Assembly: GCF_029392075.1 (NCBI RefSeq)
Contig: NZ_CP113929.1
Coordinates: 1,426,001 to 1,490,000, forward strand
Length of the DNA: 64,000 bases
Reading direction: 5' to 3'
Source: Bifidobacterium sp. ESL0704
Lineage (GTDB): Bacteria; Actinomycetota; Actinomycetes; Actinomycetales; Bifidobacteriaceae
Part shown: positions 1 through 64,000 of the stretch, piece by piece
Layout: each line of letters starts with the position of its first letter
Numbering within the stretch: position 1 is the stretch's first letter
The notes under the pieces: model-generated
Databases searched by the model: none
Told to the model about the DNA's origin: nothing
Seen by the model: only the letters and a program-made list of their open reading frames with translations
Translations under genes and position numbers: made by a program

Positions 1-33
1 TGCACCACCTTGTTCGTCCGCTGTTACCGCCAT
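1..33 (-). CDS. Possible 5' end of a truncated gene following uvrA
   Basis: An ATG reading leftward off the window edge gives 11 codons ([11 protein letters not shown]). A purine-rich stretch (AGGAAGGCAGG) lies a few bases upstream, as expected for a ribosome site. It would follow uvrA by about 45 bp on the same strand. uvrC is a frequent neighbour of uvrA in related genomes, but 11 residues cannot identify the product. Confidence 0.4.
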
Positions 34-77
34 TGCCTGCCTTCCTGCATATCGCTTGGTTCCGCCTCAGTGGCCAT

Positions 78-3000
78 TCAGCCGAGCATGGGGCCGAGGT
101 ATTTGCCCGTCCAGCTCTTTTCGCATTTGGCCACATGCTCCGGCGTGCCTTGGGTGACGATGGTGCCGCCGCCGTCGCCGCCTTCCGGGCCAAGGTCGAC
201 GATCCAGTCCGCGCACTTGACCACGTCAAGGTTGTGTTCGATGACGATGACCGTGTTGCCTTTGTCGACCAGGCCTTGAAGGACCTGCAGCAGTTTGCGC
301 ACATCCTCGAAATGCAGACCGGTGGTCGGCTCGTCGAGGATGTAGACCGTGCGCCCGGTGGAACGACGCTGCAGCTCGGTAGCGAGTTTGACACGTTGGG
401 ATTCGCCGCCGGAAAGCGTGGTCGCGGGTTGGCCGAGACGGATGTAGCCCAGTCCGACATCGACCAAGGTGTCGAGATAGCGGGAGATGCCGGTATAGGC
501 CTTGAAGAAGTCGGCGGCCTCGGAGATGGGCATGTTGAGCACGTCGGCCACGGATTTGCCGTTGTACTTCACCTCGAGCGTTTCGCGGTTGTAGCGTTTG
601 CCGTGGCATTCCTCGCATTGTACGTAGACATCGGGCAGGAAATTCATCTCGATTTTGATGGTGCCGTCGCCGTGACAGGCTTCGCAACGTCCGCCTTTGA
701 CATTGAACGAGAAGCGGCCAGGGCCATAACCGCGGACCTGGGCTTCGGGAGTCTTGGCAAACAGCTGACGGATTTTGTCCCACACGCCGGTATAGGTGGC
801 AGGGTTGCTGCGTGGGGTACGGCCGATCGGGTTCTGGTCGACGTGGATGACCTTGTCGCACTGCTCGATGCCTTCGATGCGTGTGTGCTTGCCCGGCACG
901 ATGCGTGCCCCGTTGAGCTTGTCGGCCAGAGACGGGTAGAGAATCGAATTGATCAACGTCGACTTTCCGGATCCGGAGACGCCGGTGATGCAGGTCATCA
1001 CGCCGAGAGGGATGGAGACGTTGATGTTCTTAAGATTGTTCTCACGAGCTCCGATGACCTTGAGCTGACGACTCCTGTCGGTCTTCCGACGTTTCTTCGG
1101 CACCTCGATCGTACGGCGGCCGGCGATGTAGTCGCCGGTGATGGAGCGCGGGGCGTCGATGACATGCGCCGCAGGCCCTGAATAGACGACTTCCCCGCCC
1201 TTTTCACCGGCTCCCGGGCCGATGTCGACCAGCCAGTCGGCCTTCTCGATGGTCTCCTGATCGTGCTCGACCACGATCAGCGTATTGCCGAGATCGCGCA
1301 GGTGATGCAGCGTCTTGATCAGTCGTTCGTTGTCGCGCTGATGCAGACCGATGGACGGCTCGTCGAGCACGTACATGACGCCGACCAGTCCGCTGCCGAT
1401 CTGGGTAGCCAGACGAATACGCTGCGCCTCGCCGCCGGAAAGCGTCTTGGCGGCACGGGACAGGGTCAGGTAGTTCAACCCGACGTCGTTCATGAAGCCG
1501 AGACGCGCTCGAATCTCTTTGAGGACCTCTCCGGCAATCACCGCGGCCGAGCCTTCGAGCCGAAGCGACCGAACCCATTTGAGGCTGCGTTCGACCGGCA
1601 TATCGCAGACGTCGGCGATGGATTTGCCGTCTACGGTGACCGCCAGCACTTCAGGACGCAGACGCTTGCCTTGGCAGGTCTGGCAAGGAACCTCACGCAT
1701 ATAGGATTCGTAATAAAGCTTCATCTGGTCGGAATCGGTCTCGTCATGACGGCGCATCAGGGTACGCACCACGCCTTCGAAACCGGTGCTGTATTCGCGA
1801 AGCCTGCCCCAACGGTTGCGATAGGAGACCTTGACCTTGAAATCATGGCCGTACATGATGGCATGCTGAATCTTCTTGGGCAGGTCTTTCCAAGGGGTGT
1901 CGAGGCTGAATCCCATCTCCTCGGCAAGGCCTTCAAGGACGTGACGATAGTATTCGCCGGTGCCCTTGGTCATGCCCCACGGTTCGATGGCGTTCTCGTT
2001 AAGCGATTTGCTCGGATCGGGAATGACCAGTTCGGGATCGATTTCCAATTTGTAGCCGATGCCGTCGCATTCCGGGCAGGCGCCATACGGGGCGTTGAAG
2101 GAGAACGTTCGCGGTTCGATCTCGTCGAGTTCAAGTTGATGGCCATTCGGGCAGGAACGCTTCTCGCTGAATGGTTCACGACGGTTCGGATCCTTTTCGT
2201 CCAGATCGACGTAATCGATGACCACGATGCCTTTGGCCAGCCTCAGCGCGGTTTCGATGGAATCGGTAAGGCGTTGGCGGATGCCGTCCTTGATGACCAG
2301 ACGGTCGACCACGACCTCGATGGTGTGTTTCTTCTGCTTGGTCAGTTTGATGTCGTCGGAAAGCTGGCACATCTTGCCATCGATCAATGCACGCGAGTAA
2401 CCGTCGCCACGCAGCAGCTCGAGCAGATCCTCGAACTCGCCTTTGCGACCGCGAACCACAGGAGCCAGAATCTGGAAGCGGGTCCGCTCCGGCTTCTTCA
2501 TCAAGATATCGACCATCTGCTGCGGCGTCTGAGCGCTCACGACTTCGCCGCAGACCGGGCAATGCGGGATGCCGGTACGCGAGAACAGCAGGCGCAGGTA
2601 ATCGTAGATCTCCGTGATGGTGCCGACGGTGGAACGCGGATTGCGGTTCGTCGTCTTCTGATCGATGGAAACGGCCGGGCTCAGGCCTTCGATGAAATCG
2701 ACGTCGGGTTTGTCCATCTGCCCCAGGAACTGGCGGGCATAGGCGCTCAGGGATTCGACGTAACGACGCTGCCCTTCGGCGAACAGTGTGTCGAACGCCA
2801 GCGAGGACTTGCCGGATCCGGAAAGTCCGGTGAATACGACCATGCGGCTGCGCGGGATGGCGAGGTCGACGTTCTTCAGGTTATGTTCGCGAGCGCCTTG
2901 AATCGTGATCTTCAGGTCGCTGGGGATGTGCGAGATGTCCGCGACCAGCGAATTGCCGGTCTTCTTGAGCGGCGCCTTCGCTATCTCCTGGGACAGGAAC

Positions 3001-3089
3001 GAATCGCTGTCCATCAACTTCTGCGCCACTACGCTTGCCGACGAATCATCGGTCTTTCCTGATGTATGCGCCGTCGATGATGTTGCCAA
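78..3089 (-). CDS. uvrA: UvrABC excinuclease subunit A
   Basis: DNA-damage recognition ATPase of nucleotide excision repair; the family acts as a dimer that loads UvrB at lesions. The 1003-residue protein has two ABC modules: first Walker [10 protein letters not shown] near residue 88, signature LSGGEAQRI, second Walker [10 protein letters not shown] and signature LSGGESQRV, with CxxC zinc-binding pairs ([19 protein letters not shown]...CEECHG). The start is TTG at 3089 because a strong GGAGG sits six bases upstream and no ATG is so placed. About 60 Ser/Ala/Lys-rich residues precede the usual UvrA start ([14 protein letters not shown]), a longer N-terminus than the E. coli protein. A LexA box upstream implies SOS control. 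Confidence 0.97.
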
Positions 3090-3149
3090 TGCTTACCTCC
3101 GCTTGATGCCGAATGCTCCACTGTAGGATAACCCATCATAGCGGACGGT

Positions 3150-3165
3150 TCGAACAATTGTTCGA
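3150..3165. promoter_or_regulatory. LexA (SOS) box upstream of uvrA
   Basis: TCGAACAATTGTTCGA is a perfect 16-bp palindrome containing CGAAC-N4-GTTCG, which matches the Gram-positive/actinobacterial LexA operator (CGAAC-N4-GTTYG). It lies 61 bp before the uvrA start, in the right place to repress leftward transcription. The divergent ABC-F gene begins 225 bp away and is less likely to be controlled. Confidence 0.85.
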
Positions 3166-3389
3166 CAGCCTGTGGTGCAGGCCCGCTTCCCGCATATGAT
3201 TCGAGATCTGCCGATGCCGCAACACCTTGTCTGCGTGACTTGAAATCAGCGCAACCAGAATGCCCGCCCTGTTATCTCGATTACCCCGCGTCTCCTATCG
3301 CTTCATGAAAAGCATACGTGTCGCTATGATGGCATGTTGGTATATTTCACCGTAATTTCAGTAAAAGAAAACAGGACAGGTAATAAGGT
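3166..3389. other. Divergent promoter region uvrA / ABC-F
   Basis: Together with the LexA box, this completes a 300-bp gene-free stretch between two divergently transcribed genes. No convincing small ORF, RNA or further repeat was seen. The part near 3340-3385 is AT-rich and probably carries the rightward promoter. Confidence 0.5.
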
Positions 3390-4991
3390 ATGGCAATCGA
3401 GGCGCAAGGGCTGGAAATTCAGATCGGAGCACGTACGCTGCTCAACCCCACTGATTTTCACGTGAGCAAGGGCGACAAGATAGGTCTGGTCGGCCGCAAC
3501 GGCGCTGGCAAGACCACGCTGACCCGCACCATTACCGGAGACCTGCTTCCCACGGCCGGCAAGGTCCGTGTCTCCGGCAAACTCGGCTACCTTCCTCAGG
3601 ACACCCACGCCGACGACCCCGAGCAGAGCGCGCTGGACCGCATGATGAGCGCCCGTGACATCGCCAGCATCATCAAGCGTATGCGCAAGGCTGAAAAGGA
3701 AATGACCAACGAGAATCCGAAGGTCATGGAAAAGGCGATGGACAAGTACGACAAGGCGATGCAGGCGTTCGACAAGGCCGGCGGGTATGCGGCGCAGTCC
3801 GAGGCGATTTCCATGGCGGCCAGCCTGGGGCTTCCCAACGAAACCATGCAACAGCCGATCGGCACGCTGTCCGGCGGGCAGAAACGTCGTATCGAACTGG
3901 CGCGTATTCTGTTCTCCGACGCCGACACGCTGATTCTCGACGAGCCGACCAACCATTTGGACGCCGATTCGATCGAATGGCTGCGCGGCTATCTCAAGCG
4001 TTTCGAAGGCGGGTTCCTGGTCATCTCCCACTCCACGGAACTGCTCGATGAAGTGGTCAACAAGGTCTGGCACCTGGACGCGCAGACCGCACAGATCGAC
4101 ATGTATTCGCTGGGGTGGAAGGCGTACTTGAAGCAGCGTGTGGTGGACGAGGAGCGCCGCCGCCGCGAGCGCGAGGTGGCCGAGAAGAAGGCCGCCCGTC
4201 TGATGAAGCAGGGGATCCGCCTGCACGCCAAGGCCACGAAGGCCGTCGCGGCACAGAACATGATGCGGCGGGCGCAACGTCTTTTAAGCGAGACCAGTGA
4301 AGCGGAGGCCAAGGAAAAGGTGGCGGACATCCGCTTCCCCGAACCCGCACCGTGCGGCAAGACGCCGATTATGGCCAAAGAAATCTCCAAGGCGTTCGGC
4401 TCCAACATCGTCTTTGCGGGCATCAACCTGGCCATCGACAAGGGCTCGCGTGTGGTCATCCTGGGCTACAACGGCGCCGGCAAGACCACGACGCTGCGCA
4501 TCCTGGCCGGCGAGGACAAGCCCGATACCGGCGAGGTCGACTATGGGCACGGCTGCAAGATCGGCTACTTCGCCCAGGAGCACGACACGCTGGAAATGGA
4601 CGCGACCGTGCTCGAGAACCTGCAGCATGTCGCCCCCGACCTCGACGACACCCACGCCCGTTCGATTTTGGGCAGCTTCCTCTTCTCCGGAGACGACGCA
4701 TTCAAACCGGCTCGCGTGCTTTCCGGCGGCGAACAGACGCGCTTGGCTTTGGCGACTTTGGTGACTTCACGCGCGAACGTATTGCTCTTGGACGAGCCGA
4801 CCAACAACCTCGACCCCGTTTCGCGTGACGAGATTTTGAAGGCCATCGCCAAGTATGAGGGTGCCATCGTTCTGGTCACCCACGACGAGGGCGCTGTCAA
4901 GGCGCTCAACCCCGAACGGGTGCTGCTGATGCCGGACGGCGACGAGGACCTGTGGAGCGACGATTATCTGGATCTGGTCGCCGAGGAGTAG
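3390..4991 (+). CDS. ABC-F family ATPase (ribosome-associated type)
   Basis: A soluble 533-residue protein with two ABC ATPase domains and no membrane segment, as in the ABC-F translation-factor/antibiotic-protection family. Domain 1 has Walker A GRNGAGKTT near residue 35, signature LSGGQKRRI and Walker B with EPTNHLD. An Arg/Lys-rich linker follows (about residues 230-310). Domain 2 has GYNGAGKTT, LSGGEQTRL and LLLDEPTNNLD. Both catalytic glutamates (DEPTN) are present. The ATG at 3390 follows an AGGACAGG-rich leader. Which ABC-F subfamily it belongs to, and whether it confers drug resistance, cannot be told from sequence alone. Confidence 0.9.
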   Translation: MAIEAQGLEIQIGARTLLNPTDFHVSKGDKIGLVGRNGAGKTTLTRTITGDLLPTAGKVRVSGKLGYLPQDTHADDPEQSALDRMMSARDIASIIKRMRKAEKEMTNENPKVMEKAMDKYDKAMQAFDKAGGYAAQSEAISMAASLGLPNETMQQPIGTLSGGQKRRIELARILFSDADTLILDEPTNHLDADSIEWLRGYLKRFEGGFLVISHSTELLDEVVNKVWHLDAQTAQIDMYSLGWKAYLKQRVVDEERRRREREVAEKKAARLMKQGIRLHAKATKAVAAQNMMRRAQRLLSETSEAEAKEKVADIRFPEPAPCGKTPIMAKEISKAFGSNIVFAGINLAIDKGSRVVILGYNGAGKTTTLRILAGEDKPDTGEVDYGHGCKIGYFAQEHDTLEMDATVLENLQHVAPDLDDTHARSILGSFLFSGDDAFKPARVLSGGEQTRLALATLVTSRANVLLLDEPTNNLDPVSRDEILKAIAKYEGAIVLVTHDEGAVKALNPERVLLMPDGDEDLWSDDYLDLVAEE

Positions 4992-5010
4992 CCTCACGAC
5001 GTTTTTCCGT

Positions 5011-5132
5011 TTCCGCCATAAACGAACCGCCGACGAACACCAAACGGCCTGTTTATGGCGGATTTTTTATATCGCGCCATCAATGGACCGCTGACGGGCG
5101 CTGAGCGGCCTGTTTATGGCAGGTTCCGCTTA
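5011..5132. repeat. Two tandem 61-bp inverted-repeat units (family A)
   Basis: Two units are offset by exactly 61 bp: left-arm CGCCAT at 5014 and 5075, right-arm ATGGCG/ATGGCA at 5055 and 5116. The units are clearly alike along most of their length (CCGCYGACG..., CGGCCTGTTTATGGC). The same family recurs near 54.5-54.7 kb. Confidence 0.8.
5012..5068 (+). terminator. Hairpin plus T-run after ABC-F gene
   Basis: The 12-base arm TCCGCCATAAAC (5012-5023) pairs perfectly with 5051-5062 and is followed by TTTTTT, a classical intrinsic terminator about 20 bp after the ABC-F stop codon. It is also the first unit of a tandem inverted-repeat array. Confidence 0.75.
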
Positions 5133-5200
5133 TCGGCAACCCCATGTGGCCGCGCTGGGGTAACATCGAGCTAGATATCGGCGGACATAGGAGGTCGGCA

Positions 5201-7186
5201 ATGGACGAGGTAACGATGACGGAGCTGATGCGTAAATCGATGCTGCGGCGGCAGGCCTACAGCGTCGAGACGGTTCGCGGCATGGAACGTCCGCTGCTCG
5301 ATCGGGGCGTTCCGCTGATGCGCATGGCCGCCTCGGCCGCGGCCAGGGTTACCGCCGAACTGCTTGACGAGCGTGACATCGATATCGACGGGGCGAAAGT
5401 CGTGCTGCTGGCCGGCGCAGGCGATAACGGCGGCGACGGGCTGTTCGCTTCCGCACAGCTGGCTCGGGCAGGTGCCCAGGTCACGGCAATCGCGGTCGGC
5501 AAATCGCTGCATCTGCAAGGCCTGCTGGCCTTCACCCGCAGCGGCGGAAGGCTGTTGATCATCAATCCAGAAGCGGACATTCCAGGCGTTTCCAACGGTT
5601 TCGGCGCAGGCGAGGCCGGTGAACGGTTGCAAGCGGCGATTGAATTGACGCAGCAAGCCGATGTCGTGCTTGACGCCATGACCGGTATCGGCGTGCACGG
5701 CGCCCTTCGCGGGCCTGCCGCAACGATGGCGAATATCCTCCACCCCACCAACGAGGATGGGACAGAGCCGGAAAAGCCGCCGTTTGTAACCAACACCGAG
5801 CAGGAACAGAAGCCGCTTGTGGTAGCCATCGATACACCCTCCGGAATCGGCGTCGATGACGGAACCCTGCCCGGCAGCTATATTCCCGCCGACATCACCG
5901 TCATGTTCGGGGCCATGAAGCCTTGCGCGATGCTGCCTCCTGCTGCTTTCGCCTGCGGGCGCATCGTTCTGGTCGATTTCGGCTTCGACATCACGCGCGC
6001 CTATCCCGTGGTCTCTTCAATCGACGGCACGGCCGGCAACATGATACGGCTGCCAAAACCAACCGATTCCAAATATTCGCGCGGCGTGGTCGGTCTGATT
6101 ACCGGATCGGCGAAATACCCTGGTGCAGCCGTCCTGAGTTCCGGCGCGGCCGTCCGTTCCAATATCGGCATGGTGCGTTATCTGGGGCCGGTCAACGCGT
6201 CCGATATGGTGCTGCGCAATGCGCCGGAAATCGTTATCGGCAAAGGACGCGTCGAGGCTTGGGCCGTCGGTTCCGGAGTTCCTACCGCGCAAGCCGTGAA
6301 CGACGCCGGCAACGAGAATGCCGGCAGACACAGCGTACATGGACCCGATAGCCAGCGAGAGGCGATTGGCGCGTTGCTCAAACATTATGCATGGCCGGAT
6401 GCGCAAGCCTGCAAAACCACGGATGAGACGGAGATTCCGGTCCGTGATCTGGATCAAGAAAAAATATCGTACAAGTCCACACGTACCGGAATCGTATGGG
6501 GCAGCACCGATCCAGGCATCGATTACGAGCGTGAGCCTTGGACCATGCCGCCGATCTGCGTCGACGCGGGCGCGCTCGACCTGTTGCCGGAACGCGTGCC
6601 CCCGCATGTCGTGATCACCCCGCATGCCGCCGAACTGGCCGCATTGCTGCGTCTGCGCGGCGAGGACGTGGACACCGCATCCGTTACCGCACAACCCTGG
6701 CATTGGGCCAAACGGGCTCACAAGCTGACCGGCGCTACCGTGCTGCTCAAAGGTGCGGTGACCATCGTGGTCGGCGACGCCAATGTGGAAGGGTTGCCGG
6801 CCGGCACCGAAGCAGGATCCGAAAACGCCGATGGCACGCGCAAAATGACCACGACCTACATCTCCGGCAGCGGGCCGGCATGGCTGGCAACCGCCGGGGC
6901 CGGTGACGTCTTGGCCGGCATCATGGCGGGCATGCTCGCCCAGCAAGGCGAGGAAGAGCTGCAACACGATCCAAGCCTCGACGTCATGACCGCCGCCAGC
7001 GCAAGCTACATCCACGGTTATGCCGCAAGCCTCGCCTCCGAATCCGACCAGCACGGCTGGGAGCCGCCTGAAATCTTCGACGAAGACAGCACCATCTCGC
7101 CGGACGGCAAGCCCGGGCACCCGATTGTGGCGACCGATGTCATCGCGGCACTGCCCCAGACGTTCGAGGAGTTGATGCAGAACTAA
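5201..7186 (+). CDS. nnr: Bifunctional NAD(P)HX epimerase / NAD(P)HX dehydratase
   Basis: Repairs hydrated NAD(P)H: the N-terminal YjeF_N domain epimerises S/R-NAD(P)HX and the C-terminal ribokinase-like domain dehydrates it using ADP/ATP. The epimerase domain shows AGAGDNGGDGLFAS-type glycine motifs and AIDTPSGIGVDDG. The dehydratase domain shows VITPHAAELAALL and the catalytic GAGDVLAGIMAGML motif near the C-terminus. The start at 5201 has an AGGAGG core ending about eight bases upstream; an in-frame upstream start would add 19 residues without a ribosome site. The 661-residue length exceeds the usual ~500, because of hydrophilic inserts between the dehydratase motifs. Confidence 0.93.
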   Translation: MDEVTMTELMRKSMLRRQAYSVETVRGMERPLLDRGVPLMRMAASAAARVTAELLDERDIDIDGAKVVLLAGAGDNGGDGLFASAQLARAGAQVTAIAVGKSLHLQGLLAFTRSGGRLLIINPEADIPGVSNGFGAGEAGERLQAAIELTQQADVVLDAMTGIGVHGALRGPAATMANILHPTNEDGTEPEKPPFVTNTEQEQKPLVVAIDTPSGIGVDDGTLPGSYIPADITVMFGAMKPCAMLPPAAFACGRIVLVDFGFDITRAYPVVSSIDGTAGNMIRLPKPTDSKYSRGVVGLITGSAKYPGAAVLSSGAAVRSNIGMVRYLGPVNASDMVLRNAPEIVIGKGRVEAWAVGSGVPTAQAVNDAGNENAGRHSVHGPDSQREAIGALLKHYAWPDAQACKTTDETEIPVRDLDQEKISYKSTRTGIVWGSTDPGIDYEREPWTMPPICVDAGALDLLPERVPPHVVITPHAAELAALLRLRGEDVDTASVTAQPWHWAKRAHKLTGATVLLKGAVTIVVGDANVEGLPAGTEAGSENADGTRKMTTTYISGSGPAWLATAGAGDVLAGIMAGMLAQQGEEELQHDPSLDVMTAASASYIHGYAASLASESDQHGWEPPEIFDEDSTISPDGKPGHPIVATDVIAALPQTFEELMQN

Positions 7187-7274
7187 GTATCGACGTCGCC
7201 GATCGGCCGATTTCGATAGTCGTGGCACGATAGTCGAAATGAGTGATAGGCATATCAAAAAAGAAAGAGGAACG

Positions 7275-7934
7275 ATGTCCAAGCCGCAAAACAATAATGT
7301 CGACAAACGCGATACCGAAATCCGCGATGTCATGTTCGATTTCTGCGGAGTATTGCTCGAACTGAACTATCGCCCGTGCTTCGAGGGGCATTTCCCTTCA
7401 GCCATCATCGACCAGGTTTGCTCGGACAGGGACGTCTACGGGTTCTTCGCCGCCGAAGCGCGTATGGATGCCGGCGAAGACTTCGCGGTGGTCATCAAGG
7501 ACGTCGAAAAGGAATACGGCGACAAGGCGGCTACGATGTTCCGCTATTACATCGAGCATTACGACGATGCCCTGCCTAAGACGATCGACGGCATGGAAAC
7601 GCTGCTGACGGATCTGCGCAAGGCCGGCTATGGCGTATGGGGTCTGACGAACTGGTCGGCCGAGACATTCCATTTCGCGTTCGAAAAATTCCCGCAGCTC
7701 GAACGGCTGCTGCAGGGCACGGTGGTTTCGGGCGTCGAAAAGATGCACAAGCCGAACGCCGACATCTTCGATCTTGCCTTGAGCCGCTTCGGACTTGATG
7801 CGGGCCGAACGGTGTTCTTCGACGATACGCAGGCCAATGTGGATGGCGCGAAAACCGTTGGCATCAAGGGAATCCATTTCAGCGATGCGGTCCAAGCCCG
7901 AACAGCGCTGCAAAGTCTGGGTGTGCGTATCTGA
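7275..7934 (+). CDS. HAD superfamily hydrolase (YihX / epoxide-hydrolase-like subgroup)
   Basis: A 219-residue haloacid-dehalogenase-fold phosphatase, probably acting on a small phosphorylated metabolite. Motif I is MFDFCGVLLEL: the nucleophilic Asp is present, but the second Asp of DxD is replaced, as is common in the YihX-like subgroup (DxGNV/DxGGV). Motif II (GLTNWS), a lysine in EKMHKPN and motif IV (VFFDDTQANVDGA) are all visible. The start at 7275 is preferred because AAAGAGG lies five bases upstream; an in-frame ATG at 7239 lacks such a site. It is 88 bp downstream of nnr on the same strand and may be co-transcribed. Confidence 0.85.
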   Translation: MSKPQNNNVDKRDTEIRDVMFDFCGVLLELNYRPCFEGHFPSAIIDQVCSDRDVYGFFAAEARMDAGEDFAVVIKDVEKEYGDKAATMFRYYIEHYDDALPKTIDGMETLLTDLRKAGYGVWGLTNWSAETFHFAFEKFPQLERLLQGTVVSGVEKMHKPNADIFDLALSRFGLDAGRTVFFDDTQANVDGAKTVGIKGIHFSDAVQARTALQSLGVRI

Positions 7935-8142
7935 ACCCTGTTATGATATACGCATATGCGGGCATCCGCGCCAGACATTTACAACGAACGAACACGAAAT
8001 CAAATCTTCACGTACGCGGATGCCTGGTCAGTTTCGCCGTCTTTTCAACGATTCAAGAATATTCAGACGGAGTTATTATCGCTTTACACCAGTTCCAATA
8101 TCAACTATCGTTATAAGTTAATCTCGTCGATACACGCGTTGT

Positions 8143-8148
8143 TATAAA
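8143..8148 (+). promoter_or_regulatory. -10 box (TATAAA) of a probably leaderless LysR mRNA
   Basis: TATAAA ends eight bases before the LysR ATG, with no Shine-Dalgarno sequence between them. Transcription would therefore begin at or within a base or two of the start codon. Leaderless mRNAs are common in actinobacteria; this case is inferred from spacing only. Confidence 0.4.
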
Positions 8149-8156
8149 CTTCTGCT

Positions 8157-9086
8157 ATGACACTGCTGCAGCTGAAATATATCGTCAAGATCGTGGAATG
8201 CGGCTCGATGAACGAGGCCTCCCACGAGCTGTATGTCTCCCAGCCCGCGCTGAGCTCGTCGGTCAAGGAACTCGAGCACGAGATGGGCATCGAAATCTTC
8301 ACCCGCTCCTCGCAGGGTATCGCGCTGACCGTCGACGGTGCGGAATTCCTCACCTACGCGCGTCAGGTGCTCGATCAGGCCGAGCTGATGGAGGAACGCT
8401 ACAAGCACGCCAAGCCCCGCAAGCAGCTCTGCTCGGTCTCCACGCAACACTACATGTTCGCCGTCGAGGCGTTCGTCGAGATGATCAATTCCATCGAATC
8501 CGACGAATACGAGTTCACGCTTCGCGAGACCCGCACACGCGACATCATCGATTCCGTCGCCAACATGCTTTCCGAAATCGGCATCCTCTACCTCTCCGAC
8601 TTCAACAAGGACGTCATCGGCAAGCTCCTGCGCGGCAAGCACCTCGAGTTTCACCCGCTCTTCCGTGCCGGGCTGCACGTCTTCATCTCACGCGACAACC
8701 CGCTCGCGTCCAAGAAAATCGTAACGATGGACGATCTCAAGCCGTACCCGTTCATCCAGTACGAGCAAGGCGAGGAAGGCAGTTTCTACTTCGCCGAGGA
8801 GGCGGTCTGGCCCAAGGACTCCCCCAAGCTCATCACCGTCACCGACCGCGCCACGATCCTGAACTTCATCATCGGTCTCAACGGCTACACCATCTGCACC
8901 GGCATCGACAACGGCGACCTTAACAACGAGAAAATCGTCACCGTCCCGCTCGACACCGACGAGACCATGCTGGTCGGCTGGATCACCAACGAGCGCGCCA
9001 ACCTCTCCAAGGCCGCCGAAAGCTACCTGGGCAAGCTCAAGTCCGTCATCGCCAGCCACGGCTACACGCTGATCGAATCGAACTGA
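8157..9086 (+). CDS. LysR family transcriptional regulator
   Basis: A 309-residue protein with an N-terminal winged helix-turn-helix (LQLKYIVKIVECGSMNEASHEL YVSQPALSSSVKELE, residues 4-40) and a LysR substrate-binding domain from about residue 90. It probably senses a small ligand. No divergent partner gene is adjacent: upstream is a 222-bp non-coding region with the motif GTTATAA repeated at 8110 and 8141, and downstream is a hairpin. The target is therefore unknown. Confidence 0.9.
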   Translation: MTLLQLKYIVKIVECGSMNEASHELYVSQPALSSSVKELEHEMGIEIFTRSSQGIALTVDGAEFLTYARQVLDQAELMEERYKHAKPRKQLCSVSTQHYMFAVEAFVEMINSIESDEYEFTLRETRTRDIIDSVANMLSEIGILYLSDFNKDVIGKLLRGKHLEFHPLFRAGLHVFISRDNPLASKKIVTMDDLKPYPFIQYEQGEEGSFYFAEEAVWPKDSPKLITVTDRATILNFIIGLNGYTICTGIDNGDLNNEKIVTVPLDTDETMLVGWITNERANLSKAAESYLGKLKSVIASHGYTLIESN

Positions 9087-9110
9087 GCGTTGATGGCCGG
9101 CCGTCGATTA

Positions 9111-9153
9111 TTGATTATTGGTCGTTGGTCAATACTAAAAGGCCGATAATCAA
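9111..9153. terminator. Bidirectional hairpin between LysR gene and orphan gene
   Basis: Arms TTGATTATTGG (9111-9121) and CCGATAATCAA (9143-9153) pair over 11 bases with one G-T wobble. It lies between the convergent ends of the LysR gene and the gene at 9177-9593. Flanking T/A runs suit termination on either strand. Confidence 0.6.
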
Positions 9154-9176
9154 TCCTCCGCTTTTATTCAGGAAAC

Positions 9177-9593
9177 TCAATTGAAGCGGAAATCATCGTT
9201 GATGACGATACCGAATTCGTTCTTGAGGAAATTGCGCCCCGACTCCCGATCTATGTCGTGCCCCGACCGGAAAGACTTCACGGTCACCAACAGCTGGGAG
9301 GTTTTGCCAAGCTCGCAGAACGGCGCATGGGCATCCCACCCATCGGCAGCAACCGCCATCGTAGGTTCGTAGACGTAGCCGTATCCTGCGGCGTTCGCAT
9401 AACCGTTAAAGCACAGCCCCCATGCATGGTGCCTGTCAAGCAATCGGCAATACTCATCCGCAGCCTGGCGCGAGGCATCGTCAGCTTTCACCTTACGGGC
9501 AATCGCGTCGATCTCGTCCATGGTCTTGGCGTCCTGAGCGATAGTAAGGTTGTCGTACGCCAAACTTTCCTTACGCGTCTTCGCAATGCCCAC
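9177..9593 (-). CDS. Uncharacterised protein (138 aa)
   Basis: Not recognised. It looks soluble, with no signal peptide or membrane segment; a helical charged first half (TMDEIDAIARKVKADDASRQAADEY) is followed by a Gly/Tyr-rich stretch (NGYANAAGYGYVYEPTMAVAADGWDAHAPF) and the tail RNFLKNEFGIVINDDFRFN. GTG at 9593 is chosen because a GGGGGGA purine run is six bases upstream; the same frame stays open to a GTG at 9671 with no ribosome site. It lies about 100 bp downstream of the SdpI-like gene on the same strand and could share its transcript, though a TTGACC motif in the gap may be an own promoter. Confidence 0.6.
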   Translation of the reverse strand: MGIAKTRKESLAYDNLTIAQDAKTMDEIDAIARKVKADDASRQAADEYCRLLDRHHAWGLCFNGYANAAGYGYVYEPTMAVAADGWDAHAPFCELGKTSQLLVTVKSFRSGHDIDRESGRNFLKNEFGIVINDDFRFN

Positions 9594-9694
9594 GGTGCAA
9601 TCCCCCCAAACGTTTCTAGGATTTAAAAGCCTTACATAGCAGTACTTTAGGTCAAGGGTCTGCCAACACACTCAACGGACATCGTCAGACGATA

Positions 9695-10540
9695 TTATTG
9701 AATCGGGCCGCCGACGTTTCCGTATTTCTTGCCGGCATAGACGCCGTAGATGGAAATCACGACGACAATGACCAACGTTACAACGAGGATGGCGTAGAGG
9801 TTCACCACGTCGTAGATGTGCAGAGCCAAGCCGAAAACCATCAGGATCACGCCTCCGAGAATGAACGCGAACCCGCCGAAACGCTGGCAACGACGCCACG
9901 ATTCACGGCTTTTGAAGGCTCCCGGCACGCGGATGCCGCTCCAGCGGTTCATCCGGGTGTTCGGCATGACGTTGCCGACGACGATGAACACCAGACCGGT
10001 CACGACGTTCAGGATCACTTCCAGCGGTATCGTGGCTCCGCCTTGTCCTTTGCCGAACGCGTCGGCGATGAACCACACATTGAGGACGTTGAGCACCACG
10101 AACATGCAGCATCCGCCGATGATCCATACGCGCACCGTCGTCTTAGTGCTCATACCGGCATTCGACTGCTTGCGAGCGGAACGCTCAACGGGGATTTCGC
10201 AGACCAGCCAGACCAAGCAGACAAGCAACGTGAACAACGGAAAGAAGAGCCACTCACCCTTGCTGCCCCAACTGTCGAGCTCGCCGTACGCATTGTAGTG
10301 CATAGGAACACGATCGGGCATATACGGCAATGCCAGCAAGTAGACAATCAGCGGCAACAGACCGAGGATCACCATTGCGATGTTCCAGTTTTTCGCACCG
10401 GCGATCACGGCTTTCCAGTCTCGTCCTTCTCCACCATCGGATCCGCCATTCGCGCGTCCTTGGACTTCTGGAACATCAGCCTTCATCGGTTTCGTTGCCG
10501 GCTTCTTTTCTTCTTCTTCAATATCGTCGTTCATCATCAT
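9695..10540 (-). CDS. SdpI/DUF1648-like integral membrane protein
   Basis: A 281-residue membrane protein with a charged N-terminal 50 residues and about six hydrophobic segments. The DUF1648-type block (YMPDRVPMHYNAYGELDSWGSKGEW) and the SdpI-type block (NVMPNTRMNRWSGIRVPGAFKSRESW) are both recognisable. In Bacillus subtilis SdpI gives immunity to the SdpC toxin and sequesters the repressor SdpR at the membrane. Here its ATG overlaps the stop of an SdpR-like regulator by four bases, matching the sdpRI arrangement. No SdpABC toxin genes are visible. Whether it senses a foreign toxin or membrane stress is unknown. Confidence 0.85.
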   Translation of the reverse strand: MMMNDDIEEEEKKPATKPMKADVPEVQGRANGGSDGGEGRDWKAVIAGAKNWNIAMVILGLLPLIVYLLALPYMPDRVPMHYNAYGELDSWGSKGEWLFFPLFTLLVCLVWLVCEIPVERSARKQSNAGMSTKTTVRVWIIGGCCMFVVLNVLNVWFIADAFGKGQGGATIPLEVILNVVTGLVFIVVGNVMPNTRMNRWSGIRVPGAFKSRESWRRCQRFGGFAFILGGVILMVFGLALHIYDVVNLYAILVVTLVIVVVISIYGVYAGKKYGNVGGPIQ

Positions 10541-10923
10541 TTCCCTTGCTTTTCTCCATTGCCGTCTTCCGCAGTCTCGGCCACCGTCTGACGATTTCCG
10601 GATATGGGCGTATTCGTTCCTGCCTGTTTCGCGCTATAACGCGAAGCTTTGGAAACCGCTTCGTTGCGTTGCAATTGCTTCAACCAGACGATGGTGTCGT
10701 CGAGCACGGTCAGGTTCGGCTCATACCAGATGGTCGTGCCCTCACGGCTATCCGTCACCAAACCTGCCTCGCGCAGCTTTTTGAGGTGGTACGAAAGCCT
10801 CGATGCCGACAATCCCGTCGCTTCCGCAAGCTCGCCGGCGTTCATGACCCTCTGCCGCAGCAACTGCAGAATCTCGCGCCGCGCCGGGTCCGCGAGCGCC
10901 GACAACGTGGTTTGCACACCCAT
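10537..10923 (-). CDS. ArsR/SdpR-type autorepressor
   Basis: A 128-residue winged-helix regulator: LADPARREILQLLRQRVMNAGELAEATGLSASRLSYHLKKLREAGLV is a typical ArsR-family recognition region. No metal-binding CxC is seen, consistent with the SdpR branch. The start is ATG at 10923, with AAGGAGG seven bases upstream. It is translationally coupled to the SdpI-like gene. Two near-identical palindromes upstream are the likely autoregulatory operators. Confidence 0.88.
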   Translation of the reverse strand: MGVQTTLSALADPARREILQLLRQRVMNAGELAEATGLSASRLSYHLKKLREAGLVTDSREGTTIWYEPNLTVLDDTIVWLKQLQRNEAVSKASRYSAKQAGTNTPISGNRQTVAETAEDGNGEKQGK

Positions 10924-10955
10924 GGTGCCTCCTTCTGACACATTCAACATTGTTA

Positions 10956-10977
10956 TATTTCAAATAATATTGAAATA
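10956..10977. promoter_or_regulatory. Palindromic operator O1 of the SdpR-like regulator
   Basis: TATTTCAA - 6 bp - TTGAAATA, a perfect 8-bp inverted repeat, 33 bp upstream of the regulator start. It matches the second palindrome 50 bp away in arms and spacer length. Confidence 0.7.
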
Positions 10978-11004
10978 TAAAAACAGAATACTCCATTTCC
11001 CCAT

Positions 11005-11028
11005 TTATTTCAAATTATCTTGAAATAA
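11005..11028. promoter_or_regulatory. Palindromic operator O2 of the SdpR-like regulator
   Basis: TTATTTCAA - 6 bp - TTGAAATAA, a perfect 9-bp inverted repeat with the same core as O1. The two centres are 50 bp apart, a distance compatible with cooperative binding across the promoter. Confidence 0.7.
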
Positions 11029-11107
11029 ACCTTTGCGAGTTTCAAAACAGACCTAAGAACCTCAAACTCCCCAATGTTGACAACGAACGATCATGGATGT
11101 ACAGTTT

Positions 11108-11134
11108 CTTTTACATAGTAAAGTTTGCTTTACT
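11108..11134. promoter_or_regulatory. CTTTAC/GTAAAG inverted repeats upstream of membrane protein-XRE pair
   Basis: AGTAAAG (11117-11123) - TTTG - CTTTACT (11128-11134) is a perfect 7-bp inverted repeat, preceded by another TTTTAC half-site at 11109. It lies 55 bp before the start of the membrane protein gene. It is a candidate operator for the small XRE regulator encoded in the same operon. Confidence 0.5.
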
Positions 11135-11188
11135 TAATGAAATTATCGAGATTAGGTTATTTCACCGATATTGCAATGGAGGAACATG

Positions 11189-11731
11189 ATGGACAACCAA
11201 ACCGGCAACACTAACCAGCTACACGCTGAAGCGGCCGAATCAAATACAGCAGCCAAAAAGAAGACAACCAGCGCCTTCGGTGCCAAAACCATTTTCGGCG
11301 GCGGCAAAGTCGCGCTTTGGTGCACATCAATCGTTGTTGGAGTCGTCATTGGTGTCATATTCGGAATCATCGCTTTTCTTATCCGCAGACCCGCACAGCT
11401 TAGCGATTGGATTTTTGTCGTATTGATGACGGTCTTGATCGGCGAATGCAGCGTCGGCTTCTGCTGGGTGGCGATAGTCGACAGGTCGACCATCACTGGC
11501 GTGATTCCCCATCCCGAAGAGAACGTAGAAGACACCTGGCGCACACGCGCGAAGTCCGCAGCCCTTATCGCAATGGTGCTTGCCGACACGATACTGCTCC
11601 TGCTGGTGTCGTTCTACGACAAACCAATCCCCAGCCCCATCGCAGCTTTCGCACTACTCAGCATCATGCTCATCGGATTGATTACCATGGCATGCGCGTA
11701 TTTCGTCTATCGCAAGAAGGCCATAGCATGA
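11189..11731 (+). CDS. Integral membrane protein paired with XRE regulator
   Basis: 180 residues with about four hydrophobic segments (VALWCTSIVVGVVIGVIFGIIAFLI; IFVVLMTVLIGECSVGFCWVAIV; SAALIAMVLADTILLLLVSF; IAAFALLSIMLIGLITMACAYFVY) after a polar N-terminus. The start at 11189 has GGAGG six bases upstream; the adjacent ATG at 11186 is also possible. The stop overlaps the next gene's start (ATGA). A membrane protein translationally coupled to a YozG/XRE-type small regulator is a recurring Gram-positive arrangement, usually of unknown function. Confidence 0.75.
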   Translation: MDNQTGNTNQLHAEAAESNTAAKKKTTSAFGAKTIFGGGKVALWCTSIVVGVVIGVIFGIIAFLIRRPAQLSDWIFVVLMTVLIGECSVGFCWVAIVDRSTITGVIPHPEENVEDTWRTRAKSAALIAMVLADTILLLLVSFYDKPIPSPIAAFALLSIMLIGLITMACAYFVYRKKAIA

Positions 11732-11922
11732 ACAACCGTCTACCGCAACTTCGTCAGCAACACCAACTCTCGCAAGCCGCCCTCGCCGAACTTGCCGGCG
11801 TGAGCCGTCAGACCATCATCTCCATCGAAAAGGGCCGCTTTGACCCGTCGCTGCCTTTGGCGTTCCGCCTGGCCGCTATTTTCGGTTGCACTATCGAAGA
11901 CATCTTTGACCCGGAATCGTAA
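11728..11922 (+). CDS. Small XRE-family HTH transcriptional regulator
   Basis: 64 residues, almost entirely a Cro/CI-type helix-turn-helix: LPQLRQQHQLSQAALAELAGVSRQTIISIEKGRFDPSLPLAFRLAAIFGCTIEDIFD. The C-terminal IEDIFDPE is typical of the short YozG-like group. The ATG overlaps the preceding stop by four bases, so translation is coupled to the membrane protein. It probably regulates its own operon through the inverted repeats near 11108-11134. Confidence 0.88.
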   Translation: MNNRLPQLRQQHQLSQAALAELAGVSRQTIISIEKGRFDPSLPLAFRLAAIFGCTIEDIFDPES

Positions 11923-12019
11923 ATAACAGGCTCGTATAAGAAGTGAGCGCAGGCTTTGGCCAAGATGGCATTGATGATGTCTTCAACTTATAGTCACTTC
12001 TTGGCCAAATCCTTGCTGG

Positions 12020-13399
12020 TCATTCCTTGGAATCCTTATGTTTCGGCAAGAAGTTATGTAGCTTTAGCTTGGAATCAGTCTTCTTGGGCTTATGGTTATC
12101 TGCTTCTTCAGAACGTTGCGCAGCAAGTTTTTCGGTAAATTTATCACGACCCTCTTTGATATTTCCACCGAGCTGCCCTGCGTAATCACCAACGAACCCG
12201 GCACCTTCACCGATTTTCTGACCGGCACCTTTGCCCAGTTTGAGAGCGCCACTGCCAATCTGCTTGGCACCCTGGCTGATCTCAGTGGTGGTATCCGCAA
12301 TGAGTTTCCCGGCAGCATCCCTCCAATGCGGTGCCATCTCGATTTCGATGGAATCCGCGTCAATGCCAATTGCCACAGCAAATCCGGACAAACGGTGGTT
12401 GACCTCTTGCAATTTGTTCAATGCTTCTTTTACAGCATTGGGATGCCAAACCTTTTGAGAACGGATAGCATCTGCAGACGCCTGGATGCTTTTGCTGAAT
12501 TGTCCAAATTCATCGGCGATATCATGCAAACGCTTTTGACGAGCAGCGTTAATGCCTTCCTTGTACTGTTCAATTTCTTGCGGACGGTCATCAAGCACCC
12601 GGTCCAATTCAATGACGTACAACTCATCTTGCGCCTGGATCGATTTCCCGATAACCGACATCCAATCGGTAGTGTCGTCAAGCAATTGTTGTGAAAACGT
12701 TGCAGCTTTGCCGGCATCTTTTTCCTTAGAAAGTTTATCCACAAGATTCTTAATCTTTACCATGGCATAACTCTGGGCACTCGCCAAATCCATTGGACAA
12801 TCATCGATTTTCGACCAAGTCGTATCCGTTATTACTCCGACTTTGTCGTAAATCGTCTTGGTCTCATCGATCATTCGAGCCGCGCCCATCAGATTTGCAA
12901 TCGTCTGATCCTTTTGATCTTGCATCAAATCATCGATTTTACTGTTTATTTCATTGAGATAGTCCGTAATCTCTTTCATGGACTGTTCAAGCGCCATCTG
13001 CGTCATAACGGCACCGGCACCTGCCAGCATTTCAGGATTGGCCAAAGAAGAGACTTTGGTCAAGTCCTCAAATTTGAGATGACTGATAATCTTGCCATGC
13101 TCGCCACGTACCACACCCGTGCCGGTTGAACCGTACTTTTTGACTTGCGCTACTGACTCTTTTGTCAGTTTCACCCACCGACCGCTTTGCTGAGATGTAT
13201 TGGCAAGCGTTTGGAGACCGTTGCCGCAGACCTGTATCGCACGCTGACCAATAGCTTTTGCGTCCTGATCAAGTCCGGCGCCCTTCAGCCATGCATCAAC
13301 CGCCGAATCATCGCCCAATACCATGATGCCTTGTTCGTCCTGAATAATCTGGACGGATTCCCTGCCATCCGAATCTGGAACGATATCCTCTGAAGTCAT
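12020..13399 (-). CDS. Uncharacterised large helical protein, first-gene partner at 13457
   Basis: 459 residues, not assignable to a named family. An N-terminal part (IIQDEQGIMVLGDDSAVDAWLKGAGLD) leads to a Gly/Ser segment, then GRWVKLTKESVAQVKKYG. Next come a moderately hydrophobic helix (NPEMLAGAGAVMTQMALEQ) and long helical stretches. The Gly/Ala-rich region QGAKQIGSGALKLGKGAGQKIGEGAGF is followed by a very basic tail ending KLHNFLPKHKDSKE. No signal peptide. ATG at 13399 has AAGGAGA upstream. It is the second gene of a leftward pair. Codon use is visibly AT-richer than the flanking housekeeping genes, suggesting acquisition. Confidence 0.75.
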   Translation of the reverse strand: MTSEDIVPDSDGRESVQIIQDEQGIMVLGDDSAVDAWLKGAGLDQDAKAIGQRAIQVCGNGLQTLANTSQQSGRWVKLTKESVAQVKKYGSTGTGVVRGEHGKIISHLKFEDLTKVSSLANPEMLAGAGAVMTQMALEQSMKEITDYLNEINSKIDDLMQDQKDQTIANLMGAARMIDETKTIYDKVGVITDTTWSKIDDCPMDLASAQSYAMVKIKNLVDKLSKEKDAGKAATFSQQLLDDTTDWMSVIGKSIQAQDELYVIELDRVLDDRPQEIEQYKEGINAARQKRLHDIADEFGQFSKSIQASADAIRSQKVWHPNAVKEALNKLQEVNHRLSGFAVAIGIDADSIEIEMAPHWRDAAGKLIADTTTEISQGAKQIGSGALKLGKGAGQKIGEGAGFVGDYAGQLGGNIKEGRDKFTEKLAAQRSEEADNHKPKKTDSKLKLHNFLPKHKDSKE

Positions 13400-13456
13400 T
13401 GGTTTCTCCTTGCATAAGCACACATCCGAGTTGAACAGAATAATCAAACAGCCATG

Positions 13457-13897
13457 CTATTTGCCGATGACAGCAATGAACACGCTGTTGTATAGCTTGC
13501 TGGCACGTTTTTCAAGCGCTTTGATCTTTTTCGTGTCGTTGGCTTTGGCTTCCTTGACCAGTTCAGTACCGGTACGTATCTTATCCAATTCGACGCGCCA
13601 CGCGGAAATCGGCGCATCATCAGCAAGCATCGAGGAACGGGTTCGAATCAATTCTTCAACGGCATCACATTGGTTCTCGACTTTTGCGAACAGATCATGT
13701 TTGTCCTGAAAGTGAATCTTCTTGGTCAGCTCGATGAACTTGTCGGAGAATTGCTGGTCCTTCAACCAACCCACAATCTCTTTTACCTGATCGGGAGAGA
13801 CGATTTCCCCGATCAACTGAATAATGTCAGCAGCCGTCCTCAGCTTTCCAAGAACCTTTCCCTTGGGCTTTGCCACCGGTTTCTTTGCAACAGTCAT
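13457..13897 (-). CDS. Uncharacterised basic helical protein (146 aa)
   Basis: Not recognised. The N-terminus is strongly basic (TVAKKPVAKPKGKVLGKLR), the body is predicted mostly helical (DIIQLIGEIVSPDQVKEIVGWLKDQQFSDKFIELTKKI; CDAVEELIRTRSSML), and the C-terminus ends LYNSVFIAVIGK. No signal peptide or metal site. The ATG at 13897 has GGAG eight bases upstream. It is 57 bp ahead of the 459-residue gene on the same strand, so the two form a probable operon. A TAATAA-type -10 lies near 13935. Confidence 0.65.
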   Translation of the reverse strand: MTVAKKPVAKPKGKVLGKLRTAADIIQLIGEIVSPDQVKEIVGWLKDQQFSDKFIELTKKIHFQDKHDLFAKVENQCDAVEELIRTRSSMLADDAPISAWRVELDKIRTGTELVKEAKANDTKKIKALEKRASKLYNSVFIAVIGK

Positions 13898-14185
13898 TAC
13901 AGCTCCATGATCGATGTTATTTTCACCTATCGTTTATTATCGCATCATGAAACAGGCAAAAGCAAATAAATTCAGATAATCCACTTGCTTCTTCGACACA
14001 AAAATGACGTTATCGATAAGAGCCTTATGAAGACATCTTCAAGCCGGACGAAGAGCACTGACTTTGCAAGCGGCAGAACATGTACACCGTTGAAACGCTC
14101 GGGCGGCGGAGGCTCGCGTAGTGCGATTAACCGAAGTAGATTGGGATGTATACCATCCACTGCAATACCACTTTCAGAAGGAATC
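13898..14185. other. Divergent intergenic region
   Basis: Lies between the leftward two-gene operon and the rightward glycoside hydrolase gene. The left part is AT-rich and probably carries the leftward promoter. No clear operator repeat or small gene was seen. The hydrolase frame stays open through 13985, but that extension has no ribosome site and atypical composition. Confidence 0.45.
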
Positions 14186-16045
14186 ATGACGACGACGCAC
14201 CCCCATATCACCGTTGATTTGCACCAGACCACCTCCCCCATGCGGCACATCGCCGCCGGCAACCTGCATCTGTTCGACGCCCGCACTCCGGCCGGATGGC
14301 TCAGCGACGGCATCACCGTCAACGCGGTGCGCGGGCAGGCCCATTCACGCAAGGACGGGTATGCCGACTATGAGTACCTGCCGGGCTTCTTCGACGAAGC
14401 CACTTATCGAAGGCTTCACGAGGCCTATCCGCACGCCATGCTGATGATCGGTGTCTACTACGGGTTCAAGAATCGGCTCGGCAATGCATGGAAGGATGTC
14501 GCCGACGACAAGCAGCTGGCCGCACGCTTCACCGAACACATTCATGCGCTGATGCAGGAAGCCAAAGACAGGGGCATCGCCGTCACCTCGTGGATTCCAA
14601 TGAACGAGCCAGACGCACAGTGGAACGCCGAGGATTGGTCCCTCGAGCGCCCCGAACGGTTCTACGAAATCGCGTTCCGCGCGGTCAAATCCTTTGACAG
14701 TAACGCACTGGTGCAAGGCCCGGAGTTCTCCACGCTGCGCACTCTGCCCGACAATCCGGCGATGGACAAGATGAAGGATTTCCTGCGCTATTGCCAGCGC
14801 CACGACTGCATGCCGGACATCCTCTCCTGGCACGATCTGAGCAACAAGCCACCGAAACTCGAACAGGATATCACGGCCGTCAATGCCTACATCAGTGACG
14901 AGTTTGGCGCGAAGACGCCGCCGATTGCCATCACCGAATACCAAGGAATCGGCTACAAGACCGACGCAGACGGGCGCAAGGCCGAGGGCGATTACAACAC
15001 CGGGTTGGCAACGCACTATATCGCCGCCATGGAACGAGCGTACGATCAAGGCCTCATCGCGGGGTTGCGCTCGGAATGGGGATTGACGGGCGACCAGCCC
15101 AAGTCCAGCGGCGACATGGGCGAGATGGTGGACTTCGAGACGAAATCCATGCCGACGGGATTATGGTATGTCTATCGGTTCTACGGACAGATGTCGGGCG
15201 GCTTGGCCAGCGTCACGAAAGTCGACACGCCTGAAGTTCTGGATGCCGTGGCCAGTGTCAGCGACGACAATCATCACCGCGAAGCGCGGATGCTCATCGG
15301 CAACAGCGGAGATTCCGACATGCGCGTCGATCTGAATATTTCCAATCTACCTGTCTCATGGGCAACCGACGGAAAGGTGCGGGCCTACGTCGATGCCATT
15401 CCCGAGACGCTGGCGACCCCGCTGCGGCACACCGTGCAGGTACTTGATCGGATGTGCACTATAGACGTGAATTCTGAAGAGGGACGGCGGCTGACACTGC
15501 CGCTTACCGTGCCGGCCCGAACGAGCCTCGCCGTCACTCTCACTCCACCGACATCTGGCACCACGACGATTCATGCAGTCTCGCTCAAGCCTTCAGTCGC
15601 CGAGCATGTCACCTGTCAGATCAAACGCATGGGTGAGACCGCCTATGTGGAACTGCTCGGTGCACGTCCCGCCAGCCATGTCGACAAATCAGGACAACGC
15701 ACCTACCGGGAAACCGGAGACGCCATCGCCTATACGTTGGATATCAGCCACAGCGACCTGTATGAACTGTCTAGCACTTTGATCACCAGCCCGGACGGCG
15801 GACTTTTCGCCGTGTATCTCGACGGCATTCAAATGGGCTTTCCCGTCGACCTCAACGACAATGAGACGAAGGTCGTCGTGTTCCAGCATGGCCAAGCCTA
15901 TCTGTCTCAAGGTGAACACGACCTGTCCTTCAGGCCGGTGAGCCAATACGGGAACGCTACTCACGACGACAATATGCGCGATAACGGCAATCGCAGCGGT
16001 ACCGCCTTAAGAACGGTTGATTTCAGAATCGTTTCCCTAGGTTGA
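14186..16045 (+). CDS. Clan GH-A-like glycoside hydrolase, cytoplasmic
   Basis: 619 residues without a signal peptide, so likely acts on imported oligosaccharides. An N-terminal (beta/alpha)8-like region (about residues 30-340) contains WIPMNEPD with putative acid/base Glu141 and AITEYQGIG with putative nucleophile Glu251. The ~110-residue spacing and the NEP motif fit clan GH-A (GH39/GH30-like). The C-terminal third is beta-rich and could be accessory domains. The ATG at 14186 has AGAAGGA upstream. Exact family and substrate cannot be fixed without a profile search. Confidence 0.7.
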   Translation: MTTTHPHITVDLHQTTSPMRHIAAGNLHLFDARTPAGWLSDGITVNAVRGQAHSRKDGYADYEYLPGFFDEATYRRLHEAYPHAMLMIGVYYGFKNRLGNAWKDVADDKQLAARFTEHIHALMQEAKDRGIAVTSWIPMNEPDAQWNAEDWSLERPERFYEIAFRAVKSFDSNALVQGPEFSTLRTLPDNPAMDKMKDFLRYCQRHDCMPDILSWHDLSNKPPKLEQDITAVNAYISDEFGAKTPPIAITEYQGIGYKTDADGRKAEGDYNTGLATHYIAAMERAYDQGLIAGLRSEWGLTGDQPKSSGDMGEMVDFETKSMPTGLWYVYRFYGQMSGGLASVTKVDTPEVLDAVASVSDDNHHREARMLIGNSGDSDMRVDLNISNLPVSWATDGKVRAYVDAIPETLATPLRHTVQVLDRMCTIDVNSEEGRRLTLPLTVPARTSLAVTLTPPTSGTTTIHAVSLKPSVAEHVTCQIKRMGETAYVELLGARPASHVDKSGQRTYRETGDAIAYTLDISHSDLYELSSTLITSPDGGLFAVYLDGIQMGFPVDLNDNETKVVVFQHGQAYLSQGEHDLSFRPVSQYGNATHDDNMRDNGNRSGTALRTVDFRIVSLG

Positions 16046-16239
16046 TGCCATAAAAGGCGCTACCCCACCCAAGAACCACTCCAAAACGAAAGCCGAATCC
16101 GGATACCGACATACTGCGGGACGACCTCGCCTTACCAAAAGGTTCAGCCCAGAAGACCTGAATGACCTCAGGTATCACCCGCATTCGGTGTACGATACCG
16201 GCAGTGTCGCGTACGATACCCTCAGCTTCGACCAACCAC
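16046..16239. other. Convergent intergenic region with short direct repeat
   Basis: Between the convergent ends of the hydrolase and acyl-CoA synthetase genes. GTACGATACC occurs twice about 20 bp apart (near 16190 and 16211). No clear intrinsic terminator was recognised. Confidence 0.4.
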
Positions 16240-18051
16240 CTACTTCTTCGGCGCGTAGATGACGTTGTCGATGAGGTCTTGGTAATGCTCGGTGATGACC
16301 TGGCGTTTGGCCTTGAGACTCGGGGTGAGCATGCCGTTGGCCTCGGTGAATTCGTCGGGGACGATTTCGAACTTGCGGATGGATTCGGCGCGCGAGACCA
16401 GCTCGTTGGCCTTGTTGACGGCACGTTCGACCTCGGCGCGGACGATCGGGTTCTCGCTGGCCTCTTTCAAGTCTTTGACGGGTTCCGCTCCTTCGGACTT
16501 CAGCCAGGTATTCGTCTCCTGCAAATCCAGCGAAATGATCGCGGCGATGAACGGCTTGCGATCGCCGACCATAACGCACTGGCTGACCACCGGCGAAACC
16601 ATCACGGAGGCCTCCACCTCGGCCGGCGAGACGTTCTTGCCTCCGGCGGTGATGATGATGTCCTTCTTGCGACCGGTCAACGTCACGAATCCATCGGCAC
16701 CGATGGAGCCAAGGTCACCGGTGTGCAACCAGCCGTCGACGATCTGGGCCTTGGTGATTTCGGGATGGTTGTGATAGCCGGCGCATACCGCGCGGCTCTT
16801 GATGCACAGTTCTCCGGTCCCATCCACGCCGACGGTGACGCCTTGCAGAGGAATGCCCACGGTGCCGATTCTGTACCCCTTGGGAGGGTTGACTATAGCC
16901 GGAGCGCAGGTCTCGGTCATACCGTATCCCTCAAGCAACGGCAAACCGACGCCATTGAAGAAATGCGCGATGGTCGCGTTGAGCGGAGCTCCGCCTGATA
17001 CCGCGTACTCGACCTTGCCGCCGAAGATCTGCATGATGGCGGAATAGACCAGCTTGTTGTAGATGGCGTGACGTATGCGCAACACCCACGGAATCGGCTG
17101 GCCTGACTGCTGCACCTTCGACCATGCAATGGCGGTCTCCGCGGCATGCGAGAAGATATGGCCGGCAACACCGGATCCGGCCTTCTGCGAGGCGGCATTG
17201 TAGATTTTCTCGAAAATACGCGGGACGGCGAGAATGAAGGTCGGTTTGAACGTGCGGAAATCGGTCAGGATGGTCTTGAGATCACTCGACAATCCAAGTG
17301 TCATGCTTCCGGCAAAGCAGACCAGCTCCATGAATCGAGCGAAAACATGCGCCAGCGGCAGGAACAGCAGCATTCTGCGTCCGGGCTTGTTCAAGGCGTC
17401 GTGCATGAACTGAACGCCGGAGATGGTGATGAACACGAAATTGGAATGGGTCAGCTCGATGCCTTTCGGCGTTCCGGTGGAACCCGACGTGTAGACGATG
17501 GTGGCCAGATCACTGCCCTTGACCGCTTTTTCGCGCTGCCAGAATTCCTCGTCCGTGACGCCCTGGCCGAATTTTTCGATGGCCTCGATGGCACCCAAAG
17601 CGATGACATAGACGTCCTTGAGATCAAGGCAGGAATCGCGCACGACATCGATTTTGTCACGTTGTACGTCATCTTCGGCGAATGCCATCTTGACGTTGGA
17701 ATCGTTGAAGATCATCCGCACCTGAGCCGGCGAATTGGTCTCGTAGACAGGAATCGTCAGCGCGCCGATCGACATGACGGCCATATCGAGCGCCGTCCAT
17801 TGCCAGGAGGTGTGAGCGATGATGGCCACGGAATCCCCCGGCTTGATGCCACGGGCGATCAGGCCTTTGGCAAGGGCGATGACCTCGTCGCGGAATTCCA
17901 CCGGCGTAAAAGACTTCCACTTGCCGTCATCGCCGACATACTCGATCAACGACTCGTCAGGCGTGCGCCTGGCACGGTCGTCAAGCAGCGAGAAGACGTT
18001 CCTGTCACTTTCAATCGGACTATCCAACGGCTGTGTGTATTCCTGTCGCAT
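16240..18051 (-). CDS. Long-chain fatty-acid--CoA ligase (FadD15-like)
   Basis: ATP-dependent activation of fatty acids to acyl-CoA, probably for recycling exogenous or membrane fatty acids. The 603-residue protein carries the AMP-binding motif YTSGSTGTPKGIELTHSN, the acyl-site motif GYGMTETCAPA and the C-terminal GDLGSIGADGFVTLTGRKKD hinge, with the FadD15-like N-terminus. The ATG at 18051 has GGGAG seven bases upstream; an in-frame extension of 22 codons lacks a site. The gene runs leftward as a single unit, convergent with the hydrolase and 98 bp from the end of pyrE. Confidence 0.93.
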   Translation of the reverse strand: MRQEYTQPLDSPIESDRNVFSLLDDRARRTPDESLIEYVGDDGKWKSFTPVEFRDEVIALAKGLIARGIKPGDSVAIIAHTSWQWTALDMAVMSIGALTIPVYETNSPAQVRMIFNDSNVKMAFAEDDVQRDKIDVVRDSCLDLKDVYVIALGAIEAIEKFGQGVTDEEFWQREKAVKGSDLATIVYTSGSTGTPKGIELTHSNFVFITISGVQFMHDALNKPGRRMLLFLPLAHVFARFMELVCFAGSMTLGLSSDLKTILTDFRTFKPTFILAVPRIFEKIYNAASQKAGSGVAGHIFSHAAETAIAWSKVQQSGQPIPWVLRIRHAIYNKLVYSAIMQIFGGKVEYAVSGGAPLNATIAHFFNGVGLPLLEGYGMTETCAPAIVNPPKGYRIGTVGIPLQGVTVGVDGTGELCIKSRAVCAGYHNHPEITKAQIVDGWLHTGDLGSIGADGFVTLTGRKKDIIITAGGKNVSPAEVEASVMVSPVVSQCVMVGDRKPFIAAIISLDLQETNTWLKSEGAEPVKDLKEASENPIVRAEVERAVNKANELVSRAESIRKFEIVPDEFTEANGMLTPSLKAKRQVITEHYQDLIDNVIYAPKK

Positions 18052-18149
18052 GCGTCTCCCTTGTCTACGTAATACTAGCGAAACCTTACTCCAAGCATAA
18101 GAAATCGGTGCCAACAACCGCGACTGTCCAATTATCTCAATGTTTCATA

Positions 18150-18893
18150 TCACGCACCATACCGCTCGAGATAGTCGCCGGCACGCTTTTTGATATCGTC
18201 GCCGAGCAACGGCTTGCCGTCGACGGTGACCATGCGGGAGGCGGCGGCGAAGATCTCGCGGACGTTGGCGATGGACAGCACTGGGAAGCCGAATTCCTGC
18301 TCGACCGACCTGACGGCGGACATGTTGGAATCCTTGGTCTTTTCCATACGGTCGACCGACAGCACCAGGCCTACGATATCCACGTTCGCGGCGGACTTGA
18401 GCTTCGGGACCACCTCGCGCACGGCGGTGCCGGCGGTCATCACGTCATCGACCAGCAGGACCTTCATGCCGTCCTCAAGCGGCGTGCCGACGAGAATGCC
18501 GCCGTCACCGTGATCCTTCTTTTCCTTGCGGTCGAAGGTGTAGCCGACTTCCATGCCATGCATACTGGTCAGCGCGATAGATGTGGAGACCGCAAGCGGA
18601 ATGCCCTTGTAGGCCGGGCCGAAAATCGTGGCGATGTCGTGCGGCAGCGTGCCGCCGGCGATGGCCGAGGTGATCTTTTCAGCGTAGAACGCACCCAACG
18701 TGGCTATCTTACGACCGTTATTGAACGCACCAGCGTTGATGAAATAAGGAGATTGCCGGCCGGACTTCAACGTGAAATCGCCGAATTTCAGCGCTCCGGA
18801 TTGCAGCAGAAACTCGGTGAAGCGCTGGTCAATCGGTGTCATTGCGGCATCGGCAGGGTCTTTGACGTCTTTTTTATTGTGTGTTGTGGTCAT
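18150..18893 (-). CDS. pyrE: Orotate phosphoribosyltransferase
   Basis: Converts orotate and PRPP to OMP, the fifth step of UMP synthesis. The PRPP-binding motif [17 protein letters not shown] is intact, with [18 protein letters not shown] and AYKGIPLA nearby. 247 residues, slightly long because of a charged N-terminus ([16 protein letters not shown]). It is the last gene of the pyr operon, separated from pyrD by a 325-bp region with a tandem hairpin array. That array could reduce or process transcription into pyrE. Confidence 0.95.
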
Positions 18894-18950
18894 CTTCCAT
18901 CTCTTTCCATTTTTTAATCATAAAACCGTCCCATTCCAGTCAGATTCCGC

Positions 18951-19148
18951 TGTTACCCGGAAACCGGCAGGGAACCGAAGTCATGGGTTCGCGGCCAAAA
19001 CCTAGCCTTAAGCCGCAAACCCATGATGAGGCGCCTCTTTATCATGGGTTTGTAGCCCGCGACCGTCACAATGCCGCAAACCCATGACGGGGAACTTCTT
19101 TATCAAGGGTTCGGGTCACAAAATCCCCGTGAAGCCGCAAACCCATGA
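18951..19148. repeat. Tandem 61-bp inverted-repeat array (family B) between pyrD and pyrE
   Basis: GCCGCAAACCCATGA occurs at 19012, 19073 and 19134, exactly 61 bp apart. The reverse-complement arm TCATGGGTTTG/TCATGGGTT follows inside the units (19042; 18981), with a one-base variant TCAAGGGTT at 19103. Each unit can fold into a hairpin. A degenerate unit occupies 18951-19011. The rest of the 325-bp gap (18894-18950 and 19149-19218) shows nothing recognisable. Confidence 0.8.
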
Positions 19149-19218
19149 CGAAGACGCTCGGCCGGCGGCACGGCGCCTCCAGCGGACCCGATATGACGGT
19201 CCAGAGCACACCGCTCCC

Positions 19219-20208
19219 TCACCATGTCTGACCTTTGGCGAGTTTCGCGGCGAGGTCCGGGCGCGAATCCAGCAGGTCGTCGAGTTCACGGGCAACCCTC
19301 ATCGGAGCGGTCGGATCGACCAATGCGGCAGCGCCAACCTCGACGGCGTTCGCACCGGCGTACAGGTATTCCAATGCTTTCTCGCCAGAATCGATACCGC
19401 CGATGCCGATGATCGGAATGCCGGGAATGGCCTGACGCACGCGCCAGACGAAACTCAGAGCAATCGGGAAGATGGCCGGTCCGGAGACGCCGCCGGTGCG
19501 GTTGGCCAGGATCGGCTTGCCGGTGTTGATATCGATGCGCATGCCGACCAACGTGTTGATGAGGCTCAGCGCGTCGGCCCCGGCATCCACCGCCGCATGG
19601 GCGACTTCGACGATGTCGGTGACGTTCGGGGAAAGCTTGACGATCATGGGTTTGCTGGTCAGCGCCCGCAAATGCTTGATCAAACGGCTCAGCGCGACCG
19701 GATCGGTGCCAACGCTCATGCCGCCGTGACTCACGTTCGGGCAGCTGACGTTGATCTCGAGCATGTCGGCCTGGGAGTCGGCGAGCTTGGCGACGACCTG
19801 GGCGTAATCTTCATCGCTGTGCCCGGCGACGTTGGTGATGACGGTGGCGCCAAGCTTCTTGAGTCGCGGCAGTTCGTCGACAAGATAATGGTCCACGCCG
19901 GGATTCTGCAGTCCGACCGAATTGACCATGCCGGACGGGGATTCTGCAGTGCGCGGCCCGGGATTGCCTTCCCACGGCACCGGTGCGACGCCCTTGGTGC
20001 AGATGGCGCCCATCTGGCTGACGTCATAGTAGTCACCGCAGGCATCGAGCTGGAAGGTGCCCGAGGCCGTGCCGACCGGGTTTTTCCATTCGGTTCCCGC
20101 AACGATGGTCCTGTGCCGCCATTCGTGTGGTTCAAGAACGTTCATTGCCGTGTCCTGTTCCGTTTGCTCGTTCATCGCAGCATTTCCCTCATTCGTCGTA
20201 TTCGTCAT
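19219..20208 (-). CDS. pyrD: Dihydroorotate dehydrogenase, class 1B catalytic subunit
   Basis: FMN-dependent oxidation of dihydroorotate to orotate; class 1B enzymes pass electrons to NAD+ through PyrK, which is encoded next door. 329 residues with GTASGTFQLD, the substrate motif INVSCPNVSHGG, GGVSGPAIFPIAL and GIGGIDSGEKALEYLYAGANAVEVG. The ATG at 20208 uses a GGAGG site lying inside the end of pyrK, whose stop is six bases upstream. A longer frame opens inside pyrK and is not credible. Confidence 0.95.
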   Translation of the reverse strand: MTNTTNEGNAAMNEQTEQDTAMNVLEPHEWRHRTIVAGTEWKNPVGTASGTFQLDACGDYYDVSQMGAICTKGVAPVPWEGNPGPRTAESPSGMVNSVGLQNPGVDHYLVDELPRLKKLGATVITNVAGHSDEDYAQVVAKLADSQADMLEINVSCPNVSHGGMSVGTDPVALSRLIKHLRALTSKPMIVKLSPNVTDIVEVAHAAVDAGADALSLINTLVGMRIDINTGKPILANRTGGVSGPAIFPIALSFVWRVRQAIPGIPIIGIGGIDSGEKALEYLYAGANAVEVGAAALVDPTAPMRVARELDDLLDSRPDLAAKLAKGQTW

Positions 20209-20213
20209 CGCGC

Positions 20214-21050
20214 TCACGCCTCCCAACCGAGTTGTTCGGTGGTGAAGACGGGACCGTCCTTGCAGACCTTGAGTCTTCCTTGCGGTGTGTCGACCACGCA
20301 GGCCACGCACGCACCATACCCGCAGCCCATGCGGGCTTCGAGGCTGAATTGGGCTTCGATATTGCGTTTGCTGGCCCAAGCTGCCACGGCTTTCATCATC
20401 GGTGTCGGCCCGCAGGAAAGGATGATTGGCTTCTGGTCGGCGCCGTCGAGTTCATCTTCGATATCGTTCAGCAGGTCGACGACGTTGCCTTCGGCGTTGA
20501 TGATGCTGTGCGTCGTATCGGCAAAAGGCGCAACCAACTCGTCGGCGAAACGCACGTCCCGATAGCCGAAAACCGAGGTGACCAAGGTGCCGTCATCGCG
20601 TTTGCTGAGCGTTTGCGCGGCGTAGAGCAGCGGCGGCACGCCCAAACCTCCTCCGACGAGGACATAATTCGCCGTCTTGCCGGTATCGAACGGTTTGCCA
20701 AGCGGTCCGAGGACGTCGACGGTGCCTCCGGCCTGAAGCTTTGCAAACTCACGCGTCCCCGCTCCCACGATCTGGTAGATCAGCGTGACATCGTCTCCCT
20801 CGACCTTGGCCACACCGAACGGACGGGGCAACGCCATCGTGGCATCGGAGGGATACAGGTTCACAAACTGCGCCGGGCGCACGGTTGCCGCCACGTATGG
20901 GTCACGGATGACCATTTCGTAGATGCCTGGCGAAAGCATCGACGCAGCAATCACCCTGTCGGTGCGTCTGCCGGGTTTTCGTCCGGCCTCGGCCGCTTGC
21001 CGCTCGACGGTTTCGGTGCTGGCCGTGGGCATGAAAGTAGTTGCGCTCAT
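20214..21050 (-). CDS. pyrK: Dihydroorotate dehydrogenase electron-transfer subunit
   Basis: FAD and [2Fe-2S] partner of PyrD. 278 residues: FAD-binding region (residues ~35-130, PAQFVNLYPSDATMALPRPFGVA), NAD-binding region (NYVLVGGGLGVPPLLYAAQ) and a C-terminal four-cysteine cluster site GCGYGACVACVVDT...VCKDGPVF. The ATG follows GGAGAA. Immediately upstream of and overlapping the pyrD ribosome site, so expression of the two subunits is coupled. Confidence 0.95.
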   Translation of the reverse strand: MSATTFMPTASTETVERQAAEAGRKPGRRTDRVIAASMLSPGIYEMVIRDPYVAATVRPAQFVNLYPSDATMALPRPFGVAKVEGDDVTLIYQIVGAGTREFAKLQAGGTVDVLGPLGKPFDTGKTANYVLVGGGLGVPPLLYAAQTLSKRDDGTLVTSVFGYRDVRFADELVAPFADTTHSIINAEGNVVDLLNDIEDELDGADQKPIILSCGPTPMMKAVAAWASKRNIEAQFSLEARMGCGYGACVACVVDTPQGRLKVCKDGPVFTTEQLGWEA

Positions 21051-21095
21051 GTTTCTCCTTCTAAAATTCTTATCGTAAACGGATTTATTGGGTAA

Positions 21096-22178
21096 TTAAG
21101 ACAGCAGAGCTTTTCTCAAGTCGTCGCGCATCGCAATCGCAGCAGCCTGGGCGCTTCGAGCGACAAGGTCAAGAGCTTCCTCCTTGGTCATATTCTCGCT
21201 GTACTCCCCCGACTTCTTCCATGCGCCGATGATGCCACGCGATGAGTTGACGATGGCACCACTGCCACGGGAATCAAACATTCCGGCCACATCCGCCGCC
21301 GTGCCGCCCTGTGCACCATACCCCGGTACGAGGAAGAAGGTGTGCGGCATGCGTTCGCGCAATTGACTACCCTGTTCGGGATGGGTCGCTCCGACCACAG
21401 CGCCAAGCCTCGAGTAACCATACTTACCAATGGAATCCGCACCCCAGCCTTCCACAAGGTCGGCAACGTGCTCATACAGTTTGTCACCATTGGCAAGTTC
21501 GAGTTCCTGAATCTCTTTGCTGGATGGGTTTGAGGTGCGCACCAGCGCGAACACGTCCTTGTCGGTTTGCTTGGCTGCGTCGGTGAATGGGGTGATGCCG
21601 TCGGTACCGAAATAGGGATTTACGGTAACAGCATCCTCGCTCCACGGCTGGCCATTGCAGTCGTCTTTCAGAGAATTGACGCCGGTCAGATGTTTGGCAT
21701 ATGCAGCAGCTGTCGAACCGATGTCACCTCGTTTGATGTCACCAAGCACATATAACCCCTGCTTCTGCGCATACTCACAGGTCAAACGGTAGATATCAAA
21801 ACCAATGGGACCGTAGGCCTCATACATAGCGATCTGCGGCTTGACAGCCGGCACAATGTCTTTCACGGCGTCGATGATGGCGCAGTTGAACTCATAGAAG
21901 CCTTCAATAATCTCGGCACCCGGATCAGCCTGCTCTAAAGCGTCTTTTGCAGCCTTGGTCTTGGCTTCCATGCCGTCAGCATTGTCTATTGAAGCCAGAA
22001 CTCGCTGATCTTCAGGACTGTTGCTGCTCCTCAATCCTTTAATGAATGCCTCGAGATCCTTCTCGTCGAATTCGATCTCCATGGTGAAAGCCTGCGGCGG
22101 CACCAGCGCCTGAGTCGGGTCCAGCCCTACGATGCTGGGATTGTCTTTGGCCTCGATGGCCTCAATCAGTCGATCCAT
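21096..22178 (-). CDS. pyrF: Orotidine-5'-phosphate decarboxylase, type 2 subfamily
   Basis: Decarboxylates OMP to UMP. Motifs of the long actinobacterial/myxobacterial subfamily are present: SIVGLDPT at the N-terminus, VKPQIAMYEAYGPIG, catalytic LGDIKRGDIGSTA and LVPGYGAQGG. At 360 residues it is longer than the usual ~280-310, because of a charged insert at about residues 35-85 (EIEFDEKDLEAFIKGL...EAKTKAAKDALEQ). The ATG at 22178 follows GAGGGAAGG. GC is a little lower than in its neighbours. Confidence 0.93.
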   Translation of the reverse strand: MDRLIEAIEAKDNPSIVGLDPTQALVPPQAFTMEIEFDEKDLEAFIKGLRSSNSPEDQRVLASIDNADGMEAKTKAAKDALEQADPGAEIIEGFYEFNCAIIDAVKDIVPAVKPQIAMYEAYGPIGFDIYRLTCEYAQKQGLYVLGDIKRGDIGSTAAAYAKHLTGVNSLKDDCNGQPWSEDAVTVNPYFGTDGITPFTDAAKQTDKDVFALVRTSNPSSKEIQELELANGDKLYEHVADLVEGWGADSIGKYGYSRLGAVVGATHPEQGSQLRERMPHTFFLVPGYGAQGGTAADVAGMFDSRGSGAIVNSSRGIIGAWKKSGEYSENMTKEEALDLVARSAQAAAIAMRDDLRKALLS

Positions 22179-22296
22179 TGTCCTTCCCTCTTTTCCTTAA
22201 GTGTTATACCTGCAATCATTACAGCCATCAGAGCTGTTACGCTTATCTATATATCAGTTTAATTATCGTTGGAATATGGCCATTCCGCCCATGGCT

Positions 22297-23802
22297 TCAA
22301 CCTTTCGTACCGACTGTCAACCTGCTGAACACCAACTTTGAGCCGATGATTGTGGCCATTGGCCTGCCCGTAAGCTTCCACCCATCGAACGGGGTGTTGC
22401 GTCCTTTGGAATGGAACCGGGCCGAATCGACAGTCCATTGATGATGGGTATCGATCAAGGTCAGATCGACGTTTTCGGGGTGTTCGACTTTGCTCAAATC
22501 CAGTATCCGTTTCGTCGCGCACTTCGCGGAGGTATTGAGCAACATTGCCACATCCGTAGGCTTGTGTCCCATCAGCCGTTCCGGGGCCAGAGCCATAAGT
22601 TCAATCAGCCGCTCATCGCTGATGGCACCGCTTCCCACCAGCACCTTGCGGCAGACGCCGTACGCGCATTCCAATCCGATGATGCCGTTCGGCGCATCGA
22701 CCAGCCCGGCAGCCTTTTCCTCGGCCGTATGCGGGGCGTGATCGGTGGCGATCATATCGACGGTTCCGTCGGCGATCGCGGCGACCGTGGCACGGCGGTC
22801 CGCTTCACTTCTCAGCGGCGGGTTCATCTTGGCCATCGTGCCATACTTCAATATGTCCTCGTCACACAACGCCAGATAATGCGGTGCCGTCTCGCAGGTG
22901 ATCGGCAAGCCTTCGGCTTTGGCCTTGCGAACGGCATCGAATGCTCCGGCCGTCGAGACATGCTGAAAATGGATGTGGGCGCCGGTACGCCGGGCCGCTT
23001 CGATGTCACGGTTGACGATCGTCAGTTCGGTTTGCGCAGGAATACCGGCGATACCGAGTTTTCTGCTGACCGTCCCCTCGTTGATGGCACCCGTATCGTG
23101 ATGCTCGCAATGCTCGAGCACCGGCAACCCGGTCGCCTTCGCATCGGCGAGCACTGAGTCAAGAATCTCGTCGGTAATCGCCGAACCATCGTCGGTGATC
23201 GCACGTAGCGGATGCTGCAAAACGGCATTGTCCGGGCTTTGAGACGTATCCGATATACCGTTATCATGTATACCGTTATCATGGTTTGTCGATTGTCCGG
23301 CAGTATCCATGAATCTGATGTAATCGTCGGGTCGTGTCGGTAGTTTCCCCGTCCGACCGAGTGACGCGCAGACGGAAAGGTCATAGCGAACCGGCAGTTG
23401 CACATCGTGCAGTTGTTCATAGCGTTGCAGATAGTCGAGCGTGTTGACGACGCCGACTTCCTTGAGCTCTTCGCCGCCGTCGACAGCATCCTGGACATTG
23501 ATGTCACGCCCATCGGCAGCCGGCAGCGTATTCGGCATAATCAGCACGCGCGTATAGCCGCCGGCCGCTGCAGCCTCACAGCCGGAGACCATTGTCTCCT
23601 TGGTCGTTTGCCCCGGATCGCGGAAATGCACATGCGGGTCGGCGAGCCCTGGTGCGACGATCAACGACGAGCCGTCGATATCGCCGGATACGACGGCACC
23701 CGCTTCAGTAAGCAACCGTTGGGCGTCGCTTTCCGGTATAACGAGGTCGATGCGTTCGCCGGTGTCCCACACCGCGATGTCATGAATGGTGAGCATGTGC
23801 AT
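22297..23802 (-). CDS. pyrC: Dihydroorotase
   Basis: Zinc amidohydrolase closing N-carbamoyl-aspartate to dihydroorotate. The metal-binding DPHVHFRDPGQTTKET and TDHAPHT motifs and the central HCEHHD and HFQHVS histidines are all present. At 501 residues it exceeds the typical ~430-450, with a low-complexity insert around residue 170 that contains HDNGIHDNGI, encoded by a perfect 15-bp tandem duplication at 23254-23283. The first ATG (23802) has only a weak AAGAGAA site. Confidence 0.94.
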   Translation of the reverse strand: MHMLTIHDIAVWDTGERIDLVIPESDAQRLLTEAGAVVSGDIDGSSLIVAPGLADPHVHFRDPGQTTKETMVSGCEAAAAGGYTRVLIMPNTLPAADGRDINVQDAVDGGEELKEVGVVNTLDYLQRYEQLHDVQLPVRYDLSVCASLGRTGKLPTRPDDYIRFMDTAGQSTNHDNGIHDNGISDTSQSPDNAVLQHPLRAITDDGSAITDEILDSVLADAKATGLPVLEHCEHHDTGAINEGTVSRKLGIAGIPAQTELTIVNRDIEAARRTGAHIHFQHVSTAGAFDAVRKAKAEGLPITCETAPHYLALCDEDILKYGTMAKMNPPLRSEADRRATVAAIADGTVDMIATDHAPHTAEEKAAGLVDAPNGIIGLECAYGVCRKVLVGSGAISDERLIELMALAPERLMGHKPTDVAMLLNTSAKCATKRILDLSKVEHPENVDLTLIDTHHQWTVDSARFHSKGRNTPFDGWKLTGRPMATIIGSKLVFSRLTVGTKG

Positions 23803-23931
23803 TCCGTTCTCTTGATAACCAGCTTGTTTTGCATTCCTACACGGTTGATCTCATGGAAGATCAATCAGGTTTTCGTCAGCTTGTGCCCGAATCCCCATCA
23901 AACCAATGGATTTCGGCCACAAGCGACTTCG

Positions 23932-24351
23932 TTACCGCTGTGCTTCCTCGTCGCAATAGTCGCAACGGTATTCACGGCGTTCGGCGTTGGCCAGGTGGAA
24001 CCGCTGCTCCAATCCCGTCTCGGCGGTGGTCACGCAGCGTGGGTTCTTGCACGAGATGACACCGACCAAGTGTTCGGGCAGCTCCGGCTTCGCCTTGTCG
24101 ACGATTCGGCCGCCCCGGACGATGTTGACGGTCGCGTGCGGCGCGATGAAGCCGAGCGCGTCGAGGTTCAGGCCTTCGACGTCCTCGAGCTTGATGATGT
24201 CCTTGGCACCCAGCGCATGGCTGGTCGCGTTCATGATGAGCGCCAGCTTGGTAGTGGTCGGGTCGATCTTGAGATAATGCAGGACGGTGAGCGCCGTACC
24301 CGCGTCAACATGGTCGATGATAATGCCGTTGGTGATGCTCGTGACTTCCAT
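23932..24351 (-). CDS. pyrI: Aspartate carbamoyltransferase regulatory subunit
   Basis: Nucleotide-binding allosteric chain of ATCase. 139 residues: an N-terminal effector domain (IDHVDAGTALTVLHYLKI) and a zinc domain with four cysteines in CKNPRC...CDYC. The ATG overlaps the pyrB stop by one base (TGATG), giving coupled synthesis of catalytic and regulatory chains. Its presence implies feedback control of the pathway by CTP/ATP. Confidence 0.95.
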   Translation of the reverse strand: MEVTSITNGIIIDHVDAGTALTVLHYLKIDPTTTKLALIMNATSHALGAKDIIKLEDVEGLNLDALGFIAPHATVNIVRGGRIVDKAKPELPEHLVGVISCKNPRCVTTAETGLEQRFHLANAERREYRCDYCDEEAQR

Positions 24352-25355
24352 CAGGCCAACACCTCCTTGCTTGTCTCGTAACCGGGCAGTTCGTCGCCCA
24401 GCACCGAACTTTCCAGCGCCATGCGCATGAGCATGCCTCGACGTACCTGCTCGAAGTAGGCGGCACGCGAATCGTCATCGACTTCCTTGGCGATCTCGTT
24501 GACGCGCGGCAACGGGTGGAGCACCGCCATCTTGGGTTTGGCGAGCCTCATCTTGGCGGCGTCGAGGATGTAGGTGTCGCGCAGGCGCAGGTAATCGTCC
24601 TCGTTGAAGAAGCGTTCCTGCTGGACGCGCGTCATGTAGAGCACATCGAGGTCGCCGATAACCGCTGACAAATCCTTCGCTTCCACGTAGGAGCAGGTCG
24701 GGCTGGCGTCGATGCGGTCGAGCACGTACTGCGGGGTCTTGAGCTCGTCGGGGCTGATCAGCACGAACCGGATGTTGCCGAAGCGGCAGAGGGTCTCGAT
24801 CAGCGAATGCACGGTACGCCCGAACGTCAGATCGCCGCACAGCCCCACGGTCAGGTCGGTGACGCGCCCGAAACGCGCCTGAATGGTGGAAAGGTCGGCC
24901 AGGGTCTGCGTGGGGTGCATATGGCCGCCGTCACCGGCGTTGATGACCGGCACATCCGAGGAATGGGCGGCAACCAGTGCGGCGCCTTCCTTGGGATGAC
25001 GCATGGCGATCAGATCGGCGTACTGCGAGACGACCTTCACCGTGTCGTGGATGGTCTCGCCTTTGGTGGCCGAGGAAAGCTGGGCGCCGGCGAAGCCGAT
25101 GACCTTGCCGCCGAGCCGTAGCATCGCGGTCTCGAAACTCAGGCGCGTGCGCGTACTGGGCTCATAAAACAAAGTGGCCAACACCCGGCCTGTGCAGGTG
25201 TTCGCCACTTCTTTTCTATGGGAATCAATGTATTGCGCTTTGTCAAGCAATACCCGAATCTCCGGAATCGGTATATTATCCAACGTCACCACGCTGGAAC
25301 CGACCAATGAATGTTTGGGAATTCCATCACCGGAATTCCTCAAGGATGCTTTCAT
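24351..25355 (-). CDS. pyrB: Aspartate carbamoyltransferase catalytic subunit
   Basis: First committed step of pyrimidine synthesis. The carbamoyl-phosphate motif YEPSTRTRLSFETAM, the 80s-loop region SATKGETIHDTVK and the HPLPRVNEI motif are intact. The frame is open to 25502, but homology normally begins near SLVGSSVVTLDNIPIPEIR. The ATG at 25355 is taken as start, with TTG at 25373 (AAAGG seven bases upstream) a real alternative. It leads the seven-gene operon pyrBICFKDE. Confidence 0.93.
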   Translation of the reverse strand: MKASLRNSGDGIPKHSLVGSSVVTLDNIPIPEIRVLLDKAQYIDSHRKEVANTCTGRVLATLFYEPSTRTRLSFETAMLRLGGKVIGFAGAQLSSATKGETIHDTVKVVSQYADLIAMRHPKEGAALVAAHSSDVPVINAGDGGHMHPTQTLADLSTIQARFGRVTDLTVGLCGDLTFGRTVHSLIETLCRFGNIRFVLISPDELKTPQYVLDRIDASPTCSYVEAKDLSAVIGDLDVLYMTRVQQERFFNEDDYLRLRDTYILDAAKMRLAKPKMAVLHPLPRVNEIAKEVDDDSRAAYFEQVRRGMLMRMALESSVLGDELPGYETSKEVLA

Positions 25356-25538
25356 GCCCGTCAAATCTGACAACGGCTCACCTTTCTCTTGGAAGAAGGT
25401 GGCCACTTCATGTGACCATTCACAAGATACCCGCACGCGGCGACACCTGTTGTCAATCTCACAGCACCACGCATGTCGGCTAACGATACTCAGCCAAGGC
25501 AATCCAGAGAGGAAACACCAAAATCATCCTTAAACGAC

Positions 25539-25576
25539 GTTTTTCCACATGCTTCGCCTTTTCTATGGAAAAACGC
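25539..25576. terminator. Hairpin downstream of glnE
   Basis: CGTTTTTCCA (25539-25548) and TGGAAAAACG (25567-25576) are perfect 10-bp arms with an 18-bp loop. It lies 42 bp after the glnE stop and upstream of pyrB. It may end glnE transcription or act within the pyr leader. No PyrR-type or other attenuator was recognised. Confidence 0.5.
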
Positions 25577-25617
25577 CCTTTCAAGACATTTCTAGCGCTT
25601 TCCTACCGGTTCTACTT

Positions 25618-28600
25618 TCACAGCCCGTAGAACAGCCGCTCCGTCACCTCTCGGCACCGGCGCATCACGGCCTGCAGGTCGTTGCCGAAGTATTGGCCAC
25701 GGTTCGCATCGTATCCCAGAAACGTCGCCACTCCTCCGAGCCCGTAGAAATCCGACGGCAGCACATCGGCTTGCGAAAGCCTCGCGCCCCATAGGTAATT
25801 GCCGTTGCGGGCGGCGGTGAGCATTTTCCACGCTCTGCGCAACGCGTCGACGTCATCGCCACCGATATATCCCAACCGCTCAAGCTCATCAAGCGCGGCC
25901 AGCGTCGAATGCACACGCAAGCCCTCATGCCTCCCCGCATGCTCGAGCTGCAGCAGCTGCACCGTCCATTCGACATCGGAAAGCCCGCCCGCCCCGAGTT
26001 TCAGATGCTGGTTGCGTTTCACGCCATGCGGCAGACGCTCCGCCTCCATTCGCGCTTTGAGCCTGCGGATCTCGCCGACCTCCTCGTCCGTCAACGCCCG
26101 GTCCATATAGCGCAGAGGGTCGGCAAGCTGGGTGAGGAAATCCTTGGCCAATCGGGCATCGCCCGCGGCATACCTCGCTCGCAGCAAGGCCTGACGTTCC
26201 CACGTGCTGTACCACTTGGTGTAGTAGTCGCGGCATGATTCGTATGAGCGGATCAGCGGTCCGTTCTTGCCTTCCGGCCTCAGTCCGAAATCGAGGTCGA
26301 TTTTCGGCTCCAGGCTGGCAGGCCCCTGCAGGATGTTGCGCAGGTCGTTGACCACGTTGCGCGCGAATTCTGCGGTCGATTCCGCCGGATTCTCTCCACG
26401 GCCATTTTCTGCCGTGCCTTTGGGGCGATACATCATGATGACATCCGCGTCAGAGCAGAAATTGACCTCTTGGCCGCCATAACGGCCCATGGCGATGACG
26501 CTGATGGCCACCGGAGCGGCATCAAACCCCATTTCAGTGCATTGATGACGGATGGACCATTGCAGAGCCGCTTCGATGGCGGCATCGTAGACATCGGTCA
26601 TACCGGCCAATCCCGTACCATCATCGAAAACACCGGAAGTCCACCCAAGGCCGATGCGTTCGATCTCATGCCGTCTCATCGCACGGATGGAAGTGGCGAA
26701 ATCGTTCATGTTGTCGGCATACCGCGACACCGCAGCCTGCGAGCGCACATCAAGGCTTTCACGGGTTCGCGGCATCAGCATTCCGTCGTCGCCGAGCCAG
26801 GTCACCGATTCGATGGACTGGTTGAGCGCGTCGCCCAGCAGCCTCGAGTTGGAGAGGATATGACACAGTCTGATCAGCGCCTGCGGTGAATCGCGCAGGA
26901 AACCGAGATACTGGCTGCCGCCGCCAAAACGTTCCTCGAGCTTGCGCCATTGCAACAACCCCATGTCCGGGTTCTGCCCTTGGGACAGCCATTGGAGTAT
27001 CGAGGGCAGGAGAATGCGGTTGATCTTGGCCGCACGGGAAACCCCTTCGGTCAACGCCTTGACATGACGCATGGCGGCATCCGGGTCGGCGAAGCCGATG
27101 GATTCAAAGCGCTCTCGGGTGGCCTTGTCGCTTAAGGTGATCTGATCGTCGTCCAGTTGCGCCGCGATCGGCAGCATCGGCCGGTAATAGATATCGGAGT
27201 GAAGACGGCGCACCTCACGGCGGACTTTGTCGTAACGTTGTACCAGCTGATCGGGCAGCAGGCCGAATGCACGGGCCATACGGCGCAGTTCCGGATTGCC
27301 GTCTATCGCACGCGTGTCGGCGTTGCGCACGATATCGAGTTCGTTCTCCTTGACCTTGCCGAGGTCGGCGAAGAGATGCGTGCGTTTCAGCTCCCACGTC
27401 TGCGCCCGATGCTCCAGCACTCTTTCAAAGCGATAGTCCTTATCGAGCCTTGCAGCTTGCGGACGCGCGACGTATCCTCCGGCCGAAAGCGCCTGCAACG
27501 CACCCAACGTGGACCGGCCGCGCAACGATTCGTCGGAACGGCCATGGACCAGCTGCAGCATCTGCACGGTGAACTCCACATCGCGCAACCCGCCTTTGCC
27601 AAGTTTGATTTCCCTGTCCCGCAGATCGGAAGGAATATTGTCTTCGACGCGTTTGCGCATTTTCTGGCAGTCATAGACGAAATTATCGCGTTTCGACGCC
27701 GACCAGACCAGCGGACGCGTCAGATCGAGATAGGCCTTTCCCAGCTCTTCGTCACCGGCGACAATGCGAGCCTTCAGCAGCGCCTGGAACTCCCAATTGC
27801 TGGCCCACTTCTCGTAATAGACGCGGCACGAATCGACCGTGCGCACCAGCGGGCCGTCCTTGCCTTCCGGGCGCAAAGCCGTGTCGATCTGCCACAACGG
27901 CGGCATGGCGACACCGGGGATGACCGATTGGCAGATTTTTTGCAGCAAGGTTCCGATTTTCGTGCCGATGCGGGTCAGGGCCGCACCGTCGATTTTCTCC
28001 TCGCCCTGCGCGGCAAGCGGTTCGACGACATACACCAGATCGCAATCGGAGACGTAGTTGAGTTCCTGGGCGCCGAGTTTGCCCATACCGATAACGGTGA
28101 ATCCGCAGTGTTCGCTTCCTTCGACCTGCGTTCTGGCGATATCGAGCGCAGCGCCGATGGCGGCATCCGCAAGGTCGGAAAGTTTCGCACTTATCTGAGG
28201 CTGTATGTTCACCGGATCGTCCGCGGCGGTGTCTTCGGCCATGATGGCAGCAAGCTGAAGATAATAATGTTCCCGCAACGCCTCAACGGCAGCGGACATG
28301 TTGGCCGCCGGCATATCCGCTGATGAGGAAACGGCTTCCTTGACCGCCTCGTTCATGCGTGCGATACGTTCGGCACGACTAAAATCGAGGCTCCCACACG
28401 GGTCGCAGGCCGCAGCCGACACCAGACCGGGATGCACCCGCATCAGAGCGCCCAAGGCATTGGAAGCACCCAATACGCCAATCAGCCGTGAAAGGGCCTC
28501 AGGAGTGTACGTCCGGGTTTCCGGAACCGCAGAAATTTCGACAAGATGCTTCAACGCGGCATCAGGATCGCACGCACGTTGCAAGGACGTCAGCACGACC

Positions 28601-28728
28601 TGCAAAGCCCGGCTGTCGAAGCCCGACTCCCCCAGGCGCGCAAACCGTTCGCGCGCCTGACCGAGATCCTGCATCCCTGCGCGGATCAGGTCATGAGTCG
28701 TGATTTCGAATTCCCTGTCAGCTTCCAT
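25618..28728 (-). CDS. glnE: Bifunctional glutamine synthetase adenylyltransferase/adenylyl-removing enzyme
   Basis: Adjusts glutamine synthetase activity by adding or removing AMP in response to nitrogen status. 1036 residues with two nucleotidyltransferase domains, each with its own motif: GMGKLGAQELNYVSDCDLVYV in the N-terminal half and AMGRYGGQEVNFCSDADVIMMY in the C-terminal half. Each is followed by a helical GlnD-UR_UTase-like region (LKLGAGGLSDVEWTVQLLQL). Transcribed leftward toward the pyr operon with its own terminator. The gltBD operon elsewhere in the window completes GS-GOGAT nitrogen assimilation. Confidence 0.95.
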   Translation of the reverse strand: MEADREFEITTHDLIRAGMQDLGQARERFARLGESGFDSRALQVVLTSLQRACDPDAALKHLVEISAVPETRTYTPEALSRLIGVLGASNALGALMRVHPGLVSAAACDPCGSLDFSRAERIARMNEAVKEAVSSSADMPAANMSAAVEALREHYYLQLAAIMAEDTAADDPVNIQPQISAKLSDLADAAIGAALDIARTQVEGSEHCGFTVIGMGKLGAQELNYVSDCDLVYVVEPLAAQGEEKIDGAALTRIGTKIGTLLQKICQSVIPGVAMPPLWQIDTALRPEGKDGPLVRTVDSCRVYYEKWASNWEFQALLKARIVAGDEELGKAYLDLTRPLVWSASKRDNFVYDCQKMRKRVEDNIPSDLRDREIKLGKGGLRDVEFTVQMLQLVHGRSDESLRGRSTLGALQALSAGGYVARPQAARLDKDYRFERVLEHRAQTWELKRTHLFADLGKVKENELDIVRNADTRAIDGNPELRRMARAFGLLPDQLVQRYDKVRREVRRLHSDIYYRPMLPIAAQLDDDQITLSDKATRERFESIGFADPDAAMRHVKALTEGVSRAAKINRILLPSILQWLSQGQNPDMGLLQWRKLEERFGGGSQYLGFLRDSPQALIRLCHILSNSRLLGDALNQSIESVTWLGDDGMLMPRTRESLDVRSQAAVSRYADNMNDFATSIRAMRRHEIERIGLGWTSGVFDDGTGLAGMTDVYDAAIEAALQWSIRHQCTEMGFDAAPVAISVIAMGRYGGQEVNFCSDADVIMMYRPKGTAENGRGENPAESTAEFARNVVNDLRNILQGPASLEPKIDLDFGLRPEGKNGPLIRSYESCRDYYTKWYSTWERQALLRARYAAGDARLAKDFLTQLADPLRYMDRALTDEEVGEIRRLKARMEAERLPHGVKRNQHLKLGAGGLSDVEWTVQLLQLEHAGRHEGLRVHSTLAALDELERLGYIGGDDVDALRRAWKMLTAARNGNYLWGARLSQADVLPSDFYGLGGVATFLGYDANRGQYFGNDLQAVMRRCREVTERLFYGL

Positions 28729-28797
28729 AACCCCAATCTACAACCTGCCCACTCTTTTTACATGGATGCAAGTCAATAGGATTATTTTCCGTTCTGC

Positions 28798-29046
28798 TTA
28801 TTCCTGGTTGTCACGGTCCTCTTGGTCATCGTCGCCATTGCCGCCACCGTCGCTTTTCCAGCTCTGGAAACCGGCGTAGACACCGTATCCGGTGACAATG
28901 AGGAGACAGACGACAAAAACAAGATTGGGCCAGGTAAAGAACGTACCGGCTTTGGCGGCTTCACTGCCGGACTGAACCAGCCAAATGAGACAGGCGACGG
29001 ACATCAGGAAATACAGGATGGCCCTGCTATGTTCGGACAGTTTCAT
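28798..29046 (-). CDS. Small membrane protein with acidic tail
   Basis: 82 residues: two hydrophobic segments (AILYFLMSVACLIWLVQS; LVFVVCLLIVTGYGVYAGF) and a Gly/Asp-rich C-terminus (SDGGGNGDDDQEDRDNQE). Three in-frame ATGs are close together; 29046 is preferred because AAAGG lies eight bases upstream, 29064 being the longest. Function unknown. A Fur-like inverted repeat immediately upstream suggests metal- or stress-responsive expression. Confidence 0.65.
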   Translation of the reverse strand: MKLSEHSRAILYFLMSVACLIWLVQSGSEAAKAGTFFTWPNLVFVVCLLIVTGYGVYAGFQSWKSDGGGNGDDDQEDRDNQE

Positions 29047-29077
29047 ATCCATGACCTTTCGCATACCTCAGATATGA

Positions 29078-29102
29078 ATAATTTTCATTATATGAGAATT
29101 AT
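29078..29102. promoter_or_regulatory. Fur-like inverted repeat upstream of small membrane protein
   Basis: ATAATTTTCAT - TAT - ATGAGAATTAT: 11-bp arms with one mismatch. The AT-rich ATAATT/TCAT composition resembles Fur-type boxes. It sits about 30 bp before the 28798-29046 gene, over its expected promoter. The binding protein is not encoded in the window. Confidence 0.45.
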
Positions 29103-29188
29103 CATTGCCGTAACGCCACAACGAAAAGTGCATGCAGACTATCGTTTCCAGCGAATCCTGCATGCACTTCCCTTTCCCATCAATGCAC

Positions 29189-30415
29189 TCAGCTCTTCTT
29201 GCGCTTGGACATGATGTCCACAGCCACGGCAAGCAGAAGCACCAGACCCTTGATGGTCTTGACCACGGCGGTGTCGACGCCCATGATCGACAGACCCTGG
29301 TTGATGACGCCCATCACGAACGCACCGACCACGGCACCGGGGATGGTGCCGACGCCGCCGGCGACTGCCGTGCCGCCGATGAAGCAGGCAGCGATGGCGT
29401 CCATCTCGAACTCCATACCGGTCTGGGCGGTTGCAGAGGCCAGACGAGAGAGCATGCAGATGGCGGCCACAGCGGACAGGAAGCCCATGTGGACGAAGAG
29501 GATGAAGTCCACGCGCTTGGTGTTGATGCCGGAGAGGATGGCGGCCTTGCGGTTGCCGCCGACCGCATAGACATGGCGTCCGAAGACGGTACGCGTGAGG
29601 ATGAAGTTGTAGACAAGCACCAGCACGCCGACGATGACCAGCATGATGGGGATGCCGCCTTGATTTTCGTTGCCGGACGAGGCGATCAGATAGGTGACGA
29701 AGGCGATGACCGCGCTGATCAGCACGCACTTGATGACGGTCATGACCATCGGCTCGGGCACCAGCCCCACCTTCTCGGTACGCTTGCGCTTCGAGAGCTG
29801 ACTGTAGACATAGGCGACGATGCACACCAGCCCCACCACGATGCTCAGTCCGTCGAACGGCCCCCAGAAGCCCAAGATATTGGGCAGATAGTTACGGGCG
29901 ATGCCGCGGAACGCGTCGGAGGTGATCGGCACGGATTCACCGACGATCACGGTCGCCAGGCCTCTGAACATCAGCATGCCGGCCAAAGTGGTGATGAAAC
30001 CGGGAATGCCGATCACCGCGACCCAGAAGCCCTGCCAGCAGCCTACGATCAGACCGACGATCAGGGAGACGACGATGGCCAGCATCCAGTTCATTCCCTG
30101 ACGTTCCATCAACAGCGCACAGATGCCACCGATGAACGCAACCAGCGAGCCGACCGACAAATCGATGTGAGTGGCGATGATGACCATCACCATACCTATG
30201 GCCAGAATGATCACGTAGGCGTTTTGCTGGATCAGGGAGACGAAGCTGTTCGGCTTGAGCAGCACGCCCTTGGTGAGTATCTCGAAGACGACGATGATGA
30301 CCACCAACGCCGCGACGATGCCGTATTGGCGTGCGTTGTTGGCGATGGCGGACAGGATCGCGCCCCTGTTTTCCTTGTCTTGTTTTTTGGTAGGCGATAC
30401 GACTGTGGAACTCAT
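29189..30415 (-). CDS. Sugar ABC transporter permease (GguB/MmsB type)
   Basis: 408-residue multi-spanning permease of the carbohydrate uptake CUT2 family. About ten or more hydrophobic segments; the family motif IATHIDLSVGSLVAFIGGICALLM and the region GVGTIPGAVVGAFVMGVINQGLSIMGVDTAVVKTIKGLVLLLAVAVD are clear. The start overlaps the ATPase stop by four bases. Works with the ATPase and binding protein upstream to import a monosaccharide such as a pentose, galactose or fucose; the sugar cannot be named from sequence. Confidence 0.93.
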   Translation of the reverse strand: MSSTVVSPTKKQDKENRGAILSAIANNARQYGIVAALVVIIVVFEILTKGVLLKPNSFVSLIQQNAYVIILAIGMVMVIIATHIDLSVGSLVAFIGGICALLMERQGMNWMLAIVVSLIVGLIVGCWQGFWVAVIGIPGFITTLAGMLMFRGLATVIVGESVPITSDAFRGIARNYLPNILGFWGPFDGLSIVVGLVCIVAYVYSQLSKRKRTEKVGLVPEPMVMTVIKCVLISAVIAFVTYLIASSGNENQGGIPIMLVIVGVLVLVYNFILTRTVFGRHVYAVGGNRKAAILSGINTKRVDFILFVHMGFLSAVAAICMLSRLASATAQTGMEFEMDAIAACFIGGTAVAGGVGTIPGAVVGAFVMGVINQGLSIMGVDTAVVKTIKGLVLLLAVAVDIMSKRKKS

Positions 30416-31968
30416 CGTGCTGCCACTTCCTTTTCTTTTGTCATACCCTTCATCAGGTATTCCTGACTAAATTTGTCCCGATGCACCTCGTCGGTGATCA
30501 CACCTTGGCTGACGGTGTAGATGCGGTCGCATACCCCGATGAGCTCCGGGAGCTCCGACGAGATGAATATGACCGCCTTGCCCGCATCCGCCAGCCTGTC
30601 GATGATCTCGTAGATCTCATATTTGGCGCCGACGTCGATGCCTCTGGTGGGCTCGTCCAGGATGAGCACATCCGGGTCGGAAAGCACCCATTTGGCAAGC
30701 ACGACCTTCTGCTGGTTACCGCCGGAAAGCGAACTGACCGGCTCCTCGATGCTGGTGCATTTGATATTGAAATCCTTGCGGTATTCGCCTACACGCTTGC
30801 GTTCGATGTTGTCGTCCATGACACCGAACTTGCTCATGCGTTTCAGGCTTGCCATGGACGCATTCTCACGGATGTTCTGCAACAGGTTGAGACCGTACAT
30901 CTTCCTGTCTTCGGTGGCGTAGGCCAGACCGGCGTCGATGGCATCCTGTACGTTGGACAGGTTGACCTTCTTGCCTTTGACGTACACCTCTCCGGAAATA
31001 TGGGAGCCGTAGGAACGTCCGAAGACACTCCTTGCCATCTCGGTGCGGCCGGCGCCCATAAGCCCTGCCAGACCGACGATCTCGCCGGCATGAACGTTGA
31101 AGTTGGCATGGTCGACGATGACACGGTTGACATCCTGGGGATGGTGGACGGTCCAATCCTTGACACGCAGGAACTCCGGGCCCGGCTTGTTCGAGGGGTG
31201 CTCCGGATAGAGGTTGGTCAGCTCACGGCCGACCATCAGATGAATCAGCTCGTTCTGGTCGAGCGGTTCATCCTCGTCGACATGCATCGTGCCCACCGTC
31301 GAACCATCACGGATGATGGTGACGTTGTCGGCGATATCGGCCACCTCGTTCAACTTGTGGCTGATGATGATGCTGGTCACGCCCTGCTTGTCTCTAAGTT
31401 CACGCACAAGGTTGAGCAGATTCGCCGAATCCTCGTCGTTCAACGCGGCAGTGGGCTCGTCCAGGATCAGCAGCTTGACGTTCTTCGAAAGGGCCTTGGC
31501 GATTTCGACGAGCTGCTGTTTGCCGACGCCCAGATCCATGATCTTGGTGTCGGGAGACTCCTCGAGCCCCACACGCTTCATCAGCTCGACGGCTTTCGCG
31601 CGCGTTTCACCCCAGTTGACGATACCGCTCTTCTGCTGTTCGTTGCCGATGAAGATGTTCTCGTCAACGGGCAGGTAAGGGCTCAGCGCAAGCTCCTGGT
31701 GAATGATGACGATGCCGTCGGCCTCGGAGTCATTGATGGTCCGGTACTTGCATTCCTTGCCCTCGAACGTGATGGTGCCGGTGTAGCTACCATACGGGTA
31801 GACGCCCGAAAGCACGTTCATCAACGTTGATTTGCCGGCACCGTTCTCCCCGCAAATGGCGTGGATCTCCCCTCGCCTTACCGTGAGATTCACGTCGTCC
31901 AGCGCCTTGACGGGCCCGAATTTCTTGGTGATGCTTTTCATGGTCAGTATGACGTTGTCATCTGGCAT
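30412..31968 (-). CDS. Sugar ABC transporter ATPase, two-domain (GguA/MmsA type)
   Basis: 518-residue CUT2 ATPase with duplicated ABC domains: Walker A GENGAGKST near residue 40, Walker B LLILDEPTAALN, and a C-terminal half with signature LSGGNQQKVVLAKW and LILDEPTRGIDVG. As in the family, the second half lacks a standard Walker A (GLMGAGRTE). 86 bp downstream of the binding protein gene and coupled to the permease gene. Confidence 0.95.
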   Translation of the reverse strand: MPDDNVILTMKSITKKFGPVKALDDVNLTVRRGEIHAICGENGAGKSTLMNVLSGVYPYGSYTGTITFEGKECKYRTINDSEADGIVIIHQELALSPYLPVDENIFIGNEQQKSGIVNWGETRAKAVELMKRVGLEESPDTKIMDLGVGKQQLVEIAKALSKNVKLLILDEPTAALNDEDSANLLNLVRELRDKQGVTSIIISHKLNEVADIADNVTIIRDGSTVGTMHVDEDEPLDQNELIHLMVGRELTNLYPEHPSNKPGPEFLRVKDWTVHHPQDVNRVIVDHANFNVHAGEIVGLAGLMGAGRTEMARSVFGRSYGSHISGEVYVKGKKVNLSNVQDAIDAGLAYATEDRKMYGLNLLQNIRENASMASLKRMSKFGVMDDNIERKRVGEYRKDFNIKCTSIEEPVSSLSGGNQQKVVLAKWVLSDPDVLILDEPTRGIDVGAKYEIYEIIDRLADAGKAVIFISSELPELIGVCDRIYTVSQGVITDEVHRDKFSQEYLMKGMTKEKEVAAR

Positions 31969-32054
31969 GACCCATACCTCCTTCTCGACGCAAGCGGGTT
32001 TGTGGACCGCCCATAAGGCAGGTCCGCGACCCGCATTGCCTAGTGGATGTCAAG

Positions 32055-33224
32055 CTACTTGACATCGGTGCCCTTGGTCAGCGCGTCGAAGCGCTGCTGC
32101 GTCACATATTTCGCCTTGACAAGATCGGTCAGGTTCTCTTGCGTGATGTTCTGAGGATCAAGAAGCTTGGAAGGCACGTCGATGTTGTTGTTGTTGAACT
32201 TGCCGTTGATGCCGGTGACCTTCTTGTTCTCCGCGATCTCGATGATCATGTCGTAGACGGCATCGGCCAGCTTGTTGACGTTCTTGAACACCGTCTGGCC
32301 CTGAGTGCCCTTGGCGATGTTGGCCACGGCGATCTCCATGGCGTCCTGACCGGTGATGTACGGCCATGAAGCGGTGCCGGGCTGCATGTCGGGGCGCTTC
32401 TCCTGGATGGCGTTGATCACGCCCTGGGAGATGCCGTCATACGGGCTGAGGACCGCATCAAGCTTCTCGCCATGCGCATAGGTGGAGTCGATGATGGATT
32501 CCATATCCTTCTGCGCCTGCTCGGCCTTCCATGACTGCACGGAAATCTTCTGCCAATCGGACATCTTGAAGTCCGCCTTCACGCCACCGCCGTGGTTCGA
32601 GGGGCTGACCAGCACGCCTGACTTGAAGTACGGCTGCAGCAGCTGCCAAGCGCCCTTGAAGAAGTACTTCGCATTGTTGTCGTCAGGAGAACCGGAGAAA
32701 AGCTCGATGTTGAACGGGCCCTTGGCGCCCTTCTTCAAGCCCAGCTTGTCGATCAGGTAGTTGGCCTCGAGCACGCCGGTCTGCTCCAGCTGGAAGGTGG
32801 CATAGTAGTCGACGGCCTTCGTGTTCATGATCAGGCGGTCGTAGGCGATGACCTTGGCACCTGCGTCCTTGGCCTTTTCAACGGCCGGCCCCACCGCGGT
32901 GCCGTCCTTGGAGGCGACCACGACGATCTTGGCGTTGTTGTTGACCATATTCTCGATATCCGCGTTCTGTTGCGGAGGCTTGTCATCGGCGAACGAAAGC
33001 AGCACCTTGTAGCCGGCGGCCTCGAGCTTCTTCTTCAGATTGTTGCCGTCCTTGTTCCAACGTTCCTCCGACTTGGTCGGCATGGAGATGCCGATGGTGT
33101 CGCCTTTCTTGATATTGCTTCCCTCGCTGGCAGCGCCGCCGCCACGGGAAGTGCCGCAGGCGCCGACGCCTACGCACATGGCCGCGCCCAATGCGAGCGC
33201 AAGCATTTTTCTTGGTAATCTCAT
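32055..33224 (-). CDS. Sugar-binding lipoprotein (ChvE type)
   Basis: 389-residue extracellular receptor of the importer. The N-terminus MRLPRKMLALALGAAMCVGVGAC is a lipoprotein signal peptide with lipobox VGAC, so Cys23 is the likely lipidated residue. The periplasmic-binding fold follows (IGISMPTKSEERWNKDG; VVASKDGTAVGPAVEKAKDAGAKVIAYDRLI; FSGSPDDNNAKYFFKGA), and resembles ChvE/multiple monosaccharide receptors. The ATG at 33224 has GAAGGAGAAG upstream. First gene of the importer operon, divergent from a ROK repressor. Confidence 0.93.
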   Translation of the reverse strand: MRLPRKMLALALGAAMCVGVGACGTSRGGGAASEGSNIKKGDTIGISMPTKSEERWNKDGNNLKKKLEAAGYKVLLSFADDKPPQQNADIENMVNNNAKIVVVASKDGTAVGPAVEKAKDAGAKVIAYDRLIMNTKAVDYYATFQLEQTGVLEANYLIDKLGLKKGAKGPFNIELFSGSPDDNNAKYFFKGAWQLLQPYFKSGVLVSPSNHGGGVKADFKMSDWQKISVQSWKAEQAQKDMESIIDSTYAHGEKLDAVLSPYDGISQGVINAIQEKRPDMQPGTASWPYITGQDAMEIAVANIAKGTQGQTVFKNVNKLADAVYDMIIEIAENKKVTGINGKFNNNNIDVPSKLLDPQNITQENLTDLVKAKYVTQQRFDALTKGTDVK

Positions 33225-33292
33225 TGCTTCTCCTTCAACTTCGAAAGATCGGATCCAGATCATTCTGCAATCCGTATACTGTGATATACCTT

Positions 33293-33315
33293 TTGAATTA
33301 AGTTGTCAAATTCAA
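33293..33315. promoter_or_regulatory. Inverted repeat in the chvE-type / ROK divergent promoter
   Basis: TTGAATT (33293-33299) - 9 bp - AATTCAA (33309-33315), a perfect 7-bp AT-rich inverted repeat. It sits 68 bp before the binding-protein start and 114 bp before the ROK start. ROK repressors often bind AT-rich palindromes, so this is a candidate operator for the neighbouring regulator. Confidence 0.5.
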
Positions 33316-33429
33316 TTTCAAGAATTTTCGCTTTTCGTGTTTTATCATCGAATCCAATCTTCGTTGTTCCGTCTTTCCGGCCTTCGTTCCGCTGGGCAAA
33401 CGTCGGAAAGACGGTTATGCTTGGTTGGT

Positions 33430-34587
33430 ATGGCAAGACTGTTCGGTTCCCAGAGCTCACTTCGCGAGGCGAATTGCGCTAGCATCCTTGATTGCATCCA
33501 TCGCTGCGGCGCCATGACCCAAATCGAGCTTGCCGAATCCACGGGTCTGTCGACCGCCACCATCTCCACCCTTGTCCGCCAGCTCGTGGCCGCCAACCGA
33601 CTGACCACACAGGGCACTGTCCGCAACGGCCGACGTGCCACCTTGGTGGCGCTTTCGCATCAGAAAGGGCTAACCGTCGGCCTGCATATCAGCCGTCATA
33701 ACCTTCTGCTGTCCATCCTTGACACATCGCAGCAAATCGTGGCCGAGCACAACCTTCCGTTGGCGCGCGGCCATAAAACCGACACGACACTTGGGCGCGC
33801 CATGGTCCTGCTCAACGAGACGCTGAACAACATAGGGGCCCGGGCCGAAGAGGTTCTCGGAATCGGCGTGGCCGTCTCGGCTCCGGTCGACCGGATAAGC
33901 CACACCATCGCCTTGCCCGGCATCCTTCCCGGATGGGAGGGCAACGACATCATCGGCCCCTTCTCCGAAGCGTTCCACGTTCCGGTGGTCATCGACAATG
34001 ACGCGAACGCCTCGGCGGAATGCGAACGAACCATGGGCTCGGCACAGGGTAAAACCGATTTCGTCTACGTCAACGCCGGGGAGGGCGTCGGATCGGGCAT
34101 CGTCATCAACGGATGCCTCCACCGCGGAGTCACCGGTCTGGCCGGGGAAATAGGGCATATCCAGGTCGACCCCCTCGGTTCCATCTGTACATGCGGCAAC
34201 CGGGGATGCCTCGATACGCTTGTCGGCGAGGACAGTCTGGTCTCGCTGCTGAGCGTGACCCACGGCAACATGACACTTGCGGACCTGGTGGAGAAGGCCA
34301 CGAAAGGCGACCCGGGGTGCCGAAAAGTCATTTCGGACGCGGCCATCCGCATCGGTGACGTCTGCGCCGATCTGTGCATATCCGTCGATCCCGAAGTCGT
34401 GGTGCTCGGCGGCATGCTTTCCGAGGCGGGCGACGACTTCCGCAAGCCGTTCTCGCAGGCCTTGCAGCGGTTGCTGTTCCCGTTCGTGGTCAAACCCATC
34501 CAGGTCATACCCGCACGCTATCCGATGGACGGCCCGTCGCTGGGCATCGCGTTGATGGCGCTCAGGAAAGCGGAAAATCGGCAATAG
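33430..34587 (+). CDS. ROK family transcriptional repressor
   Basis: 385 residues: an N-terminal winged HTH (NCASILDCIHRCGAMTQIELAESTGLSTATISTLVRQLVAANRL) and a ROK sugar-kinase-like domain with GIGVAVSAPVD, IDNDANASAECE and the cysteine cluster HIQVDPLGSICTCGNRGCLDTLVG (CxCGxxGC). The start is uncertain: the frame is open far upstream into the opposite strand's gene, and ATG 33430 just before LFGSQSSLREAN fits the family. Divergent from the importer operon, which it probably controls in response to the imported sugar. Confidence 0.9.
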   Translation: MARLFGSQSSLREANCASILDCIHRCGAMTQIELAESTGLSTATISTLVRQLVAANRLTTQGTVRNGRRATLVALSHQKGLTVGLHISRHNLLLSILDTSQQIVAEHNLPLARGHKTDTTLGRAMVLLNETLNNIGARAEEVLGIGVAVSAPVDRISHTIALPGILPGWEGNDIIGPFSEAFHVPVVIDNDANASAECERTMGSAQGKTDFVYVNAGEGVGSGIVINGCLHRGVTGLAGEIGHIQVDPLGSICTCGNRGCLDTLVGEDSLVSLLSVTHGNMTLADLVEKATKGDPGCRKVISDAAIRIGDVCADLCISVDPEVVVLGGMLSEAGDDFRKPFSQALQRLLFPFVVKPIQVIPARYPMDGPSLGIALMALRKAENRQ

Positions 34588-34627
34588 CACGACCTAGGAT
34601 ATATTGGAGAGGATAAGGAGAAAGGCA

Positions 34628-35524
34628 ATGATGTCGTTTCGCAATGATGCGCCACTGCTCAGCTTGCATGACATTTCTGTGCGATTTGGTTTTGTCGATG
34701 CTCTGAAATCTGTCAGTCTCGACATAGCACCGCATGAGATCATTGCAATCGTCGGTGACAACGGGGCCGGCAAATCGACGTTGGTCAAGGTCATCGGAGG
34801 ACTCCAGCAACCCGATTCCGGCGAGATCTTCTATCAGGGAAACCCGTCTGAGATACGAAGCATCCATGACGCCAACGGCATGGGCATCGTGACGGTGTTC
34901 CAAGGCCAGGAATTCTGCGAGAACCTCGACGTCACCTCCAACCTGTTTCTCGGCAGGGAGCTGCGCGACGAAAAAGGCAGGCGTGACGATGAGACCATGA
35001 ACGACACCGCGCGCAATATCCTGCAGGAATTCAACTCACCCATCCGTGTAGGACAGCCTATCGGCACGCTGTCGGCAGGCCAGCGTCAAACGGTGGCACT
35101 GGCCAGGACCCTGCTCAACGACCCGAAACTCATTCTGCTGGATGAGCCCACGGCCTCGCTGTCGGTAATGCAGACAGCCGAAGTGCTCACCTACATGAAG
35201 CGGCTTCGTTCACAGGGGCGTTCGGTGCTGCTGGTCGGCCATGACATTCCCGACGTATTCGCCGTCGCCGACCGTATCGTCGTGCTCAGGCACGGCAGAA
35301 TCAACGGCGTCCACGAAACCGCCGACACCACCTACGAGCAGATCATCGCCGAAATCGCAGGAGTCGACGCCGACCAGAAGACCATGGATTCCATTACGAC
35401 GATGAGACAGTATGGGCGTCTGGTCAAACGCAGGACGCTCATCGATCGAACGATGGCCATGCAGGAAACGCAAAAAGACATGTCCGGGCAACCCGGCAAA
35501 CGCAAGGAGGCACCGGAAGCATGA
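34628..35524 (+). CDS. Single-domain sugar-type ABC ATPase (FrcA-like), orphan
   Basis: 298 residues with one ABC domain: Walker A GDNGAGKST, a slightly altered signature LSAGQRQTVALART, Walker B LILLDEPTASL and H-loop GHDIPD. A charged C-terminal extension of ~60 residues follows. The ATG at 34628 has AAGGAGA seven bases upstream. It follows the ROK gene by 40 bp and is coupled to a small membrane protein. No matching permease lies beside it, so it may serve the adjacent importer or a transporter elsewhere. Confidence 0.85.
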   Translation: MMSFRNDAPLLSLHDISVRFGFVDALKSVSLDIAPHEIIAIVGDNGAGKSTLVKVIGGLQQPDSGEIFYQGNPSEIRSIHDANGMGIVTVFQGQEFCENLDVTSNLFLGRELRDEKGRRDDETMNDTARNILQEFNSPIRVGQPIGTLSAGQRQTVALARTLLNDPKLILLDEPTASLSVMQTAEVLTYMKRLRSQGRSVLLVGHDIPDVFAVADRIVVLRHGRINGVHETADTTYEQIIAEIAGVDADQKTMDSITTMRQYGRLVKRRTLIDRTMAMQETQKDMSGQPGKRKEAPEA

Positions 35525-35910
35525 ATTCCACTGATCTTATCGTCGCCATCATCATCGGCATTGTCGCCTTCGTCATCGGACTGGCGTTTGGTGCGATGCC
35601 GGGACGCACCGCCCTGATGACCGATCAGCAGAACCGTCTGCAGCAATGGATCGGGGTCGGTTTCATCGTCGTCGTCTTCGTTCTGATGTACGCCCACCTC
35701 GACATCTCCTCGTGGACCGCCATTCTCGGGGCGCTCGTCGGTTTCGCCATCGCCAAGATTCCGCCCGTCCGCGGCCTGCTGTTGGCCAGGTTCGCCATCC
35801 TGCGCCCCAAAACGAAAACACCCGGGGAAAACCGTCCGGCGCCTACAACGCCCCGAAAGCGCCAAAAGTCGAAAAAGAGGCGCAACACCACCAAGCACCA
35901 CCGGAAATGA
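35521..35910 (+). CDS. Small membrane protein coupled to the orphan ATPase
   Basis: 129 residues with three hydrophobic segments (LIVAIIIGIVAFVIGLAFGAM; WIGVGFIVVVFVLMYAHL; WTAILGALVGFAIAKI) and a strongly basic tail rich in Lys/Arg (TPRKRQKSKKRRNTTKHHRK). The ATG overlaps the ATPase stop by four bases. It does not look like a CUT2 permease and no known domain is recognised. The tight coupling suggests it works with the ATPase. Confidence 0.75.
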   Translation: MNSTDLIVAIIIGIVAFVIGLAFGAMPGRTALMTDQQNRLQQWIGVGFIVVVFVLMYAHLDISSWTAILGALVGFAIAKIPPVRGLLLARFAILRPKTKTPGENRPAPTTPRKRQKSKKRRNTTKHHRK

Positions 35911-36077
35911 CCACTCCTGCCATTCGGCCGTCGATGCAGACAGGGCATCCGCGATAATCCTGAAGACAACCGCCATCTGAAAGGTAGCGTCGCTACAGGG
36001 GAACCGCGCAGTGGCGCTCGCGCCGTATATATAGTCCATGCACCGCCGACATCCCCTTTGGCATTACTGCAGCAGGA

Positions 36078-36932
36078 TCACTGCGGGGTGACGCTGAACA
36101 ATTGCTCGACGTTGGACCATATGCGGCGTGCGATCGCCGGACGGTTCATCGTGTAGAGGTGGATGCCGTCGACGCCGTGCGCCACCAGATCGGAAATCTG
36201 TTCGGAGGCGTAGTTGATGCCGGCCTGTTGGAGGCAAGGCAGGTTGTCGCCCCACTTGTCGACGATGCGTTGCACTTCCGAGGGGATCTTGGAACCGTTG
36301 CGCTTGGTCATGTTGTTGATCGATCTGACGCTGCGTATCGGCATGATGCCGGCTTCGATCGGCACATCGATGCCTTTGGCGCGCGCCAAATCGAGGAAAC
36401 GGTAGAAATCCTCGTTGTCGTAGAACAGCTGGGTGATCAGATGGGTGACGCCGGCGTCCACCTTCTTTTTGAGGTTGTCGACGTCGACTTCCAGGCACGA
36501 GGCCTCCAGATGGCATTCCGGGTAACAGGCGCCCATGATCTGCATATCGGGGTCATGCTGGCGGATGTAGGCGGCCAGATCGCTGGCATGTTCGAAATCC
36601 CCGCACGGCTCGTTGCCTTCGACATAATCGCCGCGCAACGCCAGCACGCCGAAGACCCCGGCCTTTCGGAAGAGGTCCAGCGCCTCGTCGACCGACGCCT
36701 TATCGCTGTATAGGGCGGTCAGATGGGCCACGACCGGAATGCGATAGTCGGCATTGACGGTGTGGGCTATCCTGGCGGTGTTGAGCCGGTTGGCATGGCT
36801 GCCATGACGATAGGTCACCGAAATGAAATCGGGGTCCAAACCCTGCAGCCCGTCAAGCGCATCATAGATGGTGCCTACCGGCGCATGCGGCTTGGGCGGA
36901 AACACTTCAAGCGAGAAAATCGGCGAATGCAT
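36078..36932 (-). CDS. metF: 5,10-Methylenetetrahydrofolate reductase
   Basis: Makes 5-methyl-THF, the methyl donor for MetE. 284 residues of the (beta/alpha)8 MTHFR fold: FSLEVFPPK at the N-terminus (catalytic Glu), DFISVTYRHGS, VLALRGDY, MGACYPECHLEA and TQLFYDNEDFYRFLDLARAKGIDVPIEAGIMPI. It lies 85 bp after metE on the same strand, a natural metabolic pair likely transcribed together. Confidence 0.95.
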   Translation of the reverse strand: MHSPIFSLEVFPPKPHAPVGTIYDALDGLQGLDPDFISVTYRHGSHANRLNTARIAHTVNADYRIPVVAHLTALYSDKASVDEALDLFRKAGVFGVLALRGDYVEGNEPCGDFEHASDLAAYIRQHDPDMQIMGACYPECHLEASCLEVDVDNLKKKVDAGVTHLITQLFYDNEDFYRFLDLARAKGIDVPIEAGIMPIRSVRSINNMTKRNGSKIPSEVQRIVDKWGDNLPCLQQAGINYASEQISDLVAHGVDGIHLYTMNRPAIARRIWSNVEQLFSVTPQ

Positions 36933-37017
36933 GTCTTGTCTCCTGTGACAAATGATGTGGCCGGCATCGTTTGCTTCTGCTTGATGTCGGCCACACGTTG
37001 ATGAATTTCAATCTTGC

Positions 37018-39357
37018 TTAGTTACGCGAGGCCTGCGAACCGTCCGCCAATTCGGCGCGAACCGTCTTGGCGGCTTCGACCATGTGCTCAAGGCTCGGCC
37101 AGGTCTCCTCATTGCCGCGGGTCTTCAGGCCGCAGTCGGGGTTAATCCAGACACGGCCGGCATCGGCCTTCTTCAGGATCGCGTGGATGCGCTCGACCAG
37201 TTCTTTGGTCGACGGGATACGCGGCGAATGGATGTCGTAGACGCCGGGGCCCACTTCGGTCTCGAAATGCGCGTCATGGATGGCGTCGAGGACGACCAGG
37301 TCCCCTCGGGAGGCCTCGAAGGAGATCACGTCGGCGTCCATGTTGTCGATGTCACGAATGATGTCGTTGAACTCCGAGTAGCACATATGCGTGTGGATCT
37401 GCGTGGTCGGCTTGACAGCGGAATGCACCAGACGGAAGGCGGGAATCGCCCAGTCGAGGTACTTCTTGTGCCAGTCGGAGCGACGCAACGGCAGCTTCTC
37501 GCGCAACGCTGCCTCGTCGATCTGGATGACCTTGATACCGGCGGCCTCGAGGTCGAGCACCTCGTCGCGGATGGCCAGCGCCAGCTGTTGGGTCTGCAGC
37601 TCGTTGCTGATGTCCTCGCGCGGCCAGGACCAGTTGAGGATGGTGACCGGGCCGGTGAGCATGCCCTTGACGACGTGCTTGGTGCGGCTTTGGGCGTACT
37701 TGCTCCAGCGCACGGTGATCGGCTCGGCGCGGCTCACATCGCCCCAGACGATCGGAGGCTTGACGCAGCGGGTGCCGTAGGACTGCACCCAGGCGTTCTT
37801 GGTGAAGAGATAGCCGTTCAGGTGCTGGCCGAAGTATTCGACCATGTCGTTGCGTTCGAATTCGCCGTGAACGAGCACATCCAGGCCGATCTGCTCCTGA
37901 TGGGCTATGACCTGGTCGATCTGGCTGGCGATGAACGCGTCGTAGGTCTCCTGCGCGATCTCGCCCTTGCGAGCCTTGGCACGCATCGAACGAATCTCGC
38001 GGGTCTGTGGGAAAGAACCGATGGTCGTGGTTGGCAATTCAGGTAATCCAAGTTCCTCATGTTGGAGCTTGCGGCGTTCGGCACGGGCCGGTTGACGGAC
38101 GAAGTCCTTCTCTGTCAACGAGGCAAGACGCTTAGCCACGGCCGGATCGGGTGCCACGCGGCTGCCGTCGAACAAGGCCTGATTGCCGGCCAATGTCTTC
38201 GATTTCTTACGAGTCTCGTCATCGACATCGGCAAGCTTGGCCACATCCACCAACTCACCGAGCTTCTCGACAGCGAAGGCGAAGTGCTTCAAAACCTCCG
38301 GCTTCAGTCCTGTCTCGCCTTCGGTGCTGAACGGCACGTGCAACAGGGACGAGGCGGTGGAGACGGCCACATTGCCGGTCTTGGTCTTCAATGCGTCAAG
38401 CAAACCGAGGCTTTGCGCGTAGTTGTTGCGCCAGATGTTGCGTCCGTTGATGACACCGGCGAAAATCGTGGTGTTTTGCGCGACACCGTATTTCTCGACG
38501 GCCGCGAGATTTTCGTCGCGTCCTTCGATCAGGTCGAGGCCGACCCCGTCGAACCCGAAGAGATTCACGGTTTCGTAGATATCGGCGATGTTGCCGAAGT
38601 AGGTGTTGAGCAGGACTTTGACGCTCTTGCCCGCGAGCGCGGAACGTGCCGGCAGGATGGCGGAATAAAGCGCCTTGAAAAGCTCGGTGTCGCCGTCTTC
38701 CTTGTCAAGTACCAGATACGGTTCATCGAACTGTACCCACTGGGCACCGAGTTCGGCGAACTTGCGGAGAATCTGCGCGTACACGCCGGAAACCGCATCG
38801 ACCAGGCCGCGGTCAAGTTCCAGCTCTTCAGCCTGCGGATTGCGGGCCAGTTTGAGGAAAGTGTAAGGGCCGATCAGTACCGGCTTGGTGAGGATGCCCT
38901 GCGCCTTGGCCTCGTTGAACTCGTCGAAGGGCTTGGTGGAATTGAGCTTGATTTCGGTGCCGGCGTCGATTTCGGGAACCAAATAATGGTAGTTGGTGGT
39001 GAACCACTTCTTCATCGGCAGCGCGGTGACATCGCCCTCCGGGCCCTGATAGCCACGGCCCATCGCGAACAGCGTGTCTTCGGGATTTTCAAAGGAAAGC
39101 CGACGGTAGCGTTCCGGAATCACATTCAGCAGGATGGCGGTGTCGAGCATCTGGTCGTAATAGCTGAAGTCGTTGCTGGGGATCAGGTCGACTCCGGCAT
39201 CGGCCTGCAGCTTCCAATGCTCGGCCCGCAACTGCTTGCCCGTCGCACGTACGTCATCGAGGCTGGACTTGCCTTTCCAGTAGCCTTCGATGATCTTCTT
39301 CAATTCACGGTCGCGCCCGATGCGCGGAAAGCCTGAAACCGATGTGAGAGCTGACAT
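37018..39357 (-). CDS. metE: Cobalamin-independent methionine synthase
   Basis: Transfers the methyl group of 5-methyl-THF-polyglutamate to homocysteine. 779 residues with the N-terminal homologous half ([22 protein letters not shown]) and the C-terminal catalytic half carrying the zinc ligands in HTHMCYSEF and NPDCGLKTR. The ATG at 39357 has GGAGG five bases upstream; an earlier in-frame start would overlap that site. The upstream 157 bp was inspected for a SAM or cobalamin riboswitch and none was recognised. Confidence 0.96.
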
Positions 39358-39514
39358 AATTCCTCCAGTGGTTGACAACGCCTATCGAAAGCCTACCAAA
39401 AATCGGGGTTCTAAGCTCATCAGTCCACTTAAGGTGTCGTTATAGATTGAAGTTATATACGTCAGACCAACCGCAGGCTCAGATGAACATGGTGCCGCTA
39501 ATGCTCGCTTGTCG

Positions 39515-40591
39515 CTATCTGGATTCTTCGTCGACCTCGCTGATTTCACGCAGCTGGTCACCCAGATCGCGCAAGACCTTCCTGAGCTTGCGGTCGCTGA
39601 TGTCGCGCAGTTCGAGATCGGCGAGACGTTCGGCCTGTTGCTGCGGGGTCAAAGAATCGATGTCAGTGACCGTGTCCTTGGTGGCGCGGTCGCGCTTGCG
39701 CAGAGCCTTAAAACCGGGAGCCATGGCACGGGTGACGATGAGGAAACCGGTGTGTCCGATCATCTGGTGATCGGGGCGCACGGCGAGGCCCTGCGCCTTC
39801 CATGTGCGTTCGAAGGTCTCCTGGACTTCCGGTTCCGTCCAGCAGCCGGCTTCGCGCAACGCCTCGCAGAACCGCGACATCTGCGTGGTCGTGGTGATGT
39901 AGGCGACGAGCACCCCGCCGGGAGCGATGACCCGATAGGCCTGTTCCAGCCGATTCCACGGGTCTAGCATGTCGAGCATGATCCGGTCGAAGGAATGTTC
40001 CGGCAGTGTGGCGGCAACACTGTCGAAATCGCCGATGAGCAAATCCCACCAATCCGGGCGTTCACCGTAATAGAGCGTCGCGTTGGCCTCGGCGATCTTG
40101 GCGAATTCGGGACGCATCTCGATGGTGGTCAGATGGCCGGACTTCCCCACTGCGTCAAGCAGGTTGAGGCTCATCGCCCCGCTGCCGGCACCGGATTCAA
40201 GCACGTTGAACCCCTCGCGAATGTCACCGAGCTGAATGACCTGCGCGATGTCCTTCGGATACATGATCTGCGCGCCGCGGGGCATCGAAAGCACATAATC
40301 GGCCAGCCTCGGCCGCATCACCGTATAATCCCAACCGCCGATGGCCCGTGCCGCTTTCCATGGCTTCGGCTTATCGTGACCCGGCGCGCCCTCGCTTATC
40401 TGCGCTTCACGCTTGGAAGTCACCGTGGTGACGATGGTGCCTTCGGTTCCGCCGATGACATCGTCGTGCAGGATGATGCCGTGGTCGGTCTGCGTCGAGC
40501 CGCCGGCGACAAGCTGGTCGGTGATCTTCTTGGACTTGCGATCCGTGAACTGGACCTTCTCCCCTGCTTGCAACGCACCACGTTTCGGCAT
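39515..40591 (-). CDS. trmI: tRNA (adenine-58-N1)-methyltransferase
   Basis: Methylates A58 in the T-loop of tRNA. 358 residues: an N-terminal beta domain (VQFTDRKSKKITDQLVAGGSTQTDHGII), then a Rossmann domain with SAM motif I VLESGAGSGAMSLNLL and RIMLDMLDPWN. The C-terminal ~90 residues (KRDRATKDTVTDIDSLTPQQQAERLADLELRDI...) are charged and helical, as in actinobacterial homologues. The ATG at 40591 follows AAGGA. Confidence 0.92.
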   Translation of the reverse strand: MPKRGALQAGEKVQFTDRKSKKITDQLVAGGSTQTDHGIILHDDVIGGTEGTIVTTVTSKREAQISEGAPGHDKPKPWKAARAIGGWDYTVMRPRLADYVLSMPRGAQIMYPKDIAQVIQLGDIREGFNVLESGAGSGAMSLNLLDAVGKSGHLTTIEMRPEFAKIAEANATLYYGERPDWWDLLIGDFDSVAATLPEHSFDRIMLDMLDPWNRLEQAYRVIAPGGVLVAYITTTTQMSRFCEALREAGCWTEPEVQETFERTWKAQGLAVRPDHQMIGHTGFLIVTRAMAPGFKALRKRDRATKDTVTDIDSLTPQQQAERLADLELRDISDRKLRKVLRDLGDQLREISEVDEESR

Positions 40592-40827
40592 ACTCACGCC
40601 ATCCTTTGTTATTTGAGCAATCAACCAACGTATATATTCTCATACCATGCGGATTGGCGGATTGCATTCACGACGCTATCGATGCCGGAAACGTCACATA
40701 CGTAACCCCACATTGCATTCATACTCATTCATATTGCATTCATGACACAAAGCACACCCTAAGCGTCACAAACGCAATAGAGACCTTACACTGTTGCGGC
40801 CACCTGTCAGTTGGGACTCAAGCCTGT

Positions 40828-41685
40828 CTACTCTTCGATGGCGTACGCGGACCAACGGCCCTCGTCATGGGTCACCTTGAGCGGCAGGCCGAAGATACGG
40901 CTCAGGCGTTCGGCGGTGAAACCGTGCTCAAGGTCACCGGTGTAGATGATGGTTCCGGGCTGCGGGTCGGCCCCGGCGACGTTGTCCGCATGCGCGTCGG
41001 TCTCGTTGCCGGCCATACGACCCATGATGGCGACATGGTCGAAACCCTGCGGAATCTCCTCGAGCCTGTGCGTCACCAGCAGCACGGTACGCTCGGTGTC
41101 GTGCCTGCCGATGTCGCTCAACGCGCGCAACGCAAGCTCACGGCCGCCCAGATCGAGCCCGGTGGTCGGCTCGTCCAAAATCAGCAGATCGGGGTTGCCC
41201 ATCAACGCCCGGCAGATAAGCACGCGGGTGCGCTCGCCTTCCGAAAGTTTGAACATCTGTTTGCCCTCGAGGTATTCGATGCCGAACATGGTCATAAACC
41301 CGCGAGCCTTGTCGTAATCGGCCTGCGTGAACTGTTCGCGCCAGCGGCCGGTGGTCGCGGTCAAGGCCGTCAACACGACGTCAAGCGGATCCTCCTCGTT
41401 GGGGAAGGAACGCGACAATTCGGCGGAGCTCAACCCGATTCGATTACGGTAGGAAAAGACATTGACCTTGCCGAGTCGGTTGCCCAGAATATCAACGGTT
41501 CCCACGGACGGGAACCCGCGGGTCGCCATCATGGCCACGAGGGAAGACTTGCCGATGCCGTTGGGGCCGAAGAGCACCCATTTCTCGCCGTATTTGAGAT
41601 CGAGATTCACATCGGTCAAAATGACGCGACGGTTCCTACGAAATTCCACATTGCTCAGTTTCAGCGCCGAAACAGCTTCGCCCAT
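40828..41685 (-). CDS. ABC transporter ATP-binding protein (YlmA-like), no adjacent permease
   Basis: 285-residue single ABC domain: Walker A GPNGIGKSS, Q-loop region NRIGLSSAEL, signature LSEGERTRV, Walker [16 protein letters not shown] and H-loop VTHRLEEIP. The start at 41685 has AAGGG six bases upstream. No membrane subunit lies beside it, so the substrate is unknown; lone ATPases of this type are common in actinobacteria. The 40592-40827 gap holds repeated ATTGCATTCA motifs near 40663, 40712 and 40734 and no gene. Confidence 0.85.
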   Translation of the reverse strand: MGEAVSALKLSNVEFRRNRRVILTDVNLDLKYGEKWVLFGPNGIGKSSLVAMMATRGFPSVGTVDILGNRLGKVNVFSYRNRIGLSSAELSRSFPNEEDPLDVVLTALTATTGRWREQFTQADYDKARGFMTMFGIEYLEGKQMFKLSEGERTRVLICRALMGNPDLLILDEPTTGLDLGGRELALRALSDIGRHDTERTVLLVTHRLEEIPQGFDHVAIMGRMAGNETDAHADNVAGADPQPGTIIYTGDLEHGFTAERLSRIFGLPLKVTHDEGRWSAYAIEE

Positions 41686-41829
41686 TGTCATCCCTTCACC
41701 GTGAATTGGTCTTTGATCGCGCGGATTGCTCCGCGCTCATTAGACTAATCGCGAAAAGTCACCCAAAATGCCTTGATTCCATAATGTGACGAAACAGGTG
41801 CCCTTCGCAGGTGCTCTTCAAGGAATCGT

Positions 41830-42003
41830 TCAGGTGAGAAAACTCGCGACCAACAGAATGACGCCGAAAAAATAGAGGCAACAGCCTGCAACGATCTTGA
41901 CGGTATGCAACGTCCGTTTCTTTGCGAACGCGGCGGAAAGGCAAAGCGCAGTCGCCAGGACGGCGATGACGGCGATGAGCCCGTAGAGCACATACTGGAA
42001 CAT
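41830..42003 (-). CDS. Small two-segment membrane protein (57 aa)
   Basis: A short frame starting MFQYVLYGLIAVIAVLA and ending GVILLVASFLT has two hydrophobic helices separated by a basic turn (AAFAKKRTLHTVK). The ATG at 42003 has GGAAAGG six bases upstream, a good site for so short a gene. It lies between the ABC ATPase and glycogen synthase-type genes, which also run leftward. Function unknown; small membrane proteins of this form often modulate transporters. Confidence 0.6.
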   Translation of the reverse strand: MFQYVLYGLIAVIAVLATALCLSAAFAKKRTLHTVKIVAGCCLYFFGVILLVASFLT

Positions 42004-42120
42004 GTCGCGCCTTTCCTGCCTACCGGTTCACGGTGCTTGGTGACCGCGAAGATTGCGAAACAATCATATCTGCGCAATCCAAATCTAACATTTCTTGAAG
42101 CAATGGCCAAAGTCCTGCCG

Positions 42121-43344
42121 TCAACGCAACACCTGACGGTACACGTCCATCGTCTCATCTGCGATGCGTTCCCAGCTGAACTCGTCACGGGCACGCCTGA
42201 AACCGGCCTCGCCCATCGCTTTGGCCCGCTTTGGATCCGACATGAGACGATTGATGGCCGCAGCCATGTCGTGTACGAAATCATCAGGATGCGTCGGCGT
42301 GCCGGTGCCGTCATGCTGCTGCTCGATCGGCACCAGATAACCGGTCACACCGTCGACCACGACTTCCGGAATTCCGCCGGTGGCGCTGGCGACAACCGGC
42401 AGGCCGCATGCCATCGCCTCGAGATTGACGATGCCGAGAGGCTCGTAGATGCTCGGGCAGACGAACGCGTCGCTGCCGTGTTCCAGCGCGTTGAGCTCGG
42501 GACGCGGCAGCATCTCCTCGATCCAAACGACGTTGCCGCGTTCGGCCTTGAGCTGTGCGAACGAGGAACGCACCTGCGCGCCGAGTTCCTCGGTATCCGG
42601 GGCTCCCGCGCACAGCACGACCTGGATATCCTTGTCGATCAGGTGGATGGCCCGCAGCAAATAGGGCAGGCCCTTCTGCCGTGTAATCCGTCCGACGAAG
42701 AGCAATGTGGGCATGTTTCGGTCGATACGATAACGCTCGAACACTTTCCAGCCCGGATCGTCGGGATCGGGAGTGGCGAAGTCGGCAACCGTGATGCCGT
42801 TGTGGACGACGGAGACCTTTGCCGGGTCAATCGATGGATAGGCCGTGCGAATGTCCTGTTTCATGCCCTGAGAGACGGCGATGACACGGTCGGCATGGGT
42901 GAAGGCGTCACGTTCGGCCCAGGAACTCAGGTTGTATCCGCCGCCAAGCTGGTCACGCTTCCACGGGCGAAACGGTTCGAGGCTGTGGGCGGTGACGACA
43001 AGCGGGATCTCGTGCATCTGAGCCGCCAACCGACCGGCCAGGCAGGCATACCACGTGTGGGCGTGGACGATGTCACCATCGACATCGTTAGCCATTTGAA
43101 GGTCCACTGCGAATGTCTGCAACGCCATGTTGGCCTGCGACAGCTCTCGGGGAACGTCGTAACCGACCACGCGCAAGCTGCCGCCGGGTACTTGAGGAAC
43201 CTCATCAGGTGTTCTGGGGCCGTCGAAGGCGCGAACCGTCACGCCGGCGCGTTCAGCGAGCACTTTCGACAATTCCTCGACGTGCACGCCGGCGCCGCCA
43301 TAGATATGCGGAGGATATTCGCGGGTCAGCAAATCAATTTTCAT
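42121..43344 (-). CDS. glgA: Actinobacterial glycogen synthase-type glycosyltransferase (GlgA/GlgM)
   Basis: GT4-fold enzyme; the actinobacterial members make maltose-1-phosphate or glycogen from (A/U)DP-glucose. 407 residues: the N-terminal loop LTREYPPHIYGGAGVHVEEL, HAHTWYACLAG, linker VVHNGI, VGRITRQKGLPYLLRA and the catalytic EPLGIVNLEAMACGLPVVASATGGIPE (E-x7-E). ATG 43344 is used; a TTG three codons earlier is possible. Nearby genes do not form a glycogen operon. Confidence 0.9.
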   Translation of the reverse strand: MKIDLLTREYPPHIYGGAGVHVEELSKVLAERAGVTVRAFDGPRTPDEVPQVPGGSLRVVGYDVPRELSQANMALQTFAVDLQMANDVDGDIVHAHTWYACLAGRLAAQMHEIPLVVTAHSLEPFRPWKRDQLGGGYNLSSWAERDAFTHADRVIAVSQGMKQDIRTAYPSIDPAKVSVVHNGITVADFATPDPDDPGWKVFERYRIDRNMPTLLFVGRITRQKGLPYLLRAIHLIDKDIQVVLCAGAPDTEELGAQVRSSFAQLKAERGNVVWIEEMLPRPELNALEHGSDAFVCPSIYEPLGIVNLEAMACGLPVVASATGGIPEVVVDGVTGYLVPIEQQHDGTGTPTHPDDFVHDMAAAINRLMSDPKRAKAMGEAGFRRARDEFSWERIADETMDVYRQVLR

Positions 43345-43407
43345 ACGCGTCAATCAACCTTATTCGCCTGTCACTATTGCACGGCGGCCTGCAGAATGAA
43401 CCATCGC

Positions 43408-43860
43408 CTAAATGGCCGTACCGTTGGAGTCAAGGTTCGGGTTGTGCCGATAGTTGCCGGCGGTGAAGAAAAGGCTCAGCACGCCGATGACAAACACCAC
43501 GGAAACGGTGACAATCAGCCACAGCGGATGCCTGGGCACCCACATCAGCACCGCGAAGGCGACACCGGCGAGGATGATCAGCGTCCAGCTGATGATCCTG
43601 AACCACTGGTGCAGCGAATGCGGCGCCTTCATGACTTTCGGATCGCTGTAGTTGGGGTCGAGGTTTTGCGCCGGCGCCGAAAGCTTCTCGGCCTTGGGTT
43701 TCCATTCGGCATCGCCGTTCTCCTCGAGGCGACGGCTGCGCTCCTGCAATGAGTACTCGTCAATGAGCCCTCCGCGGCCACGATTCTGTGGCTGATTGGG
43801 CTGCGGCACCCCCCTGCGGCTCTGCTTGGCTTGGGCACGGCGTTCGGCGCGATTCGGCAT
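43408..43860 (-). CDS. Conserved-looking membrane protein with basic N-terminus
   Basis: 150 residues: a long basic, Pro/Arg/Gln-rich cytoplasmic N-terminus (PNRAERRAQAKQSRRGVPQPNQPQNRGRGG), then two hydrophobic segments (IISWTLIILAGVAFAVLMWV; PLWLIVTVSVVFVIGVLSLFFTA). The N-terminal MPNRAERRA pattern is common among small actinobacterial membrane proteins. Function unknown. It lies upstream of the glycosyltransferase gene on the same strand. Confidence 0.75.
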   Translation of the reverse strand: MPNRAERRAQAKQSRRGVPQPNQPQNRGRGGLIDEYSLQERSRRLEENGDAEWKPKAEKLSAPAQNLDPNYSDPKVMKAPHSLHQWFRIISWTLIILAGVAFAVLMWVPRHPLWLIVTVSVVFVIGVLSLFFTAGNYRHNPNLDSNGTAI

Positions 43861-43928
43861 CTCTGTTCCTTTCGGCTTTTGAATTTCGTCCTATATGTGG
43901 ATTTTAGTCCTAGGCCTGTCAAACCGAT

Positions 43929-43966
43929 GACTCACACTTTTCCGAAGCTTCAAAAAAGTGTGAGCC
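43929..43966. repeat. Inverted repeat with TCACA arms
   Basis: CTCACACTTTT and AAAAGTGTGAG arms form a hairpin 68 bp upstream of the 43860 start. A second hairpin with the same TCACA/TGTGAGCC arm type lies 126 bp away, next to gltD. Confidence 0.55.
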
Positions 43967-44054
43967 CTAAACGAACATTCCTCTCACAGCGATATCGAAA
44001 AACCGCGGAATTCCAAGGGTAAACAAGGTTTTACTGACAGCCGAACGTTCGTTT

Positions 44055-44091
44055 GGCTCACATTTTTTACAATCATCAAAAAACGTGAGCC
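44055..44091 (-). terminator. Hairpin ending the gltBD operon
   Basis: GGCTCAC(A)TTTTTT and AAAAAACGTGAGCC arms lie immediately after the gltD stop codon (44093). On the leftward transcript the stem is GC-rich at its base, with U-runs inside. Functionally a likely terminator or 3'-end stabiliser. Confidence 0.6.
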
Positions 44092-44092
44092 T

Positions 44093-45625
44093 CTACAGCT
44101 TCATAGGTTTCTGCGTGGAGACGATCGGGGCGGGGAGTTCGGTGGTTCCGTTGAGGAAGCGGTCGACCGCGGACGCGCAGCTGCGGCCTTCGGCTATCGC
44201 CCAGACCACAAGACTTTGGCCACGTCCGGCATCGCCACAGACGAACACGCCGTCCTGGCTGGTCTCGAACTGCTTGTTGCGTGCGAGGTTGCCCCGACGG
44301 TCAAGGTCGACCGGGAGCTGATCAAGAATCGTGGAAGTGTCCGGATGAAGGAAGCCGGTGGATATCAATACCAGATCCGCGTCGATGACCCGCTCGGTTC
44401 CGGCAATGTGCTGGCGTTTGCCATCGGCCGTGCGTTCGACGTCGACGACCTTGACACCGGTGACATGGCCGGATTCATCGGCGACGAACCCACTCGCCAG
44501 GCCGTTCTCATCAAGCGTGACGCGCTCGGTCTGCGCGATTTCCTCGACTCCGGTGAAGCTGAGGGTATCGGTGTTGTATTCGTAGGTGCCGCCCTCCTGC
44601 ATCGAAGTGGTTGGCTGGTAAAGGCGAGCGTAGGTGGGCCAAGGCTGGTTGTCGGGACGCTCGGTCGGCTCTTTGGGGTTGATCTGCAAGACAGTGACAC
44701 TCGTGGCTCCTTGCCGGATAGCGGTACCAAGACAGTCCGAACCGGTGTCGCCGCCACCGATGATGACGACCTTCTTGCCGTTGGCGTCAATGTCATTGAT
44801 CGGTTTCTTGCCTTCGACACGCCGGTTGGCATCAGGAAGGAAATCCATGGCGAAATGGATACCGTCAAGTTCGCGTCCGGGTACGTTTACATCGCGCGGC
44901 ACGCCGGAGCCGATGGCGACAACCACGGCATCGTAACGCGAACGCAGCTCGTCCCAGCTCAGATCCTTGCCGATCTCCATGTTTGTACGGAAGACCGTGC
45001 CCTCGGCCTCCATTTGTTCGATGCGCCGATCGATCAGATGCTTGTCGAGTTTGAAGGACGGGATGCCATAACGCATGAGCCCGCCGATCTCGTCGTCACG
45101 CTCGTAGACGACGACGGTGTGGCCGGCGCGTGTCAGCTGCTGGGCGCAAGCGAGGCCGGCAGGGCCGGAACCGACGATGGCGATGGTCATGTCGGTCAGA
45201 CGTTGCGGCGGCATCGGCTTGACATAATCGAGCTTCCACGCCTGATCGATGATGGCCTGTTCGTCGGCCTTGATCATCGTCGGCGGCTGATGGATGCCCA
45301 GCACACACGCCTGTTCGCACGGTGCCGGGCAAATCAAACCGGTGACCTCGGGGAAGTTGTTGGTTGAGGAAAGCCGTTGATAGGCCTCCTCCCACTGCCC
45401 CTGGCGCACCAAATCGTTGAAGTCGGGAATGATGTTGCCCAGCGGGCAGCCGGTCATGCAGAAGGGGGTGCCGCAGTCCATACACCGCGCGGCCTGCTCC
45501 TTGGTCCAGGGCTGGAAGCCGGACTGGGCGTGCACGTCCTTCCAATCGCGGATGCGCTCGGCGACCGGACGGTCCTGCGCCTCGTGGCGGGTACGCACCT
45601 TCAGGAATCCTCTGGGATCGCTCAT
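44093..45625 (-). CDS. gltD: Glutamate synthase (NADPH) small subunit
   Basis: Flavoprotein that delivers electrons from NADPH to GltB. 510 residues: N-terminal cysteine motifs for the [4Fe-4S] clusters (CMDCGTPFCMTGCPLGN; CPAPCEQACVLG), FAD motif VGSGPAGLACAQQL near residue 150, NADPH motif IIGGGDTGSDCLGTA and the C-terminal VFVCGDAGRGQSLVVWAI. The ATG overlaps the gltB stop by one base. Confidence 0.97.
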   Translation of the reverse strand: MSDPRGFLKVRTRHEAQDRPVAERIRDWKDVHAQSGFQPWTKEQAARCMDCGTPFCMTGCPLGNIIPDFNDLVRQGQWEEAYQRLSSTNNFPEVTGLICPAPCEQACVLGIHQPPTMIKADEQAIIDQAWKLDYVKPMPPQRLTDMTIAIVGSGPAGLACAQQLTRAGHTVVVYERDDEIGGLMRYGIPSFKLDKHLIDRRIEQMEAEGTVFRTNMEIGKDLSWDELRSRYDAVVVAIGSGVPRDVNVPGRELDGIHFAMDFLPDANRRVEGKKPINDIDANGKKVVIIGGGDTGSDCLGTAIRQGATSVTVLQINPKEPTERPDNQPWPTYARLYQPTTSMQEGGTYEYNTDTLSFTGVEEIAQTERVTLDENGLASGFVADESGHVTGVKVVDVERTADGKRQHIAGTERVIDADLVLISTGFLHPDTSTILDQLPVDLDRRGNLARNKQFETSQDGVFVCGDAGRGQSLVVWAIAEGRSCASAVDRFLNGTTELPAPIVSTQKPMKL

Positions 45626-48600
45626 CAGTCCACTCCTTCCATCACATGTTCATAGACGTGCTCCCACGCCCCCGGCGCGTTGAAATCGACGTTGTCGGCG
45701 CGGGCTTCATCCATGGCCGCGCTCATCGCCACGAATTGCTTGGGCACGATATGAGTGAATCGGGTCTTGTTGTGCTCCCAATCGGCAAGAAGATCTTGTG
45801 CGAAAGCCGATCCGGTCTCTTCGGCGTGCCGCTTCACCAGCTGGTGAATATGTTGCGCCTGCGCGTCATCTAACGTTTCGAACAGCAGGGACCCGGACTT
45901 GAGAGCACCCGGATTGACCTTGTTCATATCCAGATCGAGCACATAGGTATGGCCTCCGGAGAAGCCGGCACCGAAGTTGCGTCCAGTGGGGCCGAGCACC
46001 ACGACGGTGCCGCCGGTCATGTATTCGCAACCGTGGTCGCCCACGCCTTCCACGACGAACGTCGCGCCGCCGTTGCGTACCGCGAAGCGCTCGCCGGCCC
46101 GCCCGGCGACGTACATCTCGCCGCTGGTGGCACCGAAGCCGGTGACGTTGCCTGCGATGACATTGGTGTGCGGGTCGAAATGCAACGCCCCGTCTACCGG
46201 GCGCACGATGACGCGTCCGCCGGAAAGCCCCTTGGCCGCATAATCGTTGACCTCGCCGTAAATGCGCAACGTCTCGCCTCGCGGGATGAACGCGCCGATG
46301 GACTGGCCTCCGGAACCACGCAACGTCATGTCGATGGTGTCGTCGGGCAGGCCTGTGGCACCGTAGCGTTTGGTGATCTCGTAGCCGACCATCGTGCCGA
46401 CGGTGCGATTGACGTTGCGAATCGGCAGGTCGAGGCGAACGGGTTCACGGTCGTCAAGTGCGGGCTTGACAAGCTCGATGAGTTTATTATCGAGCGCCTT
46501 GTCGAGCTCATGATTCTGCGCGATGGTCTGATGCAGAATCGTCCCCGGTGTCGGGCCAGCCTGGGCGAGCACGTTGGAGAGATCCACGCCATCGGATTTC
46601 CAGCGTTTGATGGCTTCGTTCTGATCAAGGCATTCGACGTGGCCGACCGCTTCTTCAAGAGAGTGGAAGCCGAGCTGCGCCAACAACTCCCGTACTTCGC
46701 GGGCGATGAACATGAAGAAGTTGACCACATATTCGGGCTTGCCGGTGTAGCGCGCCCGCAGCTCCGGATCCTGGGTGGCGATGCCCTGCGGGCAGGTGTT
46801 GAGGTTGCAGGCTCGCATCATGACGCACCCCTCGGCCATCAGCGCGGTGGTGGCGAAACCGAATTCCTCGGCACCGAGCAGCGCGGCGATGACGACGTCA
46901 CGGCCGGTCTTCAACTCACCATCACACTGCACGACGATACGCGAACGCAAACCGTTCAAGATCAAGGTCTGCTGGGTTTCAGCCAAACCGATCTCCCAAG
47001 GAGTGCCGGCGTGCTTGATCGCGTTGAGCGGAGCCGCGCCCGTGCCGCCGTCCGAACCGGAAATCAGCACGACGTCGGCATGACATTTGGCCACACCCGC
47101 AGCGACGGTTCCCACACCGAACTCGGAGACGAGCTTCACATGGATACGCGCCTTGGGATTGGCCATCTTCGCATCGTAGATCAGCTGCTTCAAATCCTCG
47201 ATCGAGTAGATGTCGTGGTGAGGCGGCGGGCTGATGAGCTCGACACCGGGGGTGGCATGGCGCACCTTGGCGATCCACGGCGGTACCTTCGCTCCGGGCA
47301 GATGACCTCCCTCGCCAGGCTTGGCTCCCTGCGCGAGCTTGATCTGCAGGTCCGTGGCATGCACGAGATAGTCGCTGGTCACGCCGAAACGCGCCGAAGC
47401 GATCTGCTTGATTCTGCTGGAACGCATGGGGTCTTCGATGCGGTCGTCGGATTCGCCGCCCTCACCGGAATTGGAACGTGCCCCGATGGAGTTCATCGCG
47501 ATGGCCAATGTCTCGTGGGCCTCTTGCGAGATAGACCCATAGCTCATCGCACCGGTCGAGAACCGCTTGACAATCTCGCTTTCCGGTTCCACTTCATCCA
47601 GCGGAATCGGCTTGCGTCCCTCGGCGAATTTCATCAATCCGCGCAAGGTCATGATGCGGTTCGACGTGTCGTTGACATGCTGAGAATATTTTTTGAACAG
47701 GCCGTAATCGCCGCGCTGGGTGGCCTGCTGCAGCAGGAAAACGGACTCGGGATCGTTCAGATGGTCCTCGCCGGTGCGACGCCATTTGTATTGGCCGCCG
47801 ACACGCAGCCTGCGGTGCGGGGTCGCCGTCCACTGATTTGGATAGGCGACACGGTGGCGTGTGGCGACTTCCTCGGCAATCTGGTCAAGCCCGATGCCGC
47901 CGACACGCGAGGTGGTGCCGGTGAAGTACTTGTCGATGACGTCCTGGTTGAGGCCCACGGCCTCGAAAAGCTGGGCGCCGCGATAGCTCATGATGGTGGA
48001 GACGCCCATCTTGCTCATGATTTTCAGCACTCCGGTGGAAAGCGCCTGACGCAGGTTCTCCACGCCTGTCTTGGCATCGACCTTGAGGAACCCGCTGCGA
48101 GCGAGGTCCTCCACGGATTCGAAGGCGAGGTAGGGGTTGACGCAGGCCGCGCCATAGGCTATCAGCAGGGCGACGTGGTGAATCTCGCGCACGTCTCCCG
48201 CTTCCACGGCCATCGAAACCTGCGTGCGGGTATGCGTGCGCAGCAAATGATGCTGCACCGCACTGGTCAGCAGCAGCGAGGGAATCGGCCCCCACGTATG
48301 GTTCGAGTCACGATCAGAGAGCACGAGGAAATTCTTGCCATCGGCGATGGCCTGATCGATCTCATCGAAAATCTCTTCAAGTCTCGCCTCGAGCGCCTGC
48401 CCTCCCCCGGCTACCTGATAAAGGCCGTGGATGACGAACGGCTTGTAGTAGCCGCCGAGCACTTTGGCACGGTCGAGACGCTTCAGCTGGGCCATCTCAT
48501 CGGAGTCGATGACCGGATTGTCGATCACGATCTTTTTGGCCGCGAGCTGCACATCCTCAAGAAGGTTCGGTTCCGGGCCGATAGCCGAAGCCAGCGAGGT

Positions 48601-50217
48601 GACGATCTCCTCACGCTCCCAATCCAGCGGCGGATTGGTGACCTGCGCGAATTTCTGGGTGAAATAGTCGAACAGCATGCGGCTGTGGTTGGAAAGCACC
48701 GGCTGAGGAGTGTCGTTGCCCATCGCGCCGATGGGCTCCTTGCCGGTGTTGGCCATCGGGGCCAGCAGAATCTTGATGTCCTCCTGCGTATAGCCGAAGG
48801 CGCGCTGGCGGCGAACCACGGAAACGTTGGAATGACGGACATGCTCACGCGCCGGCAGATCGCGCAGACGCACGGCATTGCCTTCGATCCACTTTCGATA
48901 GGGATGTTGGCCTGCCAGCTGGTGTTTGATCTCGCTGTCCTCGATCATGCGCCCTTCGAGCGTATCGATGAGGAACATCCTGCCGGGCTCGAGCCTGCCT
49001 TTGGCGACGATACGCTCCGGCTCGGTTTCGGGCAGCACTCCGGCTTCACTGGCCAATACGACATACCCGTCGTCGGTGATCTGCCAGCGGCCAGGACGGA
49101 AGCCGTTGCGGTCAAGCTGCGCGCCGACCAACCTTCCATCGGTGAAGACGATGTTGGCCGGCCCGTCCCACGGCTCGATGAGGCTGTTGTTGTACTCATA
49201 GAACGCACGCACATCGGGGTCGAGCGTCTTGTCCTTCTCCCAAGCGGGAGGCAGCATCATCAACACCGCGTGCGGCAGGCTGCGGCCCGCGAGATGCAAC
49301 AGCTCGAGGCATTCGTCGAACGTGCCGGAATCCGAATAGCCGGGGGTGGTCACCGGCAGCAGCGGCTTGAACTCCCCCAGCAATTCGCTGCTGAATTTGC
49401 CCTCGCGCGCCGAAAGCCAGTTGCGATTGCCCTGAATGGTGTTGATCTCACCGTTGTGTGCGATCATGCGGAACGGCTGCGCCAACGGCCAGCTCGGGAA
49501 GGTGTTGGTGGAGAAACGGGAATGGACGATTGCGATCCTCGTCTTCATCTTCGGCGAAAGCAGATCCGAGAAGAAACCGGTAAGCTGCATGGTGGTGAGC
49601 ATGCCCTTATAGGTGATGGTTCGCGCTGAAAGCGAGGCGAAGTAGACGCCGGCCTCGTGCTCGACGCGTTTGCGCACGCGGAAGGCCTTGCGCTCGAGGT
49701 CTATGTCTTTAAGGGGTGGCTGGCCTTGCGCCGAGGCCATGACGAGCATCTCGAAAGCCGGCATGCTGGCGAGCGCCTGCAAACCGAGCCCGTCGGGATT
49801 GGTAGGCACCGTCCGCCATGCCAGGACTTCCAGTCCCTCTTCTGCCACGATATCGGCGATTTGACGCTTTTGCTCCGCCGCATCCGCCAGACCGCGATCG
49901 AGGAAGGCGATGCCGGCCGCGTAGGATCCGGCTTCTGGCAGCGGGCAATCCGAGGGTGTTTGAATGACCGAGCGCATGAATTCATCCGGCATCGCCATGA
50001 GGATTCCGGCACCATCACCGGTGTTCTCTTCGGCACCCACTGCCCCGCGATGGTTGAGATTGACGAGCACTTCGATCGCGTCGTCGACGATTCTGCGTTC
50101 CGGTTGCTTGTTGAGGGTGGTGACCATGCCGACACCGCAGGCGTCATGCTCTCCCGCCGGGTCATACATACCGACCGCTGGATGAACCGTCAAATCAAGT
50201 GGGCTCTTACGTGTCAC
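45625..50217 (-). CDS. gltB: Glutamate synthase (NADPH) large subunit
   Basis: Uses glutamine amide and 2-oxoglutarate to make two glutamates. 1530 residues: a class II amidotransferase domain whose nucleophile is in EHDACGVGMV, followed by the central and FMN-binding synthase domains (GEGGESDDRIEDP; GSDGGTGAAPL), the [3Fe-4S] cysteines CNLNTCPQGIATQ, and the C-terminal GXGXG beta-helix (GGRVIVRP...GGTVVVLGPTGRNFGAGFSGG). The start is GTG at 50217 with GAGGTGAT upstream. The catalytic Cys is about 25 residues from the start, implying a short propeptide. Confidence 0.96.
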   Translation of the reverse strand: MTRKSPLDLTVHPAVGMYDPAGEHDACGVGMVTTLNKQPERRIVDDAIEVLVNLNHRGAVGAEENTGDGAGILMAMPDEFMRSVIQTPSDCPLPEAGSYAAGIAFLDRGLADAAEQKRQIADIVAEEGLEVLAWRTVPTNPDGLGLQALASMPAFEMLVMASAQGQPPLKDIDLERKAFRVRKRVEHEAGVYFASLSARTITYKGMLTTMQLTGFFSDLLSPKMKTRIAIVHSRFSTNTFPSWPLAQPFRMIAHNGEINTIQGNRNWLSAREGKFSSELLGEFKPLLPVTTPGYSDSGTFDECLELLHLAGRSLPHAVLMMLPPAWEKDKTLDPDVRAFYEYNNSLIEPWDGPANIVFTDGRLVGAQLDRNGFRPGRWQITDDGYVVLASEAGVLPETEPERIVAKGRLEPGRMFLIDTLEGRMIEDSEIKHQLAGQHPYRKWIEGNAVRLRDLPAREHVRHSNVSVVRRQRAFGYTQEDIKILLAPMANTGKEPIGAMGNDTPQPVLSNHSRMLFDYFTQKFAQVTNPPLDWEREEIVTSLASAIGPEPNLLEDVQLAAKKIVIDNPVIDSDEMAQLKRLDRAKVLGGYYKPFVIHGLYQVAGGGQALEARLEEIFDEIDQAIADGKNFLVLSDRDSNHTWGPIPSLLLTSAVQHHLLRTHTRTQVSMAVEAGDVREIHHVALLIAYGAACVNPYLAFESVEDLARSGFLKVDAKTGVENLRQALSTGVLKIMSKMGVSTIMSYRGAQLFEAVGLNQDVIDKYFTGTTSRVGGIGLDQIAEEVATRHRVAYPNQWTATPHRRLRVGGQYKWRRTGEDHLNDPESVFLLQQATQRGDYGLFKKYSQHVNDTSNRIMTLRGLMKFAEGRKPIPLDEVEPESEIVKRFSTGAMSYGSISQEAHETLAIAMNSIGARSNSGEGGESDDRIEDPMRSSRIKQIASARFGVTSDYLVHATDLQIKLAQGAKPGEGGHLPGAKVPPWIAKVRHATPGVELISPPPHHDIYSIEDLKQLIYDAKMANPKARIHVKLVSEFGVGTVAAGVAKCHADVVLISGSDGGTGAAPLNAIKHAGTPWEIGLAETQQTLILNGLRSRIVVQCDGELKTGRDVVIAALLGAEEFGFATTALMAEGCVMMRACNLNTCPQGIATQDPELRARYTGKPEYVVNFFMFIAREVRELLAQLGFHSLEEAVGHVECLDQNEAIKRWKSDGVDLSNVLAQAGPTPGTILHQTIAQNHELDKALDNKLIELVKPALDDREPVRLDLPIRNVNRTVGTMVGYEITKRYGATGLPDDTIDMTLRGSGGQSIGAFIPRGETLRIYGEVNDYAAKGLSGGRVIVRPVDGALHFDPHTNVIAGNVTGFGATSGEMYVAGRAGERFAVRNGGATFVVEGVGDHGCEYMTGGTVVVLGPTGRNFGAGFSGGHTYVLDLDMNKVNPGALKSGSLLFETLDDAQAQHIHQLVKRHAEETGSAFAQDLLADWEHNKTRFTHIVPKQFVAMSAAMDEARADNVDFNAPGAWEHVYEHVMEGVD

Positions 50218-50763
50218 CACAATCACCTCTAACTTCCGTGGAACCGTACCTGCGTTGCAAGTGCTTTCACAGAGTAGCGGCAAGTCATGTCAGAAATGTA
50301 TCGTTGTCCAATTTCAGACGAATTCTTCCATATTGTGGACACCCATCCAGCAACGTGAATCGTTTATGGTGATTATCTCTGCATATCGCTCTCGGCAACG
50401 ACAGCAATCACATTTCTACGGCATTTTTTGTGATTATCTCAGCACACTCACCGATGTTGCAGAGGAAATCACACAAAAGCGGTCACACATGTTGTTTACG
50501 CATACGACAAGACGTTGCTTCACGTTGAAAAGCAGAAAACATGACTCCTCATTCTGCTTTTGCACGCAGCCAGATACCATACAGCGTTGAAAAGCAGATT
50601 TTCAGCATGGAAACACTGCTTTTCAACGCAAACAATCAGGTAGCCGCGTCAAAAAGCAATATTTTGGTGCCATAAATCTGCTTTTCAACGCATTCGCCAT
50701 CCCTCGCTTTACAAGAACCGCGGGTAATCACATTGATTTAGCGGTGTTATAAAAGACTCAGTT
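50218..50763. other. 546-bp intergenic region upstream of gltB
   Basis: Contains the gltB promoter zone (50218-50500, AT-rich, no operator firmly recognised), the three-unit 62-bp inverted-repeat array at 50523-50690, and the 73 bp 3' of hemW. A rightward open frame at 50255-50590 is present but has no ribosome site and unusual composition. Confidence 0.5.
50523..50690. repeat. Tandem 62-bp inverted-repeat array (family C)
   Basis: CGTTGAAAAGCAG at 50523 and 50585, with variant CGTCAAAAAGCAA at 50647. Its complement CTGCTTTTCAACG lies at 50616 and 50678, with variant CTGCTTTTGCACG at 50554. Each arm is 13 bp with 18 bp between, so the motif alternates in orientation every 31 bp. The array is 3' of hemW. 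Confidence 0.85.
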
Positions 50764-52131
50764 TCACCATCCGCAGATGTCGAGCACCTCGGCGATCAGT
50801 GTATCGTTGAGCAACCGTCCCTTGCCGGTGGGAACGATGCGATTATCGTCACAGACCTCGATCAGCCCGTCTCGTTCGATATCGTTGAGCCGGCTGCGGT
50901 CGACAGTATGCCCGGACGCCTGGTCGATACGCGAAATATCAAGCCCCTCATGCAGACGCAGACCGAGCATCACCGTCTCCTCGAGGTTCTCCTCGTGGGT
51001 AATGGCCTCGCTGCCAGCCCACGGCACGCTACCCGCATGCATCGCTTCTGCCCATTTGCGCGGATGCGCGATGTCCCACGCGCGGACGCCGAACTGGCTG
51101 GCATCCGATTGACCGTCGCTTGCTGTGCCGAACGCTTCATCTTCACCAGTCTGCTCGGCTTTCGAGAGGTCAACAACCTTGATGCGGGCATTAGTCGCAT
51201 TGCCGTCAGCCGCGGCAACAACCTTTCTGAATCCATCTTCGTCGATATCGCGAACGCTGGAAACCACATGTTCCTGCCACGCGCCAACGTTCGACGTGCG
51301 ATAGTGCGAATGCGCTCCGGGGCCGATACCAGTCCAATCGACGTTGCGCCAGTAGCCCAGGTTATGCCGGCTCTCATAGCCCGGCCGCGCCCAGTTCGAA
51401 ATCTCGTACCATTGCAGGCCGGCCTGTTGGAAAAGGTCATCGGCGATCTCGTACTTGGCGGCCTCGTCGTCGTCATCGGGCTTGGCGATGGTGCCGGCCT
51501 TGATCTGCCGCCCCATCTTGGTGGTCGGCTCAACGGTCAACGCGTACGCCGAGATGTGGTTAACGCCAAGTTCGATGGCCGTCTCGACCGATGTGCGCCA
51601 ATCGGCTATGCTCTCTCCGGGAGCGCCATAGATGAGGTCGACGCTGGAACGCAGGCCGACCCTGTTCGCCGCCTTCACCCCGGCAGTGACGTTGGCCGGC
51701 GTGTGGGTGCGGTCAAGCGTTTTCAAAACGTGGGGGACAGCCGATTGCATCCCGAACGAGATACGGGTGAATCCCGCAGCCGCCAAGGTCTCCAAGTACC
51801 GCTCATCGACAGTGTCGGGATTGGCTTCGGTGGTGATTTCCGCGCCGTCCTCGATGCCCCACGTTTCACGCACCGCACGCAGCATCCGACCAAGGTCATC
51901 CGCCGGCAGCAACGTCGGCGTCCCTCCCCCGAAGAACACCGTCGATGCCGCCGGTTCGTCGATGCCGTGCCGCTGCTGCCAGACGTGCACCAACCGCATT
52001 TCATCAATGACAAGGTTCGCGTAATTGCCACGCGACGCGCCACCACCCATATCGACGGCCGTATACGTGTTGAAATCGCAGTACCCGCACCGCCGATAGC
52101 AAAACGGCACATGAATATACACTTCGAACAT
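50764..52131 (-). CDS. hemW: Radical SAM heme chaperone HemW-like (oxygen-independent coproporphyrinogen oxidase family)
   Basis: 455 residues beginning FEVYIHVPFCYRRCGYCDFNTY, with the CxxxCxxC [4Fe-4S] radical SAM motif. FFGGGTPTLLPADDL, EITTEANPDTVDE and RISFGMQSAVPHVLKTLDRTH follow, and the HemN-like C-terminal region (EETVMLGLRLHEGLD). The cysteine preceding CxxxC typical of true HemN is absent, favouring HemW. Inserts such as AADGNATNARIKVVDLSKAEQTGEDEAFG lengthen it. There is no Shine-Dalgarno site; a TAAACT box eight bases before the ATG suggests a leaderless mRNA. Confidence 0.88.
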   Translation of the reverse strand: MFEVYIHVPFCYRRCGYCDFNTYTAVDMGGGASRGNYANLVIDEMRLVHVWQQRHGIDEPAASTVFFGGGTPTLLPADDLGRMLRAVRETWGIEDGAEITTEANPDTVDERYLETLAAAGFTRISFGMQSAVPHVLKTLDRTHTPANVTAGVKAANRVGLRSSVDLIYGAPGESIADWRTSVETAIELGVNHISAYALTVEPTTKMGRQIKAGTIAKPDDDDEAAKYEIADDLFQQAGLQWYEISNWARPGYESRHNLGYWRNVDWTGIGPGAHSHYRTSNVGAWQEHVVSSVRDIDEDGFRKVVAAADGNATNARIKVVDLSKAEQTGEDEAFGTASDGQSDASQFGVRAWDIAHPRKWAEAMHAGSVPWAGSEAITHEENLEETVMLGLRLHEGLDISRIDQASGHTVDRSRLNDIERDGLIEVCDDNRIVPTGKGRLLNDTLIAEVLDICGW

Positions 52132-52139
52132 AACGTTTC

Positions 52140-52145
52140 AGTTTA
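52140..52145 (-). promoter_or_regulatory. -10 box (TAAACT) of a probably leaderless hemW mRNA
   Basis: Read leftward, TAAACT ends eight bases before the hemW ATG, the same spacing as the TATAAA box before the LysR gene. No ribosome-binding purine run lies between. Confidence 0.35.
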
Positions 52146-52348
52146 GCGCGAGGCACACATTTTTATGACAATTCCAAAGCGACATTAGTGTCACAAAAGA
52201 TACGATTTTGTAACCAATCACACGTAGCCTCTCATCACTACTTGATTGCGCACCGGTTAAAAATTAAATCATGAGTTCCATCAACTTACATTGAATTCGT
52301 TCGAAACACGAAATATCATCATGGATAAAGACCTCAAAGGAGACTAAA

Positions 52349-53209
52349 ATGTCTGAAGACGATATGGCTGACCGTCAACAACCAGTGTATTGGAATTATT
52401 TATCGCAAACAGGCCAATTTTACTCTTGCGATTATTTCTGCACGCCCTATAGAGATCCCGACACATATAATCCAAAACTTTACAAAGACATATTACAAGT
52501 TTATAACCATAGAAGAAAGACGATGAAATTGGACTTGCCAAAGTTATCATTGTCAGAAACGAATAAACCATATTTAAAAGACGACAACAAAAAACGTTAC
52601 AGTACGGATGGGATCGGGCCTTCTCGTCATTATGCGGAACAAGCAAGTCTTACCTATTGCGACGTCGCAAAGTTTTTAACATGGTCAAGAACCATTGGCG
52701 GCCACATGCTATGGCCCCGCCATCCTGGTTCAATTAATACCCGAAGAGGGAATATTGCTCTCAGAGATAGGATAGATTTAGCTCTTTACGAAATTAAAGA
52801 ATTTATGAATCTGTATCTTCATAATAATCTTAAAAAAGATGATAAAGGTCGCACCATCGTATTTAGCACTCATCTAAGATGTATTATTCAGAACGAAGAT
52901 GAGGACTGGCTTAAAAGATTCCAAAATCCAAAATCATCACAATCATGGTTCCAAAACTTTATTGATTTTTGGAAACTAGAAGACTTTGTAACTAAAAATT
53001 ATGAGGTTATGTCACTCGAAAAATGCGATATAGAAGAAATTCGAAAACGGACATGCTGTCAAGAACATCTAGTAAACCCTGATTCTTACGGAAAAGGTAA
53101 TAGAATAGGCAACCGAACAAACTTTCTTCACTATTCAGAAAATCTGAAAATCATAATTACTAAACGAACTCAAAAACTCAACGCAATTCTCAACGACAAG
53201 TACGAATAA
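52349..53209 (+). CDS. AT-rich orphan gene, uncharacterised protein (286 aa)
   Basis: Not assignable to a family. Starts with ATG at 52349, seven bases after AAAGGAGAC. The protein is soluble, rich in Asn, Lys, Tyr and Trp. It contains LTWSRTIGGHMLWPRHPGSINTRRGNIALRDRIDLALYEIKEFM and ENLKIIITKRTQKLNAIL. Base composition and codon use (AAA, AAT, ATT, TTA) differ sharply from all neighbours, a strong sign of horizontal acquisition. It stands alone between hemW and a long inverted repeat. The gap 52146-52348 is AT-rich and probably holds its promoter. Confidence 0.8.
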   Translation: MSEDDMADRQQPVYWNYLSQTGQFYSCDYFCTPYRDPDTYNPKLYKDILQVYNHRRKTMKLDLPKLSLSETNKPYLKDDNKKRYSTDGIGPSRHYAEQASLTYCDVAKFLTWSRTIGGHMLWPRHPGSINTRRGNIALRDRIDLALYEIKEFMNLYLHNNLKKDDKGRTIVFSTHLRCIIQNEDEDWLKRFQNPKSSQSWFQNFIDFWKLEDFVTKNYEVMSLEKCDIEEIRKRTCCQEHLVNPDSYGKGNRIGNRTNFLHYSENLKIIITKRTQKLNAILNDKYE

Positions 53210-53228
53210 AACATCAAAGAACAATCGA

Positions 53229-53287
53229 TCAATCGTGCTGGTCTTTACCGTCAACCTATGAGAAAAAATAAAGACCAGCACGATTGA
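53229..53287. repeat. 19-bp perfect inverted repeat after the AT-rich gene
   Basis: TCAATCGTGCTGGTCTTTA (53229-53247) pairs perfectly with 53269-53287, with a 21-bp loop containing a run of A. It lies 19 bp after the stop codon. It can serve as a terminator, but no U-run follows on the plus strand; the loop A-run would give U's for leftward transcripts only before the second arm. Confidence 0.7.
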
Positions 53288-53351
53288 ATCCATATCTTAA
53301 TCTTAAACACCACTTAAAAGCAAACGATTTCCAACGCTAACCTCAAACTCG

Positions 53352-53683
53352 TCATTCCAACTCGAAAGCGTACATCAGCACCAAATCGATGACTACGATG
53401 ATGATATAAATAATTCCCGCGCGCTTGCCGAAATCGAAAAGAAACCAGAGGCGCCAACAGCATAAACGCCAACCTCCAATGCTAGCTTACCTTGGCCCTG
53501 GGCCACATGTGGCGACCCCGGGGCACCATATCTGGCCCAGACCAGCACGAGTACTATGCCAATGATGATCCATAACGCTTTCTGCCAGACACGAGGAGCC
53601 AAAAAGTCGCCACCCAAGACCAAACCGAACACTGTACCTATCTCAAGGCAAAAGCGAACCGCCGCAACTACCATTGGCGCCAT
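53352..53683 (-). pseudogene. YrdB/DUF2568-like membrane protein, frameshifted
   Basis: The first frame runs from ATG 53683 (GGGAGG six bases upstream) to a stop at 53393: MAPMVVAAVRFCLEIGTVFGLV...VWARYGAPGSPHVAQGQGKLALEVGVYAVGA, a DUF2568-type protein. After VYAVGA the frame becomes polar. In another frame the sequence continues LWFLFDFGKRAGIIYIIIVVIDLVLMYAFELE and stops at 53352, exactly the hydrophobic C-terminus expected. One missing base near 53446-53454 explains it; this is either a real mutation or a sequencing error. Confidence 0.75.
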
Positions 53684-53754
53684 TCCCAACCTCCCTTTAT
53701 TTTCAGTACTTTCCTAACATGGCCGCGCTGCCTTCACCCTGATACGAGGAACAA

Positions 53755-54441
53755 TCATACCCACGCAAAATCTGTGTCAGAGCCAGCACCTATTTCAAAA
53801 TGGTATTTGGCGATACCCAGATCGGTGCGGGTGCAGGGGCCTAAGCCGGCTTTGGCTTCGACAGAGCGACCATCAGGCTGCAGGGTGAACGTGAATTTTT
53901 GCTGGTTCAGCGATGTCGGCGCGAGAAGCGCGGCCTGAACGCCATTGCGGAACCATGTCGGCGTATCCATGCCTTCCGGCACACGCGCGACCTGCTCATA
54001 CCGTTTCGACTTGTGCTGATGGCCATGGTTGACGCCATAACCGAAAACAATGGCGAATCTCGGGCGTTCCCCGCCCTCCAACGCCACATGTTTACGCAGA
54101 TGCCTGCCAAATTGCCGGACCCAGCCGGTGTCCAATCCGAGCTGAGTGGCGCGAAGCAAGACGTGAGCGCCATAATAGCCACAGCGCTCTTCCCATCCGT
54201 TAGTACCATCAGAAACAATCGCGACAAGGTTGCGCGCGTTCTTGTAGATGCCGTAATCGGTCAGAAAACCCTCAAATGCGGCAGGATCATTGAGCTTAAG
54301 CTGCATACTCAAGTTGCCTTCGCGATTGCACCGCTCAATCGTCCGCTGCAGTTCATCGGCAACATCCTGCGCAACCGGCTTGTCGGTGTAATGCCGAACC
54401 ACATGCCGCGCATGAATCGCCTCATCCAACCTCATCGTCAT
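53755..54441 (-). CDS. Nitroreductase-family flavoprotein
   Basis: 228 residues of the putative nitroreductase fold: LDEAIHARHVVRHYTDKPV at the N-terminus (FMN phosphate region), CGYYGAHVLLRATQLGLDTGWV, RPRFAIVFGYG and a C-terminal substrate-side region (APTSLNQQKFTFTL...LGIAKYHFEIGA). Most like the TM1586-type nitroreductases rather than the classical NfsB group. ATG 54441 has AAGGGCGGA upstream. Physiological substrate unknown. Confidence 0.85.
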   Translation of the reverse strand: MTMRLDEAIHARHVVRHYTDKPVAQDVADELQRTIERCNREGNLSMQLKLNDPAAFEGFLTDYGIYKNARNLVAIVSDGTNGWEERCGYYGAHVLLRATQLGLDTGWVRQFGRHLRKHVALEGGERPRFAIVFGYGVNHGHQHKSKRYEQVARVPEGMDTPTWFRNGVQAALLAPTSLNQQKFTFTLQPDGRSVEAKAGLGPCTRTDLGIAKYHFEIGAGSDTDFAWV

Positions 54442-54757
54442 GGATTCCGCCCTTCTCAAACCACTGCACACCGACCACCATCATATGCCCCAAGAGCGTA
54501 CTCCAGGTTGCGCCATAAATGAACCTCCGACAACCGCTGAGCGGCTCGAATAGGGAGGAATCAGAATAGTTTCGACATGAGTAGGTCGCTGGTAACTATC
54601 AGGAGAGTTGAATTATGGCTGAATCATGGGTTGCGCCATAAATGAGCCACTGACAACCGCTGAACGGCACAAAATGATTGAACCAAAAAATCCGCCATAA
54701 GTAAGACGCTTGACGGCCGTCAATGGCTTATTTATGGCGGAAACCGGACAGAACCTT
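54442..54757. repeat. Tandem ~61-bp inverted-repeat array (family A) 3' of lepA
   Basis: GCGCCATAAATGA occurs at 54510 and 54633, a degenerate unit (TTTCGACATGAG) at 54570, and CCGCCATAAGTAAG at 54692. Matching right arms are ATTATGGC near 54612 and TTTATGGCGG at 54731-54740. The last hairpin lies 18 bp after the lepA stop and can act as its terminator. Units closely match those at 5.0 kb (CGCTGACAACCGCTGAGCGG-type centres). No other feature was seen in this 316-bp gap. Confidence 0.75.
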
Positions 54758-56650
<1,893 letters not shown>

Positions 56651-56923
56651 TGATGACGCTCCTTACCTATACAAACGGTTCTCGGTGGAATCTCTACGAT
56701 TCCGCTTTTCCTCTTACTAGGTCCCATTCTATCGGCCGAGGTAGGCAAAGGAATGCCGTGATTGTTGCCTACGAACCCCACGGCACCCTGCAACAGAAGG
56801 ATAAGAAACATGGCAACAGCGAAACGCGTAACCTTATTTCCTTCAAATCCGCGCGAAATATCGGCATACAGTGTTATTCTAGAGTCTTGTATGTCCTTAT
56901 AGAAAACGTTGTTTGGAGAAATT

Positions 56924-57184
56924 GTGGCAAACATTAAGTCGCAGAAGAAGCGCGTGCTGACCAATGAAAAGGCGCACAAGCGCAACGTGTCCGTGAAATC
57001 CAGCCTGAAGACTGCGATTCGCAAGACCCGTGAAGCCATCGAGTCCGGAGACAAGGCCGCCGCCGAGGCAGCTTTCAAGATCGCCGGCCAGAAGCTCGAC
57101 AAGGCCGCCAGCGCGGGCGTGGTTCACAAGAACCAGGCCGCCAACCGCAAGTCCAATCTCGCGGTTGCCATCAACAAGATGTGA
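56924..57184 (+). CDS. rpsT: 30S ribosomal protein S20
   Basis: 86-residue basic primary rRNA-binding protein of the small subunit: [39 protein letters not shown] and the conserved C-terminus [19 protein letters not shown]. The start is GTG at 56924, with TTGGAGA five bases upstream; an in-frame ATG at 56909 would add non-conserved residues and swallow that site. Followed by a strong terminator. Confidence 0.96.
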
Positions 57185-57217
57185 GATGGCCTAGGGTGAA
57201 ACGCCTTTAGATCAGTG

Positions 57218-57255
57218 AAGTCCTGTGGTTACGTTTTGTGATCACAGGACTTTTC
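57218..57255 (+). terminator. rpsT terminator
   Basis: AAGTCCTGTG (57218-57227) and CACAGGACTT (57243-57252) are perfect 10-bp arms followed by TTTT, 34 bp after the rpsT stop. Confidence 0.8.
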
Positions 57256-57361
57256 ATATATCCTCAAGCCATCGATTTTGAAAATCACGTCGCATATTCA
57301 ACAATCGGAAAGGTTCGGACTTATCGAACCGGCAGATCCGCATTCACTGGATCGATCATTT

Positions 57362-58579
57362 TCAAAACCCAATCCTGCTCAACGCGAAGAGGCCGAAAGC
57401 GACCAACGTGAAAATGAACAACGGGGATTGCCACCCACGGTAGGTGTGGCGGGGCGTCTTGTTGTCACGATACCAAGCGGCCACCTTGCGGCGATTGCAA
57501 ATGAGCAACGCAATGGCGAGTACGATGAAGAAGCCGTCAAACACCGCTTCAAGAATCGACGACATCGGATCGTTCAACATTGCAAACAGGGCATTCAACC
57601 CTTCCGCAAGCACCAGGTTGTTGAAGATATGCATGGCAATGGACCAGCCGATTGAATACTCACAAGCAATCCAACCCAACTCAAGCCCGTACAACACCGC
57701 GGCGAATCCTTGGCTGATGTCACCATGCATGAAGCCGAAGAGCAGGGAGGAGGTTACGATGGCGAAAATACGACCGTAGCGTTCCAGCGCCGACATGATG
57801 ATTCCGCGCATGAGCAGTTCCTCGATAACCGGGCCGATCAATACGACATCAAGCAGGCCGATCATCGAATGATTGACCATGGTATCGATTTCGGTCATCG
57901 TATCGTGCTGTTTGAGCCCGAACATGTCAAGCAGGCCTTGGAACCCAGATCCGAACACGTCACCTACCGCACTCACTGCCGTCACCGTCACCACTATGAT
58001 GAGCAACTCCTTCCATGTTATGGTTTTCCTGGAAGAGAATCTGATGGCGCAATGATAGTTCGCTTTGCCTTCCGTTGATTTGGAACGCGACAAGGTGCCT
58101 GTAGCCAGCAGCACGACCAGAACAGCTATCGGCTCGGTGAAAAGATTGATCCACGCGTCCAAGCTCGGCGAATCCATTTTCCCCAACGAGCCGAAGATTC
58201 CCGCCAAAACCTGCAAAACAGCCCAAACCAGGAAAAATCCCCACACAATAGCCGCCTGGTGGCCTACAGCCTTTCTTCGTATCTGTTCAGGCGTGCGTTG
58301 CTCACCTTGTGCAGACGACTTTTCATTAGAATTCGCTGTCGCTGAGTCACCAGATAAACCGGGATCAATCTCGCGCTCAGAATCATTGGGTGCGTTCGCA
58401 ATCCAGACAGTGTTTGCTAGAGCTACCTCCGTAGAAGTATCCTGAGGTTGGTTGCTTTCCGATAACACCGAATCGTTGTTGGCCACATACTCATTTTCGT
58501 CGACAGCATTATTGCCGTCCTCCGACAACGAGGTCGACGTGGCAACATCACAAGGAACTCCCTTTCCATCTTCTTGCAC
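57362..58579 (-). CDS. CPBP-family intramembrane metalloprotease
   Basis: 405 residues: an acidic, Ser/Asn-rich N-terminal tail (about 110 residues), then about eight hydrophobic segments. The three CPBP/Abi motifs are intact: EELLMRG (EExxxR), FGFMHG (FxxxH) and MHIFNN (HxxxN). Family members cleave prenylated or signal-like peptides, and some give self-immunity in bacteriocin loci. The start is GTG at 58579, with GGGAGATAA upstream. It follows the ABC exporter gene by 58 bp on the same strand and is a paralogue of the protein at 60600-61673; both end ...GW(Q/R)SPLFI. Confidence 0.87.
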   Translation of the reverse strand: MQEDGKGVPCDVATSTSLSEDGNNAVDENEYVANNDSVLSESNQPQDTSTEVALANTVWIANAPNDSEREIDPGLSGDSATANSNEKSSAQGEQRTPEQIRRKAVGHQAAIVWGFFLVWAVLQVLAGIFGSLGKMDSPSLDAWINLFTEPIAVLVVLLATGTLSRSKSTEGKANYHCAIRFSSRKTITWKELLIIVVTVTAVSAVGDVFGSGFQGLLDMFGLKQHDTMTEIDTMVNHSMIGLLDVVLIGPVIEELLMRGIIMSALERYGRIFAIVTSSLLFGFMHGDISQGFAAVLYGLELGWIACEYSIGWSIAMHIFNNLVLAEGLNALFAMLNDPMSSILEAVFDGFFIVLAIALLICNRRKVAAWYRDNKTPRHTYRGWQSPLFIFTLVAFGLFALSRIGF

Positions 58580-58637
58580 GGTTATCTCCCTACCCTTGAA
58601 TGCAATAGATGAAGCACACCTTAGGGCACGAAATATT

Positions 58638-60539
58638 TTAAGCCCCCATACGTACGCCTGTTCCTTCGATATTCTCCGGACACAGCATCGAGGCGGGATC
58701 CTCGTGCCGCTGGCTGACCGCTTGGGCCTCATATAAACCGCGGTAATACGGGCAATCGGACAATAATGTCTCGTGCTCGCCCTCTCCGACGATATCGCCG
58801 TCACGCAGGACGACGATATGACTGGCGTGAGTGATGGTGGTGAAACGATGGGCGATGAGGATGGTGGTGCGCCGCGACCCTTCCTGCGTACTATCCGCCC
58901 GATCCAGTGAGTCGAAGAAGTGCTTCTCGGAAAGGGCGTCCACCGATGCGGTCGGCTCATCCATAATCAGCAACGACGGCCGCCTGAACAAAGCGCGGGC
59001 CAAGGCGACGCGCTGCCATTGCCCGATGGAAAGCTGGTAACCGTCCTCGAAGTGCCTTCCCAATACCGTATCCAGACCCTCGGGCAGCGACTGCCCCAGA
59101 CCCTTCAGCCCTACCAGATCAAGCGCGTGCTCAATGGCATCATCATCGTCGATTCCATCCGGATTGCCAAAGCCCACATTCTCACGTAAGGGCCGCTCGT
59201 AACGTATATAATCCTGGAAAATCGCAGAACACCTCTCGTACAATGACGCACGGGAATACTCGCTGATATCCCTGCCGTTGATGAGAATCGACCCGGAAGT
59301 GGGCTCATAGACACGTAAAATCAGTTTTGCGATCGTTGATTTGCCCGCACCATTGAGCCCGACAAGAGCCGAACATTGACCGGCGGGAAGATCAAAAGAG
59401 ACACCATGGAGAATTTCCTTGCCATCGGTTGAACCAGGATAGGCAAATCGTACGTTTCGGAAAGAAACGGTCATTGGCGTTCCATCGTCGATTTTCTTGC
59501 CACCAGAGCGGATCACGGCCGGCTCAATGTCCATGAGATGAACCCAATTGCCGGCATACAGCAGACTCTGATAGATGCTGGAGACCGAAACCAAAATGAG
59601 CAGTACCGATTGCCCGAATGACCCTGTCGCGCTGATATAACCGGCCAGCTGCCCGACATTACCTGTATGCATGGCCTGAATCGCACCCACGGCGACCGCC
59701 CCGATATTGGCCAGAGTCGTAAGAATCCCCAAGCCAAGCGCAATCCACAGATAGGTACGTGACATGCCGAGATCCTGTTTGAGGAAACCGCCGATAAGCG
59801 TCTTATAACGCCCTGACAACAAACCACCCAGACCAAACAGATGGACTTCCTTGGCCGCATTATCCGATGTCAGAATCGAACGATAATAGTCCGACAGGCG
59901 TTGTTCGCCTGCCCGCCGGTAATCGATATTGTACTGTTTGGAACTGGCCATCAACGTGCCGATGGTACCTGGAATAGGCGCCAGCAGAAGGAAAAAGGCC
60001 ACCCATGTGTTCCATGAAACCAGTAAAGAGAACACGGATACGATAGTGAGCAACGACTGCAGAAAATCACGTGCACTATCAAATATAGCGAAGATATGTC
60101 CGCCGGTATCTCCTCCGGCCCGCTGTATGCAATCGTTGGTCTGTGCATCCTCGAACTGCTGCGTTTCGAGCGTAGTGAGCTTGTCGACGATACTGCAATT
60201 GGCGCGGTAGGATAGTTTTTCTCGAATTGAGTCGGATAGATATTTAATGACGTTCTCGGCCACGAACATTGACACTAAGACCAGAGCGAAAAATATCGCC
60301 GAATCGACAACCTTCGCAAGCACACCCGTAGCCACGGCATTCACGATCTGCGTTGTGGCCAAAATCTGCAGGGGCGAGAGCAGGGCCCGCACCACAGTAA
60401 GAACAAGGAGAACAATGACGGATATCGGCGCCACTGCCGTCAACAGCCGTAATGACTTCCGCAATGTCGCCAGAGGCGAGATGTGAGAACGCTCCTTTGC
60501 CGCAGGCTTATCGTCCCTCGCCCTATCACCAATCTGCAT
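58638..60539 (-). CDS. ABC exporter, fused transmembrane and ATPase domains
   Basis: 633 residues: an N-terminal ABC transmembrane domain with about six segments (VAPISVIVLLVLTVVRALLSPL ... SVLLILVSVSSIYQSLL) and a C-terminal ATPase with Walker A GLNGAGKST, signature LSIGQWQRVALARALF, Walker B LLIMDEPTASVD and H-loop AHRFTT. The LSIGQWQR signature is typical of peptide/bacteriocin-type exporters. There is no N-terminal C39 peptidase, so any leader would be removed by another enzyme. ATG 60539 has AAAGGGGAG. It lies between two CPBP-family genes, in the same direction. Confidence 0.9.
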   Translation of the reverse strand: MQIGDRARDDKPAAKERSHISPLATLRKSLRLLTAVAPISVIVLLVLTVVRALLSPLQILATTQIVNAVATGVLAKVVDSAIFFALVLVSMFVAENVIKYLSDSIREKLSYRANCSIVDKLTTLETQQFEDAQTNDCIQRAGGDTGGHIFAIFDSARDFLQSLLTIVSVFSLLVSWNTWVAFFLLLAPIPGTIGTLMASSKQYNIDYRRAGEQRLSDYYRSILTSDNAAKEVHLFGLGGLLSGRYKTLIGGFLKQDLGMSRTYLWIALGLGILTTLANIGAVAVGAIQAMHTGNVGQLAGYISATGSFGQSVLLILVSVSSIYQSLLYAGNWVHLMDIEPAVIRSGGKKIDDGTPMTVSFRNVRFAYPGSTDGKEILHGVSFDLPAGQCSALVGLNGAGKSTIAKLILRVYEPTSGSILINGRDISEYSRASLYERCSAIFQDYIRYERPLRENVGFGNPDGIDDDDAIEHALDLVGLKGLGQSLPEGLDTVLGRHFEDGYQLSIGQWQRVALARALFRRPSLLIMDEPTASVDALSEKHFFDSLDRADSTQEGSRRTTILIAHRFTTITHASHIVVLRDGDIVGEGEHETLLSDCPYYRGLYEAQAVSQRHEDPASMLCPENIEGTGVRMGA

Positions 60540-60599
60540 GCTGCTCCCCTTTGAGTCGATTCAATGGAAGCGATATGACCAAGTCCTACCACGGTTGAT

Positions 60600-61673
60600 T
60601 CAGAACAATAACCTCGTCACCGCGACGAATCCGAAAATCACGAAAGTCAATATGAACAGCGGCGAGCGCCAACCCTGATAGGCATGTTTGACACTACGAT
60701 TGCTGGCACACCAATCTGTTACTTTCCTTCGGTTGACCACAAAAAATACCAGGCCGACGACAAGCAGTAGCACATCAAAAGTGTATTGAATCACGTTTTG
60801 CGTTTGGTCGGACAACATGGTCATGAACGAAGATATGCCTTCCTGCACTACAAGATAGTAAAAGGCACATAACGTCATCGACCACACGACGGAATATTCA
60901 CTGGCCGCCCAGCCCAGCACAAGACCTATCAACATCGCACTGACTCCTTGGGTGATGCTGCCTTGGATGCAGCCGAACAACAACGAGGCGGTGATGATAG
61001 CAAAGATTCTGCCGTATCGTTCCAACGAGGGCAAGACAATCCCGTACAGCAACACTCCCTCGATGACCGGGCCGGCGACTCCTACCGCGAGCAGTGCCGA
61101 GATGGAACCATCCATCATCTGGCCGAACTGTGCGCCATCATTACGCTGCGGCCAGCCCAATACACCCAGCACACCTTGAAAACCCTGGGAGAAGAGATTC
61201 CCTACCGAAGCAAAAACCAGCACCGCGACAAACAGGTACAACCAGATTCGCCAATCCAATGACTGCCTGGAAGAAAGCCTGATCGTGCAATGAATCGACC
61301 TCACCCCTTTGGCATTCTCGATCCAGAATTGCCTGTAAGCCACCAATACGACCAGAACCGCCACGACTCCACTGGCCATGATGACCACACCGTCGACTTC
61401 GCTTTCCTGCACGTTGCCGAACATGACGAAAAGGAAACGAAACTTTTGGAAAACCATCCACAGGATGCCGGATAGAATGACGAAACTCCAGACAATCAGG
61501 GTCTGACGCCCCACATCATGCCTCATCGTGGCCTTTGAGCATGGCTGCTTATCGTTGGTTCGCGATGTATCAGAGAGAATCATCGAATTTGACGTGGAAT
61601 CCTGAGCCTTCTTCATCCCAGCGCTCATTTCATTCGTCTTTAAATTCGCGTTCGCGTCGTCCAGATCGCACAC
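60600..61673 (-). CDS. CPBP-like membrane protein lacking protease motifs
   Basis: 357 residues, clearly paralogous to the CPBP protein at 57362-58579 in segment order and C-terminus (HAYQGWRSPLFILTFVIFGFVAVTRLLF). All three catalytic motifs have been replaced: EELLMR by EGVLLY, FGFMH by FGCIQ, and HIFNN by CAFYY. It is therefore predicted to be proteolytically inactive. The start is GTG at 61673, behind GGGAGAGAA. First gene of the leftward CPBP-ABC-CPBP cluster, 60 bp ahead of the exporter. Confidence 0.85.
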   Translation of the reverse strand: MCDLDDANANLKTNEMSAGMKKAQDSTSNSMILSDTSRTNDKQPCSKATMRHDVGRQTLIVWSFVILSGILWMVFQKFRFLFVMFGNVQESEVDGVVIMASGVVAVLVVLVAYRQFWIENAKGVRSIHCTIRLSSRQSLDWRIWLYLFVAVLVFASVGNLFSQGFQGVLGVLGWPQRNDGAQFGQMMDGSISALLAVGVAGPVIEGVLLYGIVLPSLERYGRIFAIITASLLFGCIQGSITQGVSAMLIGLVLGWAASEYSVVWSMTLCAFYYLVVQEGISSFMTMLSDQTQNVIQYTFDVLLLVVGLVFFVVNRRKVTDWCASNRSVKHAYQGWRSPLFILTFVIFGFVAVTRLLF

Positions 61674-61740
61674 TTCTCTCCCGCGCTTTCTCTCTCGGCA
61701 GCATATCTCTATTCATGAATATTTCATCAAGGCGATAGTC

Positions 61741-61760
61741 ATTATATCATAATATGATAT
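61741..61760 (-). promoter_or_regulatory. Palindrome overlapping the promoter of the CPBP-ABC cluster
   Basis: ATATCATA-A-TATGATAT (61744-61760) is a perfect 8-bp inverted repeat. Read leftward it overlaps a TATAAT -10 box at 61741-61746, about 70 bp before the first gene. A repressor bound here would block RNA polymerase. The regulator is not encoded nearby. Confidence 0.5.
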
Positions 61761-61824
61761 TGCCTTTTAGACAACTCTTCGACGTCATGCCTGTCTATCC
61801 TGTCAATACGAAATTCGCCTGCTG

Positions 61825-62529
61825 TTATCGGCTCTTCTCGCTGTCGTCTTTGGCGGCAAGAGGCAAGTAGGCATGACTGCGCTTAATCGCCCCCGGCACC
61901 TTCCAATCGAAACGTACCGAAAGCACGCGCAGAACGACGATGAACGCGACGATGACGATATCCCCAACGACTTCGAAGGTGAACGAAATATGCCCGCCCT
62001 GATAGGCGCGGGTCACGAACACCGTCAGGATGCTTCCGATCAGGGCGGGCACCGCATACCAATGGCTGTCGCGGATGACTGCGGGCACGACGTTGAGGAG
62101 CATGTCTCTAATAAGGCCTCCCCCGATGGCCGTGATCAGCCCCATGAAGACGGCGGTCATCCCGGAAGTGTGATAGATCAGCGCCTTTTGCGTCCCGTTG
62201 ACCGCGTAAAGTCCCAACGCCAGCGCGTCCAGCGCGACCATCGTCCATTTGAGTCTGTCGACTTCGGGATAGATGACGGCGACGGCGACGCCGGTAACCA
62301 ACGAAGTAATGACCAAGCCTTTGTCCGAGACGCCGACAGGAGGGAAAATTCCGAGCAAGACATCACGGATGATGCCGCCGCCGAGACCGGTCAACCAAAC
62401 GGTCATCAGGATGGCAATGAAATCATATCTTTTCTTAACGGCGCACAGCCCGCCCAAAAGGCCGCAGCAGAAGGTGGCGATATATTCGATGGCCCAGAAA
62501 AAGACGTTACTTTCCAGCGCCAGTTGCAT
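61825..62529 (-). CDS. TRIC-family channel (UPF0126/YicG-like)
   Basis: 234 residues of seven hydrophobic segments arranged as two homologous halves, each carrying the family motif: GLGGGIIRDVLLGIFPP and AIGGGLIRDMLLNVVPAV. Prokaryotic members are related to trimeric intracellular cation channels. The start at 62529 has AAGGA eight bases upstream; an ATG three codons earlier is directly on that site. Stands alone between the ABC cluster and ilvE. Confidence 0.9.
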   Translation of the reverse strand: MQLALESNVFFWAIEYIATFCCGLLGGLCAVKKRYDFIAILMTVWLTGLGGGIIRDVLLGIFPPVGVSDKGLVITSLVTGVAVAVIYPEVDRLKWTMVALDALALGLYAVNGTQKALIYHTSGMTAVFMGLITAIGGGLIRDMLLNVVPAVIRDSHWYAVPALIGSILTVFVTRAYQGGHISFTFEVVGDIVIVAFIVVLRVLSVRFDWKVPGAIKRSHAYLPLAAKDDSEKSR

Positions 62530-62690
62530 TTCGCACATCCTTCGTATTCGGTACGGCTAGTTGAAGAATATACCAGACAACAGCCAAAAACGAGGACGCA
62601 AAACGCCTGATCATCGCATGCTCGGCAATAAACCCCATCGAAGCGGTCGATGGGACAGCAGCTTCAACGCTTCAACATGATTCTGCGGAT

Positions 62691-62740
62691 AAAAAACGAC
62701 CTGCACATTTCCAACATTGCAAGGAAATGCGCAGGCCGTT
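62691..62740 (-). terminator. ilvE terminator
   Basis: AACGACCTGCACATTTCC and GGAAATGCGCAGGCCGTT arms form a long stem with two single mismatches. Read leftward it is followed by TTTTTT, a strong intrinsic terminator 32 bp after the ilvE stop codon. Confidence 0.8.
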
Positions 62741-62771
62741 TGAAGCCGAAAGCCGGTCGGCACCGAACCGC

Positions 62772-63899
62772 TCAGCAGACCTTCCACATCCAATCATGCG
62801 GGTCTTCTATCTCGCCGAGCTGGATGCCCAGAAGCTCGTCGCGCAACGCGCAGGTGAGCTCGCCGGACTCGCCGCCGCCCACCTCGACATCGAACTTCTC
62901 TGACTTGAAGCGGCCGATCGGAGTGATGATCGCCGCGGTGCCGCAGGCGAAGACCTCGGTGACCTCGCCGGACTTGATGTCTTCCAACAGGTCGTCGAGC
63001 TTGATCATCGTCTCGACGACGTCGCGGCCGTGGTCCTGCGCCAGCTGGATGAGCGAGCGACGGGTGACGCCGGGCAGGATGTTGCCCGTCAGCGACGGGG
63101 TCTCCAAATGGCCGTCCTTGTGCACGGTGAACATATTCATACCGCCGAGTTCCTCAAGGTAGGTCTTGGTGGCCGCATCGACGAAGCAGACCTGCTCGCA
63201 GCCATGGTCGGCACCGCGGTATTCGCCCAAGAGCGAGGCCGCATAGTTGCCGCCGCACTTGGCGAAGCCGGTGCCGCCGGGGCCGGTACGGAACCACTTG
63301 TCTTCCACCCAGATGCTCACCGGCTTGACGCCGCCGGGGAAATACGGGCCTGAAGGCGAGGCGATGACGCAATAGTCGACAGTCTTCGGGGCGCGCACGC
63401 CGAGGAACGCCTCCGAGGCGAACATATAGGGACGCATATACAGCGTGTACTCGCGGCGAGTCGGCACCCAGTCGATGTCGCGCTTGACCAGCGCGGCAAC
63501 GGAGCCGAGGAAGTCGTCCTTGGAGAGTTCCGGCAGGTAGAGTCGCTTGGCGGAATTGGCGAAGCGTTCGGCGTTGGCGTCCGGGCGGAACAGCCAGGTG
63601 CTGCCGTCGGTGTGGCGATAAGCCTTGAGGCCTTCGAAGCATTCCTGTGCATAATGCAGGACGGAGGCACCGGGATCCATGGCAAGCGGACCGTATGGCT
63701 GAATCTGGCGATCGCCCCAGCCGCTGCTTTTATGCCAGACCATGTGGACCATGTTGTCGCTGAAAAGCTGGCCGAACGCCGGCTTGTCAATCAGTTTCGC
63801 CCGCTCGGCATCGGTTGCGGGATGTGGGTTGTCGAGCACCTTGAAAGGTTCGGTTAATTTCGACAACGCTTCTGGATCATGATGGGATTGCTCAGTCAT
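62772..63899 (-). CDS. ilvE: Branched-chain amino acid aminotransferase
   Basis: PLP enzyme for the last step of Leu, Ile and Val synthesis. 375 residues of the long IlvE type: LHYAQECFEGLKAYRH, RPYMFASEAFLGVRAPK, the PLP-lysine region GFAKCGGNYAASLLGEYRGADHGCEQVCFVDA, then GVTRRSLIQLAQD and EVFACGTAAIITPIGR. ATG 63899 is preceded by GAAG; an in-frame GTG lies two codons upstream. The last ~100 bp of the window upstream of it shows no further gene. Confidence 0.95.
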   Translation of the reverse strand: MTEQSHHDPEALSKLTEPFKVLDNPHPATDAERAKLIDKPAFGQLFSDNMVHMVWHKSSGWGDRQIQPYGPLAMDPGASVLHYAQECFEGLKAYRHTDGSTWLFRPDANAERFANSAKRLYLPELSKDDFLGSVAALVKRDIDWVPTRREYTLYMRPYMFASEAFLGVRAPKTVDYCVIASPSGPYFPGGVKPVSIWVEDKWFRTGPGGTGFAKCGGNYAASLLGEYRGADHGCEQVCFVDAATKTYLEELGGMNMFTVHKDGHLETPSLTGNILPGVTRRSLIQLAQDHGRDVVETMIKLDDLLEDIKSGEVTEVFACGTAAIITPIGRFKSEKFDVEVGGGESGELTCALRDELLGIQLGEIEDPHDWMWKVC

Positions 63900-64000
63900 T
63901 TGCACTTCTTCTTTACTTCAGCCGCCGTGGCGGCCGGAATGGTGGTCTGCCGTACGCTTGTGGCGCTTGGTTATGGTGCTACCTTTGCACAGAAGTACAC

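What the first reader, a model, noticed from the sequence alone, without database searches (positions are those of the whole stretch)
5011..54757. At least four intergenic sites share one architecture: 3'-UTR arrays of ~61-62-bp inverted-repeat units
Sites at 5.0 kb (2 units), 18.95-19.15 kb (3-4 units), 50.5 kb (3 units) and 54.5-54.7 kb (4 units, some degenerate) all have a period near 61-62 bp and hairpin-forming arms. All lie 3' of a gene (abcF, pyrD, hemW, lepA). Arm sequences fall into three families (CGCCATAAA, GCAAACCCATGA, CGTTGAAAAGCAG). The common period despite different sequences suggests a shared generating mechanism or a length-constrained function. I know of no named bifidobacterial element with this description, but that is not a literature search.
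Basis: partly seen in the sequence, partly recalled or inferred. Interest (0 to 1): 0.78.

Follow-up and report, generated by a model that had tools for sequence, protein, structure and literature searches.

The report
Helix-phased palindrome arrays in bifidobacteria
Between many genes of this Bifidobacterium lie short arrays of mirror-image DNA repeats whose sequences differ from family to family but whose spacing and A/T pattern follow the turns of the double helix, which suggests DNA built to be bent or wrapped by a protein.

Summary
Sampled stretches of this genome and of relatives show 11 arm sets (three of them kin) with one geometry. Arms mostly alternate in orientation about every 31 bp. 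Periods cluster at 51-52, 61-62 and 71-72 bp (5, 6 and 7 helical turns). A/T content oscillates at ~10.4 bp, locked to the dyad in the same phase (296 of 297 units, two sets overlapping; control hairpins 37 of 68). Arrays recur at orthologous sites between species, change copy number by whole units, and inter-arm segments have flipped in place at two loci. Sampled stretches of sister species (ESL0682, bohemicum, bombi) show none. Y1_Tnp (RAYT) and SbcD were not found in 14 genomes. Best reading: BIME-like, helically phased DNA for bending or wrapping, DNA gyrase being the lead candidate; the binder is inferred, not shown. Rivals: RNA hairpins, relics of mobile palindromes, operator arrays. Ten full-text searches listed no paper that I recognised as describing them. 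The '3'-UTR' label is only weakly supported.

The parts
5012..5062 (.). site 1 unit 1, family A dyad (TCCGCCATAAAC...GTTTATGGCGGA), followed by ATTTTTT
5075..5124 (.). site 1 unit 2, family A, degenerate; period 61
18980..19149 (.). site 2, family B array (GCCGCAAACCCATGA arms alternating every 30-31 bp; period 61) between pyrD 3' end and pyrE start
50522..50567 (.). site 3 unit 1, family C 46-bp dyad
50584..50629 (.). site 3 unit 2, family C, arms matching the consensus exactly
50646..50691 (.). site 3 unit 3, family C; similar units and spacer at the orthologous place in Bifidobacterium sp. ESL0763 (L050)
54511..54550 (.). site 4, family A half unit
54634..54673 (.). site 4, family A half unit 123 bp further on
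54691..54741 (.). site 4, complete family A dyad, next to the lepA 3' end; family A units also on the lepA side in ESL0763 (L050 8518, 8579)

Best explanation
The sites belong to a genome-wide class of interspersed DNA elements defined by geometry more than by sequence (19 loci of families A-F in 464 kb; roughly 70-90 per genome by extrapolation from the sample outside the window). Each unit is a ~46-bp dyad with a G/C-rich centre and A/T tracts at about +-5, +-15.5 and +-26 bp. Units repeat every 5, 6 (mostly) or 7 helical turns, so arms recur about every three turns on one face of the helix (spacing and composition are shown; 'one face' follows from them). Inferred: the arrays are anisotropically bendable platforms, usually of at least two units, around which a protein wraps or assembles. 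DNA gyrase is the lead candidate: its known motif has phased G/C arms of 47 bp, its C-terminal domains wrap 35-52 bp, and it cuts the comparable BIME-2 palindrome arrays of E. coli. Positions between genes would fit a role in taking up positive supercoils or in organising the chromosome. Family-specific arm sequences suggest a second, sequence-specific factor or common descent within each family (open). The palindromes probably also form hairpins or cruciforms at times, since inter-arm segments have flipped in place.
For: Dyad-locked A/T phase: 296 of 297 units in 11 arm sets have the same sign at 10.4 bp (sets C and Cg overlap), against 37 of 68 other hairpins of the same length. Spectrum of 27 hand-listed arrays: mean power 7.6 at 10.4 bp against about 1.4-1.5 at the neighbouring harmonics of 62 bp and 1.7-1.8 in 400 random intergenic windows; 19 of 27 individually p<=0.01 against shuffles. 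Periods: C 62 in 60 of 72 neighbouring pairs; E 62, I 62, D 61 with two of 52, J 61, B 61, A 61, F mostly 71-73 with two of 61, H 51. Family I keeps only the dyad centre conserved, yet has the same period and phase. Spacer sequence is unconserved (0.00-0.12 bits in mid-spacer) while its length is fixed at 16. Of 53 intergenic family-C arrays, 49 have two or more units by the search criterion. Orthologous identity over 17 hand-chosen unit pairs: arms 94.5%, loops 85.3%, spacers/flanks 78.6%. Flips at two loci. Gyrase motif: symmetrical, 130 bp, 47-bp arms with 10.75-bp GC periodicity; BIME-2 enriched in cleavage sites (PMC6379681, passages).
Against: No binder was identified. Gyrase is near-universal, so it cannot by itself explain why sampled stretches of sister species show no such arrays (0 of 85, 0 of 61 and 0 of 26 intergenic regions) or why arms are sequence-conserved. 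Geometry differs from the gyrase motif: 46-16-46 here against 47-36-47. Eight of 27 arrays are not phased at p<=0.01 on their own (A1, B1, B2, F2, J1, M1, N1, Q1), including window sites 1 (p=0.11) and 2 (p=0.053); site 4 was not examined there. Several arm sets (C, Cg, L, and perhaps D, F, J) look distantly alike, so the shared phase could be inherited rather than reached independently. Arm conservation is inflated by ascertainment, because loci were found by a <=3-mismatch pattern. Within-unit pairing above expectation at several arm positions and an excess of G-U over A-C mismatches on the sense strand, mostly explained by composition, leave room for an RNA role.
Confidence: 0.5

Rival explanations
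1. RNA-level elements: transcribed tandem hairpins that end or protect transcripts, with the DNA pattern secondary.
For: Family-C arrays lie nearer to gene 3' ends than starts. Sense-strand G-U mismatches exceed A-C in codirectional regions (145 vs 86) and not in convergent ones (51 vs 50). Codirectional family-C loops are more often T-rich than A-rich on the sense strand (29 vs 16). Loop edges avoid pairing (position 17: 15 observed vs 42.5 expected in 97 units).
Against: The sense-strand composition printed predicts a G-U:A-C ratio of about 1.29, and control inverted repeats of 60-66 bp show 30 vs 19; divergent regions show 23 vs 7. No terminator-like site at site 3. Loops of 14-18 nt without a following U-tract (site 1 unit 1 is an exception). 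10.4-bp A/T phasing and 10-bp steps in period are not expected of RNA. Loop polarity may be inherited rather than selected.
Confidence: 0.2
2. REPIN/MITE-like mobile palindromes: arrays are debris of small elements once moved by a transposase, with no present function; geometry is that of the transposase-DNA complex.
For: High copy, dispersed, lineage-specific families (C in 6 of 101 genomes; I in 5 of 101; E in 1 of 101). Related subfamilies (C, Cg).
Against: Y1_Tnp (RAYT) not found in 14 of 14 genomes. Of 55 arm matches at <=2 mismatches in the own genome, 51 lie in or beside arrays; the 4 isolated ones were not followed up. Genes flanking 13 arrays looked metabolic or housekeeping by eye, none like a transposase. 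Spacer sequence not shared between copies. Arms better conserved than loops and spacers between orthologues, though ascertainment inflates this.
Confidence: 0.18
3. Operator arrays for paralogous sequence-specific regulators or nucleoid proteins that bind cooperatively at three-turn spacing (Lrp-like geometry), one protein per arm family.
For: 14-bp conserved arms, 1.1-2 bits at 12 of 14 positions in family C, alternating every ~31 bp.
Against: The Lrp/AsnC ligand domain PF01037 was not detected in G000, G029, G050 or G055, which carry arrays. Flanking genes form no evident regulon. Only 5 of 53 family-C arrays lie in divergent regions.
Confidence: 0.12

Closest known systems
BIME-2 / REP (palindromic unit) arrays of enterobacteria, gyrase-bound
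   Same: High-copy intergenic palindromes, alternating orientation, regular spacing, mostly outside divergent regions (PMC3733652: abstract, two sections and passages; PMC2817692: passages; PMC6379681: passages)
   Different: Several dissimilar sequence families with one geometry in one genome; no RAYT found; dyad unit ~46 bp with 14-18-bp loops; array phased at 10.4 bp; periods in steps of one helical turn
Strong gyrase sites (Mu SGS) / E. coli 130-bp gyrase motif
   Same: Dyad symmetry and ~10.5-bp phased G/C variation over ~46-47-bp arms (PMC6379681 and PMC12393610, passages)
   Different: Centre is 16 bp here, 36 bp there; tandem arrays; conserved arm sequences; gyrase binding untested
REPINs and GTAG/CGTC-tagged REPs
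   Same: Inverted doublets, dispersed, lineage-specific
   Different: No RAYT found; no GTAG/CGTC tag in the family-C consensus; spacers not shared between copies
Lrp/AsnC octamer-wrapped regulatory sites (geometry recalled, not from a call)
   Same: Three-turn spacing of binding sites
   Different: Protein family not detected in several array-bearing genomes; arms not internally palindromic except family I

Membership tests
BIME (bacterial interspersed mosaic element) | regularly spaced palindromic units in alternating orientation, intergenic, high copy | tested here: met
BIME (bacterial interspersed mosaic element) | built from REP sequences homologous to enterobacterial REPs | not tested
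   no alignment to enterobacterial REPs was made
REP mobilised by RAYT | RAYT (Y1_Tnp) gene in genome | tested here: not met
   0 of 14 Bifidobacterium genomes; control 5 of 14
REP mobilised by RAYT | unpaired GTAG or CGTC tag at one end | tested here: not met
   family C only: the consensus TGCGTTGAAAAGCAGA from 128 units has neither (by reading). E and B contain CGTC or GTAG inside the paired arm; the other families were not tested
E. coli gyrase motif | ~10.5-bp phased G/C over ~47-bp arms, dyad symmetric | tested here: met
   (19 of 27 arrays individually significant); motif from PMC6379681
E. coli gyrase motif | 36-bp centre between arms | tested here: not met
   16-bp spacer in family C
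E. coli gyrase motif | gyrase binding or cleavage | not testable with these tools
   needs Topo-Seq or EMSA; the published weight matrix lies in supplements that could not be read
Intrinsic terminator | G/C-rich stem, short loop, U-tract | tested here: not met
   scan run at site 3 only: 0 found; site 1 unit 1 is followed by ATTTTTT but has a long loop
CRISPR array | near-identical direct repeats with unique spacers of repeat-like length | tested here: not met
   inverted arms, divergent copies, 16-bp spacers
Known Rfam RNA | match over gathering score | tested here: not met
   0 matches in the window
Lrp/AsnC-bound sites | Lrp/AsnC protein in the genome | tested here: not met
   PF01037 in 5 of 14 genomes, not in G000, G029, G050, G055

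The most novel reading that the evidence does not exclude
A class of bacterial chromosomal elements defined by geometry rather than sequence: some nine or more arm families, renewed from lineage to lineage, all held to dyad units phased with the DNA helix at 5, 6 or 7 turns, acting as genetically encoded DNA-wrapping stations (nucleosome-like, for gyrase or an unknown nucleoid protein) at many tens of intergenic sites per genome, with individual segments able to flip in place.
Probability: 0.3. Interest if true: 0.87.

Novelty: new variant of a known kind. Interest (0 to 1): 0.74.

Why it matters
Why palindrome arrays such as REP/BIME litter bacterial intergenic DNA is an old question. Here dissimilar sequences share one helix-phased geometry, which separates geometry from sequence and makes the wrapping idea directly testable: change a spacer by 5 or 10 bp and see whether binding is lost and regained. 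It would also show a place where supercoiling or chromosome folding is written into an actinobacterial genome, in a lineage where SbcD, a subunit of the usual hairpin nuclease, was not detected.

Tried and rejected
RAYT/REPIN system: Y1_Tnp not found in 14 of 14 genomes. Lrp/AsnC as common binder: PF01037 found in 5 of 14 genomes, not in G000, G029, G050 or G055. Known RNA family: none at gathering threshold in the window. Ordinary terminators: none at site 3, the only site scanned. CRISPR-like array: rejected on anatomy. RNA selection by G-U versus A-C mismatches: inconclusive once strand composition and control repeats are allowed for. Hairpin covariation in family C: total pairing is above shuffled pairs (1575 vs 1477 in 128 units; 1227 vs 1207 in the 97 closest), largely at subfamily-defining positions; positions 5 and 6 mismatch often, and position 6 pairs no better than chance. 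Loop-edge anti-pairing may be inherited polarity. Regulon idea: flanking genes of 13 arrays, read by eye from their first 60 residues, look metabolic or housekeeping with no common theme (not annotated by HMM). gltB tree: the four array-lacking species B-bin1, commune, ESL0682 and ESL0784 group together (96/99), the array-bearing ones are unresolved; the rows L055 and L058 sat on branches over 4 changes per column, so I disregard them. TRF reported no 61-62-bp array. An earlier count said 20 of 27 arrays significant; recounting one search gives 19 of 27 at p<=0.01.
Full report
WHAT WAS CHECKED. The window is bases 1,426,001-1,490,000 of a 2,415,815-bp single-contig genome. Its HemW protein is 76-83% identical (best segment) to those of Bifidobacterium sp. 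ESL0682, B-bin1, ESL0763, ESL0784, B. bohemicum and B. commune, the nearest of the 59 loci returned (records of the window's own genome may be left out there). I recall some of these as bee-associated. The flanking genes encode an ABC-F protein and a YjeF-like protein (site 1), PyrD and PyrE (site 2), HemW and glutamate synthase large subunit (site 3), and LepA with a weakly matched oxidoreductase-like protein (site 4).

MORE THAN CHANCE. Twenty 20-kb stretches spread over the genome were taken (one, L006, was placed on a known family-A hit) and genes called with a simple codon-score caller of my own, so gene borders are approximate. In 83 kb of intergenic DNA (window plus stretches), direct repeats numbered 11 at lag 61 and 14 at lag 62, against none at those lags in five dinucleotide shuffles. 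In arbitrary stretches of five genomes that carry family C (G055, G029, G025, G034, G050), lags 61 and 62 give 20 counts in 143 intergenic regions (19 distinct regions by the list), where other two-lag bins average 1.15. In the 20 G000 stretches it is 11 counts in 198 regions (other bins average 4.18). It is 0 in 85 regions of ESL0682, 0 in 61 of bohemicum and bombi, 0 in 26 of three further relatives, 2 in 23 of B. subtile and B. tibiigranuli, 1 in 97 of other Bifidobacterium stretches and 1 in 152 of other Actinobacteria.

FAMILIES. Family C (GCGTTGAAAAGCAG N18 CTGCTTTTCAACGC, up to 3 mismatches) occurs 25 times in this genome, 33 in G034 (ESL0763: contig lengths agree, and L142 equals L050 over 10,201 bases), 17 in G055, 5 in G029 and 2 each in G025 and G050. 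It is absent in the other 95 of 101 genomes, and the reversed control pattern is 0 in all. Family E was found only here (6 places; 1 of 101 genomes). Family I (CTTGGCGCGCCAAG repeated at 62 bp) occurs 42, 45 and 34 times in G055, G096 and G050, twice in G029, once in G094, and not in the other 96 including this one. Further families came from the window, the sample and relatives; C, Cg and L resemble each other, so the 11 arm sets are about nine families. One search lists 21 loci in 464 kb: two of family H and 19 of families A-F (three of these are single dyads); 15 of the 19 lie outside the window, hence roughly 70-90 per genome by extrapolation.

ANATOMY OF FAMILY C. 128 units were collected (up to 8 mismatches). 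Arms carry 1.1-2 bits except at positions 5 and 6 (0.6-0.8); the 16-bp spacers carry almost none. Of 72 neighbouring unit pairs, 60 are exactly 62 bp apart, 5 are 61, 3 are 63 and 4 are longer. Of 53 intergenic arrays, 33 have two units, 11 three, 3 four, 2 five and 4 one; two further single hits, at 7 mismatches, lay inside a called gene and are probably chance. Three of the four singles have a degenerate neighbour unit, and the fourth lies beside a family-D array.

SAME GEOMETRY, DIFFERENT SEQUENCE. Same-strand arm spacings up to 110 bp are: E 62 (20) and 63 (1); D 61 (28), 52 (2) and 104 (1); B 61 (9); A 61 (5) and 59 (1); J 61 (13) and 60 (1); I 62 (10), 63 (1) and 26 (1); L 61-63 (7); F 71-73 (12), 61 (2), 58, 86 and 21 (1 each); H 51 (16). 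The short motif used for M gave scattered spacings. The periods thus cluster at 51-52, 61-62 and 71-72, steps of one helical turn, and F and D show two of them within one family.

HELICAL PHASING. Centred on the dyad, A/T content of family units broadly peaks at about 5, 15.5 and 25 bp, with G/C near the centre, at 8-11 and at 18-22; a single A/T position at 10 interrupts this in several sets (B, C, Cg, D, E), and small sets are noisy. One hundred unassigned single hairpins are flat, 0.33-0.65. The dyad-locked cosine coefficient at 10.4 bp is negative in 296 of 297 units of 11 arm sets (C and Cg overlap), against 37 of 68 control hairpins. Spectra of 27 hand-listed arrays peak on average at 10.2-10.4 bp (7.6), five times the neighbouring harmonics of a 62-bp repeat; 19 of 27 are individually significant at p<=0.01. 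Not so are A1 (window site 1), B1 (window site 2), B2, F2, J1, M1, N1 and Q1. Random intergenic windows show a weak 10-bp signal (1.7-1.8).

EVOLUTION. Many family-C arrays lie between the same genes in several species. The hemW-gltB array is shared with G034 and G025 and absent in ESL0682, ESL0784, B-bin1 and commune. Over 17 hand-chosen orthologous unit pairs, arms are 450 of 476 identical, loops 261 of 306, spacers and flanks 401 of 510; ascertainment by pattern inflates the arm figure, and flipped loops were left out. One extra unit plus spacer distinguishes G000 from G055 at one locus (L114/L126). At two loci segments between arms have inverted in place: two loops and the spacer between them at L109 versus L131, and one loop at L112 versus L128, while outer flanks keep their direction. 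Arm variants at L109/L131 place the breakpoints inside the arm core (read). In one search, 7 of 58 matched segment comparisons are flips: six belong to these two loci, and one weak case (0.75 versus 0.62) I do not count. This is what replication template switching at hairpins would give (inference). SbcD was not found in 14 of 14 Bifidobacterium genomes, while the control found it in 13 of 14 well-known genomes, 8 over the curated cut-off; its loss may let palindromes persist.

MECHANISM. Length and phase constraints that outlast sequence point to DNA geometry. In E. coli the gyrase motif is symmetrical, 130 bp long, with 47-bp arms of 10.75-bp G/C periodicity; gyrase C-terminal domains are thought to wrap 35-52 bp; and BIME-2 palindrome arrays are enriched in gyrase cuts (PMC6379681, passages read; PMC12393610, a preprint, passages). 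The bifidobacterial arrays share phase, arm length, dyad symmetry, alternation and intergenic position, but their centre is 16 bp instead of 36, and gyrase cannot by itself explain conserved arm sequences or absence from sister species. I therefore commit to a DNA-bending or wrapping role (0.5), with gyrase as lead candidate (about 0.3), and keep RNA hairpins, mobile relics and operator arrays as rivals.

NOVELTY. The arrays resemble BIME-2 in build but fail the RAYT test, and family C the tag test, of REPs, so I call them a new variant of a known kind. In ten full-text searches I saw no listed title or abstract start that describes them. The 2025 RepRanger survey (PMC12306157) shows 0 occurrences of Bifidobacterium in the listing, and one passage of it, a table naming other Actinomycetota, was read.

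Noticed in passing
L004 13916-14137; L006 17713-17884: Family H: direct repeats of CGTCAAAAAAGTGCACTT at 51 bp (16 spacings), one helical turn less than 61-62; mostly direct rather than inverted.
   Followed up: partly
14 Bifidobacterium genomes (G000, G025, G029, G034, G050, G055, G101-G108): No SbcD (TIGR00619) match in any of 14 genomes, although the control found it in 13 of 14 well-known genomes: the usual hairpin nuclease may be missing from these bifidobacteria.
   Followed up: partly
window 53232-53284: Single perfect inverted repeat with long arms (ATCGTGCTGGTCTTTA...TAAAGACCAGCACGAT) outside the array families.
   Followed up: no
L007 973-1187; L005 16622-16767: VNTR arrays (period 21 bp in L007; 23 bp in L005), unrelated to the dyad arrays.
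   Followed up: no
window 23254-23283: Perfect 15-bp tandem duplication TATACCGTTATCATG.
   Followed up: no
L155 10490-10680; L151 3654-3730: Further period-61/62 repeats in relatives (families M and K), not characterised.
   Followed up: no
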